The notes beneath the pieces are model-generated. The model worked only from the letters and a program-made list of their open reading frames with translations, was not told where the DNA came from and made no database searches. DNA of 64,000 bases from Simplicispira suum (GTDB lineage: Bacteria; Pseudomonadota; Gammaproteobacteria; Burkholderiales; Burkholderiaceae_C), in the NCBI RefSeq assembly GCF_003008595.1, contig NZ_CP027669.1, positions 186,001 through 250,000 on the forward strand. The letters are read 5' to 3'. Shown here piece after piece: positions 1-64,000 of the stretch. Position 1 is the stretch's first letter, and each line of letters begins with the position of its first letter. The position numbers and the translations under genes were made by a program.

Positions 1-41
1 TGAGCGCTGGGAAGCACCGCAGTCCAGCTTGCCGCACACAG

Positions 42-110
42 AGAATTTTGATAAAAAAAGGCCTCTAGCGCTTTATCCATAAGCGCAAACAGCTATTAAA
101 ACAATAGCTT
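42..110 (-). repeat. Dispersed palindromic repeat, copy 1
   Basis: This copy is downstream of the RND permease gene. On the minus strand it carries the family landmarks in order: GCTATTGTTTTAATAGCTG, a GCGCTT arm, GGATAAAGCGCTAGAGGCC, a T-run and ATCAAAATT. I define this as the forward orientation of the family. The permease stop codon (110-112) sits at its edge. The first 41 bases of the window hold nothing I recognise. Confidence 0.8.
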
Positions 111-3100
111 CAGTGAACGGAACCGAGTGCCGGCTGCACGGCGTCCTGCCGAGCGCCGGGCACCGTACGCCGCGCCAGCAAGGCGTACATGGTGGGCACG
201 ACGAACACCGTCAGCAGCGTGCCCAGAAGCATGCCCCCGACGATCACCCAGCCGATCTGCGTGCGCGTCTCGGCGCCTGCGCCGCGCGCCAGCGCCAGCG
301 GCAGCGCGCCCAGCACCATGGCGCCGGTGGTCATCAGAATCGGGCGCAAGCGCTGCGCCGACGCCTTCACCAGCGCATCGAGCATCTCCACACCTTGTTC
401 GCGCAACTGGTTGGTGAATTCCACGATCAAGATGCCGTGCTTGGTGATCAAGCCCACCAGGGTGATCAGGCCGATCTGCGAATAGACGTTGAGCGAGCCC
501 CCGCTCCACTGCAGGGCCAGCAGCGCGCCGGTCATCGAGAGCGGTACCGACAAGAGAATCACCAGCGGGTCGACAAAGCTCTCGAACTGCGCGGCCAGCA
601 CCAGAAAAATAAAGACCAGTGCGAGCACGAAGACCACGCCCAGCGCACCCTGGGAGCTGCGGAACTCGCGCGAAGTTCCGTTCAGCTCGGTGGTGTAGCC
701 GGGCTGGAGCACCTGCCTGGCGGTCTGGTCCATGAAGGCGAGCGCCTGGCCCAGAGAATAGTCGGGCGAGAGGTTCGCCGTGATGGTGACCGAGCGGCGC
801 TGGCCGAAGTGGTTCAGCTCGCGCGGACTCACGCCTTCACGCACCGTGACCAGGGACGACAAGGGCACCATGGTGTCGCCGCGCCCACGCACGTTGATGG
901 CGTCGATGGCTTGGGGGGTGCTGCGCGCGCTGCCCTCGGTCTGCACAATGACGTCGTACTGTTCGGCGTCCCGCTTGTAGCGCGTCACTGTGCGCCCACC
1001 GAGCATGGTTTCGATGGCACGCGCAACCGCATCCACATTCACGCCCAGATCGGCCGCGCGCTCCCGGTTGACGTCCAGGCGCAGCTCGGGTTTGTTGAGG
1101 CGCAAGTCCACATCGGGCGAGACAATCCCCGGATTCTTAGCCATCTCGGCCAAGAATTGCCCAGCTACCGCACTGAGTTTTTCATAGCTTTCCGAGGTTT
1201 GAATCACATATTCGAGCGGTCGCGAGCGAAACCCCTGGCCGAGCGACGCAGGGGTGATGGGAAAGGCATTCACCCCGGCGAGGCTGGCCAGGCGGGGCTG
1301 CATCTCCCGCGCCAGGGCCAAGGTGCTGCGCTCGCGTTTCTCCCAATCCACAGTGCGAAAGATGACGCTGCCCTGCGACACCGTGGGGTTGCCAATGCTG
1401 GCGTAAATGCGGTCGAACTCGGGGTAGTCGCGGCCAATTTTTTCCAGCGCCAGCGCGTAGCGGTTGGTGTAGTCCAGGGTCGATCCGTCCGGCGCGTTGA
1501 CCACGGCCAGGATGGTGCCCCGGTCTTCCAGCGGCGAGAGCTCCTGCTTCATGCGCGGCAATACCAGCGCAATCACCACGGCGCACAGCAGCATCACCCC
1601 AATCACGAGCCAACGCGCCTGCAACACCGCAGCGCGCACGCTCCCGGCGGCGCCCACACGCGCCGTCAACACCCAACGCAGCAGGCGTGCGTACGCGTTC
1701 GACAGGCCGGTGAGCCAGCGTTCCATGCTGCGGTCGAACCAGTGCGGCTTGGGGTTGTGGCGCAGCAGCAGCGAACACAGCATGGGCGTGAGGGTAAGCG
1801 CGACAAAACCCGAGACCACCACGGCGCCGGCCAGCGCCAGCGCAAACTCGACAAACAAACGCCCGGTGCGCCCGGGGGTGAAGGCCAGCGGCGCATAGAC
1901 CGCCACCAGCGTCAGCGTCATGGCGACGATGGCAAAGCCAATTTCGCGCGCGCCACGAATTGCGGCCGCAAACGGCGCCATGCCCTCCTCGATATGGCGA
2001 AAGATGTTCTCCAGCATGACGATGGAATCGTCCACGACCAGACCGATCGCCAGCACCAGCGCCAGGAGCGTCAGGGTGTTGATGGAAAAGCCCGCCAGCT
2101 GCATCAGCGCAAAGCTGCCCACCAGGCTCACGGGGATCGTCACCAGAGGAATGATGGACGCACGCAGCGTGCGCAAGAAGACAAAGATGACCACGGCCAC
2201 CAGCAGCACAGCCTCTGCAATGGTGGTGTAGACGCTCTTGACCGATCGGTCGATGAACACCGAGTTGTCGTTGGCGATATCGATACCGATATCTGCCGGC
2301 AGATCGGCCTTGAGAATGGGCAGCATGGCGCGCACGCCAGCCGACAGCTCCAGCGGGTTGGCTGTGGCTTGGCGCACCACGCCGACGGAAATCGCGGAAC
2401 GGCCGTTGATGCGCACCCGGCTGCGTTCGCTGGCCGGCCCCTCTTCGACTCTGGCCACGTCGGACAGGCGCACGGCAAAACCGTTCGCCCGGCGCAGCAC
2501 GATGGCACCGAACTGCTCGGGCCGCTGCAAGTCGGTCTGCGAGGTGACGCTGAATTCGCGCTGGTCCGATTCAATCCGCCCGGCGGGCAACTCCAGGTTG
2601 GCGCGGCGGATGGCGTCCTCCACGTCCTGCGTCGTCAGCCCGTAAGCGGCCAGGCGCTGCGGGTCCAGCCACACCCGCATGGCGTACCGCCGCTCGCCAT
2701 AAATGGGCACATCGGCCACGCCAGTCACCGTCTGCAGGCGCGGCTTGACGATGCGGTTGAGCAGCTCGTTGATCTCCAGCGGGCTGCGCGAATCGCTGCT
2801 GAAAGCCAGCCACATCACGGGAAATGCGTCGGCCTCGACCTTGGCAATGACCGGCTCGTCCACTGCGTCCGGCAGGCGGTTGCGCACCCGTGCGGTGCGG
2901 TCACGGACCTCTGCCGCCGCGTTGTCGGCGTCTTTTTCCAAGCGGAAACGCACGCTGATCTGGCTTTGTTCGGCGCGGCTGATCGAGGTGATCACATCCA
3001 CCGCATCGATTCCGGCAATGGAATCTTCCAGCGGTTTGGTGACCTGCGACTCCATCACCTCAGCAGACGCGCCCGCGTAGTTGACGCGCACGGTGACCAC

Positions 3101-3229
3101 GGGCTCGTCGATCTTGGGGTATTCGCGCACCGACAGGCGCGTGAAGCTGACAGCGCCGACAAGCAGCACCAGCAGCGAGAGCACGGTGGCCAGCACCGGC
3201 CGGCGGATGGACATTTCAGCAATTTGCAT
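110..3229 (-). CDS. RND efflux transporter permease (HAE1/AcrB type)
   Basis: This 1039-residue inner-membrane protein is a proton-driven efflux permease of the hydrophobe/amphiphile family. Length matches AcrB/MexB. A first membrane helix lies near residues 10-30 and is followed by the first periplasmic porter region. A helix bundle spans about 335-500, then a second porter domain, then a C-terminal bundle near 870-1020. The intramembrane Asp pair needed for proton transfer is present (D400-D401 in VVDDSIVMLEN). It is the second gene of a two-gene operon, 9 nt after the adaptor gene. No outer-membrane channel gene is in the window, so the pump probably uses one encoded elsewhere. The substrate cannot be predicted. 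An internal ATG at residue 6 is an alternative start. Confidence 0.95.
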   Translation of the reverse strand: MQIAEMSIRRPVLATVLSLLVLLVGAVSFTRLSVREYPKIDEPVVTVRVNYAGASAEVMESQVTKPLEDSIAGIDAVDVITSISRAEQSQISVRFRLEKDADNAAAEVRDRTARVRNRLPDAVDEPVIAKVEADAFPVMWLAFSSDSRSPLEINELLNRIVKPRLQTVTGVADVPIYGERRYAMRVWLDPQRLAAYGLTTQDVEDAIRRANLELPAGRIESDQREFSVTSQTDLQRPEQFGAIVLRRANGFAVRLSDVARVEEGPASERSRVRINGRSAISVGVVRQATANPLELSAGVRAMLPILKADLPADIGIDIANDNSVFIDRSVKSVYTTIAEAVLLVAVVIFVFLRTLRASIIPLVTIPVSLVGSFALMQLAGFSINTLTLLALVLAIGLVVDDSIVMLENIFRHIEEGMAPFAAAIRGAREIGFAIVAMTLTLVAVYAPLAFTPGRTGRLFVEFALALAGAVVVSGFVALTLTPMLCSLLLRHNPKPHWFDRSMERWLTGLSNAYARLLRWVLTARVGAAGSVRAAVLQARWLVIGVMLLCAVVIALVLPRMKQELSPLEDRGTILAVVNAPDGSTLDYTNRYALALEKIGRDYPEFDRIYASIGNPTVSQGSVIFRTVDWEKRERSTLALAREMQPRLASLAGVNAFPITPASLGQGFRSRPLEYVIQTSESYEKLSAVAGQFLAEMAKNPGIVSPDVDLRLNKPELRLDVNRERAADLGVNVDAVARAIETMLGGRTVTRYKRDAEQYDVIVQTEGSARSTPQAIDAINVRGRGDTMVPLSSLVTVREGVSPRELNHFGQRRSVTITANLSPDYSLGQALAFMDQTARQVLQPGYTTELNGTSREFRSSQGALGVVFVLALVFIFLVLAAQFESFVDPLVILLSVPLSMTGALLALQWSGGSLNVYSQIGLITLVGLITKHGILIVEFTNQLREQGVEMLDALVKASAQRLRPILMTTGAMVLGALPLALARGAGAETRTQIGWVIVGGMLLGTLLTVFVVPTMYALLARRTVPGARQDAVQPALGSVH

Positions 3230-3238
3230 GGCGAAGGC

Positions 3239-4378
3239 TCAGCGACTGGCGGCGCGCTCTGCCGGACGGGCGGCGGCATCGGCCACGCGGACCCGTGTGG
3301 CGTCCTTCTGCAACCGCTGCTGGCCGGCGGTGACCACCACATCGCCCACCGCCAGGCCCTGCGTCACTTCGACAAAACCGTCGCCGCGCAGCCCGAGCAC
3401 CACCGGCACGCGCTGTGCCACGCTGCTGCCGTCGGCAGCCGCCACCAGCTTGAACACGATGGCGCCTTCGCTCTGCGGAACAATGGCTTCCTCGGGCACG
3501 ACCAAGGCGCCGCTGCGCCGCGCCAGCTCCAGCGACACGCGCGCAAACATGCCCGGGCGCAGGCGCAGCGCCGGGTTTGCGAGGCTCGCGCGCACCGCCA
3601 GTGAGCGGCCATTGGCGTCGATCTGGGGGTCCAGCGCGCGCACTTCTGCCGTGAATTGCGCTCCAGGAAGCGCATCCAGCGCCAAGGCCACACTCTGGCC
3701 CACTCGCACCAGGCTCTGGTAACGCTCGGGCAGGCGAAAGTCGACCAGCATGGTGTCCATGTCTTCGATGTTGACGATGTCGGCGCCGTCCTTGATGTAT
3801 TCGCCGACGCTCAACTGTCCAATGCCGGCAATGCCGTCAAACGGCGCCAGGATGCGCAAGCGCGCCGCAGTGGCCTCGGCCAGCGCCAGCTTGGCCTGCG
3901 CCACCTGCACGCTGGCGGCGCTCTCATCGAGTGCGCGCTGGCTGACAAAGCCTTGTGCCACCAGCTCGCGGTTGCGCTTGTCATTGGCCCGGGCGATGGA
4001 CAATTCGGCCTGGGCCTGCGCCACTTGCGCGCGCGGCAATTGGTCGTCGAGCTGCACCAGCAAGGCGCCTTTGTGCACGCGTTGGCCATCGGAAAAGCCC
4101 AATTTCACAATCCGTCCGCTGATCTCGGGCCGCAGAACCACGCTGCGGCGCGAGCGCAGGCTGCCTACGGCCTGCACGGTTTGGGCCAGATCGCGCTGTT
4201 GCACTGCGGCTGTTTCCACGCTGGCTGGTTTGGCCTGCCCCCCTGACGCAGCTGCGGCGGTGGGCCGCGCGGCGGTGTCTGGTGAAGCGGGCGCAGGTCG
4301 CTGCAGCCACCAGGCCGCGAAAACGGCAACGGCCAGTGCGCTACCTGCAGTCGCAAAATGCATCGTTCTGGAAGCCAT
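3239..4378 (-). CDS. RND efflux periplasmic adaptor (membrane fusion protein)
   Basis: This 379-residue adaptor links the RND permease to an outer-membrane channel. The chosen ATG gives an N-terminal hydrophobic segment (about residues 8-25) acting as signal or anchor, followed by a Pro/Ala-rich stretch. Next come a biotinyl-lipoyl half-motif (RPEISGRIVKLGFSDGQRV), a helical hairpin rich in Ala and Gln, the second lipoyl half and a beta-barrel domain. The open frame extends 32 codons upstream, but that stretch does not look like a secretion signal. It lies upstream of and is probably cotranscribed with the permease. No local regulator gene is visible. Confidence 0.93.
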   Translation of the reverse strand: MASRTMHFATAGSALAVAVFAAWWLQRPAPASPDTAARPTAAAASGGQAKPASVETAAVQQRDLAQTVQAVGSLRSRRSVVLRPEISGRIVKLGFSDGQRVHKGALLVQLDDQLPRAQVAQAQAELSIARANDKRNRELVAQGFVSQRALDESAASVQVAQAKLALAEATAARLRILAPFDGIAGIGQLSVGEYIKDGADIVNIEDMDTMLVDFRLPERYQSLVRVGQSVALALDALPGAQFTAEVRALDPQIDANGRSLAVRASLANPALRLRPGMFARVSLELARRSGALVVPEEAIVPQSEGAIVFKLVAAADGSSVAQRVPVVLGLRGDGFVEVTQGLAVGDVVVTAGQQRLQKDATRVRVADAAARPAERAASR

Positions 4379-4497
4379 GGAAGATAGACCCTGGAAAGCG
4401 CCTCTAAAAAACAGCTTTTGAATGTAGCAGTGCACTTGCTGATCTGCTGACACAAAGGCTTCTTTCCTGGGCACTATCGCCCAGCTTTACTCCCCAT

Positions 4498-4950
4498 TTA
4501 CCTGGCTCTGCCCAAGGCGTGCTCAACACCGCGGTTGGCCAGCGCGTCGGCATGCTCGTTGCCAGGGTCTCCCGAATGCCCCTTGACCCAGCGCCAGTCA
4601 ATGCGGTGGCCGGCTCCGTTGACCAGCGCGTCGAGCCGCTGCCACAGCTCTACGTTTTTTACTGGCTGTTTGGCGGCGGTCCGCCAGCCGCGCGCCTTCC
4701 AACCGTGAATCCATTCGGTGATGCCCTTGCGCACATATTCGCTGTCGAGGTACAGAACGACCGCGCAGGGGCGCTTGAGCGCAGCCAGGGCCTCAATGAC
4801 TGCCATCAGTTCCATGCGGTTGTTGGTGGTGGAGAGTTCACCGCCAAACAGCTCTTTCTCGGTGGTGCCAGAACGCAGCACGGCGCCCCAGCCTCCGGGG
4901 CCTGGATTTCCCTTGCAGGCCCCATCGGTATAAATCACGATCTCGTTCAC
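4498..4950 (-). CDS. rnhA: Ribonuclease HI
   Basis: The enzyme degrades the RNA strand of RNA:DNA hybrids in the cytoplasm. At 150 residues it has the usual length. The catalytic carboxylates are visible: D9 in [12 protein letters not shown]47 in NNRMEL, D69 in YLDSEYV and D135 in [10 protein letters not shown]. The catalytic-loop histidine is H125 in KGHSGDPG. Its start overlaps the end of the upstream methyltransferase gene by 4 nt, so the two are probably translationally coupled. This methyltransferase-rnhA pair is common next to gloB in proteobacteria. Confidence 0.97.
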
Positions 4951-5735
4951 TCAGTCTTTCCAGTCGATTGAAATGGCGCTGCGCTGCGGTTGGCTACGGG
5001 CACTTGCGTGCGCGCGCGCTGCGCACCCGTGCGCCAGGCGGGCTCCAGCAAGCGCATGCCTGCCACGCGCTTGACGGCTACCGCGAAGTACGCAGCGCCA
5101 AAAATAGGCCAGCAGCGGGTGCCCACCGGGTCCATCCAGGCAAAGCGGTTGAGCCAGCCTTCGCTGCGCACCGCCGGACGGTAGCAGCCAAATTCCAGGG
5201 ATTCGAGTTCCAGGCCCAGCAGGCGCAGCCAGTCGCGCAGCCGCCAATGGCCTATGACTTCGCCAACGTCGGGCAGGAACAGCCGGCCATGGCCAAAGCG
5301 CTGGCACATACGCGCCCTGCCCTGGCGCAGCGCCCACAGGCTCACCGGGTTGAGGCCGCTGATCACCAGACGCCCTTCAGGCACCAGCACGCGCGCCGCC
5401 TCGCGCAGCGCAGCGTGCGGGTCTTCGCTCAGTTCCAGCGTATGGGGCAGCAGCAGCAGGTCAATGCTGCTTTCAGGGAAAGGCAGGGCCACCGGGTCGG
5501 CCAGCAGCTCAGGCGCGGCACCTACGCCCAGCAACTCGGGGTAGGCCACGGCCCGCCAGCGGTGCGGCATGCGGTTGGCCTGCAGGCCGTCGAGCAAGGG
5601 CATGCCCAATTGCAGGCCGTGGTAGCCGAAGGCATCCACCACCGCCTCGTCGTAGCGCGCTTGCTCCCATTCCAGCAGGTAGCGGCCGGGGGGCGAGTCA
5701 AACCACTGGTGCAAACCTATAATTTGTGCGGTCAT
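4947..5735 (-). CDS. Class I SAM-dependent methyltransferase (gloB-rnhA neighbour)
   Basis: This 262-residue protein has a Methyltransf_11-like fold. The recognisable part is the post-motif region [19 protein letters not shown], followed by [17 protein letters not shown]. The N-terminal SAM-binding glycine motif is poorly conserved, as is typical for this gene, which recurs between gloB and rnhA in proteobacteria and whose substrate I cannot name. The ATG at 5735 was chosen. Its CATG also contains the start codon of the divergent gloB. A longer frame starting at 5768 would overlap gloB by 35 nt. Confidence 0.8.
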
Positions 5736-6507
5736 GAAGTTATTAGCAGTCCCCGCGTTCTCCGACAACTACCTGTGGCTACTACACGACACGCGCCACG
5801 CCATCGTGGTGGACCCGGGGCAGGCAGCGCCGATTCTGGAATGCCTGCAGGAGCATCGGCTGGCGTTGCAAACCATTCTAGTCACCCACCACCATGCCGA
5901 TCATGTCGGCGGCGTGGCGCAACTGCGCGAAACCACCGGCGCGCGCGTGGTGGGCCCAGCCACCGAACGCATTCCCGAACCCTTTGAGCCGCTGCGCCAG
6001 GGCGATACGGTGGATGCCCTGGGACTGCATTTTTCCGTCATCGACGTGCCTGGCCACACCGCTGGCCATATTGCCTACTACGCCGAATGTCCGGATGCGG
6101 CTCCATTGCTTTTTTGCGGCGACACGCTGTTCTCGGGTGGCTGTGGCCGCTTGTTTGAAGGCACGCCAGCGCAAATGCTGGCGTCGCTGGGCCGCCTGGC
6201 CGCCTTGCCGGGCGACACCCGCGTGTGCTGCGCCCATGAATACACGCTCGCCAACCTGCGTTTTGCCCGTGCCGTCGAACCCGAAAATGCTGCTCTGCAA
6301 GCTTACAGCGCGGCCTGTGAGAAGCTGCGTGCACAGAATCTGCCGACGCTGCCATCGACGATCGCCAAGGAACGCGCGATCAACCCGTTTTTGCGCAGCC
6401 GTGAACGCGCGGTCATTGCCAGCGTTCTGGCGCATGCACCCATGACCAATCCCCACGACGAGGTTGCCGTCTTTGCGGCCCTTCGCGAATGGAAAAATAC
6501 GTTTTGA
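5734..6507 (+). CDS. gloB: Hydroxyacylglutathione hydrolase (glyoxalase II)
   Basis: Glyoxalase II hydrolyses S-D-lactoylglutathione to D-lactate and glutathione, the second step of methylglyoxal detoxification. The 257-residue length is typical. The metallo-beta-lactamase metal motif is at residues 51-57 (THHHADH, ligands H52, H54, D56, H57). Further metal ligands lie in VPGHTAGH, FCGDTLFSGGCGR and CCAHEYT. The start N-terminus ([17 protein letters not shown]) fits the family. The gene overlaps the start of mltD by 19 nt and diverges from the methyltransferase with no intergenic DNA. Confidence 0.97.
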   Translation: MKLLAVPAFSDNYLWLLHDTRHAIVVDPGQAAPILECLQEHRLALQTILVTHHHADHVGGVAQLRETTGARVVGPATERIPEPFEPLRQGDTVDALGLHFSVIDVPGHTAGHIAYYAECPDAAPLLFCGDTLFSGGCGRLFEGTPAQMLASLGRLAALPGDTRVCCAHEYTLANLRFARAVEPENAALQAYSAACEKLRAQNLPTLPSTIAKERAINPFLRSRERAVIASVLAHAPMTNPHDEVAVFAALREWKNTF

Positions 6508-8018
6508 AGAAATTTTTATATTGGGCCTGTCTGGCCGGTTCGCTCGTACTCAGCGGCTGCGCAAACCAGATCAGTGCTCCGTCGCAGGCAAGCGACACAC
6601 AAGCCGCGACGCCAACTACGGCGCCGCCGCACACGCCGCTCTATCCACAAGGCCCGCTGCAGCCCATCACAACGGCCCAGACCAGCCCTCACGCTGTTGC
6701 GCCGCTGTTTGCTCCCTCTGATCTGTGGGATCGCATTCGGCGCGGCTTTGCCATGCCCGACCTCGAAGGCGATCTGGTACGCGACCGGGAGCAGTGGTAC
6801 GCCAGCCGGCCGGAGTACATGCAGCGCATGACCGAGCGCTCGCGCAAATACCTTTTCCACATCGTCGAGGAGCTGGAGCGCCGCGGCATGCCCACCGAAC
6901 TGGCGCTGCTGCCCTACATCGAGAGCGCCTTCAACCCACAGGCCGTGTCGTCGGCGAAAGCCGCCGGCATGTGGCAGTTCATGCCCGCCACCGGGGAGTA
7001 TTTCGAGCTCAAGCAGAACGCATTTCGCGATGACCGGCGCGACGTGCTGGCTTCCACCCGCGCCGCGCTCGACTATCTGCAAAAACTCTACACCATGTTT
7101 GGCGACTGGCACCTGGCGCTGGCCGCCTACAACTGGGGCGAAGGCAGCGTGGGCCGGGCCATCGCACGCAACCAGAAGGCCGGGCTGCCCACGGGCTACA
7201 ACGACCTGACCATGCCGGCAGAGACCCGCCTCTACGTGCCCAAGTTGCAAGCAGTGAAGAACATTGTGGCCAATCCCAAGCGCTTTGCCGCCGAATTGCC
7301 GCTGATTGAAAACCACCCTTATTTCGAGATGGTAGACATCTCGCGCGACATCGACGTGGCGCTCGCCGCCCGCTTTGCCGGCGTGCGGGAGGAAGATTTC
7401 AAGGAGTTGAATCCCTCGCTGCACCGGCCCGTGATTCTGGCAGCCGGCACGCCACAGATCCTGCTGCCCTGGGACAACGCCAAGGCGTTTGAGCGCAATT
7501 TTCAGGCCTACACCCAGGGCCAGTACGCCAGCTGGACGGTGTGGACCCTTCCCTCCACCATGAGCGTTGCGGAAGCAGCGCGCACCACGGGCATGGACGA
7601 GCGCGACTTGCGCAGCGTCAACGGTATTCCGCCCCATATGCGCATCAAGGCGGGCTCGGCGCTGTTGGTGCCGCGCTCGGCCACCACCCGCGCGGACGTG
7701 GCTTCCAAGGTCGCTGACAACGGCCAGATCGCGTTCACTCCCGACGTCGTGACGCGGCGCACCACCGTGAAGGCGGGGCGGCGCGACAGCGTCACCAGCA
7801 TTGCCCGGCGCTACCACGTCACCACGGCCGACGTGGCCGCGTGGAACGACGTGAAATCCCATGCAAACTTCGCGGCCGGATCCAGCATCGTCCTGTATTT
7901 GCCGGTGCGCACGTCAAGCGCCAGAGGCGCAACGCGCGCAAGCCCCGGCAAGCGCGCGGCGGGAAAATCAGTCAAACACTCGCGCGGCGGCAAACCCTCC
8001 AAGTCAAAGCGCAAGTAA
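6489..8018 (+). CDS. mltD: Membrane-bound lytic murein transglycosylase D
   Basis: MltD cleaves the glycan strand of peptidoglycan to form 1,6-anhydro ends. This 509-residue lipoprotein has a lipobox ending at C24 (LVLSGC). The SLT catalytic domain lies at about residues 100-260, with the probable catalytic Glu at E145 in LPYIESAFNP, then AAGMWQFMP and the AAYNWGEG motif. Two LysM-like modules follow at about 350-400 and 415-470. The tail is Lys/Arg/Ser rich. It begins inside the last codons of gloB. A 6-bp hairpin (8061-8076) lies downstream but has no U-tract, so I do not call a terminator. Confidence 0.95.
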   Translation: MEKYVLKKFLYWACLAGSLVLSGCANQISAPSQASDTQAATPTTAPPHTPLYPQGPLQPITTAQTSPHAVAPLFAPSDLWDRIRRGFAMPDLEGDLVRDREQWYASRPEYMQRMTERSRKYLFHIVEELERRGMPTELALLPYIESAFNPQAVSSAKAAGMWQFMPATGEYFELKQNAFRDDRRDVLASTRAALDYLQKLYTMFGDWHLALAAYNWGEGSVGRAIARNQKAGLPTGYNDLTMPAETRLYVPKLQAVKNIVANPKRFAAELPLIENHPYFEMVDISRDIDVALAARFAGVREEDFKELNPSLHRPVILAAGTPQILLPWDNAKAFERNFQAYTQGQYASWTVWTLPSTMSVAEAARTTGMDERDLRSVNGIPPHMRIKAGSALLVPRSATTRADVASKVADNGQIAFTPDVVTRRTTVKAGRRDSVTSIARRYHVTTADVAAWNDVKSHANFAAGSSIVLYLPVRTSSARGATRASPGKRAAGKSVKHSRGGKPSKSKRK

Positions 8019-8161
8019 TTCCATTTCCAAATCATTGGTGGCGCGAAGATGAGCCGCAGACCTTGCTGTAGCAAGGCAGGGGGAAGTCGACAATGTCACG
8101 GATGATTTAGAAAGGGAATAAGCCGCCAGGGCAGCGCCGAAGCGGGCGCCCAAAGAGCCGA

Positions 8162-8314
8162 CTAAAAGTGCAGCTGGTGCACGCCGATCAGCCCCAGCAC
8201 CCCGATCACGATCAGATACAGCGCCACGATGGTGCTAAGCAACCTGGGGAATACCAGGATCAGGATGCCGGCCAACAAGGCGACCAGCGGACCGACGCTG
8301 AGATTGATATTCAT
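8162..8314 (-). CDS. DUF3096-type small membrane protein
   Basis: This 50-residue peptide starts MNINLSVGPLVALLAGI. It is almost entirely two hydrophobic helices (about residues 7-22 and 25-43) separated by a short PRLL turn. The pattern matches the DUF3096 family of tiny proteobacterial membrane proteins with no known function. A good ribosome-binding site (CTGGAG, 7 nt upstream) supports the ATG over the longer frame that runs into the next gene. It may be cotranscribed with the MAPEG gene 28 nt upstream. Confidence 0.75.
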   Translation of the reverse strand: MNINLSVGPLVALLAGILILVFPRLLSTIVALYLIVIGVLGLIGVHQLHF

Positions 8315-8342
8315 GTTGGAACTCCAGGGGAAAAATCGGTGA

Positions 8343-8765
8343 TCAGCGATAGCCGCTGAACAAAATGGCGATGTTGACGGCCAGCGCCAAGCCCCACACC
8401 AGGCTGCGTGCGGTGGCCTTGTCGCCGACATACAGCCCGATGTAGACCACGCGCAAGGCAACGAAAGCAACCGCCAGCCAGTCGAGCCGGCTTTGCGGCG
8501 CGCCCAACTGGTGCGCAATGATCACTGCACCGATGAAAAAAGGCAGAGCCTCGAAGCCATTGGCCTGCGCCGCATTGGCACGGGCCGACTCACCTTCTTG
8601 CCGGGCCAGCCAGGCACGCGGATTGTGGTTGTCGTAACCGCCGTCAGCACGCCGCTTGCCCACCCCGCTGCGCTTGGCAAGCAGCCCACAGAGAAACGGC
8701 AGCAGGGCAGCAACAAGCACGCACCAGTAAGCGATCGTGAACTCAGGAAGTGCAGAAGGGTTCAT
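8343..8765 (-). CDS. MAPEG family membrane protein
   Basis: This 140-residue protein has four predicted membrane helices and the MAPEG pattern: an N-terminal hydrophobic helix, the segment NHNPRAWLARQEG and ARANAAQANGFEALPFF. Family members include glutathione-dependent transferases and many uncharacterised bacterial proteins, so no reaction is assigned. The ATG at 8765 is preferred to a TTG seven codons upstream. It lies just upstream of the DUF3096 gene. Confidence 0.88.
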   Translation of the reverse strand: MNPSALPEFTIAYWCVLVAALLPFLCGLLAKRSGVGKRRADGGYDNHNPRAWLARQEGESARANAAQANGFEALPFFIGAVIIAHQLGAPQSRLDWLAVAFVALRVVYIGLYVGDKATARSLVWGLALAVNIAILFSGYR

Positions 8766-8858
8766 AAAGAGAGCGGCCAAAGGCAAAGAGTGTGAATGGA
8801 CCGCCGCATTGTGCCGCCTTCGGCAGCCGCCCGCCGGACGCCAGAAATGCCCGGCAAC

Positions 8859-9449
8859 TCAGCGCCTGTCGGCCAGCGCGTGGGCAATCGTGCCCAGATC
8901 GACAAATTCAAGCTCACTGCCCACGGGCACGCCGCGCGCCAGGCGCGTCACCGCCAAGCCATCGCGCCGCAGCGCCTCACTGACGACATGGGCCGTAGCC
9001 TCACCCTCGGCAGTGAAATTGGTGGCCAGAATGACTTCCTGCACCACGCCATCGCGTGCCCGATCCAGCAGCGCCTGGATGCCAATGTCGGCCGGGCCGA
9101 TGCCATCGAGCGGGCTGAGCCGCCCCATCAGCACGAAATACAGCCCACGAAACGCCCCGGTGCGCTCCAGCGCCGCTTGGTCTGCGGGCGTCTCCACCAC
9201 GCACAGCCGCGTCGCGTCGCGTTCGGGGTCCAGGCACACGGCACACACCTCGGCTTCGGTAAACGTGTGGCAGCGCGCACAGTGGCGCACCTGCTCCACC
9301 GCCTGCGCCAAGGCACGCGAAAGCGCCTGCGCCCCATCGCGATCGTGCTGCAGCAAATGAAACGCCATCCGCGCTGCAGACTTCGCCCCGACGCCTGGGA
9401 GGCGCCGCAGCGCCTGGATCAGCAGTTCAAGAGATTGCGTAGCGGCCAT
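8859..9449 (-). CDS. recR: Recombination protein RecR
   Basis: RecR works with RecF and RecO to load RecA at gapped DNA. The 196-residue protein contains, in order, an N-terminal HhH segment ([18 protein letters not shown]), a four-Cys zinc finger ([16 protein letters not shown]) and a Toprim domain ([17 protein letters not shown]). The ATG at 9449 is preferred to the TTG codon just before it. It is the last gene of dnaX-ybaB-recR. This order is conserved, but here about 300 nt of repeats separate ybaB from recR. Confidence 0.97.
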
Positions 9450-9488
9450 CAACTAAGCTTTTGGTTTTCACTGTATTTCCACCCCTCC

Positions 9489-9616
9489 CTCAAGGGCGTA
9501 GCGGGCGGGATGAGCTGCTAGGCGCCCGGAGCGCAGGAACCGGAACGTACTTGCGGTACGTGAGGATTCCGAGCACCGCGCAACAACGCAGATCGCCCGC
9601 CCGGTAGCCAGTGCAC
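9489..9616 (+). repeat. Tandem structured repeat, unit 1 (ybaB-recR spacer)
   Basis: First of two imperfect direct copies of a 128-bp unit. Shared blocks are CTCAAGGGCGTAGCG at the left, a central hairpin with stem CGTAC/GTACG flanked by GGAAC and GGATTCC, the block GAGCACCGCGCAAC, and the right end AGCCAGTGCAC. It lies in the recR-side half of the spacer and would be transcribed within a dnaX-ybaB-recR mRNA. Confidence 0.85.
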
Positions 9617-9621
9617 CCCGC

Positions 9622-9748
9622 CTCAAGGGCGTAGCGAGCGCGCATCAGGCTATGCGCACGGAGCGGAAGAACCGGAACGTACTCCCGGTGCGTGAGGATT
9701 CTGAGCACCGCGCAACGACGCATCACGCGCGCCCGATAGCCAGTGCAC
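9622..9748 (+). repeat. Tandem structured repeat, unit 2 (ybaB-recR spacer)
   Basis: Second copy of the unit, 5 bp after the first. The hairpin here reads CGTAC-TCCCG-GTGCG. The A-to-G change in the right arm keeps pairing as G-U on one strand, and arm lengths are maintained. The unit ends exactly at the ybaB stop codon. A 78-codon open frame on the minus strand crosses both units, but the repeated sequence explains it and I do not call it a gene. Confidence 0.85.
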
Positions 9749-10071
9749 TAAAAAGGGAACTTCATGCCGGGGGGAAGGCCTGCCGTGAGCTTGCCCATCT
9801 TCTCCTGCGACGTCTCCTCCGCCTTGCGCACCGCAGCGTTGAACGCCGCCGCCACCAGGTCTTCCAGCATGTCTTTGTCCTCGGCCAGCAGGCTGGGGTC
9901 GATGGTGATGCGCTTGACGTCGTGCTTGCAGGTCATCAACACCTTGACCAGCCCGGCGCCTGCCTCGCCTTCGACTTCGATATCGGCCAGTTCGTCCTGG
10001 GCCTTCTTGAGGTTGTCCTGCATGGCCTGGGCCTGTTTCATGAGGCCGGCGAGCTGTCCTTTGTTGAACAT
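9748..10071 (-). CDS. ybaB: YbaB/EbfC family nucleoid-associated protein
   Basis: This small DNA-binding protein (107 residues) is typically encoded between dnaX and recR. Visible family features are the N-terminal helix [18 protein letters not shown], the long helix [17 protein letters not shown], the strand [17 protein letters not shown] and the C-terminal tail ending LPPGMKFPF. It forms dimers that bind DNA with little sequence specificity in studied species. It starts 48 nt after the end of dnaX. Confidence 0.96.
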
Positions 10072-10119
10072 GGTGAGATCCTTTTCTGGTCAATGAAATG
10101 AATGGGGCAGCTGCGCCGG

Positions 10120-11979
10120 CTAGAGCGGCCGGATGCTGCCCGGAACAATTTTTGCGCCATGGTCACGCACCATGGCCTGGACGAAGGGGTCATTCATGAC
10201 GACGGTGCGGGCACGATCCAGCTCGGCATTGTCCTTTGCCGTATTGCGGCGCGCGGGCGTGTCGGTGACCGGCCCGATTTCCACGCTCAGGCGCTCGGCG
10301 TGGCCTGCGGCGGCGAGCGCGCTGCGCAGGCGCTCGCGGGTGGCCGGCTGGTTGAGCGATTCGCGCTCCACGCGCAGCAGCCAGTGCCCGCCGTCGCGCG
10401 CCAGCAATTGCGACTGGAGCGCCAGTTCCCTTACCAATGCCGTGACCGCGTCGGCTGCGATCAACTGCTGCACCACGCCGTGCCAGGTTTCACCTTCCGG
10501 CGTGGGAACCAGTGCGGCTGGGGCGGCGTCGGCGCGCGGCTGCAGGCGCGGGCCGGGCTCGGGGAGTTCGCGCACCGGCACGGTGAGCACGGCGGGCGCT
10601 GGCTGTGGGGTGGTGGGTGCCTCCACAGGTGCAGGGGGGGGCGGCTCGGGCGCCGCAGCCACAGGCTCTGCATTCGCTTCTATTTTTGTAGCTGTCAGCG
10701 CAGGCGCATCCTGCGCTAGAGGCCTATTTTCATCAAAATTTCTGGTTTCTCGAACGACGGGCGCCTCAGAGGTCGGCGCGGCAAGCGGTTCCGCATGCGA
10801 GACGTTTTGTCTGGCCGGCCCAGGCGCTTCAGGCGCTTGAACCGGCAGCGCCGTTTTTTTTTCCGCTCCGCCGGCGGCGGGCTTGAACGCCAGCAGGCGC
10901 AGCAGCACCATGGTCAGCGCGGCGTATTCGTCGGGCGCCAGGCCCAGCTCGGTGCGGCCGTGCAGGCACATGCTGTAGAGCAGTTGGGTCTCGTCGGGCG
11001 GCAGCAGCGCCGCCAGGCGGGCGGTTTCCTGGGCTTCGGCGTCGTCCTCGCCCGACTGGCGGTGGCCGGGCACGGCTTGCAGCACGGCCATGCGCTGCAG
11101 CAGTGCAGCCATGTCTTCCAGCGCTGCCGCAGCCGAGAGACCGTGCAGGCGCAGCGCCTCAGCGGTCTCCACCACGGTGCGGCCGTCGCCGCGCGCCAGG
11201 GCGTCGATCAGCTGCGTCACATGCGAGCGGTCCACGCTGCCCAGCATCTGGCGCACCGGGGCTTCCTCAATGCGGCCGCTGCCGAAGGCAATGGCCTGAT
11301 CGGTCAGCGAGAGCGCGTCGCGCATGGAGCCGCGCGCAGCTTTGGCCAGTTGGCGCAGCGCGGCCGGCTCGGCTTCGATCTGCTCTTGTGCGAGCACCTG
11401 GACGAGATGCTCCTGAACGGTGTCGGGCGCCATGGGGCGCAGGTTGAACTGGAGGCAGCGCGAGAGCACCGTCACCGGCACTTTTTGCGGGTCGGTGGTG
11501 GCGAGAACGAATTTGAGGTATTCGGGCGGCTCCTCCAGCGTCTTGAGCATGGCGTTGAACGCCGTGGTCGTGAGCATGTGGACCTCGTCGATCATGAAGA
11601 CCTTGAAGCGCCCCTGTACCGGTTTGTAGACCGCTTGTTCGAGCAGGCTTTGCACCTCATCGACGCCGCGGTTCGACGCAGCATCGAGTTCTGTGTAATC
11701 GACAAAGCGGCCGGCGTCGATGGCCGTACACGCTGCACAGACCCCGCAGGGCGTGGCCGTGATGCCGCCCTGCCCGTCCACGCCCTGGCAATTGAGGGAC
11801 TTGGCCAGAATGCGCGAGACCGTGGTCTTGCCGACGCCGCGCGTGCCGGTGAACAAATAAGCGTGGTGCAGCCGCTGCTGGGTGAGCGCATTGGTCAGCG
11901 CCTGCACCACGTGCTGCTGACCCACCATTTCGGTGAAATTGCGCGGACGGTACTTGCGGGCGAGCACGAGGTAGGACAT
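10120..11979 (-). CDS. dnaX: DNA polymerase III subunit gamma/tau
   Basis: This is the clamp-loader ATPase that also couples the polymerase cores to the replicative helicase. The 619-residue frame encodes tau. Domain I has Walker A (GTRGVGKTT), a four-Cys zinc site (CQGVDG...CGVCAAC), DEVHML and the sensor-1 region. Domains II-III run to about residue 370. A Pro/Ala/Glu-rich linker follows (about 375-485), then a C-terminal tau domain. An A9 tract at codons 373-376 could generate a short gamma-like product (separate entry). Residues 414-435 are encoded by a dispersed repeat copy. It leads the dnaX-ybaB-recR operon. Confidence 0.97.
   Translation of the reverse strand: MSYLVLARKYRPRNFTEMVGQQHVVQALTNALTQQRLHHAYLFTGTRGVGKTTVSRILAKSLNCQGVDGQGGITATPCGVCAACTAIDAGRFVDYTELDAASNRGVDEVQSLLEQAVYKPVQGRFKVFMIDEVHMLTTTAFNAMLKTLEEPPEYLKFVLATTDPQKVPVTVLSRCLQFNLRPMAPDTVQEHLVQVLAQEQIEAEPAALRQLAKAARGSMRDALSLTDQAIAFGSGRIEEAPVRQMLGSVDRSHVTQLIDALARGDGRTVVETAEALRLHGLSAAAALEDMAALLQRMAVLQAVPGHRQSGEDDAEAQETARLAALLPPDETQLLYSMCLHGRTELGLAPDEYAALTMVLLRLLAFKPAAGGAEKKTALPVQAPEAPGPARQNVSHAEPLAAPTSEAPVVRETRNFDENRPLAQDAPALTATKIEANAEPVAAAPEPPPPAPVEAPTTPQPAPAVLTVPVRELPEPGPRLQPRADAAPAALVPTPEGETWHGVVQQLIAADAVTALVRELALQSQLLARDGGHWLLRVERESLNQPATRERLRSALAAAGHAERLSVEIGPVTDTPARRNTAKDNAELDRARTVVMNDPFVQAMVRDHGAKIVPGSIRPL
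10678..10742 (+). repeat. Dispersed palindromic repeat, copy 2 (inside dnaX)
   Basis: Forward orientation on the plus strand: GTAGCTGTCAGCGC, CCTGCGCTAGAGGCC, then ATTTTCATCAAAATTT. The stem is AGCGCAGG/CCTGCGCT, unlike the commoner AGCGCTT/AAGCGCT, so both arms changed together. dnaX reads it in reverse as residues 414-435 (NFDENRPLAQ, then DAPALTATKIEA), inside the tau linker. Confidence 0.85.
10829..10863 (-). promoter_or_regulatory. Candidate dnaX frameshift/slippage site
   Basis: dnaX codons 373-376 read GAA AAA AAA ACG, giving nine consecutive A residues and a perfect A-AAA-AAA heptamer in frame. A -1 shift, or one extra A added in the transcript, gives AAC GGC GCT GCC GGT TCA AGC GCC and then TGA (10829-10831). 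That product would be about 383 residues and end just after the clamp-loader core. A GGAG lies 3 nt before the A-run, and a GGCGCT/AGCGCC stem follows it. Similar tracts make gamma in E. coli (-1 ribosomal shift) and Thermus (transcriptional slippage). Use here is inferred. Confidence 0.6.
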
Positions 11980-12097
11980 GTGGCAGGATTCTATGTGGCT
12001 GCGGCGGCCTCGCCCTATCGCCCTTGGGTTATCGCCTTCATGAACGCTTCATCTTGCACTGCGAATATCGGACCCCGTTGCACACAGAAAGCCACCC

Positions 12098-12652
12098 ATG
12101 ACCTCCAACGCTCTGGCCCATCACTACAACCGCTGGTCGATTGCCCTGCACTGGCTGATGGCCGTGCTGCTCGTCGCCACGGCCACCACCATGGAGCTGA
12201 AGGGGATTTACCCCAAAGGCAGCGCTGGACGCAGTCTGCTCATGTCGGTCCACTACGCCCTCGGCCTGTCCGTTTTTGCCTTGGTGTGGCTGCGGCTGCT
12301 GGCGCGCGCGCTGGGCCCCACCCCGGCTATCGCGCCGCCGCCGCCCGCCTGGCAGGTTCTGCTGGCCCATCTGGTGCACCTGGCGCTGTACGCGCTGATG
12401 ATCGGCCTGCCGTTCCTGGGCTGGATGGCACTCAGTGCCAAGGGCGCACCGGTTGCCTTGCCCGGCGGGATGGGTCTGCCGATGCTGCCCATCAGTGAAA
12501 GCAAGGAAACGGCGCGCTGGTTCAAAGACCTGCACGAGGCCGGCGCCACAGTGGGCTATGTGCTGGTCGGCCTGCATGCCGCTGCCGCCCTGTTCCACCA
12601 CTATGTGCAGCGCGACAACACCGTGCTGCGCATGCTGCCGGGTGCGCGCTGA
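12098..12652 (+). CDS. Cytochrome b561 family protein
   Basis: This 184-residue inner-membrane di-haem b protein has four predicted helices (about residues 14-32, 48-68, 88-108, 142-165). Candidate haem ligands are the histidines in SIALHWLMA, SVHYALGL and VGLHAAAALFHH. The closing motif FHHYVQRDNTVLRMLPG is typical of the CybB-type family, which passes electrons from quinol to periplasmic or membrane acceptors. It diverges from dnaX across a 118-bp spacer that must hold both promoters. The partner is unknown. Confidence 0.93.
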   Translation: MTSNALAHHYNRWSIALHWLMAVLLVATATTMELKGIYPKGSAGRSLLMSVHYALGLSVFALVWLRLLARALGPTPAIAPPPPAWQVLLAHLVHLALYALMIGLPFLGWMALSAKGAPVALPGGMGLPMLPISESKETARWFKDLHEAGATVGYVLVGLHAAAALFHHYVQRDNTVLRMLPGAR

Positions 12653-12678
12653 AGCGCACGCGGCGCGTCGCATACAAT
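12649..12678 (+). promoter_or_regulatory. Promoter of the 4.5S RNA gene
   Basis: The -10 box TACAAT (12673-12678) lies 7 nt before the first base of the 4.5S RNA. A weak -35 (CTGAAG, 12649-12654) lies 18 nt upstream and overlaps the cytochrome b561 stop codon. Confidence 0.6.
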
Positions 12679-12685
12679 CATTGGT

Positions 12686-12779
12686 GACGGGCCTCCCCGC
12701 ATGGTGAAGCGGCCAACCGGGTCAGGTGGGGAACCAAGCAGCCCTAACTGTGGAGCCAGTGCCGGGGGTAAGGCTCGTC
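12686..12779 (+). ncRNA. ffs: 4.5S RNA, signal recognition particle RNA
   Basis: This is the RNA core of the signal recognition particle, which binds Ffh and targets membrane proteins. The conserved Ffh-binding elements are present as GGGTCAGGTGGGGAACC and AAGCAGCC in the apical domain. The ends pair: GACGGGCCT at the 5' side with AGGCTCGTC at the 3' side, with one G-U pair. Length is about 94 nt, a small bacterial-type SRP RNA without an Alu domain. It is followed by a pyrimidine-rich stretch and then the convergent plsY gene. Confidence 0.93.
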
Positions 12780-12839
12780 AACTTCTTTTCGCCAGTCGTC
12801 ATTTGCTGAACGCCTGGCCAGCCGCCTTCTTTCCTTTTT

Positions 12840-13517
12840 TCAATGCCGCTTGCGGCGCCCCTTTGGGGCCACAGCGGCGCTGTTTGCCGCCCCCTTCTTG
12901 CTGCCCAGGCTCGATTCCGTTCCTTTGATCAGGCGGGCAATATTTTCCTTGTGCCGCCAGGCCAGCAGACTCGACATCACCACAATGGCCGCAGCAATGC
13001 TGCGCTCGGTGTCCCAGACCACGCCACCCACCAACACGTAGTACACCGGAGCAAACAGGGCGCTGGCCAGCGAAGCCAGCGACGAATAGCGAAAGAAAAA
13101 CGCCACGATCAGCCAGGTGGCTCCAGTGGCCAGCCCCAGCCAGAGACTGAAACCCACGAGCACACCCAGCGCCGTGGCCACGCCTTTGCCACCCTGAAAG
13201 CGGAAAAATATCGGCCACAAGTGGCCCACAAAAGCCGCCAGGCCCACCAGCGCCTGCGTTCCGTCTTCCAGCCCATACGGCGCACCGTACCAACGCACCA
13301 GCACCACCGGGAGCCAGCCCTTGGCAGCGTCAAGCAGCAGCGTCACGATGGCGGCGACCTTGCTGCCCGAGCGCAGCACATTGGTGGCGCCGGGGTTCTT
13401 GCTGCCAAAGGTGCGCGGATCGGCCAGGCCCATGGCGCGGCTGACGACCACGGCAAACGAGAGCGAGCCGAGCAGGTAGGCGGCAAGCACCGCAGCAAAG
13501 CTATAGGCAACAGGCAC
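12840..13517 (-). CDS. plsY: Glycerol-3-phosphate acyltransferase PlsY
   Basis: PlsY transfers an acyl group from acyl-phosphate to glycerol-3-phosphate, the first step of phospholipid synthesis, in the inner membrane. Family motifs are clear: [27 protein letters not shown] near the N-terminus, [18 protein letters not shown] in the middle and [16 protein letters not shown] near the end. Several membrane helices are predicted. I chose the GTG at 13517 because GGGAG precedes it by 8 nt and the protein (225 residues) then matches the family. The frame stays open further upstream without family similarity. The C-terminus has an extra basic tail. Confidence 0.9.
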
Positions 13518-13611
13518 GAAGAGCACTCCCAAAACAGTCAAAACGAGGATCAGCCGCTGATGGCGCCGCGGCGCGCCATTCTGCCAGCGACGCCATATCC
13601 CCTTGCTGCGG

Positions 13612-14112
13612 CTACTCCAGCGCGCACTGCACCGGCCGGGCGCCCAGCAGTCGCACGCAGACCTGCGGATCGATCTGCACCAGGAATCCGCGCCGCCCGC
13701 CGTTGATGGCAATGCGCGGCAGCGCGAGGATGCTTTCTTCAATAAAAACCGGCATTTCGCGGCGCGTGCCAAAGGGCGAGGTGCCGCCCACCAGGTAGCC
13801 GCTGTGGCGGTTGGCGACCTCGGGTGTGCAGGGCTCCACCGACTTGGCACCGATCTGGCGTGCCAGGTTCTTGGTGGAGACTGTGCGGTTGCCGTGCATC
13901 AGCACCAGCAGGGGTTTGGCGTCCTGGTCCTGCATGACCAAGGTCTTGACCACGGCGTACGGGTCCAGCCCCAGCACCGCCGCGCTGTGCTGGGCGCCAC
14001 CGTGCTCCAGGTACTCGTAGGGGTGGCTGGTGAACGCCACGCCGTGCGCACGCAGCATCTGTGTCGCGGGGGTTTCGCTGACGTGCGCGGCCTTTTTGTC
14101 CTTCTTTGCCAT
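13612..14112 (-). CDS. ybaK: Cys-tRNA(Pro)/Cys-tRNA(Cys) deacylase YbaK
   Basis: This 166-residue YbaK/EbsC-type protein hydrolyses Cys-tRNA(Pro) formed by mistaken charging by prolyl-tRNA synthetase. Features are the N-terminal [19 protein letters not shown], the active-site Lys in [11 protein letters not shown], and the [11 protein letters not shown] loop typical of YbaK rather than ProX. The C-terminal [13 protein letters not shown] completes the fold. A repeat copy fills the space between its start and the aldo/keto reductase stop codon upstream, so it may be transcribed from that gene. Confidence 0.93.
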
Positions 14113-14170
14113 ATTGAAAATGATAGCTGCAAGCGTTTACTGGATAAACGCCAGGAGCCATTTTTTGCCT
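14113..14170 (+). repeat. Dispersed palindromic repeat, copy 3
   Basis: Intergenic, forward orientation: ATGATAGCTGCAAGCG, then TGGATAAACGCCAGGAGCC and a T-run. The stem is GCGTTTA/TAAACGC. Relative to the common GCGCTTA/TAAGCGC one base pair has changed on both sides. It fills the whole gap between the aldo/keto reductase and ybaK genes. Confidence 0.82.
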
Positions 14171-15231
14171 TAAATCGCCGGGTCGCCCGTTTCCCAACGC
14201 AAGGTATCAATCGCTGTCAGCAGCTCCGGGCTGAGCGTGGTGCCAAAAGCGGCGATGTCTTCGTCAAGTTGCGCCATCGAGGTCACGCCAATGATGGTGC
14301 TGGCGACCTGCCACTTGGTATAGCAAAACGCCAGCGCCATCTGCGTGGGGCTCAATCCGTGGTCGCGCGCCAGCTGGTTGTAGCGGCGCGCGGCCGTCAG
14401 CGCCTCGGGGCGGCCCCAGCGCTGCTTGCGCACGCTGGCGTAGCTGGCCATGCGCGCACCGGCGGGTGCATTCGGACCCTCCGTGCCGCTGGCGTCGTAC
14501 TTGCCGGTGAGCAGGCCAAAGCCCAGTGGCGAGTAGGCCAGCAGGCCCACATCGAGGCGGTGGCAGGTTTCGTCCAGCGCGTTCTCGTAGCTGCGATTGA
14601 TCAGGCAGTACGGGTTCTGCACGCTCACCACGCGCGGCAGGCCATGCTGCTCGGCCAGCCGGACGAATTCGTGCACGCCATAGGGTGATTCGTTCGACAA
14701 GCCGATATGGCGCACTTTGCCCGCACGCACCAGGCCGGCCAAAGCATCCAGCTGCTCATGAATAGGCGTTTGCGAGGTCTCTTTGGCCGGGTCGTAGTAC
14801 TTGATGCCAAACACCGGCACGTGGCGCTCGGGCCAGTGGATCTGGTAGAGGTCGATGACGTCGGTCTGCAGTCGCCGCAGACTCGCTTCGCAAGACGCGA
14901 CGATGTCGGCCGGCGTCATGCCCTGCCCTGCACGCACCCAGGGCATGCCGCGCGACGGCCCGGCCACCTTGGTGGCCAGCACCGTCTTGGCACGCAGCCC
15001 AGGGCGGGATGCAAACCAGTTGCCCAGAATGGCTTCGGTGGCACCAAAGGTCTCGGCACGCGCCGGCACGGCGTACATCTCGGCCGTATCGATGAAGTTG
15101 ATGCCGCGCTCTGCCGCGCGGTCGAGCATGGCGTGGGCCGAGGCCTCGTCCACCTGTTCGCCGAAGGTCATGGTGCCCAGGCAGATGGGAGTGACGTGCA
15201 GGTCGCTTTGGCCGAGGGGGAGTGTTTTCAT
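14170..15231 (-). CDS. Aldo/keto reductase, Tas-like
   Basis: This 353-residue NADPH-dependent oxidoreductase has an AKR (beta/alpha)8 barrel. The N-terminal GLG-like start (PICLGTMTFGEQ), the catalytic Asp and Tyr in FIDTAEMYAVP, the catalytic Lys region TVLATKVAGPSRG and the catalytic His in YQIHWPERHVP are all visible. The ETFGATEAILGNW segment resembles E. coli Tas. The physiological substrate is unknown. It diverges from the following alpha/beta hydrolase across about 115 bp. Confidence 0.93.
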   Translation of the reverse strand: MKTLPLGQSDLHVTPICLGTMTFGEQVDEASAHAMLDRAAERGINFIDTAEMYAVPARAETFGATEAILGNWFASRPGLRAKTVLATKVAGPSRGMPWVRAGQGMTPADIVASCEASLRRLQTDVIDLYQIHWPERHVPVFGIKYYDPAKETSQTPIHEQLDALAGLVRAGKVRHIGLSNESPYGVHEFVRLAEQHGLPRVVSVQNPYCLINRSYENALDETCHRLDVGLLAYSPLGFGLLTGKYDASGTEGPNAPAGARMASYASVRKQRWGRPEALTAARRYNQLARDHGLSPTQMALAFCYTKWQVASTIIGVTSMAQLDEDIAAFGTTLSPELLTAIDTLRWETGDPAI

Positions 15232-15347
15232 GCGTTGCGGGGGCTTGTCAAAGGTTGGCGCTGCAGTTTACGGGCGCAGGCGCAATCGTGCAGGCGAGCC
15301 AACGCACAGGGATTTGTCGCCGCCAGGACAAGCCCCCACCGCAAGCC

Positions 15348-16283
15348 ATGAATAATTGGCGGATGTATTCAGAACGCTTTCCCGCCCGCACCGAAGTCGT
15401 GCGCATCCGCTCACTCGACTACCACGTCTGGCGCTGGGGCGCGCTGCAGAGTGACGCTCCGCCCCTTGTTTTGGTCCATGGCTGGATGGACGTGGGCGCT
15501 TCCTACCAGTTCATGGTCGACGCCCTGCCCGAGGCCTTTGTGCAAGGCCGGACCATCCTCGCGCCCGATTGGCGCGGCTTCGGCCTGACCAAACCACCGG
15601 TGCCAACAGACCACTACGCTTTTGCCGATTACCTGGCCGACCTGGACCAGTTGCTGGACCACTACGCCGGCGAGCGCCCGGTGGATCTGGTGGGCCACAG
15701 CATGGGCGGCAACATTGCCATGATGTACGCGGGCGTTCGCGCAACGCGGGTGCGGCGCCTGGTGAATCTGGAGGGCTTTGGCCTGCCCGCCTCCCAGCCC
15801 GAGTCTGCGGTGCGCCGCTACGGCGAATGGATGGACGAAATCCGCCAGCTCGAACGCGGCGAGATGGCACTCAAAAGCTACGAAGGCCTGAACGGCGTGG
15901 CGCGGCGGCTCATGAAGACCAACCCGCGCCTCTCGCAGGACAAAGCCGAATGGCTGGCGCAGCATTGGGCCGCGCCGGACGCGTCAGGCCGCTGGGCCAT
16001 CCTGGGCGACGCAGCCCACAAGGTCAAAAGCGCGCAACTCTACCGGGTGGACGAAGTGCAGGCACTCTACGCCGCCATCGCCGCGCCCACGCTGGCGGTG
16101 GAAGCCAGTGGCGACAGCCTGGGCCAGTGGTGGCAGGGCCGCTACACACTGGCGCAGTATCACGAGCGCCTGAAAGCCGTGGCGAACTGCCGCACCGCCG
16201 TCATCGAGGACGCAGGCCACATGCTGCACCACGACCAGCCCGAGGTACTGGCCAAGCTGGTCGAAGCGTTCCTAAGCGACTGA
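15348..16283 (+). CDS. Alpha/beta hydrolase
   Basis: This 311-residue hydrolase has an oxyanion motif (VLVHGWMDVGAS), the segment LAPDWRGFGLT and a nucleophile elbow (LVGHSMGGN, Ser118). The probable catalytic His lies in EDAGHMLHHDQPE near the C-terminus. The substrate is unknown. The start is uncertain between ATG at 15348 and ATG at 15363, and neither has a strong ribosome-binding site. It is convergent with glmM, with a dispersed repeat copy between them. Confidence 0.88.
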   Translation: MNNWRMYSERFPARTEVVRIRSLDYHVWRWGALQSDAPPLVLVHGWMDVGASYQFMVDALPEAFVQGRTILAPDWRGFGLTKPPVPTDHYAFADYLADLDQLLDHYAGERPVDLVGHSMGGNIAMMYAGVRATRVRRLVNLEGFGLPASQPESAVRRYGEWMDEIRQLERGEMALKSYEGLNGVARRLMKTNPRLSQDKAEWLAQHWAAPDASGRWAILGDAAHKVKSAQLYRVDEVQALYAAIAAPTLAVEASGDSLGQWWQGRYTLAQYHERLKAVANCRTAVIEDAGHMLHHDQPEVLAKLVEAFLSD

Positions 16284-16289
16284 AACCAG

Positions 16290-16352
16290 CAAAATTTTGA
16301 TGAAAAAAGGCTTCCAGCGCTTATCCAGAAAGCGCCAGATGCTATCAAAACA
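16290..16352 (-). repeat. Dispersed palindromic repeat, copy 4
   Basis: Intergenic between two convergent genes, reverse orientation on the plus strand: AAAATTTTGATGAAAAAAGG, CTTCCAGCGCTTATCC, AGAAAGCGCCAGATGC, then TATCAAAA. The position suits a transcription end, but no distinct terminator is separable from the repeat. Confidence 0.85.
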
Positions 16353-16367
16353 GGAATTGGGGAGTTG

Positions 16368-17702
16368 TCACGCCGCTCGAACGGCGTCGGCCAGACGCTC
16401 TGCGCAGCGGCTTGCCTGGGCAGCGTCGCGGGCCTCCACCATCACCCGCAATACCGGCTCGGTGCCGCTGGCGCGAATCAACACGCGGCCCAGTGCGCCC
16501 AGTTCGGCCTGCACGGTTTCGGTTTCCCGCGCCAGGTGCGCGTTGCTGCGCCAGTCGCTTCCCGGCGCCAAGCGCACGTTGAGCAGCACCTGGGGGAACA
16601 ACACCACTTCTTCCATCAGCTGAGCCAAAGTGCGGCCACTGCGCACCACGCACTGCAGCACCTGCAAGGCGCTCACCAGACCGTCGCCCGTGGTCTGCTT
16701 GTCGAGTGCCAGCAAGTGGCCCGAACCTTCGCCGCCGAGCAACCAGCCCCGCTTGGCCAGCTCTTCCAGCACGTAGCGGTCTCCCACCTTGGCGCGCACC
16801 AGCTGGACGCCGCGTTCGGCCAGCGCCAGCTCCACCGCCATGTTGGTCATCAGGGTACCCACCACGCCGGGCACGAGTTCGTCGCGACCCATGCGCTCGC
16901 GCGCCATGAGGTAGAGCAGCTCGTCGCCGTTGTAGAGGCGTCCGGCGGCGTCCACCACCTGCAGGCGGTCGGCGTCACCATCGAGCGCAATACCGTAGTC
17001 CGCATGGTTGGCGCGCACCGCCAGCACCAGTGCGTCGGGGTGCGTGGCGCCCACTTCGTGGTTGATGTTGATGCCGTCGGGCGCGCAGCCCATGGCAATC
17101 ACGTCAGCGCCCAGCTCATGAAACACCTTGGGCGCCACCTGGTAGGCCGCGCCGTGGGCGGCGTCCACCACGATTTTCAGCCCCTTGAGCGTCAGATCGT
17201 GCGCATAGGTGCTCTTGCAAAATTCGATGTAGCGCCCAGCGGCATCGTCCAGTCGGCGCGCCTTGCCAAGCGAGGCCGAATCGGCCCACACGGGCGCTTC
17301 GGCCAGCGCTTCTTCCACGGCGATCTCCCAGTTGTCGCTCAGCTTGCTGCCCTGCGCGCTGAAAAACTTGATGCCGTTGTCCGGAAACGGATTGTGGCTG
17401 GCGCTGATGACCACGCCCAGGCTCGCGCGCTGGGCGCGCGTCAGATAGGCAACCCCCGGCGTCGGCAGCGGACCAAGCAAAACCACATCGACGCCGGCCG
17501 AATTGAAGCCCGATTCGAGCGCGCTCTCGAGCATGTAGCCCGAAATCCGCGTGTCCTTGCCGATCAGAACCGTGGGGCGCGCTTCACTGCGCTTGAGCAC
17601 GCGGCCCACCGCATGGCCCAGCCGAAGAATGAAGTCGGGGGTGATCGGAGACACCCCCACCGTTCCGCGAATGCCGTCGGTGCCGAAATACTGTCTCTGC
17701 AT
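16368..17702 (-). CDS. glmM: Phosphoglucosamine mutase
   Basis: GlmM interconverts glucosamine-6-phosphate and glucosamine-1-phosphate for UDP-GlcNAc and hence cell-wall and LPS synthesis. The 444-residue protein has the phosphorylated active-site serine at S102 ([13 protein letters not shown]), the Mg-binding loop DGDADR and the C-terminal phosphate-binding segment [14 protein letters not shown]. It is the last gene of rlmE-ftsH-folP-glmM, an order shared with E. coli, and starts 46 nt after folP. Confidence 0.97.
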
Positions 17703-17748
17703 GCTGTTCCTCTCAAATATTCTTTTCTTCTGAACGGCTCGATGCGGC

Positions 17749-18582
17749 TCAATTCACCGGGTTGCTGGCCGCCTGCCAGACGCTCAGGGCCTGTACGGTT
17801 TCGGCTACGTCGTGCACGCGCACCACGCGTGCCCCACGCTCTACCGCAAGCAGCGCCGCCGCAATGCTGGGAATGATGCGGGAGCCAACTTCCAGGCCGC
17901 TGACAGCCCCCAGTGGCGATTTGCGGGACCAAGCCGCCACCACCGGATAGCCGGCACACAGCAACTCCTGCTGGCGCCTCAGCAGTTCGAAATTCTGGGC
18001 CACCGTCTTGCCAAAACCGATGCCGGGGTCCAGCAAAATTCTGGCCTTTTCGACGCCCAGTGCCTGCACCGCTTCGGCACGGTGCCTCAAGAATCCGAGC
18101 ACTTGCCTCGGAACATCGCCCTCCATGGGCTGCACCTGCATGGTTTGTGGCTCGCGGTGCATGTGCATCAGACAAACGCCGCAGTTGGGGTGTTGGGCCA
18201 CCACCTGTGCAGCGCCGCTCTGGCGCAGCGCCCACACGTCGTTGATGATGTCAGCGCCCAGATCCAGCACCGCGCGCATCACCTCGGCCTTGTAGGTATC
18301 CACCGAAACCGGAACCCCCATGGAAACGACGGCGCGCACCACGGGCAACACGCGGGCAAGTTCGTCGTCCAGCGGCACCGGTGGGCTTCCCGGACGGGTG
18401 GATTCACCGCCTATATCGAGCATATCGGCACCGTCTCGCAACAGCACCTCGCAATGGCGCAGGGCGGCTGCGGCGCTTGCGTGCTGCCCACCGTCCGAAA
18501 ACGAATCAGGCGTGATATTGACAATGCCCATCACCTGCGGGCGGCTGAGGTCGATGGCGAAACGGCTGGTTTGCCAGATCAT
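17749..18582 (-). CDS. folP: Dihydropteroate synthase
   Basis: FolP condenses p-aminobenzoate with dihydropterin pyrophosphate in folate synthesis. It is the target of sulfonamides. The 277-residue protein shows [15 protein letters not shown], the loop [15 protein letters not shown], the pterin-binding [19 protein letters not shown] and the conserved Lys in [12 protein letters not shown]. It is preceded by a strong hairpin after ftsH, so its expression may be partly uncoupled from ftsH. Confidence 0.96.
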
Positions 18583-18607
18583 GGGTGGGGCTGGAGAAGG
18601 AGAACGA

Positions 18608-18633
18608 ACAAACGGGGCTTGCGCCCCGTTTGC
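18608..18633 (-). terminator. Intercistronic hairpin between ftsH and folP
   Basis: A perfect 9-bp stem, AAACGGGGC and GCCCCGTTT, with a 4-nt loop lies 22 nt after the ftsH stop codon. The following sequence (GTTCGTTC) is only weakly U-rich, so it may be a partial terminator or an mRNA-stabilising hairpin. Confidence 0.5.
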
Positions 18634-18654
18634 TTCATTGCAGAAATGCTTGCA

Positions 18655-20574
18655 TCAAGCCGCTGAAGGCGCCGGTTCAGCCGCTACGGCGGGGGTACCG
18701 CCGCTGGCGTCGTCGCCCTCGGACGAAGGCGTGCGCGGGGTCCAGTCCTTGGGTGGGCGCGGAGGCTTGCCCGCAATGATGTCGTCGAGTTGATCGGAGT
18801 CGATGGTTTCCCATTCGAGCAGGGCCTTGGCCATGGCGTGGATCTTGTCCTGGTTGTCCTCGATCAGTTTGCGTGCCTGGGCGTACTGCTCATCGATGAT
18901 CTTGCGCACTTCCTGGTCAACCTTCTGCATGGTTGCCTCGCTCATGGTCGTGGTTTTGGTCACCGAGCGGCCCAAAAACACTTCGCCTTCGTTTTCGGCG
19001 TAGACCATGGGGCCAAGCGCATCGGTCATGCCGTAGCGAGTGACCATGTCGCGGGCAATCGAGGTCGCGCGCTCGAAGTCGTTGCTGGCACCCGTGGTCA
19101 TCTGGCCCATGAACACTTCTTCGGCAATGCGGCCGCCAAAGAGCATGCTGATCTGGTTCAGCATGTATTCCTTGTCGTAGCTGTAGCGGTCTTGTGCCGG
19201 CAGGCTCATGGTGACGCCCAAAGCCCGACCACGGGGAATGATGGTGACCTTGTGCACCGGGTCGCACTTGGGCAGGAGCTTGCCGATCAGCGCATGGCCC
19301 GACTCGTGGTAGGCCGTGTTGCGGCGCTCTTCCTCGGGCATGACCATGCTCTTGCGCTCGGGGCCCATGAGGATCTTGTCCTTGGCACGCTCGAAATCCT
19401 GCATCTCGACCGTACGGGCGTTCCGACGTGCGGCCATCAAGGCGGCTTCGTTGCACAGGTTGGCCAGATCGGCGCCGGACATGCCGGGCGTGCCGCGCGC
19501 GATGACGCCGGGGTTGACGTCCTGGCTGACCGGAATCTTGCGCATGTGCACGTTGAGGATCTGCTCACGGCCACGAATGTCGGGCAGCGTCACATACACC
19601 TGGCGGTCGAAACGGCCGGGGCGCAGCAGCGCAGCATCCAAAATGTCTGGCCGGTTGGTGGCGGCTACCACGATCACACCGAGGTTGGTCTCAAACCCGT
19701 CCATCTCGACCAGCATCTGGTTCAAGGTCTGTTCGCGCTCGTCGTTGCCACCGCCCAGGCCCGCGCCCCGCTGGCGGCCGACGGCATCAATTTCATCGAT
19801 GAAGATGATGCAGGGAGCATTTTTCTTGGCGTTCTCAAACATGTCGCGCACGCGGGCGGCACCGACGCCAACGAACATTTCGACGAAATCAGAGCCGGAA
19901 ATAGAAAAGAACGGTACCTTGGCTTCACCCGCAATGGACTTGGCAAGCAGCGTCTTGCCGGTGCCCGGAGGGCCTACCAGCAGCAGACCGCGTGGAATGC
20001 GGCCGCCGAGCTTTTGAAAGCGCTGCGGGTCTTTCAGGAAATCGACAACTTCCTTGACTTCTTCCTTGGCTTCGTCGCAACCGGCTACGTCGGCAAACGT
20101 CACCGTGTTGTTGTTCTCGTCCATCATGCGCGCCTTGCTCTTGCCAAAGCTGAAGGCGCCGCCCTTGCCGCCGCCCTGCATCTGGCGCATGAAGTACACC
20201 CACACGCCAATCAAAAGCAGCATGGGACCCCAGCTCACCAGCAGGGTCATCAGCAGCGAGCCTTCTTCACGCGGCTTGACGTCGAACTTGACGTTGTTGT
20301 TGATCAGGTCGCCCACCAGACCGCGATCGAGATAGGTGGCGGTGGTGCGGATGCGGCGGTCATCGTTGGTCAGGGCGATGATCTCGGTACCGCCCTGGCC
20401 TTCCTGAATGGTCGCGCTCTTGATGCGGTTGCTGCGCACTTCGTCCAGGAATTCGGAGTAGCCCACGTGGCCGGCCGACGCGCTGGCGCGGGTGTCAAAT
20501 TGTTTGAACACCGTAAACAGCACCATGGCAATAACGAGCCAGACGGCAACTTTTGAAAACCACTGATTGTTCAA
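18655..20574 (-). CDS. ftsH: ATP-dependent zinc metalloprotease FtsH
   Basis: FtsH is a hexameric inner-membrane AAA+ protease that degrades misfolded membrane proteins and regulators such as LpxC and sigma-32. The 639-residue protein has membrane helices near 5-24 and 107-128 with a small periplasmic domain between. Walker A is at 201-208, Walker B at IIFIDEID, followed by the second region of homology (ATNRPD...RPGRFDR). The zinc site is H423-E424-x-x-H427. The C-terminal tail is Pro/Ala-rich. A sigma-32-like promoter precedes it. rlmE lies upstream. Confidence 0.98.
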
Positions 20575-20612
20575 GCGGGACTCCAGAGTGGGTGACAGGG
20601 CAGATTTGACCC

Positions 20613-20640
20613 AGATAGAGGCAATTTTAGACTTTTCAAG
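20613..20640 (-). promoter_or_regulatory. Sigma-32-like promoter of ftsH
   Basis: On the minus strand CTTGAAA is followed after 13 nt by CTCTATCT, 39 nt before the ftsH start codon. The heat-shock consensus is about CTTGAAA, 11-16 nt, CCCCATNT. The -35 is a full match and the -10 matches at 6 of 8 positions including the wildcard. E. coli ftsH is also a sigma-32 target. Confidence 0.55.
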
Positions 20641-20712
20641 CCAAGCCTCCCTTTAATGCCTCAGCGACAGGCCATTGCGCCAGCACGGTCTCTCAGGGTT
20701 TGGCACGGTGTT

Positions 20713-21345
20713 TCATGGTTTAAGACCGACCCCGACAAGAAAGGTTTCCGACGATTTGTCGCGCGAGGCCTTGGGCTTGAGCGGCTTGACGAGACGAAAG
20801 TTTGCACGGAACGCATCAACCAGCTCGGCATACCCGCCGCCGTGAAACACCTTGGCCACCAGCGCCCCGTCCGCTTGCAGGTGATTGCGGGCAAAGTCGA
20901 TCGCCAGCTCCACCAGCAGCGAGATACGCGCCGCATCGGTCGCCGCAATGCCGGAGAGGTTGGGCGCCATGTCGGAGACCACCAGATCAACCTTGCGCTC
21001 ACCAAGAGCGGCCTCCACCTCGGCCAGCACCACTCCCTCACGAAAATCGCCTTGAAAAAAGCGCACTCCATCAATCGGCTCCATGGGCAGCATATCCAGG
21101 GCCACGATGGCGCCGGTGCCGCCCAATCGACGACGCACATACTGACTCCAGGCTCCAGGCGCACTGCCCAGATCCACCACCACGGCGCCGGGGCGGATCA
21201 GGCGAAAGTGCTCGTCGATCTCCTTGAGCTTGTACGCAGCGCGAGCGCGGTAGCCTTCTTGCTGCGCGAGTTTGACGTAGGTGTCATTGACGTGGTCGTT
21301 GAGCCACGCCTTGTTGACCTTCTTGCTCTGGGTTTTGACTTTCAT
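20713..21345 (-). CDS. rlmE: 23S rRNA (uridine-2552-2'-O)-methyltransferase
   Basis: RlmE (FtsJ) methylates U2552 in the A-loop of 23S rRNA late in 50S assembly. The 210-residue protein has an N-terminal basic extension, then [13 protein letters not shown] with the catalytic Lys, the SAM motif [13 protein letters not shown], the catalytic Asp in [11 protein letters not shown] and the catalytic Lys in VAKVFHGGG. It is the first gene upstream of ftsH and diverges from yhbY, the standard proteobacterial arrangement. Confidence 0.97.
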
Positions 21346-21434
21346 GGGGACCTATTGTCTCCCGGCCCACGACGAAGTCTCTGTATTCAAAATGTGTCCA
21401 AAGCCCCATGCGCCGGGCCGCAGATAATACGGGT

Positions 21435-21911
21435 ATGCCCCAAATAGAACTTGACTCGGCCGCGCGCCGCGAATACCGCGCTCAGGCGCACCACCTCAAT
21501 CCCGTGGTGATGGTGGGCGGCGACGGCCTGACACCCGCCGTACGCAAGGAGATCGACGCTGCACTCAATGCCCACGGCCTGATCAAAATTCGTGTTTTCG
21601 GTGATGACCGCGCCGCCCGCGAGCTGATGTACCAGGAACTGGCCGCCGAACTCAGCGCCGCACCCATTCAGCATATTGGCAAGCTTTTCGTGCTGTGGCG
21701 CCCACAGCCCGAAAAGGAGCGCAGCGTGGACGAAGACCGCATGCCGGGCCCGCGCGACGTGAAAGTACTCAAATACAGCAAACGCGGCGGTCAGCGCCCC
21801 GAAATCAAACAACTGCGTGTGCTGGGCAACCAACGCCTCACGCCGGGTGGCCAGGTGAAACGCGCCAAAAAACCCAGACTCACATCCATCAAGAAGCGCC
21901 AGGCCCCTTGA
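21435..21911 (+). CDS. yhbY: YhbY/CRS1-type RNA-binding protein with C-terminal extension
   Basis: The first roughly 95 residues form a CRS1-YhbY domain: LDSAARREYRAQAHHLNP, VVMVGGDGLTPAV, IKIRVFGDDRAARE and GKLFVLWRP. This KH-like domain binds pre-50S ribosomal particles in E. coli. The 158-residue protein is longer than the usual 97 or so. Its last 60 residues are basic (VKRAKKPRLTSIKKRQAP at the end) and may add rRNA contacts, which is inference. It diverges from rlmE. Confidence 0.92.
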   Translation: MPQIELDSAARREYRAQAHHLNPVVMVGGDGLTPAVRKEIDAALNAHGLIKIRVFGDDRAARELMYQELAAELSAAPIQHIGKLFVLWRPQPEKERSVDEDRMPGPRDVKVLKYSKRGGQRPEIKQLRVLGNQRLTPGGQVKRAKKPRLTSIKKRQAP

Positions 21912-21915
21912 TGCC

Positions 21916-22662
21916 ATGAGCGGAGCGAGTCCGGCGCAGCCGCGCCACGTCATCTGCATGAAATGGGGCCACAAGTACGGCCCCGAGTACGTCAACCGCC
22001 TGTATGCCATGGTGCGGCGCCACCTGCGCGGACACTTCCACTTTGTCTGCCTGACGGACGATGCAACCGGTATCCGCAGTGAGGTGCAGTGCTTGCCGAT
22101 TCCGCCGCTGGATTTGCCCGCAGGCATTCCCGAGCGCGGCTGGAACAAGCTGGCCACGTTCAGTGCGGACCTGCATGGCCTGAAGGGAACGGCGCTGTTT
22201 CTTGACGTGGACGTGGTGGTGACGGGCAGCCTGGACGACTTTTTCACCCAGCCGGGTGAGTTCCTGATCATCCATGACCACAAGCGCCCCTGGCGCATCA
22301 CCGGCAACTCGTCGGTGTACCGGTTCGAGCTGGGCGCGCACCCCGAAGTGCTCAGCTACTTCCGCTCACACTTCAATGAGATTCGCGCCAAATTTCGCAA
22401 TGAACAGGCGTATTTGTCGGATTTTCTGCACCGCCAGGGCAAGCTCAGCTATTGGCCCGCAGCATGGTGCCCCAGTTTCAAGTACCACTGCATTCCAACC
22501 TGGCCCACCAACTACTGGCAGCCCCCCTTCGTACCCGAAGGCGCGCGCGTCGTGATCTTTCATGGCGAATGCAATCCGCCCGACGCACTGGCCGGCCGGC
22601 GCAACCGGCGTTTTCGTTTCATCCGGCCGGCCACCTGGGTGGCAGAGCACTGGTACGAATAG
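21916..22662 (+). CDS. Glycosyltransferase-like protein (DXD motif)
   Basis: This 248-residue protein starts 4 nt after yhbY. A DXD-type metal/nucleotide-sugar motif is visible at residues 97-99 (LFLDVDVVVTGS), preceded by RGWNKLATFS and followed by the segment FNEIRAKFRNEQAYLSDFL, a pattern seen in GT-A fold enzymes. The end (RFRFIRPATWVAEHWYE) has no motif I know. There is no signal peptide or membrane helix. Donor and acceptor are unknown, and no polysaccharide gene cluster surrounds it. Confidence 0.6.
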   Translation: MSGASPAQPRHVICMKWGHKYGPEYVNRLYAMVRRHLRGHFHFVCLTDDATGIRSEVQCLPIPPLDLPAGIPERGWNKLATFSADLHGLKGTALFLDVDVVVTGSLDDFFTQPGEFLIIHDHKRPWRITGNSSVYRFELGAHPEVLSYFRSHFNEIRAKFRNEQAYLSDFLHRQGKLSYWPAAWCPSFKYHCIPTWPTNYWQPPFVPEGARVVIFHGECNPPDALAGRRNRRFRFIRPATWVAEHWYE

Positions 22663-22679
22663 AGCGATGGAGAGCGCGC

Positions 22680-23099
22680 TTAGGCGTCTCTCTTGGGTCC
22701 AGCGGTACACCACAGCACCATCAGCGCGCACAGCCACTGCAGGCCCAACATGGCGCTGCCTGCGCTGTGCCACAAACGCAGGTTCTGCCGCGCCTCAATG
22801 CGGGGGGCCACGCCGAATTGCACCAACACTGCCAGCAGCATTCCGCCCAGTATGAAAAGCATAGCTGCTCGCGCCCATGGATACTGCGTTACCTCCCCTT
22901 TTGGCCTGGAAATCAGCAGCAGCAAAAGGCCGCAAGCGACCGACACCCAGGTCTGTGCAGCAAACAGCCGTGCGGCCATGTGGCCGGCCATGGCCGGCGT
23001 TGGCAAATAGGCGAACAACAGCGGCACGACGAGCGCACCCAAGGTGGTCAGGCTCCCCCACCACAACGCGGCCAGCAGCACGGGCAGCCGTTCGCGCAT
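22680..23099 (-). CDS. DUF4149 membrane protein
   Basis: This 139-residue protein has four predicted helices (about residues 6-30, 46-64, 76-97 and 112-131) in the DUF4149/TMEM205-like arrangement, with the opening LLAALWWGSLTTLGALVVPLLF. Function is unknown. It starts 2 nt before the greA stop codon region and is probably cotranscribed with greA, a frequent neighbour. Residues 63-83, the loop before and start of helix 3, are encoded by a copy of the dispersed repeat. Confidence 0.87.
   Translation of the reverse strand: MRERLPVLLAALWWGSLTTLGALVVPLLFAYLPTPAMAGHMAARLFAAQTWVSVACGLLLLLISRPKGEVTQYPWARAAMLFILGGMLLAVLVQFGVAPRIEARQNLRLWHSAGSAMLGLQWLCALMVLWCTAGPKRDA
22852..22912 (+). repeat. Dispersed palindromic repeat, copy 5 (inside DUF4149 gene)
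   Basis: Forward orientation on the plus strand: GCATAGCTGCTCGCGC, then CCATGGATACTGCG and TTTGGCC. The left half matches the family well and the right arm is degenerate. The gene reads it in reverse as GEVTQYPWARAAMLFI, in register with the SpoU-methyltransferase copy ([14 protein letters not shown]). Confidence 0.65.
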
Positions 23100-23101
23100 G
23101 C

Positions 23102-23578
23102 TCAGGCATAGTTGACGGCGACGATCTCGTAATGGCGTATGCCGCCTGGCGCCACCACTTCAGCGGTGTCCCCCTCCGACTTACCGATCAGCGCGCGCGC
23201 AATGGGACTGCCAATGTTGATCAGGCCTTGCTTCAAGTCGGCCTCATCCTCACCAACAATCTGGTACGTGACTGCTTCACCGGTGTTTTCGTCTTCCAGA
23301 CGGACGGTGGCACCAAACACTACGCGGCCTTCCGCGTCGATGGCAGTAGGGTCGATGATTTGCGCAGCCGAGAGCTTGCCTTCGATTTCCTGGATGCGTC
23401 CTTCAATAAAGCCCTGGCGGTCTTTGGCGGCGTCGTATTCGGCGTTTTCGCTCAGGTCGCCCTGGGCCCGTGCTTCGGCAATGGCTGCGATGACCCCTGG
23501 GCGGTCGACGGTCTTGAGGCGATGCAGCTCGGCCTTGAGCTTCTCGGCGCCGCGTTTCGTGATGGGAAGAGTGGCCAT
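23102..23578 (-). CDS. greA: Transcription elongation factor GreA
   Basis: GreA binds the RNA polymerase secondary channel and stimulates transcript cleavage in backtracked complexes. The chosen ATG, with GGAG upstream, gives the standard 158 residues: an N-terminal coiled coil ([18 protein letters not shown] to [15 protein letters not shown], with the acidic tip) and a C-terminal FKBP-like domain ([15 protein letters not shown]). The frame is open 36 codons further upstream, but that part is not GreA-like. It follows carB after about 180 nt. Confidence 0.97.
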
Positions 23579-23755
23579 GGCCTGACGTCTCCGTTGGTGT
23601 TGGTGCGCTGTTGACAAGCGCGGCAATTGTCTTCGCATGCACAGCCAGAGTGCGGTGTGCCATGCCCCAAAAGCAAACCGCCGCACGTTGCCGCGCGGCG
23701 GTGTTGTTCATGCGGCCATTATGCCGCGTTTGCTTTGCTTAAAAAAATGGCAAAG

Positions 23756-27010
<3,255 letters not shown>

Positions 27011-27015
27011 GAAGA

Positions 27016-27423
27016 TCAGTCGTTGGGGTCGGCTGGAGCGGCAGTGGGCGCGGCAGGCGCGACATCGCCGGGGCGTCGGCGCAGGCGCTCAAGCAGCACG
27101 GCGGCGCGCTCTGCGGGCAGGTTTTTCTGCATCAGCTGGAGCAAACCATCGCCCTGCACCAGAGGGCTGAGAACCTCGGTCTCGGCCTCGTGGAATGTGA
27201 CATCCCACTCGGCCAGGACTTCGTTGAAAGTGGCGTCGTCCCAGGTCTTACCCTTGGACACCAGCGTGACCAAGGGCATGGCCTTGCGTTCCACAAAGGC
27301 CTTGCGGTAAGGTTTTTGCTGCCAGCGCTCGGCAAACCACTCGCGGTGCGGAGAAGCAAGTGTCAGCAGGCGTTTGTGGATCGCCTTTTCGAGCGCCGCT
27401 GCGGGAAATTTGAAGAGCTTCAT
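27016..27423 (-). CDS. Uncharacterised protein between carA and carB
   Basis: I do not recognise this 135-residue protein. It is predicted mostly helical, with no signal or membrane segment. The start [18 protein letters not shown] is basic and amphipathic, a central acidic stretch follows, and the tail is Ala/Pro-rich and looks disordered. Its ATG overlaps the carA stop codon as ATGA, and carB starts 5 nt after it. Translation is therefore probably coupled to both CPSase subunits, suggesting a related role, but the sequence gives no reaction. Confidence 0.8.
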
Positions 27424-28622
27424 GCTGCTACCGAAACCGCCGTAGCCGCCGCCTTGCTGTGTGCAGCGCGCATGGCGTCGATGAAGCGGTCAAACAAATA
27501 GTCCACATCGTGCGGGCCCGGCGAAGCTTCCGGGTGCCCCTGGAAGCTGAAGGCTGGTTGATCGCGGTAGGCCAGGCCCTGCAAAGTGCCGTCAAACAGG
27601 CTGATGTGCGTGGCACGCACCTGCGCGGGCAGGCTGTCCGCATCCACCGCAAAACCGTGGTTCTGGCTGGTGATGCCAACGCGCCCGGTGTCGAGGTCTT
27701 TGACCGGATGGTTGCCACCATGGTGGCCGTGGCCCATCTTGAAGGTTCGGGCTCCAGCGGCCAGGGCCATCAGCTGGTGGCCCAGGCAGATGCCAAAGGT
27801 GGGAATGCCGGTGGCGACAATTTCGCGCACCGCATCAATGGCGTAGTCGCAGGCCTGCGGGTCACCCGGGCCGTTCGACAGAAAGATGCCGTCGGGCGCC
27901 AGCGCCAGGGCCTCACGCGCCGGGGTTTGCGCCGGCACCACGGTGACGCGGCAGCCGCGCTCGGCCAGCATGCGCAGGATGTTGAGCTTCATGCCGTAGT
28001 CGTAGGCGACGACGTGGTGGGTTGGGGATTGCTGCTGTCCATAGCCGCTGCCCAACTGCCACTCCGTCTGGGTCCACTCGTAAGGCGCGCGCACCGACAC
28101 CTGGCGCGCCAGATCCAGCCCTTCCATCGATGGCGCAGCGCGCGCGGCGGCCAAAGCCTCCTCGCGGCGCTCGGCGGTCACCGCTTCGCCCGGCGCGAGC
28201 GCCAGGATGCAGCCGTTTTGTGCCCCATGGGCCCGCAGGTGGCGCGTGAGCTGGCGGGTGTCGATATTGGCAATGGCCACCGTGTTCGCGCGCATCAGGT
28301 AGCCGGACAGGCTGTCGGTGCTGCGGAAGTTGCTGACCAGCAAGGGCAGGTCTTTGATGATCAGTCCTGCGGCATGGACCTTGTCGGCTTCGATGTCCTC
28401 GGCATTGACACCGTAGTTGCCGACGTGAGAGACCGTGAGCGTCACGATCTGCTGGCAGTAACTGGGGTCGGTGAGGATTTCCTGGTAGCCGGTCATGGAG
28501 GTGTTGAACACCACCTCACCGACGGTGGAGCCGGCGGCTCCAATCGAATTTCCGACAAAGACCGTGCCGTCTGCAAGCGCCAGGATGGCGGGCGGGAAAT
28601 TTCCCTTGAGAGACAAAAGCAC
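27420..28622 (-). CDS. carA: Carbamoyl-phosphate synthase small subunit
   Basis: CarA is the glutaminase subunit that supplies ammonia to CarB. The GTG at 28622 was chosen because GGAG lies 8 nt upstream and the protein (400 residues) then begins at the family start ([19 protein letters not shown]). The class I amidotransferase triad is visible: Cys in [11 protein letters not shown] and the His-x-Glu in [13 protein letters not shown] possible -10 (TACAAT, minus strand, 28753-28758) would give a leader of about 120 nt. I cannot identify a leader peptide or pyrimidine-responsive structure in it. Confidence 0.96.
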
Positions 28623-28833
28623 TGGGTTCTCCGAATGGTTACGGTCGCCCGGCGCCTGCGCGCTGCCCCGCATGGCGTGCGTGGGCGGCAGCTCTCAGAT
28701 GGGTTGTTGCTTTGGGTGCGATCGGGCGACGCTGTTGCGAGAAAAGCTCCTGATTGTAGCCGCAGGCGCCTCTTCCCGCCGGAAGGCATGCTGCTCTCAC
28801 CGCGTCGCCGAACGGTCTTTGGTACGCTTGAAG

Positions 28834-29607
28834 TCAGCGCGCGCTGGCGCTGGCGTGCAGGCAAATTGCGGCCGCCGCAGCCACGTTGAGCGACTCTTCG
28901 CCACCCGGCTGGGCAATGCGGATGCGCCGGGAGGCCCGCCCCTCCAGCTCGGCCGACACGCCCTGCCCTTCGTGGCCCAGCACCCAGGCACAGGGCCAGG
29001 GCAGTTCCGCGCGATGCAGGAAGTCGCCTTCGTGCACATGGGTCACCAGCATGGGCACCCGCAGCGGCTGAAGGTCTTCGAGGCTTGCGGCTTCGATCAG
29101 GTCCAGTGCGAAATGCGCGCCCATGCCCGCCCGGAGCACCTTGGGCGACCACAGGGCAGCGCTGCCCTTGAGGGCAAGCACCTGCCGAAATCCAAATGCG
29201 GAAGCACTGCGCAGGATGGAGCCGACATTGCCAGCATCCTGCACGCGGTCGAGCACCACCGTCGCCGCATCGGGTTGCAGCGCGGTGGCAGCAGGCAGTT
29301 CGATGATGAAGCCCATGCGCGCTGGAGACTCCAGGCCGCTGATGTCGGCAAACAAGGCATCGGACAACACTATCGTTTTGCTAGCTGCTAGCGCCCATTC
29401 CACCTGCGCCAGAGGCCAAAAAGACTCCGAAAAAACCGCAATCGAGACACGCTGTCCCCGCGTCAGCGCTGCACGGCAGAGGTGATCGCCTTCGACCCAG
29501 ACGCGGCCCTGCTTGCGATATTGCGTGCTGTCCTGCGCCAGTCGGCGCAGATCTTTGACGAAGGCGTTGTCCCGCGAATGGATCGCTGTCACCAAGGGCG
29601 AGGTCAT
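28834..29607 (-). CDS. SpoU/TrmH family RNA 2'-O-methyltransferase
   Basis: This 257-residue enzyme has an N-terminal substrate-binding domain ([17 protein letters not shown]...) and a C-terminal SPOUT knot. SPOUT motifs are visible: [17 protein letters not shown] (motif 1), [14 protein letters not shown] (motif 2) and [19 protein letters not shown] (motif 3). It is close to RlmB, which methylates G2251 of 23S rRNA, but the target base is not certain. The start overlaps the rnhB stop by 4 nt. Residues 60-80 are encoded by a copy of the dispersed repeat. Confidence 0.93.
29369..29436 (+). repeat. Dispersed palindromic repeat, copy 6 (inside SpoU gene)
   Basis: Forward orientation on the plus strand: GCTAGCTGCTAGCGC, then TGCGCCAGAGGCCAAAAA. 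The gene reads it in reverse as [19 protein letters not shown] (residues 62-80). That is codon for codon in register with the dnaX copy (RPLAQDAPALTATKI). The palindrome centre has diverged. Confidence 0.82.
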
Positions 29608-30242
29608 CGGCAGACCTCTTCACGCAGGCTCTGCGCCACGGGCGCAAAAGAGCGCCGATGGTGAATGCATGCGCCATGCACGTGCAAGGCAGCCATGTGT
29701 GCGGCCGTACCGTAGCCCTTGTGTCCGGCAAAACCGTACTGCGGAAATGCATCGTGCACCTGCACACACCAACGATCCCGGTGCACCTTGGCCAGAATGG
29801 ATGCAGCCGAAATGGCTTGTACCAACGTGTCGCCCTTGACGATGGCCTCGGCCGGCATATCGAGCAGCGGCAGGCGGTTGCCATCGACCAGCACCATGGC
29901 CGGTTTGAGCCGCAAACCCATCACGGCCCGGCGCATGGCCAGCAGCGTGGCCTGCAGGATGTTGAGCCGGTCGATTTCTTCCACGCTGGCCTCGGCAATG
30001 CTGCAGCACAGCGCCTTGGCGCGAATTTCGTCGTAGAGCTTTTCCCGCCGGGACGGCGTCAGCTTCTTGGAATCAGCCAGTCCGGCGATGGGATGCAAAT
30101 CATCCAGGATGACGGCCGCCGCCACCACCGGGCCTGCCAGCGGGCCGCGACCCGCCTCGTCCACCCCCGCCACCAGGCCGCGAGGGTGCCATGGCAGGCA
30201 GGATTGTTCAGGCCGTGGGGGCAAGGACTTTCTGGATTGCAT
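29604..30242 (-). CDS. rnhB: Ribonuclease HII
   Basis: RNase HII cleaves RNA in DNA duplexes, including single misincorporated ribonucleotides. The 212-residue protein begins its conserved core with the catalytic pair in [21 protein letters not shown], followed by [11 protein letters not shown] and the Asp in LVDGNRLP. The [14 protein letters not shown] motif is present near the C-terminus. It overlaps the lpxB stop by 35 nt and the downstream methyltransferase start by 4 nt. The lpxB-rnhB order is conserved in proteobacteria. Confidence 0.96.
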
Positions 30243-31371
30243 CGGCGGCCAGTTGGGGGGTATTGCGCTGCAAGCTTTGGTGCAGTGCGGTAAAGCGCTG
30301 GTGCAGCGCGGTCATTCGGTCAGGGTCCTGCTCCAGCGCATCGAACCACTGCAACACCGCAGCGGCCAGCGACTGCGGCGTGGCATCGTCCTGAAGAAGC
30401 TCGGGCACGACAAAATCCTTGCACAAGATATTGGGCAAACCCACCCAGGGCTGCAATTGCTTGCGGCGCATCAGGCGCCAACTCAGCGGGTGCATGCGGT
30501 AGCCGATGACCATGGGGCGCTTGAACAGCGCGGCCTCCAAGGTCGCAGTGCCGCTGGCAATCAGCGTCACATCACAAGCCGCCAATGCCGTGTGCGATTG
30601 ACCGGAAATGACCTGCAGCACATCGCCCAGACCGCAGGTGCGCGCCGCTTGCTCGATACGGTTGAGTAAGGCCGGGACCGCAGGAACTATCATTTTTATA
30701 GCCGGAAGCGCTTGATGGATAAGCGCTGCAGCCTCAAAGAACCTTGGAGTGATGTACTGCACCTCGGCCGACCGGCTGCCTGGCAGTATGGCCAGCACCG
30801 CATCATGGTCCTGCAGCCCCAATACGGCACGGGCTGCGCGGCGGTCGGGCTCCATGGGAATCACTCCGGCCAGAGGGTGCCCCACATAGGTGGCGGCAAT
30901 GCCGTGGAGCGCAAGCAAAGCTGGTTCAAAGGGAAAGATGCAGAGCACATGGTCGGCTGCGCTGCGGATTTTCTCCACCCGATCTGCACGCCAGGCCCAG
31001 ATGGACGGGCAGACAAAATGCACGGTCTTGATACCAGCGGTGCGCAGGTCGGCTTCCAGTCCCAGATTGAAGTCGGGGGCATCGATACCAATAAACACGT
31101 CGGGCGGGCCACCCAGCAGCCGCCCGCGCAGCTGGCGCCGCATGCGAATGAGTTCGGCGAGACGGCCCAGCACCTCAAAACTGTAGCCGTGAACAGCAAG
31201 CCGCTCACTGGGCCACCAGGCGTCAAAACCTTGCCCGGACATCTGGGGGCCGCCAATGCCGAATGCCTGCAGATCGGGCCACAGGCCGCGCATGCCGCTC
31301 AGCAGCAGGCTGGCCAGCAGATCGCCAGACGTTTCGCCCGCCACCATGGCGATGCGCGGTTGCTGCGCCAT
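30208..31371 (-). CDS. lpxB: Lipid-A-disaccharide synthase
   Basis: LpxB joins UDP-diacylglucosamine and lipid X to form the lipid A disaccharide at the inner membrane. The 387-residue GT-B enzyme shows the N-terminal [23 protein letters not shown], the segment [23 protein letters not shown] and the C-terminal donor-site region [14 protein letters not shown]. The ATG at 31371 has GAGG just upstream and starts 4 nt after lpxA. Residues 211-230 ([17 protein letters not shown]) are encoded by a dispersed repeat copy, although overall length stays normal. Confidence 0.96.
30686..30747 (+). repeat. Dispersed palindromic repeat, copy 7 (inside lpxB)
   Basis: Forward orientation: TATAGCCGG, then AGCGCTTGATGG and ATAAGCGCT, identical over this palindromic core to the intergenic copy at 45356. 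The reverse reading in lpxB gives [15 protein letters not shown], almost the direct translation of the family consensus. Confidence 0.88.
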
Positions 31372-31375
31372 ATCC

Positions 31376-32164
31376 TCAGCGAACAATGCCGCGCGACGAC
31401 GCATCGAGCAGATTGAGCATCAACGCCACGTCCTGCTGCGCCTCCTCGGTCGGCAATGCTGCAATGGCCGCGCGCGCTGCCGCCAGCGTCAGCCCCTGGC
31501 GATAGAGAAGGCGGTGCATCTGCTTGATGACCGCAACCCGCGCGCTGGAAAACCCCCGCCGCCGCAGGCCTTCGGCGTTCAGGCCGCGCACCGCCAGCGG
31601 GTTGCCGTCCACCATCATGAAGGGCGGAACGTCCTGCGAAATATGGCTGGCAAAACCCGCCATGACATAGGCGCCCACGCGTGTGAACTGATGGATGCCC
31701 GTCAGCCCGCCGATGATGGCGAAATCGTCGATCTGCACATGTCCCGCCAGCGTCGCATTGTTGGCCAGCACCGTGCCATGGCCCACCGTGCAGTCGTGCG
31801 CGATGTGGACGTAGGCCATGATCCAGTTGTCGTCGCCTACCGTCGTGACTCCGCGATCCTGCGCCGTGCCGGTGTTGATGGTGCAGAACTCGCGGATGGT
31901 GTTGCGATCGCCAATGACCAGGGCCGTGGCTTCGCCGGCATATTTCTTGTCCTGGGGCGGCGCGCCGACGGACGCAAACTGAAAAATGCGGTTGTCCTGG
32001 CCAATGCGGGTGTAGCCATCAATCACGCAGTGCGCCCCCACCGTGGTGCCCGCACCAATGCGCACGTTCGGTCCGATGACCGCGTACGGTCCGATCTGCA
32101 CCGAAGCGTCGATCTGCGCTGCCGCGTCCACCACGGCGGTGGAGTGAATGTGGGCCGCTGCCAA
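31376..32164 (-). CDS. lpxA: UDP-N-acetylglucosamine acyltransferase
   Basis: LpxA transfers a beta-hydroxyacyl chain from ACP to O-3 of UDP-GlcNAc, the first step of lipid A synthesis. Left-handed beta-helix hexapeptide repeats ([20 protein letters not shown] and on) fill the first 190 residues. The catalytic His lies in the [15 protein letters not shown] segment region ([19 protein letters not shown]). I chose the TTG at 32164, preceded by GGAGG, because it gives exactly 262 residues, the family length. An ATG at 32203 would overlap fabZ by 25 nt. Confidence 0.92.
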
Positions 32165-32178
32165 TCCCGCGCCCTCCG

Positions 32179-32619
32179 TCAGCCTACGGCGCGCATGGTG
32201 CACATGAGTTGGGCTTCACAGGCCACTTCGTCACCCACGCGCGCGATGCCTTTGAACTTCCAGATGCCGCCACGTACACGGTCGATGGTGATGTCCAGCA
32301 TCAGTTGGTCCCCCGGTTCGACGGGGCGCTTGAAGCGTGCGCCATCGATGCCGACAAAGTAGTAAATATTGTTTTCATCGGGCACCTGACCCATGGCGTC
32401 AAACGCCAGCAGGCCTGCGGCCTGGGCCAGGGCTTCAAGAATGAGCACTCCTGGCATGACGGGGTGGCCGGGGAAATGCCCCATGAAATAGGGCTCGTTG
32501 AAAGTGACGTTCTTGACCGCCTTGATGCGCGTGTTGCGTTCGAGTTCAAGCACCCGATCCACCAGCAGAAAGGGGTAGCGGTGGGGGAGCTGTTTGAGAA
32601 TTGCGTGAATATCCATCAT
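32179..32619 (-). CDS. fabZ: 3-hydroxyacyl-ACP dehydratase FabZ
   Basis: FabZ dehydrates beta-hydroxyacyl-ACP in fatty acid elongation and competes with LpxA for beta-hydroxymyristoyl-ACP. The 146-residue hot-dog fold protein contains [16 protein letters not shown], the active-site His in [16 protein letters not shown] and the Glu in [13 protein letters not shown]. It overlaps lpxD by 4 nt. Confidence 0.97.
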
Positions 32620-33608
32620 GAGCGTTCGATCTTGTTGTTCTGCAGGAGGCCTTCAAGCGCCTTGATGCGCTCGCGCAAGCTGTGCAATTGTTTGAGCGTG
32701 GCGGCGTTCTTTTCCCATCGCGCATTGTCATCGATAGGAAACATGCCCGTGTACTGACCTGGCCGCGCCAGGGAGCGGGTCACCACGGTGGCTGCCGACA
32801 CATGGACGTCGTTGGCCACGCTGAGATGGCCCAGCACGATCGCGCCGCCGCCAAAAGTGCAGCGCTCGCCAATCTGTGCACTGCCCGCCACCCCCACGCA
32901 GCCGGCCATGGCGCTGTGGCGCCCTACGCGAACGTTGTGACCGATCTGCACCAGGTTGTCGATCTTGACGCCGTCCTCGATCACCGTGTCATCCAGCGCG
33001 CCACGGTCGATGCAGGTGTTGGCACCGATTTCCACATCGTCGCCAATGCGCACGGCGCCGAGCTGCTCGATCTTGACCCAGGTGCCTCGCTCGGACGCAA
33101 AGCCAAAGCCGTCGGCACCGATCACGGCGCCGGAATGCAGGACGCAACGCTCGCCGATATGGCAGTTTTCACCCACGGTGACACGAGGATGCAAGACGGT
33201 TCCTGCGCCAATGCACGCGCCCCGCTCCACTACGCACAGAGGTCCGACGCAGGCCGTGGCATGCACCTGCGCATCAGCGCTCACCACCGCGCTCGGGTGA
33301 ACGCCGGCCCGCAAGGGCGGCGCCGTGCGGCGCTTCCACAACTGGGTGGCGCGAGCAAAATAGACGTAGGGATCTTCCGCCACGATGCAGGCCCCGCGCG
33401 CGCGCGCCGAATCTGCCATGGCCGGAGCCACAATGACGCAAGCCGCCTGAGAGGCGGCCAGTTGCTGCTGGTAGCGGGGATTGCTGAGGAAGCTGAGCGC
33501 ATTCGCGCCCGCCGTCTCTAGCGGTGCCAGCCGCTCAATACACACCTGGGCGTCTCCGTGCAGGCAGCCGCCCAAGGCCTCAGCGATTTCCCCCAGGCGA
33601 AGACTCAC
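32616..33608 (-). CDS. lpxD: UDP-3-O-(3-hydroxyacyl)glucosamine N-acyltransferase
   Basis: LpxD adds the second acyl chain (N-2) in lipid A synthesis. The 330-residue protein has an N-terminal uridine-binding domain ([12 protein letters not shown]..., residues 1-100), a hexapeptide beta-helix domain (about 105-290) with the catalytic His region [15 protein letters not shown], and a C-terminal helix ([18 protein letters not shown]). It follows skp after 27 nt, as in other proteobacteria. Confidence 0.97.
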
Positions 33609-33635
33609 GCCAAACCCGCAGAATGCTCGGCGCGC

Positions 33636-34154
33636 TTATTTGGCCGGCGCAGCATTGAGCGCCTTGATCACTTTGTCGGTGATGTCGTTCTTGGGGTTGA
33701 TGTAGACGGCCTGATCAAGAATGATGTCGTATTTTTCTTGCTCGGCAATCTGCTTGACCACCTTGTTCACACGATCGCCCATCTGGGTCAGCTCTTCGCT
33801 CTTGCGCAAGTTGAGGTCTTCCTGAAATTCGCGCCGCTTGCGCTGGAAGTCACGGTCCTGATCCACCAGCTGGCGCTGGCGGGTGGTGCGCTGGCTCTCG
33901 GACAGCGTGGGCGCCTCACGTTCAAATTTTTCGTTCGCGGCCTTGAGTGCATTGCCTTGATCGAGCAGTTCCTTGTCGCGCCGCGAGAACTCCTGCTCCA
34001 GCTTGGCTTGCGCTGCTTTGGCGGTGTTGGCTTCGCGAAAGACGCGTTCGGTATGCACGAAACCGGCCTTGAATTCCTGGGCCTGCGCGGGCACCCAGGC
34101 AGCCACAGCGGCCAGCGCCAGGGTGCAAGCGGCGAAACGAGAAGTATGTTTCAT
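33636..34154 (-). CDS. skp: OmpH/Skp family periplasmic chaperone
   Basis: Skp is a trimeric periplasmic holdase for unfolded outer-membrane proteins. The 172-residue precursor has a signal peptide (about residues 1-25, cleaved after PAQA). A short beta segment (KAGFVHTERVFREA) follows, then two long charged coiled-coil helices forming the tentacles (about 45-130) and a C-terminal strand (YDIILDQAVYINPKNDIT). Its start overlaps the bamA stop codon by 1 nt. Confidence 0.95.
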   Translation of the reverse strand: MKHTSRFAACTLALAAVAAWVPAQAQEFKAGFVHTERVFREANTAKAAQAKLEQEFSRRDKELLDQGNALKAANEKFEREAPTLSESQRTTRQRQLVDQDRDFQRKRREFQEDLNLRKSEELTQMGDRVNKVVKQIAEQEKYDIILDQAVYINPKNDITDKVIKALNAAPAK

Positions 34155-36451
34155 TAGAAAGACGTTCCGATCTGGAATTGCAATTCCTGAATTCTATCCC
34201 CGGCGAATTTGCGCACTGGCTTGGCGTACGCCAGGCGCAGCGGTCCGAGTGGCGAGATCCAGCTCAGGCCCACGCCCACTGAGGCACGCATTTCGCTGAA
34301 ACGGACACGCTCGTTGTCGCCATACACGTTGCCAAGGTCGGCAAAAGTGAACACGCGCAAGGTGCGATCGTTGCCGGCGCCCGGGAAGGGGGCGATCAGT
34401 TCGACGTTGAGTGAGACCTTTTTCGGCCCACCCAAGGATGCACCGGTCACGTCGCGCGGGCCCAGGGTGCCCTGATCAAAGCCACGTACGGATCCCAGGC
34501 CGCCCGAATAGAAGTTCTTGAAAACCGGGAACGGCCGGCCGTTGATGCCCTTGCCCACCCCCACTTCTCCGTTAAAGGCCAAGGTGAACTTCTTGTTCAG
34601 CGGCACATACTGCTGGTACTGGTAATTGGCCCGCACGTAGCGCGCATCTCCAGCGACGGACCATTCCGAATTGAACTTCTGATAGACCCCTACATTGGGG
34701 GCCAGCGCGCTGTCGCGGCTGTCGCGCGACCAACCAATCGTGAGCGGCACCGCCGAGCTGCTGTAGCCATAGCGGTCCGCATACACCAGATAGGCCGCAG
34801 GAATGTTGGTCCCCGGCTTGATGCGGGTTTGCTCCAGCCCGCCGCCAAAAAACACGGTGTCGGTTTCGCTGAATGGCACACCAAAACGTGCGCTGGCGCC
34901 GGTCGTCACCAATTCGTAGTTGCCACCCTGGTCTTCATAGGGTTTGTCGGTGCGGTAGTACAAGTCGATCGTGCGCGAAATACCGTCCTGGGTGAAATAC
35001 GGATTGGTGGTGCTGAATACCAAGGTACGTTTGTACTTGCTGGTATTGACGTCGATGCCCAGGTAGTTGCCCGAACCAAAAACGTTTTCCTGCTTGATGG
35101 CAAACGAGAAAGACACTTTCTCGGCACTGGAAAAGCCCGCGCCCAGCTGCAGGGAACCCGTCGGTTTTTCTTTCACGCTGATCACCAGATCGACCTGATC
35201 GGGTGCGCCGGGTACTTCCTGGCTCTCCACGTCGACCTCGGTAAAGTAGCCAAGGCGGTCGACGCGGTCGCGCGAGAGGCGGATTTTCTCGCCGTCATAC
35301 CAGGAGGCCTCAAACTGGCGGAATTCGCGCCGCACCACCTCGTCCCGCGTGCGATCATTGCCCGCGATGCTGATGCGCCGCACATAGGCGCGGCGCTGCG
35401 GATCGGCGGTCAGCACAAGCGCCACCTGGCCTTTTTCGCGGTCAATCTCGGGAACGGCTTCGATGCGCGCAAAAGCAAAGCCAAAATTTCCAAAGTGGTC
35501 AGAAAACGCCTTGGTGGTTTCTGCCACCTGATCGGCGTTATAGGGCTCGCCGGCGCGGATCGCTACCAGAGATTTGAACTCGTCATCGCGGTCCAGGTAG
35601 TTGCCCTCCAGCTTGACGCTGGAGACTACAAAGCGCTCCCCTTCGGTCACGTTGACCGTGATGGAGATGTCCTGCTTGTCCGGCGTGAGCGCCACTTGTG
35701 TGGAATCAATGCGGAACTCCAGGTAGCCGCGCTGCAGGTAGTAAGAGCGCAGCGTTTCCAGATCGGCATTGAGTTTGGCGCGCGAATACCGATCTGACTT
35801 GGTGTACCAGCTGAGCCAACCACCAGTGTCCTGGTCAAACAGGCCCTTGAGCGTCGATTCACTGAAGGCCTTGTTGCCCACAATGTGGATGTCCTTGATG
35901 CGCGCCGTATCGCCCTCGGTTACCGTGAACGTCAGATTGACGCGGTTGCGCTCAATCGGCGTAACCGTAGTAACCACTTCGGCGGCATAAAAACTCTTGT
36001 TCAGGTACTGGCGCTTGAGCTCTTGCTCGGCGCGATCGGTCAGCGCCTTGTCGTACGGGCGCCCGTCGGTCAGGCCGATGTCGCGCATGACGTTCTTGAG
36101 CGTTTCTTTGTCGAACTCGCGTGCGCCAGCAAACTCGACATTGGCAACCGTGGGACGCTCCTGTACCACCACCACCAGCACGTCCCCCGAAGCTTCGAGG
36201 CGCACATCGGTAAACAGTCCCAGACCAAACAGGGCCCGAATGGCTGCGGAGCCCTTGTCGTCGCTGTATTCGTCGCCCACGCGCAGCGGGAGCGACGCAA
36301 ACACCGTCCCCGGTTCCACGCGCTGCAGGCCTTCGACGCGGATATCGCGGACCTTGAAAGGCTCCAGAGCCCAGGCGGCCTGGGCCGCGAGAACCAGGGC
36401 TGCCACGGCCGCAACGGTCCGCACGCCAAAGCGAGGTAGTTTTTTATTCAT
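34154..36451 (-). CDS. bamA: Outer membrane protein assembly factor BamA
   Basis: BamA is the core of the BAM complex that inserts beta-barrel proteins into the outer membrane. The chosen start gives 765 residues with a signal peptide (about 1-28, AQAAWA). Five POTRA domains follow (about 29-430), then the 16-stranded surface-antigen barrel with the conserved GGLGSVRGFDQGTLGP loop. The sequence ends in the aromatic C-terminal strand QIGTSF. The ribosome-binding site is weak. It lies 52 nt after rseP and is followed directly by skp. Confidence 0.97.
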   Translation of the reverse strand: MNKKLPRFGVRTVAAVAALVLAAQAAWALEPFKVRDIRVEGLQRVEPGTVFASLPLRVGDEYSDDKGSAAIRALFGLGLFTDVRLEASGDVLVVVVQERPTVANVEFAGAREFDKETLKNVMRDIGLTDGRPYDKALTDRAEQELKRQYLNKSFYAAEVVTTVTPIERNRVNLTFTVTEGDTARIKDIHIVGNKAFSESTLKGLFDQDTGGWLSWYTKSDRYSRAKLNADLETLRSYYLQRGYLEFRIDSTQVALTPDKQDISITVNVTEGERFVVSSVKLEGNYLDRDDEFKSLVAIRAGEPYNADQVAETTKAFSDHFGNFGFAFARIEAVPEIDREKGQVALVLTADPQRRAYVRRISIAGNDRTRDEVVRREFRQFEASWYDGEKIRLSRDRVDRLGYFTEVDVESQEVPGAPDQVDLVISVKEKPTGSLQLGAGFSSAEKVSFSFAIKQENVFGSGNYLGIDVNTSKYKRTLVFSTTNPYFTQDGISRTIDLYYRTDKPYEDQGGNYELVTTGASARFGVPFSETDTVFFGGGLEQTRIKPGTNIPAAYLVYADRYGYSSSAVPLTIGWSRDSRDSALAPNVGVYQKFNSEWSVAGDARYVRANYQYQQYVPLNKKFTLAFNGEVGVGKGINGRPFPVFKNFYSGGLGSVRGFDQGTLGPRDVTGASLGGPKKVSLNVELIAPFPGAGNDRTLRVFTFADLGNVYGDNERVRFSEMRASVGVGLSWISPLGPLRLAYAKPVRKFAGDRIQELQFQIGTSF

Positions 36452-36503
36452 GGAAAGAGGTCGATGTCGGTACCACCGTGCGCCAGCGCCCGGGGCCCGC
36501 AGG

Positions 36504-37865
36504 TTAGCCAAACAGCCGGTTCAGATCGTTAAACAATGCGATGGACATCATCAGCAGCAAAATGGCGACACCGCCGCGCTGCAGCTTTTCCATCCAGGCC
36601 TCGGACACACCCTTGCCCGTGAGACCCTCCCAAAGATAATACATCAGGTGCCCCCCATCGAGCACCGGCAAGGGCAGCAGGTTCAGCACGCCCAAGCTCA
36701 CGCTGATCAGTGCCAGAAACGTCAGATAGTGCGTCAGTCCGCCATGCGCTGAACGGCCAGCGTAGTCGGCAATGGTCAGCGGACCGCTGAGGTTTTTGAT
36801 CGAGGCTTCTCCGATCAGCATGCGGCCCATCATTTTGAGCGACAGCGCAGAGACCTGCCAGGTGCGCTCGACACCGCCCCACAGACCTTCCAGCACGCCA
36901 TAGCGCACGGTGGTGAACTGCGGCGGCTCGCCCACGTACGCGCCGATACGGCCAATCTTCGCGCCCTCTTCATCCGCGAGGTCGGGAGCGATATCCAGCT
37001 CCAACAGGCGTCCGCCCCGCTCGATGCGCCAAGGCTGCGCCAAAGGCGCGCCAGCCCGCACCGAAGAGCGAATGCGCTCACGCAATTGCTGGGCATCGCC
37101 AATATCCGCATCGCCGATGCGCAAGACCAGATCGCCCGGCTGCAAGCCAGCGCGAGCCGCTGCGCCGCCCTCCATCACCTCGCCGATGACCGGCCGAGTC
37201 CAAGGCGTGACAATGCCAATTTTTCGAAGCAGCTGGGCATCGGCTTCGCGTACATCAATCTGATCGAGTGGCAACAGCACAGAGCGCAGCGGCGCGCCAG
37301 GGCGGACCTCCACTTCCAGCCGCACTGGCGTGCTGTCCAGCGCACCGCGCGTCAACGTCCAGCGCAGGTCCTCAAACGAGCGCAACTCGCGCGGCTCGTC
37401 GTCGCCGAGCGCAGCGCTTTGAATGCGTTCGCCGCCGTGCAGCCCTGCCACCTGTGCAATGGAGCCAGCCGGCGGGCTGGAAATGTAGGCCATGGGTTCC
37501 TGGACACCCGCCCAATTCACCAACGCATACAGAAGCACCGCAAGCAACAGATTGGCCAACGGCCCCGCAGCAACAATGGCGGCGCGCGCGCGCAAGGGTT
37601 GCGTATTGAATGCCAAGTGCCGCTCCTCGGGGGACACTGGGGCTTCGCGCTCGTCCAGCATGCGTACGAAACCACCCAGCGGAAAAGCGGCCAATACAAA
37701 TTCGGTCGATGAGCCCTTGGGTTGCCAGCGCAACAAGGGTTTGCCGAAGCCAATGGAAAACCGCAGCACCTTGACACCGCAGGCCACAGCCACACGGTAG
37801 TGGCCGTACTCGTGCACGGCAATGAGGATGGCAAGCGCGCCAATGAAAGCGATCAGTGTCAGCAC
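36504..37865 (-). CDS. rseP: RIP site-2 metalloprotease RseP
   Basis: RseP cleaves anti-sigma factor RseA and remnant signal peptides within the inner membrane. The GTG at 37865, with AAGGAG 7 nt upstream, gives 453 residues and the family N-terminus. The zinc site is H18-E19-x-x-H22 in the first helix. Two PDZ domains lie at about 125-220 and 225-310. The third metal ligand is in NLLPLPVLDGGHL near the C-terminus. It starts 19 nt after dxr. Confidence 0.96.
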   Translation of the reverse strand: MLTLIAFIGALAILIAVHEYGHYRVAVACGVKVLRFSIGFGKPLLRWQPKGSSTEFVLAAFPLGGFVRMLDEREAPVSPEERHLAFNTQPLRARAAIVAAGPLANLLLAVLLYALVNWAGVQEPMAYISSPPAGSIAQVAGLHGGERIQSAALGDDEPRELRSFEDLRWTLTRGALDSTPVRLEVEVRPGAPLRSVLLPLDQIDVREADAQLLRKIGIVTPWTRPVIGEVMEGGAAARAGLQPGDLVLRIGDADIGDAQQLRERIRSSVRAGAPLAQPWRIERGGRLLELDIAPDLADEEGAKIGRIGAYVGEPPQFTTVRYGVLEGLWGGVERTWQVSALSLKMMGRMLIGEASIKNLSGPLTIADYAGRSAHGGLTHYLTFLALISVSLGVLNLLPLPVLDGGHLMYYLWEGLTGKGVSEAWMEKLQRGGVAILLLMMSIALFNDLNRLFG

Positions 37866-37884
37866 GTGCAACTCCTTGCGAAGG

Positions 37885-39075
37885 TCAGGCCGCCATGCGC
37901 GCGGCGTGCTGCTGCGCGCTGCTGCGCGCCTGTGCATCAAGCTCAAGCAGCGCCGCCAGCGAATCGGGTTTGGAGGAGGGAACTGCGGTCAAAGTTTCGA
38001 CATTCAAGGCGTGAATCTGGTCAAACCGGATGCGCCGCTCCAGAAAAGCCGCCACGGCCACCTCATTCGCTGCGTTGAGCACCACCGTGCTTCCCGGCGG
38101 AGCCGCCAGGGTTTCCCAGGCCAGGCGCAGCGAAGGGAAACGCTCTGGATGCCCGTGATCGTCGATGGACTCGAAGGTCATCGCGCCAAGTGCATGAAAA
38201 TCGAGTGCCGCCGCGCCCGAGGCGACACGCTCGGGCCACGACAGGCCGTACGCAATAGGCACGCGCATGTCTGGTGTGCCCATTTGCGCCACCACCGACA
38301 TGTCGCGGTACTGAACCATGGAGTGGATGGTGCTTTGCGGGTGAATGACCACATCCAGCTGCTCTGGCGCCAAACCAAACAAATAGCGGGCCTCGATGAC
38401 TTCGAGCGCCTTGTTCATCATGGTGGCCGAATCGACCGAGATCTTGCGTCCCATGACCCAATTGGGGTGGGCACAGGCATCCTCGGGGGTCACGTCGCGC
38501 AAGCTGCCCGGCGCGCGCGAGCGAAACGGGCCGCCCGAGGCGGTGAGGATGATTTTGTCGACCCGCTCACCCCAGGTCGCAGGATCGTCCGGCAGAGACT
38601 GAAAAATCGCCGAATGCTCGCTGTCAATCGGCAGCAGCGTCGCATGGCCGTCCCGCACCGCACGCAGAAAAACTTCGCCACCCACCACCAACGCTTCCTT
38701 GTTGGCCAGCAGCAAGCGCTTGCCGGCGTGCGCGGCCGCCAGACAGGGCGCCAGACCGGCGGCTCCGACGATGGCCGCCATCACGCTGTCGACCTCTGCG
38801 TGAGATGCTATTGTTTCAAGAGCGTCCGGCGCTTGCAGTACCTGCGTTGGAAGCCCATTGGACTGAATTTTTTCCGCCAGATCGCGGGCATGTGCCGCGC
38901 TTGCCATCACCGCGTAGCGGGGCCGAAACTGCGCGCATTGCGCCAGCAACAGATCGGTTTGCGTGGCGGCGCTCAAGGCAAAGACTTCAAAGCGCTCAGG
39001 GTGGCGCGCGATCACATCCAGGGTGTTCTTGCCAATCGACCCGGTGGAACCGAGCACCGTCACGCGCTGGCGCAT
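37885..39075 (-). CDS. dxr: 1-deoxy-D-xylulose-5-phosphate reductoisomerase
   Basis: Dxr converts DXP to MEP with NADPH in the non-mevalonate isoprenoid pathway, feeding UppS further upstream in the operon. The 396-residue protein has the NADPH motif VLGSTGSIGKNTLDVI, the loop LLANKEALVVGGEVF and the metal/substrate site LPIDSEHSAIFQ. The ATG overlaps the cdsA stop as TGATG. Residues 68-91 are encoded by a dispersed repeat copy, with no change in length compared with E. coli Dxr. Confidence 0.97.
   Translation of the reverse strand: MRQRVTVLGSTGSIGKNTLDVIARHPERFEVFALSAATQTDLLLAQCAQFRPRYAVMASAAHARDLAEKIQSNGLPTQVLQAPDALETIASHAEVDSVMAAIVGAAGLAPCLAAAHAGKRLLLANKEALVVGGEVFLRAVRDGHATLLPIDSEHSAIFQSLPDDPATWGERVDKIILTASGGPFRSRAPGSLRDVTPEDACAHPNWVMGRKISVDSATMMNKALEVIEARYLFGLAPEQLDVVIHPQSTIHSMVQYRDMSVVAQMGTPDMRVPIAYGLSWPERVASGAAALDFHALGAMTFESIDDHGHPERFPSLRLAWETLAAPPGSTVVLNAANEVAVAAFLERRIRFDQIHALNVETLTAVPSSKPDSLAALLELDAQARSSAQQHAARMAA
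38804..38874 (+). repeat. Dispersed palindromic repeat, copy 8 (inside dxr)
   Basis: A degenerate forward copy. GATGCTATTGTTT closely matches the left end of copy 1 (GAAGCTATTGTTT), with further agreement in GCGCTT, GGAAGCC and GAATTTTTTC at the same spacing. dxr reads it in reverse as LPTQVLQAPDALETIA (residues 75-90), in the same register as the other coding copies. Confidence 0.6.
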
Positions 39076-39926
39076 CACGACACCAGACGGGTGAGCATCA
39101 TGGCGATGGGCAGCGTAGGCAACAAGGCATCGACGCGGTCCAGCACTCCGCCGTGGCCGGGCAGCAGCTTGCTGCTGTCCTTGGCCCCCGCACTGCGCTT
39201 GACCAGCGATTCGATCAGATCACCCACCACGCTCATGCAGGCCATGAAAAGCGCGCCCAGCACCAGCAGCCAGGCGCCCTGGCTCCACAGCCGTGAATAA
39301 AAGCTGGGCACGGCTGCCTGCCAATGCGCGTCGGCCAGAACCCAGCACAGGCCCAGCAGCAATACGCCCGCCATGCCACCCCAGACGCCTTCCCAGCTCT
39401 TGCCGGGGCTGATGGAAGGCGCCAGCTTGTTCTTGGTAAACCGCAGGCCAAACGTGCGGCCAGCGAAATACGCGGCAATGTCGGCCATCCAGACCAGCGT
39501 CATCACCGAAAGCAAAAAATTGATCCCAATAACGCGCGCCTGCACCACCGCCAGCCACGCCAGCCACAAGCCGAGCACACCCAGCACCAGACGCAATGCG
39601 CGTGGGATGCGCGGCCAACCCGGCACGCCTGTGCGCAGCAACCAGGCGCTGCCCAAGACCCACACACCCCCGCTAACAATCCACAACAGAGCCAGCGGCT
39701 GCGTTATCCATCCGCCGAGCCAGGCTGCGGAACACAGCGCCACACAGACGGCGGAAAGCGCCAGCGATGCCGCAAACGAGCAGCCGTTGAGGCGCCCCCA
39801 CTCCCATGCGCCGCCAGCCATCAACACCAACACCACCCCGGCAAACGCTACGGGGTCGGGATAGAACAGCGCAGGCACCAAAATGGCCAGCAAAACCAGG
39901 GCGGTGAGAATGCGCTGCTTGAGCAT
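39075..39926 (-). CDS. cdsA: Phosphatidate cytidylyltransferase
   Basis: CdsA makes CDP-diacylglycerol from phosphatidate and CTP in the inner membrane. The 283-residue protein has about seven predicted helices. The C-terminal signature is split across ISPGKSWEGVWGG and SVVGDLIESLVKRSAGAKDS, then LLPGHGGVLDRVDALLPTLP, with the metal-binding Asp residues present. It is 10 nt after uppS and overlaps dxr by 1 nt. Confidence 0.97.
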   Translation of the reverse strand: MLKQRILTALVLLAILVPALFYPDPVAFAGVVLVLMAGGAWEWGRLNGCSFAASLALSAVCVALCSAAWLGGWITQPLALLWIVSGGVWVLGSAWLLRTGVPGWPRIPRALRLVLGVLGLWLAWLAVVQARVIGINFLLSVMTLVWMADIAAYFAGRTFGLRFTKNKLAPSISPGKSWEGVWGGMAGVLLLGLCWVLADAHWQAAVPSFYSRLWSQGAWLLVLGALFMACMSVVGDLIESLVKRSAGAKDSSKLLPGHGGVLDRVDALLPTLPIAMMLTRLVS

Positions 39927-39935
39927 GAAGGCCTT

Positions 39936-40697
39936 TCAGGCGCGCGCCAGCACCGGCGGCTCACTGGCAAGTTGTTCGGAAATCAGGCCAAAGCGGCGCT
40001 CGCGGGCATGGTAGGCGGCAATGGCAGCATCCAGCGCCGCCTCGTCGAAGTCGGGCCAAAGCTTGTCGCTGAACACCAGCTCCGAATAGGCCGCCTGCCA
40101 GAGCAAAAAGTTGCTCAAGCGCATTTCGCCTCCGGTACGGATCAGCAGATCCGGGTCGCGCACATGCGACAGCGCCATGGCTGCGTCCAGGCTCTCCGGC
40201 GTAATGGCCTCGCCGCGTGCGGCCAGACCGGCCGCCGCCTGGGCGATATCCCAGCGCCCGCCGTAGTTGAAGCAAATATTGAGCAGCATGAGCTGGCAAT
40301 GGGCCGTCTGCGCTTCCGCCTGCTCCAGACCGGCGCGCAAATGCGCCGACAGGCTGGCACGGTCGCCCACGAAACGCACGCGAATGCCATCGCGCGCCAA
40401 CTGGGGTACTTCGCGGCCGATGGCCCGTGCGAGCAACTCCATCAGGCCCGACACCTCGTCCGCTGGGCGGCTCCAGTTCTCCGATGAAAACGCGAACACG
40501 GTCAGTGCCGACACCCCACGCTCAGCGCAGGCCTTGACGCAGCGGCGCAAGGCATCCACGCCCTGTTTGTGACCCGCCAGGCGCGGCAAAAAGCGGCGCT
40601 TGGCCCAGCGGCCATTGCCATCCATGACGATGGCAATGTGCTCAGGAGCAGGCAGAGGTGAGGCCATGGAGGGAGCGCGGTGCCGCAGCAGCTTCAC
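39936..40697 (-). CDS. uppS: Undecaprenyl diphosphate synthase
   Basis: UppS (IspU) condenses eight isopentenyl units onto farnesyl diphosphate to make the lipid carrier for cell-wall synthesis. Catalytic Asp is in [16 protein letters not shown] (D26). [11 protein letters not shown] and the [19 protein letters not shown] region are conserved. With the GTG at 40697, overlapping the frr stop as GTGA, the protein has 253 residues. An ATG ten codons later (40667) would give 243, and neither site has a strong ribosome-binding site. Confidence 0.95.
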
Positions 40698-41251
40698 ACC
40701 GCCAGGATGTCCTGCTCCTTGGCAGCCACCAAGGCATCGATTTCGCTGATGTGGCGGTCGGTAATCTTCTGAATATCGGCTTCGGAGCGTTTCTGGTCGT
40801 CTTCGGACGCCAGTTTGTCCTTCACCATGCGCTTGACCGCTTCATTGGCGTCGCGGCGCAGGTTGCGCACGGCGATCTTGGCTGACTCGCCTTCGTTGCG
40901 CGCCAGCTTGGTCATTTCCTTGCGGCGCTCTTCGCTCATCGGCGGCATGGGCACGCGAATCAGCTCACCCAGGGAGGCGGGGTTGAGTCCCAGATCGCTC
41001 TCGCGAATCGCCTTTTCGATCTTGGCGCCCATGTTCTTTTCCCAGGGCTGCACGCTGATAGTGCGCGCATCGAGCAATTGCACATTCGCCACTTGGCTCA
41101 GCGGCACCATGGAACCGTAGTACTCGACATGGATCGAGTCGAGCAAGGCCGGGCTGGCGCGGCCAGTGCGGATCTTCTGCAGATTGTTCTTGAAGGCAAC
41201 AATGGACTGATCCATCTTGCCTTCCATGGTCTTTCGAATGTCGGCTGTCAT
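40694..41251 (-). CDS. frr: Ribosome recycling factor
   Basis: RRF splits post-termination ribosomes together with EF-G. The 185-residue protein matches the family length and shows [50 protein letters not shown] and [17 protein letters not shown]. The ATG at 41251 is preceded by AGGAGAAAG. It lies 43 nt after pyrH. Confidence 0.98.
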
Positions 41252-41294
41252 GTTCTTTCTCCTCGAAATCGGGGATCTGTGGCCGCGCAGCGCT

Positions 41295-42017
41295 TCACGC
41301 GTGCACCAACGTGCCTTCGTCCAGACCCATGACGACGCGCTTGAGTGCGCCGGGTTTGAAGATGGAAAACACCTTGACGGGGAGCTTCTGGTCACGGCAC
41401 AAGGCAAACGCCGTGGCGTCCATGATGCCCAGATTGCGTGCCATGGCTTCGTCAAACGTCAGTGTGGCATAGCGCGTGGCTGAGGCATCCTTGTGCGGAT
41501 CGGCGGTGTACACGCCATCGACTTTGGTGGCCTTGAGCACCAATTCCGCACCAATCTCCGCGCCCCGCAGGGCGGCGGCCGTGTCGGTGGTAAAAAAAGG
41601 ATTGCCGGTGCCGGCAGCAAACACCACCACCTTGCCTTCTTCCAGGTATTGCAGCGCCTTGGGACGCACATAGGGCTCGACCACCTGCTCGATGGAGATG
41701 GCCGACATCACACGCGCTGTGAGCCCCTGCTTGTCCATGGCATCCGCCAGCGCCAGTGCATTCATTACCGTGGCCAGCATGCCCATGTAGTCGGCCGTGG
41801 CGCGGTCCATGCCTTCGGCGCCGCCTGCGACCCCGCGGAAGATGTTGCCTCCGCCAATGACCACCGCCACTTCGACGCCCATGCGGGTGACCTCAGCCAC
41901 CTCCCCCACCATGCGCACGATGGTCGCGCGGTTGATGCCGAAGGCATCTTCGCCCATGAGCGCCTCGCCCGACAGCTTGAGCAAAATGCGCTTGTAGGCC
42001 GGCGTGGAGGTGGTCAT
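41295..42017 (-). CDS. pyrH: UMP kinase
   Basis: PyrH phosphorylates UMP to UDP and is a hexameric amino-acid-kinase-fold enzyme allosterically controlled by GTP and UTP. The 240-residue protein shows [28 protein letters not shown], the helix following [19 protein letters not shown] and [15 protein letters not shown]. It lies 51 nt after tsf in the conserved rpsB-tsf-pyrH-frr order. Confidence 0.98.
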
Positions 42018-42068
42018 GGGGTTCTTTCGTAAGACGGAGCAAAAATGGGCGGATTGGTCGTCGAAAAC

Positions 42069-42992
42069 TCAGGCGCCAGCCTTGGCAGCAGCGACCTGGG
42101 CAGCGACTTCAGCGGCGAAGTCATCCACCTTTTTCTCGATGCCTTCACCCACCACGTACAGCGTGAAGCCCTTGATCTGGGTGCCGCGCTCCTTGAGCAT
42201 TTGCTCGACGCTTTGCTTGTCGTTCTTCACGAAAGCCTGGTTGAACAGCGACACTTCCTTGAGGTACTTCTGCACGCCGCCTTCGATGCGCTTGGTCACG
42301 ATTTCATCGGACTGCACCGGCTTGCCTTCGGCCTGCGCCTTGGCCTTGTCTTCCGCTGCCTTGGCGGCGGCGACCGAGCGCTCTTTCTCAATCAGTTCGG
42401 CGGGCACGTCGCTGCTGGCCAGGGCCACGGGCTTCATGGCGGCAATGTGCATGGCCACGTCTTTGGCAGCCGTCTCGTCGCCTTCGTACTGCACCACGAC
42501 GCCGATGCGCGTGCCGTGCAGATAGGACGCAAGCTTGTCGCTGCCAGCAAAACGCTGGAAGCGGCGAAACGACATGTTCTCGCCGATCTTGCCAATGAGG
42601 CCCTTGCGCACGTCTTCCAGCGTGGGGCCAAAGCTGTCCTGCTCATAGGCGAGCGCACCCAGGGCGGCGATGTCGGCAGGATTGTGCTGGGCGACCAGTT
42701 TGGCTGCGGCATTGGCCATGGCGATAAAGCTATCGTTCTTGCTGACAAAATCGGTTTCGCTGTTCACTTCGAGCAGGGCGCCGGTATTGCCATCGATGAA
42801 GCTGGCCACCACGCCTTCGGCGGTGATGCGCGATGCTGCCTTCCCGGCTTTGGTGCCGAGCTTGACGCGCAGCAACTCTTCAGCCTTGGCCATGTCGCCA
42901 GCGGCTTCGGTCAGCGCCTTCTTGCATTCCATCATCGGCGCGTCGGTCTTTGCGCGCAGTTCGCCCACCATGCTTGCGGTAATTGCAGCCAT
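42069..42992 (-). CDS. tsf: Elongation factor Ts
   Basis: EF-Ts is the nucleotide exchange factor for EF-Tu. The 307-residue protein has the N-terminal UBA-like domain with [16 protein letters not shown] and the core motif [13 protein letters not shown] that contacts EF-Tu. The long helical C-terminal half ends in [19 protein letters not shown]. It is separated from rpsB by 97 nt containing a terminator-like hairpin, which would reduce tsf transcription relative to rpsB. Confidence 0.98.
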
Positions 42993-43025
42993 CAGTCATT
43001 CTCCAAAGTCAATTCATATCAGGGT

Positions 43026-43050
43026 AAAAAAAAGGGGGCAATCGAGCCCC
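43026..43050 (-). terminator. Attenuator hairpin between rpsB and tsf
   Basis: On the minus strand the stem GGGGC/GCCCC with loop TCGATT is followed by CTTTTTTTT, the classical layout of a Rho-independent terminator. It sits between two genes normally cotranscribed, so partial read-through is expected. E. coli also attenuates at this position. Confidence 0.75.
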
Positions 43051-43089
43051 ACTTTTTTCCGCGACAAAGCGCCGCGCGGACAGGGGGGT

Positions 43090-43842
43090 TCAGGCTGCGG
43101 AGCTTTCCACTTCGACGAACTCGTCCGAAGCTTCTGCGGAAACCGCCTTCACCACATCGTTCACCGCGTTGTTGCGGCCTTCGATGACTGCGTCAGCCAT
43201 GGCACGCACGTACAGATCCACCGCCTTGGCGGAGTCGTCGTTGCCGGGGATGACGTGGTCAATGCCTTCGGGCGAGTGGTTGGTATCGACCACGCCAATC
43301 AGCGGGATGCCGAGCTTCTTGGCTTCGGCAATGGCGATCTTGTGGAAACCCACGTCGACCACGAAGATCGCGTCGGGCAAAGCAGCCATGTCCTGAATGC
43401 CGCCGATGTCTTTTTCGAGCTTCTCGATCTCACGCGTGAACATGAGTTGCTCTTTCTTGCTCAGGGCTTCAAGGCCACCTTCCTGCTGCGCCTTCATGTC
43501 TTTGAGGCGCTTGATCGAGGTCTTGACGGTCTTGAAGTTGGTCAACATGCCGCCCAGCCAGCGCTGGTTCACGTAGGGCACACCAGCGCGCAGGGCTTCA
43601 GCGGCAATGGTGTCACGGGCCTGGCGCTTGGTACCGACAAACAGCACGGTGCCGCGGTTGGCGGTGAGCTGCTGCGCGAACTTGGCCGCGTCCTGGAGCA
43701 TCGGCAGCGACTTTTCCAGGTTGATGATGTGAATCTTGTTGCGGTGGCCGAAGATGAACGGTGCCATCTTGGGGTTCCAGAAACGGGTCTGGTGGCCGAA
43801 GTGAACGCCGGCTTCCAGCATTTCGCGCATAGTGACTGCCAT
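43090..43842 (-). CDS. rpsB: 30S ribosomal protein S2
   Basis: S2 binds the 30S body near S1. The ATG at 43842 gives 250 residues and the family N-terminus ([19 protein letters not shown]). [47 protein letters not shown] and the loop [19 protein letters not shown] are characteristic. It leads the long envelope/translation cluster. The preceding leader is structured (separate entry), consistent with S2 autoregulation. Confidence 0.98.
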
Positions 43843-43972
43843 AAAAGTGCTCCAAAGGTTGGGTCTAAAATCCAGTCCGACATCGCGGCCCGCCACTCAA
43901 GGGCAAGGCCGCAACACCTTGGCGGGACTGGTTTGCTATTGGTTTCGCTAGGGTTTTCACGCCCCGCAAAAC
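43843..43972 (-). promoter_or_regulatory. Structured rpsB leader RNA
   Basis: The roughly 130-nt leader folds by eye into a composite stem. On the minus strand CCAGTCC-CGCC (43931 to 43921) pairs with GGCG (43894-43891) and GGACTGG (43878-43872), with an inner AAGG/CCTT pairing. A structured leader on which S2 acts to limit its own synthesis is known in proteobacteria (rpsB leader RNA). The S2-binding role here is inferred from position. Confidence 0.6.
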
Positions 43973-43978
43973 CCAAGG

Positions 43979-43987
43979 ATTCTAGCA
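43979..43987 (-). promoter_or_regulatory. Extended -10 promoter of rpsB operon
   Basis: Minus strand TG-C-TAGAAT is an extended -10 box about 140 nt before the rpsB start codon. I see no good -35. It lies only 5-14 nt upstream of the divergent amidase start codon. Confidence 0.6.
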
Positions 43988-43992
43988 TAGGC

Positions 43993-45363
43993 ATGGCAAA
44001 AGACCTTGACAGCACGCTGCGCCTGCTGCACGCCGGCGGCACCACTGCAACGGCGGAAATGGAGCGCTGCCTCGATCGGGCGCACGCTCCCGAGTGCCAG
44101 CATGTCTTCACGCCCTTGCTTGCCGGGCAAGCCGCGCGCGAAGCCGCCAACCCAGGGCAGGCCCACCGTCCCCTGGCCGGGCTGGCGGTGTCGGTGAAAG
44201 AACTCTTCGACATGCAAGGCATGACCACCCGGGCGGGCTCCACGGTGCTGGCCGAGGCGCCGCCTGCGGCATGCGATGCAGCGGCCGTGCAGCGTCTGCG
44301 CGCAGCAGGCGGCGCTGTGATCGGGCGCACGCAGATGGTGGAATTCGCCTTTTCCGGCGTGGGCACCAACCCGCACCATGGCACGCCGGCAGCGTTTGAT
44401 GGCCGCTTTGGCGCACTGCCAGGGCCAGCGCGTGTGCCCGGCGGGTCGTCCTCAGGCGCGGCGGTATCCGTGGCCACCGGGGCGGCATTTATTGGCCTGG
44501 GCTCAGACACCGGGGGTTCGATCCGCATTCCTGCGGCCTTGTGTGGCATTGTGGGCTTCAAGAACACCGCCCGCCTGGTTCCCACCTCGGGCGCCGTGCC
44601 GCTCTCGACCACCTTGGACACCGCGTGCGCCATGACGCGCTCGGTACCGGACGCTGTGCTGGCACACGAGATTCTGGCTGCGCGGCGCGTGACGCGCAGC
44701 CAGGCGCCCCTATCTGCCTGGCGCCTGGCAGTGCCCGGCGGGGTGTTTCTCGAAGGCTTGGAGCCCCCCGTGCGCAGCGCGTTCGAGCGCAGCGTCGAGC
44801 AGTTGCGCCGCGCCGGCGCGCGCATCGTCGAAATCGAACTGCCCGAAGTCGCGCAACTCTCCGGCCTGCAGGCCACAGGCGGTTTTGCCGCAGCCGAGAG
44901 TTACGCCTGGCACCGGCAACATCTGGCCCAAAGCGGGCCTGCCTACGACCCGCGCGTGCGGGGGCGCATCGAACGCGGCGCGCGCATGTCTGCGGCCGAT
45001 TACATCGATCTGCTGCACGCACGCACCGCCTGGATCGCGCAGATCGAGGCCGCCATTGCCGGCTTTGACGCCCTGCTCTCACCCACCGTCCCCATCCTGG
45101 CCCCACTGCTCGCGTCCGTTGCACCGGCCGACGGCACCAATCCACAACAGGATGCAGCGCGCGACGCGGAGTTTGGACGCGTCAATGCCCTGCTGCTGCG
45201 CAACCCCAGCATTGTCAATATGCTCGACGGTTGTGCGCTGTCGTTGCCCTGCCACCAGGCCGGAGAACTTCCGGTCGGCCTGATGCTGTGGCACGCCGCG
45301 ATGCACGACGATGCGGTGCTCAATGTGGGCCTGCGCGTCGAAGAACAACTACAAGAATCATAG
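43993..45363 (+). CDS. Amidase (amidase signature family)
   Basis: This 456-residue hydrolase has the complete amidase-signature triad: the Lys in LAVSVKELFDMQG, the cis-Ser in PGGSSSGAAVS and the nucleophile Ser in GSDTGGSIRIPAAL. No GatCAB partner genes are present, so a metabolic amidase is more likely than a Glu-tRNA amidotransferase subunit. An open frame extends far upstream through rpsB and tsf on the opposite strand, but only the part from this ATG encodes the family. Its TAG stop codon lies in a dispersed repeat copy. Confidence 0.93.
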   Translation: MAKDLDSTLRLLHAGGTTATAEMERCLDRAHAPECQHVFTPLLAGQAAREAANPGQAHRPLAGLAVSVKELFDMQGMTTRAGSTVLAEAPPAACDAAAVQRLRAAGGAVIGRTQMVEFAFSGVGTNPHHGTPAAFDGRFGALPGPARVPGGSSSGAAVSVATGAAFIGLGSDTGGSIRIPAALCGIVGFKNTARLVPTSGAVPLSTTLDTACAMTRSVPDAVLAHEILAARRVTRSQAPLSAWRLAVPGGVFLEGLEPPVRSAFERSVEQLRRAGARIVEIELPEVAQLSGLQATGGFAAAESYAWHRQHLAQSGPAYDPRVRGRIERGARMSAADYIDLLHARTAWIAQIEAAIAGFDALLSPTVPILAPLLASVAPADGTNPQQDAARDAEFGRVNALLLRNPSIVNMLDGCALSLPCHQAGELPVGLMLWHAAMHDDAVLNVGLRVEEQLQES

Positions 45364-45412
45364 CTACTAGCGCTTGATGGATAAGCGCTAGAGGCCAAAA
45401 ACACCTCAAATT
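45356..45412 (+). repeat. Dispersed palindromic repeat, copy 9
   Basis: The cleanest forward copy: ATAGCTACTAGCGC, then TTGATGGATAAGCGCTAGAG and GCCAAAAAC. The core is a perfect AGCGCTT/AAGCGCT hairpin. The TAG of its ATAGCT is the amidase stop codon, and the FAD oxidoreductase gene starts immediately after. Confidence 0.92.
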
Positions 45413-45413
45413 C

Positions 45414-46676
45414 ATGAAGATTGCGATTGTGGGCGCCGGAGTGGCCGGCGTGACCACGGCTTACGAGTTGGCGCGCCACGGCCATGCCGTTACCGTGTTC
45501 GAACGGCGCGCCAGTGCCGCCGAGGAAACCAGCTTCGCCCCAGGCGCGGTGCGCGGCCTGGGTCCACTGGCTCCCTGGGCGCTGCCCGGGTCGATGGGCG
45601 TGCCGCGCGCTCTGGGCAGCTCAGCCAGCGTTCAGGCGGGCCGGGCCAGCAGCCTGGCGGAGCTGCGCTGGCTCTGGCAATGGCAAGGCGCTGCGCGCAA
45701 AGCACTGCGAAGTGGCGAGCCGACACCCGCCATGCGCGCGCTGGCGCAGCTCTCGCAATGGAGCCAGCACTGCTACCTTGACACCACCGAAGCCCTGGGG
45801 CTGGAGCTGGAGCACAGCCGCGGCGCTCTGCTGCTGCTTCGGGACGACCGCACCGCCGCGCCGCTGCGCCAGGCCGTACAGGCACTGCGCAATGCGGGGG
45901 CGCCGCTGCACGAACTGGACGCCGCAGCGGCGCGCAAGCTCGAACCTGGGCTGGCCGAAAACACCGATTTCGCGCTGGCGCTGCATCTGCCCCAGGCCGA
46001 GGCAGGCAACTGCCGGCAGTACAGCGTGCTGCTGCGCCAGGCCGCGCAGCGCCTGGGCGCCGAATTTGCTTTTCAAACCGAAATCACCGCCATTCGCAGT
46101 GCCTCAAGCGGCACCAAACTGCAAGTGCGCGGCGAAGCCGAACCCCGGCGCTTCGATGCTGCCGTGCTGTGCAGCGGTGCCGATGCCCTCTCCTTGCTCG
46201 CGCCGCTGGGCGTACGCACCGGCATGGTGGCGCTGTGGGGCTATTCGCTGACCGCGCCGCTGCGCGAAGGTGCCCCTGCGCCGCAAGGCTCCGTGCTGGA
46301 CGTGGCACGGCAGGTGAGCCTGGCGCGCCTGGGCCAGCGCATCCGCGTCTCCGGTGGCGCCGAGCTGGGCGGCACAGGCGAGGCGCAGCATCCAAAAGCC
46401 TTGCACGCGCTCTATGAGGCTCTGGACATCTGGTTTCCGGGCAGCGTCCGGCGCGGCGCGGGCCTGCAGATATGGCGCGGCGCCCGTGCCATTCGCGCCG
46501 GCGGCCTGCCCCTGCTTGGCGCCAGCGGCGTTCCAGGCCTGTGGCTCAACCTGGCCCACGGCGACAGCGGCTGGTCCCTGGCCAGCGGCTGCGCGCGTCT
46601 TCTCGTACAGCAACTGGGCGGACGCGAATCGGCGCTCTCGCCTGCCGAAATGGCGCACTTCGCTCCCACCAGCTAA
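45414..46676 (+). CDS. FAD-dependent oxidoreductase, D-amino-acid dehydrogenase-like
   Basis: This 420-residue DAO-fold flavoprotein begins with the dinucleotide motif KIAIVGAGVAGVTTAYELA, then TVFERR with the ribose-binding acidic residue. DadA-like positions include EETSFAPGAVR and, near the C-terminus, the second FAD contact GLWLNLAHGDSGWSLASG. DadA deaminates D-amino acids and passes electrons to the quinone pool. The exact substrate is unproven. It is separated from the amidase by a repeat copy only. Confidence 0.85.
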   Translation: MKIAIVGAGVAGVTTAYELARHGHAVTVFERRASAAEETSFAPGAVRGLGPLAPWALPGSMGVPRALGSSASVQAGRASSLAELRWLWQWQGAARKALRSGEPTPAMRALAQLSQWSQHCYLDTTEALGLELEHSRGALLLLRDDRTAAPLRQAVQALRNAGAPLHELDAAAARKLEPGLAENTDFALALHLPQAEAGNCRQYSVLLRQAAQRLGAEFAFQTEITAIRSASSGTKLQVRGEAEPRRFDAAVLCSGADALSLLAPLGVRTGMVALWGYSLTAPLREGAPAPQGSVLDVARQVSLARLGQRIRVSGGAELGGTGEAQHPKALHALYEALDIWFPGSVRRGAGLQIWRGARAIRAGGLPLLGASGVPGLWLNLAHGDSGWSLASGCARLLVQQLGGRESALSPAEMAHFAPTS

Positions 46677-46711
46677 TCGCGCGCGCCTCAAAGGCGCATT
46701 GCCTGCCCATA

Positions 46712-48226
46712 ATGGCGCACATGCTGCGCATCCGGCCCGATAGCCCCCACCCGCTGTACGACCTGGCGGCAACGCGCGCCATTGAGCACAGCGCGGCGGC
46801 AAGCCTGCCGCCCCACACCCTGATGCAGCGCGCCGGCCTCGCCACCGCACGCCTGGCACGCGCCTTGGCGCCGCACGCCCGCGCCGCATGGATCGTCTGC
46901 GGTCCGGGCAACAACGGCGGCGACGGGCTGGAAGCCGCCGCGCACCTGCACCGCGCGGGCATTCGCGTCACCGTTACCTGGCTGGGCAGCGAGGGCCGCC
47001 TGCCGCCCGATGCCCAGCACTCGCTGCAACGGGCACGGGACGCGGGCGTGGATTTTGCTGATGCTCCCACCATCGCACTTACAGCGGCCGACATCTGCAT
47101 AGACGCATTGCTGGGCATCGGCCTGGCGCCGGGCGGTGCGGCGCGCCCACCGCCACCCCACTGGCTTGCCTTGCTGGCGCAGTTGCGCGCCGCCCCCGCC
47201 TGCCTGCTGTGCGTGGACCTGCCCAGCGGCCTGCAGACCGATACCGGCGCCTGGGCAGCTGGCTTTGCGCCGGATGCGCCTGCGCAGGCCGCCTGCCACA
47301 CGCTGGCGCTGCTCACACTCAAGCCCGGCCTCTTCACCGCCCAGGGGCGCGACGCCGCTGGCACCGTATGGCTGGACACACTGGATGTCCTTGCCGATGA
47401 ATCTCTCGCCAGCGCCCGGCTGACGGGCCCGTCCCCGGCCGCGCAGCGCGCGCATGCCAGCCACAAGGGAAGCTACGGCGATGTCGCCGTGGTCGGGGGC
47501 GAGGGCTTGGCACGGCGCGGCATGGGCATGGAAGGTGCTGCGTTGCTCGCCGCCAGCGCGGCCTTGCACGCCGGCGCCGGCCGTGTGCTGCTGGCGCTGC
47601 TGGACGATGGAGCGCTGCCGGCAGCCGTTGGGGCGCCCGAGCTGATGCAGCGCCGCTTCGAGGCGCTCGATCTGGAAGCGCTCACGGTGGTCTGTGGCTG
47701 CGGCGGCGGTGAATCCGTGGCCGAGGTACTGCCGGCCGTTTTGGCGCGCGCCGCCCGGCTGGTGCTTGACGCCGATGCGCTCAACGCCATCGCCAGCGAC
47801 GCGGCGCTGCAGACCGCCTTGGCGGAACGTGCCACACGCCGGTGGGGCACCATCCTGACACCGCACCCGCTTGAAGCCGCCCGCCTGCTGGGCTGCAGCG
47901 CACAGGCGGTGCAGGCCGATCGGCTGGCGGCAGCGCAGCGCCTGGTGCAGCGCTTTGGCTGCGTCTGCGTGCTCAAGGGTTCGGGCAGCGTAGTGGCCGG
48001 GCCGGGCCGGGTGCCCGCCATCAACCCCACAGGAAACGCGCGACTGGCCACGGCCGGCACGGGCGATGTGCTGGCCGGCATGCTGGGTGCCCACTGGGCG
48101 GCAGGGAAAGAATCTTTCGCGGCGGCGTGCAGCGCCGTCTACCAGCACGGTCGCCTGGCCGACCGCTGGTCTGAAGGCCAGGCACTGGTTGCCAGCGCGC
48201 TCGCCAAAGCGTCGAATTTTGATTGA
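46712..48226 (+). CDS. nnr: Bifunctional NAD(P)HX epimerase/dehydratase
   Basis: Repairs hydrated NAD(P)H: the N-terminal YjeF_N domain (about residues 1-215) epimerises NAD(P)HX and the C-terminal YjeF_C domain dehydrates it. Visible are WIVCGPGNNGGDGLEAA and DLPSGLQTDTG in the first half. The second half has HKGSYGDVAVVGGEG, LDADALNAI, ILTPHPLEAARLL and the nucleotide site LATAGTGDVLAGM. The total of 504 residues fits the fusion form. The C-terminal residues NFD and the stop codon are supplied by a dispersed repeat copy. ATG 46721 is an alternative start. Confidence 0.94.
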   Translation: MAHMLRIRPDSPHPLYDLAATRAIEHSAAASLPPHTLMQRAGLATARLARALAPHARAAWIVCGPGNNGGDGLEAAAHLHRAGIRVTVTWLGSEGRLPPDAQHSLQRARDAGVDFADAPTIALTAADICIDALLGIGLAPGGAARPPPPHWLALLAQLRAAPACLLCVDLPSGLQTDTGAWAAGFAPDAPAQAACHTLALLTLKPGLFTAQGRDAAGTVWLDTLDVLADESLASARLTGPSPAAQRAHASHKGSYGDVAVVGGEGLARRGMGMEGAALLAASAALHAGAGRVLLALLDDGALPAAVGAPELMQRRFEALDLEALTVVCGCGGGESVAEVLPAVLARAARLVLDADALNAIASDAALQTALAERATRRWGTILTPHPLEAARLLGCSAQAVQADRLAAAQRLVQRFGCVCVLKGSGSVVAGPGRVPAINPTGNARLATAGTGDVLAGMLGAHWAAGKESFAAACSAVYQHGRLADRWSEGQALVASALAKASNFD

Positions 48227-48279
48227 AATGAGGCTCTAGCGCTTATTCCACAAACGCTAACAGCTCCTGAAATAAGAGC
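48214..48279 (-). repeat. Dispersed palindromic repeat, copy 10
   Basis: Reverse orientation on the plus strand: GAATTTTGATTGAAATGAGG, CTCTAGCGCTTATTCC, AAACGCTAACAGCTCC. The stem AGCGCTT pairs with AAACGCT with one G-U. It begins inside the last codons of the nnr gene and supplies its stop codon. Confidence 0.85.
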
Positions 48280-48306
48280 AAAACGGCCCGGCTGCAAGCG
48301 CGGGCC
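48277..48306 (-). terminator. Possible rnr terminator
   Basis: On the minus strand the stem GGCCCG/CGGGCC with a 10-nt loop is followed by GTTTTGC, 20 nt after the rnr stop codon. The U-tract is short, so efficiency is doubtful. Confidence 0.4.
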
Positions 48307-48326
48307 CGGCAGACCCGCTCTGCGCC

Positions 48327-50627
48327 TCAGTGGCGAGATCCGCGTCCCTTGCCCGAAGGCGCCTTGGTCAGCAAGGAAGCCTTTTGCTTGGACTTGGCGC
48401 CCGATCCGCCGGCATCCTTGGGAGTCGGCGCCTCGCGGTGGCTTCGTGAAGGCACTGGCGCGGCCTCCTCGCTGGCCCGCCGCGCGCGCGCAGGCTTGTC
48501 GCTGCTTTTGCCATTTTTCTTGCCGCCACTGCGCTCGCCAGCGCTGCGCGGCGCGGCGATCTCGCCCTCGTTGACGAGACGGAAATCAATGCGCCGGCCG
48601 TCCAGATCCACACGGCTGACCTGCACACGAACGCGCGAGCCAATGGCATAGCGGATTCCGCTGCGCTCGCCACGCAGCTCCTGCCGCGTTTCGTCGAACT
48701 TGAAGTAATCGCCACCCAGCTCGGTGATGTGCACCAGGCCCTCGACGTACATGGCGTCGAGCGTGACGAATATGCCAAAGCTGGTGACCGAGGACACCAA
48801 ACCGCCATATTCCTCGCCCAGGTGTTCGCGCATGTACTTGCACTTGAGCCAGGCCTCGACGTCGCGGCTGGCCTCGTCGGCGCGGCGCTCGTTGGCGCTG
48901 CAGTGCAGGCCGGCTGCCTCCCAAGACTGCGTCTCCAGCAAAGCTGCTCCGGTCTCCTTCTTGCGCGGCTCAGCCCCAGGCTTCTGCGCCCGTGCCGCCA
49001 GGCGCTTGCTCAGCTTGGCATGCGCTTCGCCTGGCAGCGGCAGTGCCGGCAGCCGGTAGCGCGTATTGCCCAGAATCGACTTGATGACGCGGTGCACCAG
49101 CAGATCGGGGTAGCGGCGGATCGGACTCGTGAAATGTGTGTAGGCCTCGAACGCCAAACCAAAGTGGCCGCTGTTGTTGGGCGTGTAAATGGCCTGCTGC
49201 ATGGAGCGCAGCAGCATGGTGTGGATCTGCTGGGCGTCTGGCCGGTCCTTGGTGGCTTCGGCAATCGCCTGAAATTCGGACGGAGCCGGGTTGTCGCTGA
49301 TGCTCAATCCCACCGCCATGGCCTTCAGGTAGCTGCGCAGGATGTCCTGCTTTTCGGGCGTGGGGCCTTCGTGCACCCGGTACAGGCCGTGCTGCTTGCC
49401 CTGGGCGATGAAGTCGGCGCTGCAGACGTTGGCGGCCAGCATGGCCTCTTCGATCAGCTTGTGGGCGTCGTTGCGCGTGCGCGGAATAATTTTTTCGATG
49501 CGGCCGTTGTCGTCGCAGACGATCTGCGTCTCGGTAGTTTCAAAGTCCACCGCGCCGCGCTCACGCCGCGCGATCAACAGAGCGCGGTACACGTCGTGCA
49601 GATTGAGCAGATCGGGAATTCGCTCCGTGCGTTTGGCCGCTTCCGGACCGCGCGTATTGGCCAAAATCGCCGCCACTTCGGTGTACGTGAAGCGCGCATG
49701 GCTGAACATCACCGCCGGATAGAACTGGTAGGCGTGCACTTCGCCCTTGGCCGTGATCAGCATGTCGCAAACCATGCACAGGCGTTCCACGTCGGGATTG
49801 AGCGAACACAGCCCATTGCTGAGCTTCTCGGGCAGCATGGGAATGACGCGGCGGGGAAAATACACGCTGGTGGCGCGGTCGTAGGCATCGACATCGATGG
49901 CGCTGCCCGTCTGCACATAGTGGCTGACATCGGCAATGGCGACCAGCAGGCGCCAGCCCTTGGCGCGACCGACCTTGGCGGGCTCGCAGTACACGGCGTC
50001 GTCGAAGTCGCGCGCGTCTTCGCCATCGATGGTGACCAGCGGCACATCGGTCAGGTCGATGCGGCCTTTTTTGTCCTGCGGGCGCACTTTGTCCGGCAGC
50101 GCGGCGGCCTGCGCCAGGCAGGTCTCAGAAAACTCGTGCGGAACCCCGTACTTGCGCACCGCAATTTCGATTTCCATGCCGGGGTCATCGACCTCGCCCA
50201 GCACTTCGGTGATGCGCCCCACCGGCTGGCCGTAGAGCGCGGGCGGCTCGGTCAATTCGACTACAACGACTTGTCCCGGCTCGGCAGCGCCCAAAGCGCC
50301 TTTGGGAATCAGCACGTCCTGGCCATAACGCTTGTCTTCGGGCGCCACGATCCAGACCCCGCTCTCCTGCAGCAATCGGCCAATCAGGGGCTGCTTGGGG
50401 CGCTCGATGATCTCCACCACACGGCCTTCGGGCCGGCCGCGCCGGTCCTGGCGCACGATGCAGACCCGCACGCGGTCCTTGTGCAGGACGGCGCGCATCT
50501 CGTTGGGGGGGAGAAAAATATCAGACAGGCCATCGTCGCGCAAGACAAAACCGTGGCCATCGCGGTGCCCTTGAACCGTGCCTTCAAATTCATCGGAAGG
50601 CTGGTTGACGGGCAATTTTTCGCTCAT
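48327..50627 (-). CDS. rnr: Ribonuclease R
   Basis: RNase R is a 3'-5' exoribonuclease that degrades structured RNA. The 766-residue protein has an N-terminal cold-shock domain (EGTVQGHRDGHGFVLRDDG), the RNB catalytic domain with the four Asp residues in TIDGEDARDFDDAV, HFTSPIRRYPDLLVHR, and a C-terminal S1 domain (GLVSSVTSFGIFVTLD). The tail is long, basic and low in complexity, typical of the RNA-clamping region. Its upstream region is shared with the divergent first tRNA-Leu gene. Confidence 0.97.
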   Translation of the reverse strand: MSEKLPVNQPSDEFEGTVQGHRDGHGFVLRDDGLSDIFLPPNEMRAVLHKDRVRVCIVRQDRRGRPEGRVVEIIERPKQPLIGRLLQESGVWIVAPEDKRYGQDVLIPKGALGAAEPGQVVVVELTEPPALYGQPVGRITEVLGEVDDPGMEIEIAVRKYGVPHEFSETCLAQAAALPDKVRPQDKKGRIDLTDVPLVTIDGEDARDFDDAVYCEPAKVGRAKGWRLLVAIADVSHYVQTGSAIDVDAYDRATSVYFPRRVIPMLPEKLSNGLCSLNPDVERLCMVCDMLITAKGEVHAYQFYPAVMFSHARFTYTEVAAILANTRGPEAAKRTERIPDLLNLHDVYRALLIARRERGAVDFETTETQIVCDDNGRIEKIIPRTRNDAHKLIEEAMLAANVCSADFIAQGKQHGLYRVHEGPTPEKQDILRSYLKAMAVGLSISDNPAPSEFQAIAEATKDRPDAQQIHTMLLRSMQQAIYTPNNSGHFGLAFEAYTHFTSPIRRYPDLLVHRVIKSILGNTRYRLPALPLPGEAHAKLSKRLAARAQKPGAEPRKKETGAALLETQSWEAAGLHCSANERRADEASRDVEAWLKCKYMREHLGEEYGGLVSSVTSFGIFVTLDAMYVEGLVHITELGGDYFKFDETRQELRGERSGIRYAIGSRVRVQVSRVDLDGRRIDFRLVNEGEIAAPRSAGERSGGKKNGKSSDKPARARRASEEAAPVPSRSHREAPTPKDAGGSGAKSKQKASLLTKAPSGKGRGSRH

Positions 50628-50632
50628 TTTTT

Positions 50633-50643
50633 TGCTATACAAT
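50633..50643 (+). promoter_or_regulatory. Extended -10 promoter of first tRNA-Leu gene
   Basis: TGCTATACAAT (TG-C then TATACA or TACAAT) lies 19-25 nt before the tRNA 5' end and 6 nt upstream of the divergent rnr start codon. No clear -35. The second tRNA gene has the same TGCTATA element. Confidence 0.5.
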
Positions 50644-50661
50644 CTCGTTCTTTCCTGAAAT

Positions 50662-50746
<85 letters not shown>

Positions 50747-50757
50747 AGTTTAACGAG

Positions 50758-50782
50758 AAGCCGCTGCATCAGCGGCTTTTTT
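50758..50782 (+). terminator. Rho-independent terminator after first tRNA-Leu
   Basis: AAGCCGCTG, loop CAT, CAGCGGCTT, then a run of T. It begins 11 nt after the tRNA CCA. Confidence 0.88.
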
Positions 50783-50822
50783 GTTTTTATTGGCCTGCGC
50801 GCCGCGTCAGCACTGCGTCCAC

Positions 50823-50831
50823 TGCTATAAA
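50823..50831 (+). promoter_or_regulatory. Extended -10 promoter of second tRNA-Leu gene
   Basis: TG-C-TATAAA, a near-consensus extended -10, lies 20 nt before the tRNA 5' end. The second tRNA gene therefore appears to have its own promoter and terminator. Confidence 0.55.
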
Positions 50832-50851
50832 ATTCAAGCCTTCGATATCTG

Positions 50852-50936
<85 letters not shown>

Positions 50937-50940
50937 AGCA

Positions 50941-50970
50941 AAAAGCCGCTGCAGTTGCAGCGGCTTTTTT
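50941..50970 (+). terminator. Rho-independent terminator after second tRNA-Leu
   Basis: AAAAGCCGCTGCA, loop GT, TGCAGCGGCTTTTTT. The stem has A on the left and T on the right, so it can terminate in both directions, serving the convergent DUF349 gene as well. Its core (GCCGCTGC) matches the first tRNA terminator. Confidence 0.9.
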
Positions 50971-51000
50971 GTTTCCAAGGCGCTTGGGGTTTTCTAGGCC

Positions 51001-53684
51001 TTACCCGCGCATCAAAGCCTTGAGAACGTTCTGCAAACGGCGGGCGGCGGCAGGCTCGCTGGGCTGAGCAAGCAGCTGGGCCACATCCTGGGCCCACGTC
51101 TGCGCCGGCGCCGCTTCGTTGCGGCGCGTCAGCAGCTGCAATTGCATCATGCGGCGATCGGACAGATGCTCGGCCGGAGTCGGCACCTCGGCAGCGATTT
51201 CGAGCCGCAGCAACAGATCGGCACTGGAGACCTTTCCGCCCGTTTGCGAGGCCGCGGCCAGCGCCTGCGTCCAGGCATTGCGCACGGCGCCCGTCACACT
51301 GCGGCCAAATTCCTGCGCGGGCGGCACCATGTCTGCGTCCCGCTTTTCCCACGCGCTCAGCAGCTGCGAAAGCGCCTCTCCGTGCGCCTGGGCCGCCAGT
51401 TTGCGCAGAGCTGCCTGGGCATGCTCGAGCGCCTCGCGCTGCGCGCGAAAGGCCGCATCGCCCAGCCGTGGGCCCCGGTCTTCGTACGCTGGCCGATCGC
51501 CAAAGCGCCCCGAACCGCCGCCGTCTCGGCGCCCGTCTGCCGGGCGACCATCGCGCCGCTCGCCAGGACGTGCACCTCGGCCTGGTGCCGCTGGCACATC
51601 CTTTTTCATTCCTGGCCGGTCGTCGCCGCGCACCGCCACCACCGGGCGCGGCGGCGGAGGGGGCGCCGACGGCTTGGCTGGCGGGTTCTCGTCGGCCGCA
51701 GCGCCCTGCGATTCGGCAGCCTCCTGCGAGCTCGGCTCCGAAGGGCTGGGCGCGTCGCCACCAGCTTGCCCAGGCTCTTGCACGAGCTTTTGCGCAGGAG
51801 CCTGGGTGGCGGCATGCGCAGCCTGACCGCGAAGTGCCGCCTCCAGTGCGCTCATGGCAGCTCGAATGCGCTGCGCGTCACCGCTGGCATTGGCAGCATC
51901 AAGTGCCTTGGCCGCCTCGAGCACAGCCTTGTCGTGGGCACTGGCCTGGCCCGCGCCCCTTTCGCGCTCTGCGGTCTTGCGGTTGAAAGCGTCATCAATG
52001 GGCTTACGGAACGCGTCCCACAGCTTTTGCTCCTGGCGGCGCTCCAGCGGCACCGTCTGGGCTTCCGTTTGCCAGCGCAGCTGCAAGGCCTTGACCGCAT
52101 CCACACGCAGCATGGGCGCTGCTCCCAGGGCGACGGCTTCTTCAATCATGGCGTGGCGCCGCTCCAGACTGGCGGCCTGCGCAGCCTCGAAAGGCGCTGC
52201 CGCAGCCTCCATGCTGCGCTTCCACTGCGGTTGCAGTTCGGTCAGCAGCTTCTCCCCCACATGGCCCCCGTCCCGCCAACGGGCGCCAAACTGCTGAAGA
52301 CCGCGCAAAACCGACTTCCAATCGGTATTGGCGGCGTTCTGCTCGCCCCAAGCCTGGAGCTCAGCAATCAAGGCCAAACGCTGCGCCCTGTGCTCTGCTG
52401 CGTCGGTGCGCACTTTTTCCAGCCAGGCCTCAACCACCTTGTGCGCCTCATTGCAGGCTTCGTCGAACTTCTTCCACAAGCCATGGTTGGGCGCCCCGCC
52501 CTGGTCGGCCTGCTTCCATTGCTCGCGCAGATGGCGCAAGCTCTCTTGCATCTTGCGTCCACCCAATGCCTGGCCTTCCGGCCGCTGCAACAAGGCCTGC
52601 GCCTTGGCTACCAAGTCTTCCCGCACCTGATCGGCGCTCCAGCGCTGCCAGCCCTCAAGTTCACCGGCCGCCACGAGTGCAGTGTGCACGCGTTGCTCGA
52701 GCGCGGTATCAATATGCCGGCCATGCTGCTTGAGCACGGCACGCAGAGCGGTCGCTGCACCGGCACTTGCCTTGCCGTGGCCTTGCGCTGTTTCTTCTTC
52801 CAGTTTGCTCAGAGCGTCCGTGACGCGGGCTGCGGATTGCGCGGCCAGCTCCGGGGCCACCCTGGGCTTGCTCGGCCGCTGGGCCGCAGGAGCAGCAGCA
52901 GGCGCCTCACCGCGCGCCGCGCGCAATGCTTCCGCCCACATGGGGACTGCTGGAAGCGGGGCCTGCGCATCCGCAGCTGCGGCGGCGGCCTGCCCGATAG
53001 CGGCCTGGAATGCTTCCCAAACCACCAGCAGTTGCGCCTTGGATGTATCCAGCAAGGGGGAAAGCGTGCTTCGACACTGGGCCAACTGGCATCGCCCGCA
53101 AGCGCCTGTGCCTGTTCCTGCCAGTGCTGAACGTCGGTCAGAAGTGCGTCTTGAGCGGCGTGCGCATCCTGCCAAGGCTTGGTGGACAGCACTTCGATAC
53201 GTTGCGCCAGCAGCACCGCCGCTTCACGCTGCACCTGGACACGGTGTTGCAGGTCTTCAATCACCTTGATGCGCTCGGCCAACTGCGTCTTGAGTTCGGC
53301 CAGAGGTTCGCGCGAGAGCGGCGCGCCGGCCTTGGCCGCATCGCGCTGCCAGGCCATGGCGTCGGCAATGTTCAGCTTGGGCGCTGCCAGCAGGGCATGG
53401 GCCTTTTCTGCCCACTCGGCGGCGATCGCCTCCTGATTTTTGGCGCGACGCATCTCGTCCAGCCGCTCGCGCACAGCGCGCGCTGCACCTTTGTCACGCC
53501 CACTGAGTTCCTTGAATACGTCCTGCAGCTGCCCTGGTGTGGGCTGCGACGCAAGCCAGTCCCGGATACGGGAGGCGCGCTCGCCCGAAGTGGCTGCAGA
53601 GAAAGCGCCACCCGTCAGCGCGTCGAGCGGATGCACGGGCGTCGTCGGAGGCGGCGTGGTGGGCAGATCGGGAGCGTCGGACAT
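51001..53684 (-). pseudogene. DUF349 domain protein, interrupted by a 1-nt frameshift
   Basis: The start at 53684 encodes MSDAPDLPTTPPP and about 208 residues of helical protein. The frame then shifts and the remaining roughly 685 residues continue in the -1 frame to 51001. The break is in a run of five G on the plus strand (53056-53060). One extra base there would restore a single 894-residue protein (VEARF then PPLLDTSK). DUF349 helical repeats with conserved Trp (LREQWKQADQGG, LWKKFDEACNEA) are clear, followed by a Pro/Arg/Gly-rich linker and a C-terminal helical domain. DUF349 function is unknown. A sequencing error or a recent mutation is as likely as decay, since both halves look intact. 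Confidence 0.8.
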
Positions 53685-54203
53685 CTTGTTGCGCAAAGAA
53701 AAAGGGAACATGGGAAGTGAGGAGCGATGGCACAAAGCGCCAGCCCGTACAAAGAGGCAATGGAAGAAGCACGCCCAGAGGCGAGCGCAGGTCTATTTTC
53801 ACAGGGTTTTGAACAAGCTCCCTAAACCTTGGTCAACACCTGCTCTCTGCCCATGCTCGAACGCACGCCAAACCGACGCCGGCAAAGGCAAAGCGAATGG
53901 TCCAAAGTTCGCAGACAACACGCTCACCCCAGGCAAAACAGGGATTACATACAGCATATTTACTACTACTAAGTCTAACAACATGAATTAATAGTGTTGA
54001 CTTGGTATTTGATAGCCCCCTAGAATCCGCCAACTTTGCGAAAAGCTAAGTATTAACCCCCAGTTCCGCTGCCGAAATCGGCTAAGTCAAAGCGGCCTGC
54101 GCAGCGCGCCAGGCACGGATTTGATGGCGTACCAATCAGGTGAATGTGGATGCACGAGTCCTTAGTGATTGAGGTGTGTCGACATTGCCGTCGAAAGGAA
54201 GCT
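53685..54203. other. 519-bp intergenic region with divergent promoters
   Basis: No convincing gene. The right half (53930-54030) is markedly AT-richer than its surroundings. It holds a good plus-strand promoter (separate entry). On the minus strand TTGTTA, 17 nt, TATGCT could serve the DUF349 gene with a leader of about 250 nt. A 61-codon minus-strand frame at 53799-53984 lacks codon bias and a ribosome-binding site, so I do not call it. Confidence 0.5.
53997..54026 (+). promoter_or_regulatory. Sigma-70 promoter for lytic transglycosylase gene
   Basis: TTGACT (53997-54002), 18 nt, TAGAAT (54021-54026). It predicts a leader of about 170 nt before the ATG at 54204. Confidence 0.65.
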
Positions 54204-55052
54204 ATGACAGCGACAGGATTTTTCGCCTCCGGCCTGCGTACTGTTTTACACGCGTTGGTCAACGGTATTTTCAAACTCACGCACAACAGCTTCGCCCTTT
54301 TGGGTTTGGCCGTGGCGTGCCTTGTCATCACCCTGACCGCCCGCCCCGACCTGCGTGAGCAGGGTGAATTGCAGTTGCGCAGCTGGCTGCAGGCCCGCCA
54401 AGGCATTGAATCGGATGCAGACGCCGAACTCGACGAACCCAGCGAGCGCGCCCTGGCGGCCGACCCGCGTGGTTTGCCCAAGGAACAGGCCCGGGTGGCC
54501 TTCTGGCTGAGTAAAAAATACCGTGTGGCGCCCGAACCACTGAGTGTGCTGGTGGGCGAAGCGTATGAACTGGGTGCCAGAACCAAGCTCGATCCGACAT
54601 TGATTCTCGCCATTGTGGCCATCGAATCCAGGTTCAACCCCTTCGCCCAGAGCCCTGTTGGTGCGCAGGGCCTGATGCAGGTGATGACGCGTGTACACAC
54701 CGACAAATATGAAGCTGTGGGCGGGCAGCTTGCGGCCTTCGACCCGGTCACCAATTTGCGCGTCGGAGTTCAAGTACTGCAAGAATGCATCCGCCGCGCT
54801 GGCTCGCTGGAAGGCGGGCTGCGCTACTACGTGGGAGCCGCCAATCTGGAAAGCGACGGTGGCTACGCGGCAAAAGTGCTGGCAGAGCATTTCCGGTTGC
54901 GCCAAGTAGCAGGTGGGCGCGGTACACGTACTGCCACGCCCGCTCCCGGAACGCTGACCACCAAGGCCGACGCGCCGCCCGCTGCAGAAGCGCCCGCTGC
55001 CCCCGTGGTGGCTCCGGGCATTGAAAAGGTGGCTCTGCTGTCCGCATCCTGA
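54204..55052 (+). CDS. Lytic transglycosylase, SLT domain
   Basis: This 282-residue protein has one membrane helix (about residues 28-46) and a periplasmic SLT domain. The probable catalytic residue is E141 in LILAIVAIESRFNPFAQS, followed by GAQGLMQVM and the YVGAAN segment, an equivalent of the AYN motif. The tail is Ala/Pro-rich. The ATG at 54204 has AAGGAAG just upstream and is preferred to an ATG 20 codons earlier. It probably remodels peptidoglycan. A specific partner is not visible. Confidence 0.9.
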   Translation: MTATGFFASGLRTVLHALVNGIFKLTHNSFALLGLAVACLVITLTARPDLREQGELQLRSWLQARQGIESDADAELDEPSERALAADPRGLPKEQARVAFWLSKKYRVAPEPLSVLVGEAYELGARTKLDPTLILAIVAIESRFNPFAQSPVGAQGLMQVMTRVHTDKYEAVGGQLAAFDPVTNLRVGVQVLQECIRRAGSLEGGLRYYVGAANLESDGGYAAKVLAEHFRLRQVAGGRGTRTATPAPGTLTTKADAPPAAEAPAAPVVAPGIEKVALLSAS

Positions 55053-55090
55053 GCCACCCTGCGCATCCGCTCTCCCAGGATGCGCGGCTC
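55051..55090 (+). terminator. Hairpin downstream of lytic transglycosylase gene
   Basis: GAGCC pairs with GGCTC and GCGCATCC with GGATGCGC, with a 5-nt bulge, starting within the stop codon. No U-tract follows, so it may be a processing or stability element. The glyA -10 (TACACT, 55094-55099) follows directly. Confidence 0.4.
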
Positions 55091-55105
55091 AGTTACACTC
55101 ACACC

Positions 55106-55245
55106 CGTGCGCGACTGGCGATAGGCGCGGCCCGAAACGGGCTGCCGCTGACGTGGAAACCGACAAGGCTTTGCCCTTGTGAACCACCGGGAAGCGTGCC
55201 GCACCGGCTTCTGGCCTGCTGCGTTCCGCCGTTCGCCTGGGCAGC
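55106..55245 (+). promoter_or_regulatory. ZTP (pfl) riboswitch upstream of glyA
   Basis: The conserved pfl-motif blocks occur in order: GTGCGCGACTGGCG (55107-55120), GTGGAAACC (55153-55161), AACCACCGGGAAGCG (55182-55196), GCACCGGC and TTCGCCTGGGCA near the 3' end. GTGCGC pairs with GCGTGC (55194-55199, two wobble pairs) and GTGG with CCAC (55184-55187). This class senses ZMP/ZTP, which accumulates when 10-formyl-tetrahydrofolate is short, and commonly controls glyA. A CCCTTG/CAAGGG hairpin follows just before the ribosome-binding site and may be the expression platform. Confidence 0.88.
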
Positions 55246-55280
55246 CCTTGTTGCAAGGGACACAAGTTCACAGGACTGCC

Positions 55281-56528
55281 ATGTACCACCGAAATATTCT
55301 CGTAGAGCAAACCGATCCTGAGCTGTTCGCTGCCATTCAGTCAGAGAACCAGCGCCAGGAAGAGCACATCGAACTGATCGCCAGCGAAAACTACGCGTCG
55401 CCTGCAGTGATGTGGGCCCAGGGCACGCAGTTGACCAACAAGTACGCCGAGGGGTACCCAGGCAAGCGCTATTACGGCGGCTGCGAGTTTGTCGATGTGG
55501 CCGAGCAACTGGCCCTTGAGCGCGTCAAGAAAATCTTTGGCGCAGAGGCGGCCAATGTGCAGCCGCACTGCGGTGCATCGGCCAATGAAGCGGTGTTTCT
55601 CGCCTTTCTCAAGCCGGGTGACACCATCATGGGCATGAGCCTGGCCGAAGGCGGACACCTGACGCACGGAATGGCACTGAATATGTCGGGCAAGTGGTTC
55701 AACGTGATTTCCTATGGCCTCAACGCCAAGGAAGAAATTGACTACGACGCCATGGAGAAGAAGGCGCACGAACACAAGCCCAAGCTCATCATTGCGGGCG
55801 CCTCGGCCTACAGCCTGCACATCGATTTCGCCCGCTTCGCCAAAGTGGCCAAGGACGTCGGCGCGATTTTCATGGTGGACATGGCGCACTACGCCGGCCT
55901 GATTGCCGCAGGCCTCTACCCCAACCCCGTGCCGCACGCCGATGTCGTCACCAGCACCACGCACAAGAGCCTGCGCGGCCCGCGCGGCGGCATCATTTTG
56001 ATGAAGGCGGAGCACGAAAAGGCGATCAACAGCGCCATTTTCCCTGGCTTGCAAGGCGGCCCGCTGATGCACGTGATTGCAGCCAAGGCGGTGGCTTTCA
56101 AAGAAGCGCTGCAGCCCGACTTCAAACAGTACCAGCAGCAAGTGCTGGCCAATGCCCGTGTGATGGCTGAGACGCTCACCGAGCGCGGCCTGCGCATTGT
56201 CAGTGGCGGGACGCAAAGCCATTTGATGCTGGTGGATCTGCGCGCCAAGGGCATCACGGGCAAGGAAGCCGAGGCCGTGCTGGGCCAGGCCCACATGACG
56301 ATCAACAAGAACGCCATCCCCAACGACCCGGAAAAGCCCATGGTGACCAGCGGCATCCGCGTGGGCACGCCGGCCATGACCACGCGCGGCTTCAAGGACG
56401 AGGAAGCCCGCCTGACCGCCAACCTGCTGGCAGACGTCTTGGACAAGCCGCGCGACGAAGCCCACATTGCCGCCGTGCGCGCCAAGGTGAATGCGCTGAC
56501 CAGCCGCTTTCCGGTCTACCGCGACTAA
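55281..56528 (+). CDS. glyA: Serine hydroxymethyltransferase
   Basis: GlyA converts serine and tetrahydrofolate to glycine and methylene-tetrahydrofolate, the main source of one-carbon units. The 415-residue PLP enzyme shows [36 protein letters not shown] and the PLP lysine K229 in [15 protein letters not shown]. The ATG at 55281 is preceded by AGGA. Expression is probably induced by ZMP/ZTP through the upstream riboswitch. nrdR follows 11 nt later. Confidence 0.98.
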
Positions 56529-56539
56529 AGGTCCGACGC

Positions 56540-56989
56540 ATGAAATGCCCGTTCTGCGGCCATCTCGATACCCAGGTGGCCGAGACCCGGGTGGCCGAGG
56601 ACGGCGGTTTCATCCGCCGCAGGCGCCGCTGCGGGGCCTGCGGCAAGCGCTTTACCACCTACGAAAAACCGGAAATCAACTTTCCGGTGGTGGTCAAGAA
56701 GGACGGTCGCCGCACCGAATACGTCGCGGCCAAGCTGCGCGGATCCTTCGCCATTGCCCTGCGCAAGCGCCCTGTGAGCACGGCACAGGTGGACGCTGCC
56801 ATCGAGCGCATCGAAGAGCAATTGCTGAGCCTGGGCCTGCGCGAGCTGGCGTCGAGCCGCATCGGTGAACTGGTGATGCGCGAACTCAAAAAACTCGACC
56901 AGGTGGCGTACATCCGCTACGCCAGCGTCTACCGCAGCTTCGAGGACATCGACGAATTCAAGACGCTGGTAGACGAAGTCCGGCGCTGA
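56540..56989 (+). CDS. nrdR: Transcriptional repressor NrdR
   Basis: NrdR represses ribonucleotide reductase genes in response to ATP/dATP. The 149-residue protein starts with a four-Cys zinc ribbon (MKCPFCGH and [14 protein letters not shown]), then an ATP-cone domain ([13 protein letters not shown] to [14 protein letters not shown]). It is in the usual glyA-nrdR arrangement. No NrdR-box target is visible in this window. Confidence 0.97.
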
Positions 56990-56990
56990 T

Positions 56991-57041
56991 CAGTCCCTCT
57001 AAGCGCCGCTTTCACTGCGGACACTTAGCTATCAAAAAAAT
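56991..57041 (-). repeat. Dispersed palindromic repeat, degenerate copy 11
   Basis: Reverse orientation: CCCTCTAAGCGC, then TTAGCTATCAAAAAAATG. The flanks fit the family but the central palindrome is poorly preserved. It abuts copy 12 head to tail. Confidence 0.5.
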
Positions 57042-57104
57042 GAGTGTTTTATGCCTCTAGCGCTTACTGGGTAAGCGCTACAAGCTATCAATTTCATAGT
57101 TTTC
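57042..57104 (-). repeat. Dispersed palindromic repeat, copy 12
   Basis: Reverse orientation: TGCCTCTAGCGCTTACTGGG, TAAGCGCTACAAGCTATC. The stem AGCGCTTA/TAAGCGCT is perfect. It lies between nrdR and the convergent aroC stop codon. Confidence 0.87.
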
Positions 57105-57107
57105 GGT

Positions 57108-58205
57108 TCAACGCACCGCCGCCGAAATTGGTGCCACTGCCTGGCGCACATCGCCGCATTGGGCGCGGTGGCGCAGGGCATGGTCGATCAGCACCAGCGC
57201 CAGCAAAGCCTCGGCAATGGGCGCGGCGCGGATACCGACACAGGGATCGTGCCGGCCCCTGGTCGATACCTGCACGCTCTGGCCCGCCGTGTCGATGGAT
57301 TCGCGGGGACTGAGGATGGAACTGGTGGGCTTGATGGCGATCTGCGCCTCAATGTCCTGGCCACTGCTGATGCCGCCCAGAATGCCGCCCGCGTTGTTGC
57401 TGCGAAAACCGTCGGGGGAAAGCGAATCGCCGTGCACCGTGCCGCGCTGCGCGGCACTGGCAAAGCCGGCGCCAATTTCCACCCCCTTGACCGCGTTGAG
57501 ACCCATCATCGCCCAGGCGATATCGGCGTCGAGCTTGTCGTAGATCGGTTCGCCCCAGCCCACGGGCACGCCGGTAGCCTGAACGCGAATGCGCGCGCCG
57601 CACGAATCGCCCGCCTTGCGCAGGGCATCCATGTAATCCTCAAAGCGCTGGACGTCGGCCACGGGTGCAAAAAACGGGTTTTGTGCAACGTGATCCCAGG
57701 ATTCAAATCCGATTTCGAGTTCGCCCAGTTGGCTCATGCAAGCGCGCACCTGGGTACCGAACTGCGCCGCCAGCCATTTCCGGGCCACCGCACCGGCCGC
57801 CACCGTGGGCGCGGTCAGCCGGGCCGACGAACGTCCGCCACCACGCGGGTCACGCACGCCGTACTTGTGCCAGTAGGTGTAGTCGGCGTGGCCGGGGCGA
57901 AAGCGCTGGGCAATATCGCCATAGTCCTTGCTGCGCTGGTCGGTGTTGCGAATCAGCAAGGCAATCGGCGTGCCGGTGGTCACGCCTTCGTACACGCCCG
58001 AGAGGATTTCCACGGCGTCGGGCTCGGCGCGCTGCGTGACGTGGCGGCTGGTGCCGGGCCGGCGTCTGTCCAGATCGGCCTGAATGTCGGCCTCGCACAA
58101 GGGCATGCCGGGCGGACAGCCGTCGATCACGCAGCCAATGGCCGGGCCGTGGGATTCACCGAAGTTGGTGACTGCGAAAAGGGTGCCGAAAGTATTGCCG
58201 CTCAT
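57108..58205 (-). CDS. aroC: Chorismate synthase
   Basis: AroC converts EPSP to chorismate with reduced FMN, the last step of the shikimate pathway. The 365-residue protein has the N-terminal [20 protein letters not shown] with the active-site His, the segment [45 protein letters not shown] and the C-terminal [18 protein letters not shown]. The ATG at 58205 was chosen over an upstream TTG. Confidence 0.97.
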
Positions 58206-58303
58206 AGACGGCAATTATCGGGGCAGTAGGAGCCCGCCGCAGGGACGGGGCAGAGCAATCCAGCCCCACCATCCAATCGGCCGCGGCTGCGGGTCTTGGG
58301 AGC

Positions 58304-58771
58304 TTAAAGCAGCTTTTCGTCCGAATCGCCGGCTTCGCCTTCTGGCCAGTCGCGGATGTAGGCCTTGAGCATCTTGTTCTCAAAATTCTGGCTGTCCACC
58401 ACAGCTTTGGCCACGTCGTAGAAGCTGATCACGCCCATCAGCATGCGGTTGTCCATGACGGGCATGTAGCGCGCGTGGCGATCAAGCATCATGCGCCGCA
58501 CTTCGTCCATGTCGGTGCCGTTGGTGCAGGTCAGCGGGTGGTCGTCCATGGCCGTGCGCACGAGCATGGTGCCCACATTGCCGCCGTTTCGCACAAGGGC
58601 CTGAATGACTTCGCGGAAGGTGAGCATGCCCACCAGATCGCCATGCTCCATGACCACCAGCGAGCCAATGTCCTTCTCCGACATAACACGCACAGCATCG
58701 GCAAGGGGTTCGGCGGGATGGGCGGTATAGAGCGTATTGCCCTTCACCCGCAGGATATCGCTGACTTTCAT
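58304..58771 (-). CDS. CBS-pair domain protein
   Basis: This 155-residue stand-alone protein has two CBS motifs: residues about 1-60 (MKVSDILRVKGNTLYTA to GDLVGMLTFREVIQAL) and about 75-135 (VRTAMDDHPLTCT to MGVISFYDVAKAVV). CBS pairs usually bind adenosyl ligands (AMP, ATP, SAM) and regulate partner proteins, and no partner is fused. It diverges from metY, so a SAM- or energy-sensing link to methionine synthesis is possible but speculative. Confidence 0.88.
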   Translation of the reverse strand: MKVSDILRVKGNTLYTAHPAEPLADAVRVMSEKDIGSLVVMEHGDLVGMLTFREVIQALVRNGGNVGTMLVRTAMDDHPLTCTNGTDMDEVRRMMLDRHARYMPVMDNRMLMGVISFYDVAKAVVDSQNFENKMLKAYIRDWPEGEAGDSDEKLL

Positions 58772-58860
58772 GGCGTGCTCCGTACTGTTTGCAGCAAGTG
58801 TCGCTTGCTGGCGCCTCTGCAAATATAGCCCACAATGCCACCATCGCTTTGGAGAAAAAC

Positions 58861-60162
58861 ATGTCCGGTTACGCCGATCCCGGCTTCGACACGCTGGCCC
58901 TGCATGCCGGCGCCACCCCCGACCCCGCCACAGGTGCGCGGGCCGTGCCAATTCATCTCACGACATCGTTCGTCTTCGAATCCAGCGACCATGCGGCCTC
59001 GCTCTTCAACATGGAGCGCGGCGGACATGTGTATTCGCGCATCAGCAATCCCACCACCGCAGTGTTTGAGCAGCGCATGGCAGCGCTGGAAGGCGGCGTT
59101 GGCGCTGTTGCCACGGCCAGTGGCCAGGCGGCGCTGCATCTGACCATTGCCACGCTGATGGGCGCAGGCTCACACATCGTGGCCAGCAGCGCGCTGTACG
59201 GTGGATCGCAAAATCTCCTGCACTACACGCTGCGCCGCTTTGGCATTGAAACCAGTTTCGTACCCACAGGCGACCTTGGCGCGTGGCGCGCAGCGATCCG
59301 ACCCAACACGCGTTTGCTGTTTGGCGAAACTGTGGGCAACCCTGGTCTGGATGTGCTTGATATCCCCAGCGTGAGTGCCATTGCGCACGAGGCGGGGGTG
59401 CCTTTGCTGGTCGATTCCACCTTCACCACGCCCTGGCTGATGAAGCCCTTCGAGCACGGTGCAGACATCGTGTACCACTCCGCCACCAAATTCCTCAGTG
59501 GACACGGTACGGTGATTGGCGGCGTGCTGGTCGACGGCGGGAGCTTCGACTGGGAAGCATCAGGCCGCTACCCTGAGCTGACTGAGCCCTACGATGGCTT
59601 TCATGGCATGGTGTTTGCCGAAGAAAGCTCCGTAGGCGCCTTTCTGCTGCGCGCTCGCCGCGAAGGCCTGCGCGACTTTGGCGCCTGCATGAGCCCGCAC
59701 ACGGCATGGCTCATTTTGCAGGGCATAGAGACCCTGCCGCTGCGCATGCAGCAGCACATGCGCAACACCGAGCGCGTGGTGGAGTTTCTCGCAAACCAGG
59801 ATTTTGTCGCGCGCGTCGGTCACCCCATGCTGGAGACGCATCCCAGCCACCAGCTGGCCAAGCGGCTTCTACCGCGCGGCGCAGGCTCGGTGTTCAGCTT
59901 TGACCTCAAAGGAACGCGCGAGCAGGGCAAGAAGTTCATTGAAACCTTGAAGATATTCAGCCACCTGGCCAACGTGGGCGACTGCCGAAGTCTGGTCATC
60001 CACCCGGCCAGCACCACGCACTTTCGCTTGAGCGATGAGGCGCTGGCCTTGGCTGGCATCACACAGGGAACGATTCGCTTGTCGATTGGCCTTGAGGACG
60101 CGGACGACCTGATTGACGATCTCAAACGCGCGCTCAAGGCGGCGGAAAAGTTGGGGGGCTGA
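58861..60162 (+). CDS. metY: O-acetylhomoserine aminocarboxypropyltransferase
   Basis: This PLP enzyme makes homocysteine from O-acetyl- (or O-succinyl-) homoserine and sulfide. The 433-residue length and the motif order favour MetY over cystathionine synthases: FDTLALHAGATPDP, IHLTTSFVFESSDHAASLF, GHVYSRISNPTTAVFE, and K210 in YHSATKFLSGHGTVIGG. The SHLANVGDCRSLVIHPAS segment near the end is typical. Acyl specificity (MetY or MetZ) is not settled by eye. An alpha/beta hydrolase gene starts 2 nt later. Confidence 0.9.
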   Translation: MSGYADPGFDTLALHAGATPDPATGARAVPIHLTTSFVFESSDHAASLFNMERGGHVYSRISNPTTAVFEQRMAALEGGVGAVATASGQAALHLTIATLMGAGSHIVASSALYGGSQNLLHYTLRRFGIETSFVPTGDLGAWRAAIRPNTRLLFGETVGNPGLDVLDIPSVSAIAHEAGVPLLVDSTFTTPWLMKPFEHGADIVYHSATKFLSGHGTVIGGVLVDGGSFDWEASGRYPELTEPYDGFHGMVFAEESSVGAFLLRARREGLRDFGACMSPHTAWLILQGIETLPLRMQQHMRNTERVVEFLANQDFVARVGHPMLETHPSHQLAKRLLPRGAGSVFSFDLKGTREQGKKFIETLKIFSHLANVGDCRSLVIHPASTTHFRLSDEALALAGITQGTIRLSIGLEDADDLIDDLKRALKAAEKLGG

Positions 60163-60164
60163 AG

Positions 60165-60983
60165 ATGGAACTGCTGGTGAACGGACAGCGAACCTACTGC
60201 TATACGGGCGGTCAGGTCTTCAATCCCGCAAAACCCACCGTGGCGATGATCCACGGCGTACTCAATGACCACAGTGTCTGGGCCATGCAAAGCCGCTGGT
60301 TCGCCCACCACGGCTGGAACGTGCTGGCCATCGACCTGCCGGGGCACTGCCGCAGCGCGGGGGCTGCGCCACAAAGCGTGGAAGAAGCAGCGGAGTTCGT
60401 CATCGCGCTGCTCGATGCCCTGGGCATCCAGCGCGCTGCGCTGGTGGGCCACAGTTGGGGCTCACTGATCGCACTGGAGACGGCGGCAAGGCTGGGCGAG
60501 CGGGCCACGCATTTGGCGCTGGTCGGTACGGCCTGGCCGATGAAGGTCTCACCCGCGCTGCTGGAGTCGGCGCTGAACGAACCGGAAAAAGCCTTGCGCA
60601 TGGTCAATGTATTTTCACGCAGCACGCTGTGCGCTCCACCCTCCGCTTTGGGGCCGGGCACCTGGGTGTTTGGCGCCCAGATGGCACTCGGCCGGCATGT
60701 GCTGCGCAGCAACCCGAAGGTCAATCTGTTTCATCGGGGATTTTTGGCCTGCGATCGCTATGCAGGAGGTGAAGCAGCGATCGGACGCGTTGCCTGCCCG
60801 GTTCTGTTCGCGCTCGGCACGCAAGACCAAATGACTCCACCAAAGGCCGCCCAAACCCTTGTCAGCGCCGCCCGAGCCGCTGGCAAAGCGGTCTCGGTGG
60901 CCATGCTTTCGGTGGGCCACAATGAAATGACCGAAGCACCCGAAGAGACTCTGATGGCTCTGCGCAATTTCCTGTCCGCCTAA
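60165..60983 (+). CDS. Alpha/beta hydrolase
   Basis: This 272-residue hydrolase shows MIHGVLNDHSVW (oxyanion region), AIDLPGHCRS and the nucleophile elbow LVGHSWGSLI (Ser97). The acidic residue is probably in FALGTQDQMTPP and the His in SVGHNEMTEAP. It starts 2 nt after metY, so the two genes are almost certainly cotranscribed. It resembles MetX only in fold and lacks its length, so I do not assign homoserine acetylation. Confidence 0.88.
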   Translation: MELLVNGQRTYCYTGGQVFNPAKPTVAMIHGVLNDHSVWAMQSRWFAHHGWNVLAIDLPGHCRSAGAAPQSVEEAAEFVIALLDALGIQRAALVGHSWGSLIALETAARLGERATHLALVGTAWPMKVSPALLESALNEPEKALRMVNVFSRSTLCAPPSALGPGTWVFGAQMALGRHVLRSNPKVNLFHRGFLACDRYAGGEAAIGRVACPVLFALGTQDQMTPPKAAQTLVSAARAAGKAVSVAMLSVGHNEMTEAPEETLMALRNFLSA

Positions 60984-61020
60984 ACCGCGCCAGCGGGCAG
61001 GTTGCGAGTCCAGTCGAGAA

Positions 61021-61087
61021 AAAATCAGATAAAAATGGCTCTAGCGCTTTACCATATTGCGTTTATAGCTATCTAAAACATAGCGTA
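61021..61087 (-). repeat. Dispersed palindromic repeat, copy 13
   Basis: Reverse orientation: AAATCAGATAAAAATGGC, TCTAGCGCTTTACC, ATTGCGTTTATAGCTATC. The outer landmarks are intact and the inner stem is imperfect. It lies between the hydrolase and the convergent FimV-like gene. Confidence 0.82.
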
Positions 61088-61161
61088 AGGTATCGGTAGA
61101 TGCAGGCGACTACCGAGCCGGAAGCCAGTTGCTTGCCACATCCGACAGCAGCCCGTGCGGT

Positions 61162-63240
61162 TCAACGCGGCTTGCGCTCGTCCGGATCGATCCGCGCTTC
61201 AAAGCGGTCGCTGTTCACGCCGAAGCCCACGGGTTGGTTAGGGGCCGGCGGCGGCGTGCTGGCCACTGCCGGCACCTCCTGCTGCGTCAGAAAAGGCAAT
61301 GGCTGGCTGATCTCGCTCGAATCGGTCAGTGCATCGAGATGGGTCAGATCGCTCAGGTCAAGGTCGATCTCCATGGGTGCGCCCCGAGGGGGGGCCTGCT
61401 TCGCGGCGGCCGCAGCAGCCTGGGCATCGAAATCCCAGTCGGGCTCAAACTCCATGAGGTTGCTGGCCGGCTCAGGCGCTGTCGCTATCGCTGAGGTCGG
61501 AACCATCCCCTGCTCTGCAGCAGCAGCCTCCAGAGGCGTCGTGCGATGGCGCGGAGCAGACTGCCCACGGGCTGTGGCGGGCGTGGTCCGTGCAACCGCA
61601 TGCAACAACAACAGATCGTCGTAGGCCGGCAGATCGAAGCGCTGGTCCTGTCCTTGGCCACGGAACAACAGTTCCTGCAGCAAAGGCACCACCGACGGGT
61701 CGCACCAAAGCGCCTCAATACGGGCGAGTACGTCCGGGTAGCCGAAAAGGGTTCTGCCCGGCCGAGCAAATGCGGCGAACTCAGGTACCTGGGCATTGAA
61801 ATACCGGTGAAATTGCGCGCGCAATTCGTTGAACTGCTCGATGCGGCTGAGCGAACGGTACAGGCGCAGAAGTTCGAGGTAGGCAGAAGGCGAAGCCGCC
61901 TGATTGGCCTCGATGTGCTTTTTCATCACCTCGATGGCCTGATCGTGCTCGCCGACGGAAACAAAAAATTCGGCCTGCTGCTGCAGATCAAACAAGTCTT
62001 CGGGATTGAGCACCGCCGTAACGGCAGCGGGTGCTGCAGCCTGCACGGCATCCGTCGTTGAATCATCTGCCGGCTCAGGCGTGTCATCCGACACCCCAAA
62101 TTCGAGCGGCATCATCCCCGACGGCAGCATTTCAGGTTCAGCCGGCTGTGGCCGGGTTGTGACGTCGTGCTCCTCAGCGACCTGTCGCACAGTGCCTGCC
62201 CCTGCCGCCACTGCGGACGAAGGGACGGCTGCTTTGGCCGGCCCGTGGGTCCAGGTGCCTTCGCTGTTGGCTGGCGCCCGCTGCTTGCGTCCCCAGAGCC
62301 ACACCAGCAATGCGGCAAGCGCTAGCAGCAAAGCCAACAAGACATAGACGACGACAGCGGGGAAGCGTTCAGCGGCCCGCTCTTGCAACTGCTGTTGTGC
62401 CGCCACGGCGGCTGCCTTGTCGCGCTCGGCGGCGGCAAGTTTTTCGCTCTGGGCCTTGTCCTGCGCTGCGCGGCTCGCTTCTTCCTGCAGCAAGTCTTCG
62501 GGCTGCATGTTCAGTGCACGCCACCGTGCTGCTGCTTGCTCACGCAGCGACGGCGAAACCGATTCAGGCAAGGCTGCGATTTCGGTCGAAGCACGCAGCA
62601 CCGAAGGCGCCTGCAGCCAGTCCGACAATGGCTCCATGATCAGGCGCGGCCGGCCCGCTTCCTGCTCCGGCTTGCGGGTCACTGCAGGTCTGGCCGCGCG
62701 CTCAGCGCGAGCCGGGCGCTGCGCCGGGGCCTGGGTCGAAGGAACAGCGCCCGAACGGCTGGGTACGCCTTCGGGTGCGCCTGCAGCAGCGGAAGTAAGC
62801 GTGCTGCGCAGAACCAACGGCACTTCGGCAGCGCGCGCGCGCTCGGCCCTCACCTGGGCGGCGCTGATCGCTTCCGCCGGATAGGCCAACACCGTGTAAA
62901 TGCGCACCACACTGCCCGAACAACCGGCCGAAAGACGCACGCTGAGCACCGGCTCATTGATCGGCTGGCTGCTTCGCAATCGCACGCTGGCCGGTCGCCC
63001 AGCCGTTTTCGGCTGGGGCGTCACAGAAATCTGACTTTGCGAAATGGGTGTATCGCCCGCCGTGACACCTGCAGTGACACAGGCATCAGATACATCTGCC
63101 CCGTCGGTGCGCACATCGAACACGAGATCCAACGGACGCCCCAAGACGACAGTGCCTTGCGGATTGCCAAGAGAAAGTGCTGCGGCGCCCCCGGCCGCAC
63201 ACACCATCGCCATTCCGAGCAGAAGATGACTAAGTCTCAC
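61162..63240 (-). CDS. FimV-like protein with TPR C-terminus
   Basis: This 692-residue protein has a signal peptide (about residues 1-22), a periplasmic N-terminal domain resembling FimV (ALSLGNPQGTVVLGRPLDLV) and a segment rich in Ala, Arg and Pro. A coiled stretch (about 250-300) precedes a single membrane helix (VVYVLLALLLALAALLVWLW). The acidic cytoplasmic part contains TPR-like helices (LFDLQQQAEFFVSVGEHDQA, ASPSAYLELLRLYRSLSR). FimV proteins anchor polar and type IV pilus functions. I chose the GTG at 63240 because the signal peptide begins there, although no ribosome-binding site is visible. An ATG at 63213 is possible. Confidence 0.75.
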   Translation of the reverse strand: MRLSHLLLGMAMVCAAGGAAALSLGNPQGTVVLGRPLDLVFDVRTDGADVSDACVTAGVTAGDTPISQSQISVTPQPKTAGRPASVRLRSSQPINEPVLSVRLSAGCSGSVVRIYTVLAYPAEAISAAQVRAERARAAEVPLVLRSTLTSAAAGAPEGVPSRSGAVPSTQAPAQRPARAERAARPAVTRKPEQEAGRPRLIMEPLSDWLQAPSVLRASTEIAALPESVSPSLREQAAARWRALNMQPEDLLQEEASRAAQDKAQSEKLAAAERDKAAAVAAQQQLQERAAERFPAVVVYVLLALLLALAALLVWLWGRKQRAPANSEGTWTHGPAKAAVPSSAVAAGAGTVRQVAEEHDVTTRPQPAEPEMLPSGMMPLEFGVSDDTPEPADDSTTDAVQAAAPAAVTAVLNPEDLFDLQQQAEFFVSVGEHDQAIEVMKKHIEANQAASPSAYLELLRLYRSLSRIEQFNELRAQFHRYFNAQVPEFAAFARPGRTLFGYPDVLARIEALWCDPSVVPLLQELLFRGQGQDQRFDLPAYDDLLLLHAVARTTPATARGQSAPRHRTTPLEAAAAEQGMVPTSAIATAPEPASNLMEFEPDWDFDAQAAAAAAKQAPPRGAPMEIDLDLSDLTHLDALTDSSEISQPLPFLTQQEVPAVASTPPPAPNQPVGFGVNSDRFEARIDPDERKPR

Positions 63241-63317
63241 TTTTTTTTGTAAATTAATTTTTCCGATTCTTGCATAAATTACAGCACCTGCGCGAACGAC
63301 ATAATCCAAGGATGACA

Positions 63318-64000
63318 ATGAACTTTTCCAAGGTAGGTGTGCTGGGCGCAGGTGCTATGGGCCAAGGCATCGCACAACTGTCTGCCCAAGCCGGCAGCGA
63401 TGTGCTGCTGCTGGACGCCCGTGCGGGCGCTGCCCAGGTCGCTATCGATGCGATAGAAGCGCAATGGCGCAGGATGTCGGAAAAAGGACGCGCAACACCC
63501 GAGCAGGTGAAGCGGTGGCGAAGCGCGCTGCTGGCGGTTGACGATATTCATGCACTGGCGCAGTGCAACCTCGTGATCGAAGCCATCGTCGAGGACCTGG
63601 ACGCCAAGCGTGTCTTGTTTGAGCAACTGGAATCCGTCGTGGCGCCCGACGCCGTGCTGGCAAGCAATACCTCGTCGCTCTCCATCACCGCACTGGCTTG
63701 CAGCCTGCGCCAACCGGAGCGATTTTGCGGTTTTCATTTCTTCAATCCGGTACCGCTGATGAAGATTGTGGAAGTGGTTCCCGGACTGCGAACGCATTCG
63801 ACGGTGTGTGAAAGCCTGTCTGGTTTCGCCCGAAAGATGGGCCACACGCCGGTTCGGGCCCAAGATACGCCGGGATTCATCGTCAACCATGCCGGACGCG
63901 GCTTTGGTACCGAGGCGCTGCGCATCGTCTCCGAGGGCGTGGCAGATTTTGCAACGGTCGATCGCATTCTGCGTGAGCAGGCTGGATTTCGGCTGGGTCC
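63318..64000 (+). CDS. 3-hydroxyacyl-CoA dehydrogenase (5' part, cut by window end)
   Basis: The frame is open to the window edge (227 codons seen). The Rossmann motif VGVLGAGAMGQGIAQL near residue 5, NLVIEAIVEDLDAK, SNTSSLSITALA, the catalytic His in GFHFFNPVPLMKIVEVV and DTPGFIVNHAGRGFG identify a 3-hydroxyacyl-CoA dehydrogenase. These enzymes use NAD to oxidise 3-hydroxyacyl-CoA. The layout resembles the PaaH type used in phenylacetate or aromatic-acid breakdown, but the remainder is needed to decide. AAGG lies 7 nt before the ATG at 63318. An ATG two codons earlier (63312) is also possible. Confidence 0.9.
   Translation, partial: MNFSKVGVLGAGAMGQGIAQLSAQAGSDVLLLDARAGAAQVAIDAIEAQWRRMSEKGRATPEQVKRWRSALLAVDDIHALAQCNLVIEAIVEDLDAKRVLFEQLESVVAPDAVLASNTSSLSITALACSLRQPERFCGFHFFNPVPLMKIVEVVPGLRTHSTVCESLSGFARKMGHTPVRAQDTPGFIVNHAGRGFGTEALRIVSEGVADFATVDRILREQAGFRLG

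Follow-up and report, generated by a model that had tools for sequence, protein, structure and literature searches.

The chromosome of Simplicispira suum, a relative of Acidovorax, contains a dispersed repeat, which both a matrix and a covariance model recover as a real, gapless motif of 68 bp, with about 580 copies per chromosome. The analysis suggests that this element is maintained by a putative cellular reader, perhaps in connection with DNA uptake, and we see about an even chance that it works in the manner of a large uptake-signal sequence, a putative function proposed from comparative analysis. It is somewhat more likely than not that the element defines a new class of chromosomal signal, namely an evenly spaced 68-bp duplex site with hundreds of copies per genome and a putative reader, kept at homologous places over the age of the family and dictating codons and some residues of core proteins (LpxB, GlmU, MiaA, Dxr and others). 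Such a signal would either organise the genome in a new way or constitute a further uptake-signal system, independent of the others and unprecedented in size.

Copies in the window and across the chromosome

The covariance model (R1) was trained on 23 copies situated within intergenic DNA or at its edges, none of them among the five coding copies described in an earlier note on this DNA, and a gapless 68-column matrix was built from the same 23 copies, with a calling threshold of at least 12 bits. In a sample of 1,255,148 bases (1.26 Mb, 30% of the genome) the matrix found 186 places at or above 12 bits, training copies in the sample included, from which the chromosomal copy number is extrapolated. 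The reversed sequence gave 0 places with the same matrix and threshold, so that the element is over-represented far above this control, and none of 20 matrices with permuted columns found more than 1 match. The information, 51-66 bits in total, is spread across about 70 columns with no short core of 9-12 bp; loops and flanks vary from copy to copy, and the copies in genes remain near the consensus. At the element no Rfam family attains its gathering score, and among the open-licence papers listed, judged mostly by titles and the first parts of abstracts, there was no description of the repeat or of an uptake sequence in this family.

The window, i.e. the entire stretch of 64,000 nucleotides analysed, was searched with R1 without filters, listing matches to E<=10, and contains 12 copies, five in genes and seven between genes or at their edges. 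The five coding copies reported earlier are real: four were recovered independently by R1, and the fifth is weak and seen with the matrix only. The four, all on the minus strand in minus-strand genes assigned by Pfam, lie in dnaX (gene 10120-11979; copy 10674..10741 in the frame noted earlier, 50.8 bits, E 1.4e-9; Pfam DnaX), in a SpoU-family methyltransferase gene (28834-29607; copy 29367..29434, 28.6 bits, E 2e-4), in lpxB (30208-31404; copy 30684..30751, 38.1 bits, E 1.2e-6 over model positions 19-68, with a matrix score of 43.1 bits over all 68) and in dxr (37885-39078; copy 38805..38872, 26.1 bits, E 7.5e-4). The fifth (22847..22914, minus strand) lies in the minus-strand ORF 22680-23099, which we take to be a DUF4149 gene from the family name given in the earlier note. 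It was not listed by R1 at E<=10, and we accept it as a weak copy because it scores 21.8 bits with the matrix, which also finds 36.2, 20.9 and 12.3 bits in the relatives G004, G025 and G007, respectively, at the place bounded by the same genes.

Six of the seven remaining copies belong to the R1 training set. These are the plus-strand copy near the start of the window, preceding a minus-strand gene (43..110, 75.4 bits, E 2.5e-15), four plus-strand copies between convergent genes (16292..16359, 60.0 bits; 48214..48281, 69.3 bits; 57035..57102, 67.1 bits; 61019..61086, 53.9 bits) and a minus-strand copy covering the 3' end of a gene and the short gap that follows (45346..45413, 67.4 bits). The seventh, absent from the earlier note, spans a short gap between two minus-strand genes (14109..14176, minus strand, 36.5 bits), and its orthologous copy in G007 scores 61.4 bits. 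Orthologous copies were found in G025 and G007 for the places at 16292 and 61019, and in G004, G025 and G007 for those at 45346, 48214 and 57035; thus, the non-coding window copies had an orthologous copy in 14 of 14 comparisons across six places. At the place of 48214..48281 the gap in G005 is only 16 bp long and holds no copy.

Across the sample 146 of the 186 copies are not inside called genes, and about a fifth are. With in-gene defined as an overlap of at least 60 of the 68 bp with a gene called by a home-made gene caller, 40 copies qualified, a slight undercount because the caller mis-started one gene and missed another, leaving out the SpoU and DUF4149 copies. The earlier statement that the repeat is always read in the same orientation and frame holds for all five coding copies of the window and fails genome-wide, where 17 of the 40 use that frame, 4 and 3 use the other frames of the same strand, and the remaining 16 are on the other strand (11, 4 and 1 by frame). 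A preference for that frame beyond what stop codons dictate was nevertheless borne out, with 17 copies seen against 7.6 expected (p about 5e-4).

Copies are spaced more evenly than chance, with 4 pairs closer than 1 kb against 21.5 expected; nulls restricted to gaps still expect 13.2-15.4 such pairs (P<=0.001). By gap class, 130 convergent gaps contain 40 copies, 608 tandem gaps 87 and 133 divergent gaps 12. There is no orientation bias between replichores (51:49 versus 42:44, boundaries drawn by eye from GC skew). A single BLAST search with the consensus matched 3 of 72,556 plasmid records and 0 of 50,697 phage records.

Conservation of place, length and silent sites among relatives

At least 66 of 299 genomes gave an R1 match with 17 candidates scored per genome, a lower bound because R1 under-detects the element: G050 and G062 were unmatched yet have the motif in both lpxB and spoU. 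Copies are undetectable in part of the genus and in many genomes of the family. Two congeners of this kind, G002 and G005, nest among bearers as the sister of G010 with support of 1.0. Being closely related and unmatched in the whole-genome search, these two served as the reference for length. For the comparison of genes we fetched 20 of the 23 congeners that matched in lpxB and chose, from other genera, 20 of 62 bearing genomes and 9 of 233 without a match. The dxr gene was compared within the genus only, and dnaX, which lies outside the stretches fetched, was left out.

Among congeners all bearers with a recognisable gene keep the element in one and the same place (lpxB 18/18, dxr 18/18, spoU 17/17). 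Bearers from other genera, at 12 bits or more, have it on the same codons in 18 of 20 cases for lpxB and 17 of 20 for spoU; it is absent from lpxB in G098 and G204 and from spoU in G035, G148 and G204, all of which bear it elsewhere. In glmU it is in place in 22 of 22 carriers, and in miaA in 21 of 21, with a displaced position in one of the latter. Since most bearers of other genera share these codons, we conclude that the element is an old, maintained DNA motif and no recent invader. This positional conservation exceeds what would be expected of an uptake motif prone to turnover.

Compared with G002 and G005, carriers in the genus have no extra residues in lpxB, spoU or dxr, in keeping with the earlier remark that LpxB and Dxr are of normal length. 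The glmU segment has 23 residues in 19 of 22 carriers, as in G002 and G005, and 27 in the other three (G001, G006 and G140); that of miaA has 23 in 20 of 21 carriers, against 23 and 24 in G002 and G005, with a 42-residue expansion in one carrier. The GlmU loop is 7 residues shorter in three distant genomes without the element, which leaves room for an old change of 7 residues between them and the others. The likeness to the invading repeats of Rickettsia drawn in the earlier note thus fails for the five genes compared (lpxB, spoU, dxr, glmU and miaA): the codons are the same and there is mostly no lengthening, and RPE-like insertion was rejected for them because their length differs little or not at all from that in G002 and G005. 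That note had also regarded the same protein segment in distant genera without the DNA motif as a mark of coincidence. Such segments are seen in the majority of genomes that lack a whole-genome match; in carriers the DNA motif itself persists.

Constraint at the level of DNA is evident at silent sites. Third-position GC is 0.34-0.42 inside the element against 0.79-0.84 elsewhere, and its fourfold third-base identity was equalled elsewhere in 0 of 330 overlapping 23-codon windows in lpxB, 6 of 189 in spoU and 0 of 328 in dxr, with the G004 dxr, frameshifted downstream of the element, left out of this codon test. Amino-acid identity is lower inside the element despite the conserved fourfold third bases. 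As these third bases break with genome usage and are yet unusually conserved, selection or drive acts on the DNA. When possible places in a gene were ranked by score, the exact site in G002, which has no detectable copy, came first in spoU, dxr and glmU, second in miaA (off by one base) and fifth in lpxB; that of G005 came second in glmU and twenty-first in lpxB and was off register elsewhere. The site of G051 headed the ranking in spoU and, off by 3, in miaA; that of the distant G040 came sixth in lpxB. These ranks are only supportive of decayed remnants, because protein homology contributes to them.

Columns 13-15 form a homopolymer tract on either strand, with AAA in 114, TTT in 21 and other triplets in 11 of the 146 copies not in genes. 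Palindromic arms are seen in several copies, including intergenic ones, and pair in 75% of cells in the 146 copies not in genes and 64% in the 40 in genes, no more than shuffled partners do. Covariation of the arms was found neither in intergenic nor in in-gene copies, and an RNA structure was accordingly rejected. We make no claim of helical phasing of AT content because permuted columns matched the peak in 101 of 1000 cases.

Candidate readers and competing explanations

None of the competence genes inspected as possible trans factors separates carriers from non-carriers. ComEC is present in 55 of 58 genomes, including G002 and G005, in which no copy is detectable. The three genomes without it are G008, G009 and G047; G009 nonetheless carries the element. 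GspH/FimT, found in 44 of 47 genomes, does not track the element, nor does the type of minor-pilin operon (compared by tblastn, the home-made gene caller being poor on the codon usage of other genomes): G010 and G141 bear the element with a divergent operon, and G005 lacks it with the usual one. An origin of the RAYT/REP kind was rejected, as the sole Y1_Tnp gene of G000 (C1:2421692) adjoins a GGGGTCAGACCCC-type repeat and Y1_Tnp matches also occur in G002, G005 and G008, all without a detectable copy.

The uptake reading would have the element read as double-stranded DNA, with one trans-acting reader holding the copies in place. Natural transformation based on type IV pili would favour fragments bearing the motif, and once such fragments recombine, homologous copies would be repaired or improved, a form of molecular drive. 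Copies would thereby be spaced as the incoming fragments are, at places and in frames where the encoded peptide is tolerated, and upon loss of the reader would decay by point mutation. We count for this reading positional conservation, little change in length, silent-site constraint, arms without covariation, the A/T tract on either strand, even spacing, lack of replichore bias, frame preference, the nested lineage without detectable copies and rarity in plasmids and phages; we count against it a length far beyond known cores, ComEC in genomes without detectable copies, GspH/FimT and minor-pilin operons that do not track the element, the strength of the positional conservation and absences in some bearers. 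According to one study, whose first two findings speak for the reading, Verminephrobacter eiseniae and 2 of 4 tested Acidovorax species are naturally transformable, DNA uptake by V. eiseniae is sequence specific, and the Acidovorax strains took no markers from other Acidovorax species (PMC4212676). The failed transfer between species counts against an uptake signal; that those strains share the motif is an expectation, and lack of homology could explain the failure.

The main rival, possible though doubtful in our view, is a site of chromosome architecture, at which an abundant DNA-binding protein (nucleoid-associated, condensin-loading or of gyrase type) would use the evenly spaced 68-bp duplexes under selection at each site. 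Even spacing, A-tracts on either strand without hairpin covariation, strong positional conservation and a nested lineage devoid of detectable copies all agree with this. However, enough selection would be required at each of hundreds of redundant sites to preserve 20-60 bits within core genes, replichore orientation bias is absent, and part of the genus and many members of the family do without detectable copies. An ancient mobile element resembling RPEs, REPs or MITEs, inherited as a fossil of a single invasion, is unlikely. It would be in line with the high copy number, the palindromic arms of several copies, the preference for gene 3' ends seen in the gap classes, the much shorter non-coding gap in G005 and the short GlmU loop of the three distant genomes, but little or no length was added to genes relative to close congeners, third positions that should have decayed are more conserved inside the element than elsewhere, the arms lack covariation and the Y1 transposase family is also present in G002 and G005. 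For the coding copies compared it is already largely refuted.

Ectopic gene conversion, by which a selfish repeat would rewrite partly similar places without changing their length, accounts for origin in place, a shared consensus and the closeness of in-gene copies to it. The tested places are old and shared, implying little recent spread, and differences in loops and flanks would require very short tracts, so we regard it as very improbable. We are still more sceptical of an RNA hairpin or terminator signal: enrichment in convergent gaps and the palindromic arms of several intergenic copies point that way, against which stand the lack of arm covariation in intergenic and in-gene copies, the presence of copies on both strands of genes and the expectation that a terminator within a gene would halt transcription.

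If a single reader fixes hundreds of 68-bp sites, many of them in core genes, a DNA code that spans the chromosome and has nothing to do with protein function would shape the silent positions of core enzymes and some of their residues, and the element affects phylogenetics and selection tests on the genes that bear it. An uptake signal would be by far the longest and the first from this family, making self-recognition in transformation testable in environmental bacteria; otherwise, the element would point to a novel chromosome-organising protein.

Relation to known signals and repeats

The known uptake sequences are those of Neisseriaceae (DUS) and Pasteurellaceae (USS), the latter with A/T tracts beside a GC-rich core. 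Like these, the element has hundreds of copies in and between genes, adds little or no length, prefers one frame and orientation, lacks replichore bias, is spaced more evenly than random and places A/T tracts beside a GC-rich core; sequence-specific uptake is likewise reported from its host family in PMC4212676. Two further papers state that uptake sequences arise by point mutation and not by insertion (PMC1939737) and that within reading frames one orientation is commoner (PMC2346458). An origin of the element in place agrees with the lengths found in lpxB, spoU and dxr, and mostly with those in glmU (19/22) and miaA (20/21). Unlike the known cores of about 9-12 bp, however, it has some 70 informative columns, a palindromic core and strong positional conservation, and occurs in a different family. 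The element is not filed within the known uptake-sequence families.

RPEs share with it the dispersed repeat, palindromic in several copies of the element, lying in frame in core genes at a place common to orthologues; they are described as inserted DNA (PMC3767692), whereas the element adds no or few residues relative to close congeners and has constrained silent sites. REPs, which end in a GTAG or CGTC tag (PMC3733652), and REPIN-RAYT systems are likewise small palindromic repeats, mostly outside genes and with hundreds of copies. No such tag is evident in the column table of the element. The element further differs in having about a fifth of its copies in genes, a hairpin without covariation and no Y1 transposase tracking it. 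Finally, HIP1 of cyanobacteria is a very abundant motif overlaid on coding sequence, a property that the element shares, but HIP1 is an 8-mer and the element a long composite site.

Copy number, form and placement of the element

A covariance model trained on 23 copies in or adjoining intergenic DNA of Simplicispira suum (genome 4.15 Mb; window C1:186001-250000) recovered the dispersed ~68-bp element at the dnaX, lpxB, SpoU and dxr places of an earlier note. It missed the DUF4149 place of that note, which was however found at 21.8 bits by a gapless 68-column matrix built from those 23 copies; in three relatives, the corresponding flanking genes also enclose a copy. There are 12 copies in the window. 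The matrix detected 186 places at >=12 bits in a sample of 61 pieces that total 1,255,148 bases (30% of the genome), against none in the reversed sequence and 0-1 with each of 20 column-permuted matrices, which extrapolates to ~580 copies for the 3.92-Mb chromosome. All 150 places scored in a whole-genome search (of 1611 candidates) lie on the main contig. According to our home-made gene caller, on which the split rests, the 186 copies divide into 118 intergenic ones, 28 that cross a gene end and 40 within genes. The element is enriched in convergent gaps, and neighboring copies are less than 1 kb apart in 4 cases versus 21.5 expected at random, or 13.2-15.4 with placement restricted to real gaps and genes. 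We found no replichore orientation bias of the copies when the replichore boundaries were judged visually from the GC skew. The only sampled 20-kb stretches devoid of a copy (C1:3133777-3153776 and 3199064-3219063) are possibly acquired islands.

The information of the motif is spread over ~70 columns, amounting to 65.8 bits in the 146 copies not in genes and 51.3 bits in the 40 in-gene copies. Columns 13-15 read AAA in 114, TTT in 21 and otherwise in 11 of the 146, and thus typically form a homopolymer tract on either strand. The palindromic arms show no covariation, since shuffled partners pair just as well, and in-gene copies lack most of the inner pairs of the arms; we infer that the element is a duplex site rather than a hairpin.

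The window additionally contains 100-nt direct repeats (9517-9616 and 9649-9748; 86% identical) with no match to the element matrix, two nearly identical, closely placed tRNA genes (50662-50743 and 50852-50933) and a ZMP/ZTP riboswitch match (55101-55249) barely above threshold (40.6 versus 39 bits). Elsewhere on C1, at about 2421.5-2422.4 kb, a Y1-type transposase gene (L068:5950-6800) is adjoined by a GGGGTCAGACCCC-type repeat; in the genus, 22 of 26 genomes have PF01797 matches.

Host genes, reading frames and silent sites

A Pfam run on 29 proteins, covering 30 of the 40 in-gene copies, together with SpoU, named hosts including HemD, an HrpA-like helicase, UvrD, a CCA-adding-type enzyme, DnaX, MiaA, Kdo transferase, a GlmU-type protein, PurL, AroE, LpxB, Dxr and an aminopeptidase-N-type protein. 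Coding potential in the gene's frame is positive on both flanks of 36 of the 40 copies and on one flank of the remaining four, which lie at gene ends; within the element its mean is -2.7, with negative values in 27 copies. The earlier note described orientation and frame as always the same in its five genes. Among the 40 in-gene copies, frames 0, 1 and 2 are used by 4, 17 and 3 on the note's strand, and on the opposite strand by 4, 1 and 11. The note's frame 1 exceeds the expectation derived from frames open in the 118 intergenic copies (17 versus 7.6, p about 5e-4), and the overall frame distribution likewise deviates; since copies also occupy other frames, this is a real preference and not a rule.

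A codon test within the genus covered 19 genomes for lpxB, 18 for spoU and 18 for dxr. In these genes, respectively, GC3 within the element is 0.42, 0.42 and 0.34 versus 0.81, 0.84 and 0.79 outside, and third bases of fourfold codons have an identity of 0.72, 0.71 and 0.70 versus 0.62, 0.59 and 0.55. That fourfold identity is matched by 0/330, 6/189 and 0/328 other overlapping 23-codon windows. Amino-acid identity is lower in the element than outside, and A- and T-ending codons (e.g. ATA, AAA, GCT) recur at the same positions.

Conservation in place and loss among relatives

Among 20 congeners fetched, of which 18 bear the element, the motif keeps one position in lpxB and one in dxr in 18/18 bearers, and likewise in spoU in all 17 with a recognizable gene. 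In the congeners G002 and G005, which gave no match in the whole-genome search, protein lengths across the site in lpxB, spoU and dxr equal those of bearers. Hence the resemblance to protein-invading repeats that the earlier note saw does not hold for these genes, where, judging from the sequences compared, the element is not an insertion. (In G004 dxr, L146, a frameshift downstream of the element splits the gene; it may be genuine or an artefact of sequencing.) In 20 bearing genomes of other genera the place is the same in lpxB in 18 (exceptions G098, at 9.3 bits, and G204) and in spoU in 17 (exceptions G035, G148 and G204). Of 9 genomes without a strict-search match, G050 and G062 nevertheless carry the motif in both genes, and G051 shows 11.8 bits in spoU. 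On the opposite strand, the element occurs in glmU in 22/22 and in miaA in 21/21 bearers, and in 0/8 non-bearers. In G141 miaA (L354) a strong element (61 bits) sits within a 42-residue expansion and is possibly a relocated or new copy. GlmU has 4 additional residues in 3/22 bearers, and its loop is 7 residues shorter in three distant non-bearers than in most bearers, with G002 and G005 matching the bearers in length; the site may have undergone a small change of length early on. Non-coding window copies have an orthologous place in 14/14 comparisons (6 of 7 copies versus G004, G025 or G007).

Matches occur in 9 of 12 relatives in the genus (none in G002, G005 and G008) and, by strict search, in at least 66/299 genomes and at least 36/126 genera of the family. 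The exact core pattern is present in 82 stretches among named genomes, the record names including Acidovorax, Giesbergeria, Simplicispira, Extensimonas, Comamonas and Paenacidovorax. One consensus matched 3/72,556 plasmid records and 0/50,697 phage records. A tree of 28 genomes from three proteins, with element columns masked, nests G002 and G005 among bearers as sister to G010 (support 1.0), which has 58 matches, fewer than all other eight bearing congeners of the 12-relative search. The simplest reading is that a single maintaining factor was lost in the G002/G005 lineage and the copies then decayed.

In the minor-pilin/PilY1 operon (L356-L375, beside rpsO-pnp and ribD), a divergent version is apparently substituted in G002, G008, G010, G141 and G051, and G005 PilY1 is unusually near that of G001, which suggests cassette exchange.

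A possible uptake sequence or chromosome-organising site

As an evenly spaced, in-place, frame-tolerant motif maintained across a family with natural transformers, the element most resembles uptake sequences (PMC1939737; PMC2346458) and may work as one. PMC4212676 describes natural transformation of Acidovorax and Verminephrobacter, with uptake reported as sequence-specific in the latter. A chromosome-organising site would be a serious rival, in view of the element's size, its fixed positions and the finding that competence genes do not follow its distribution.
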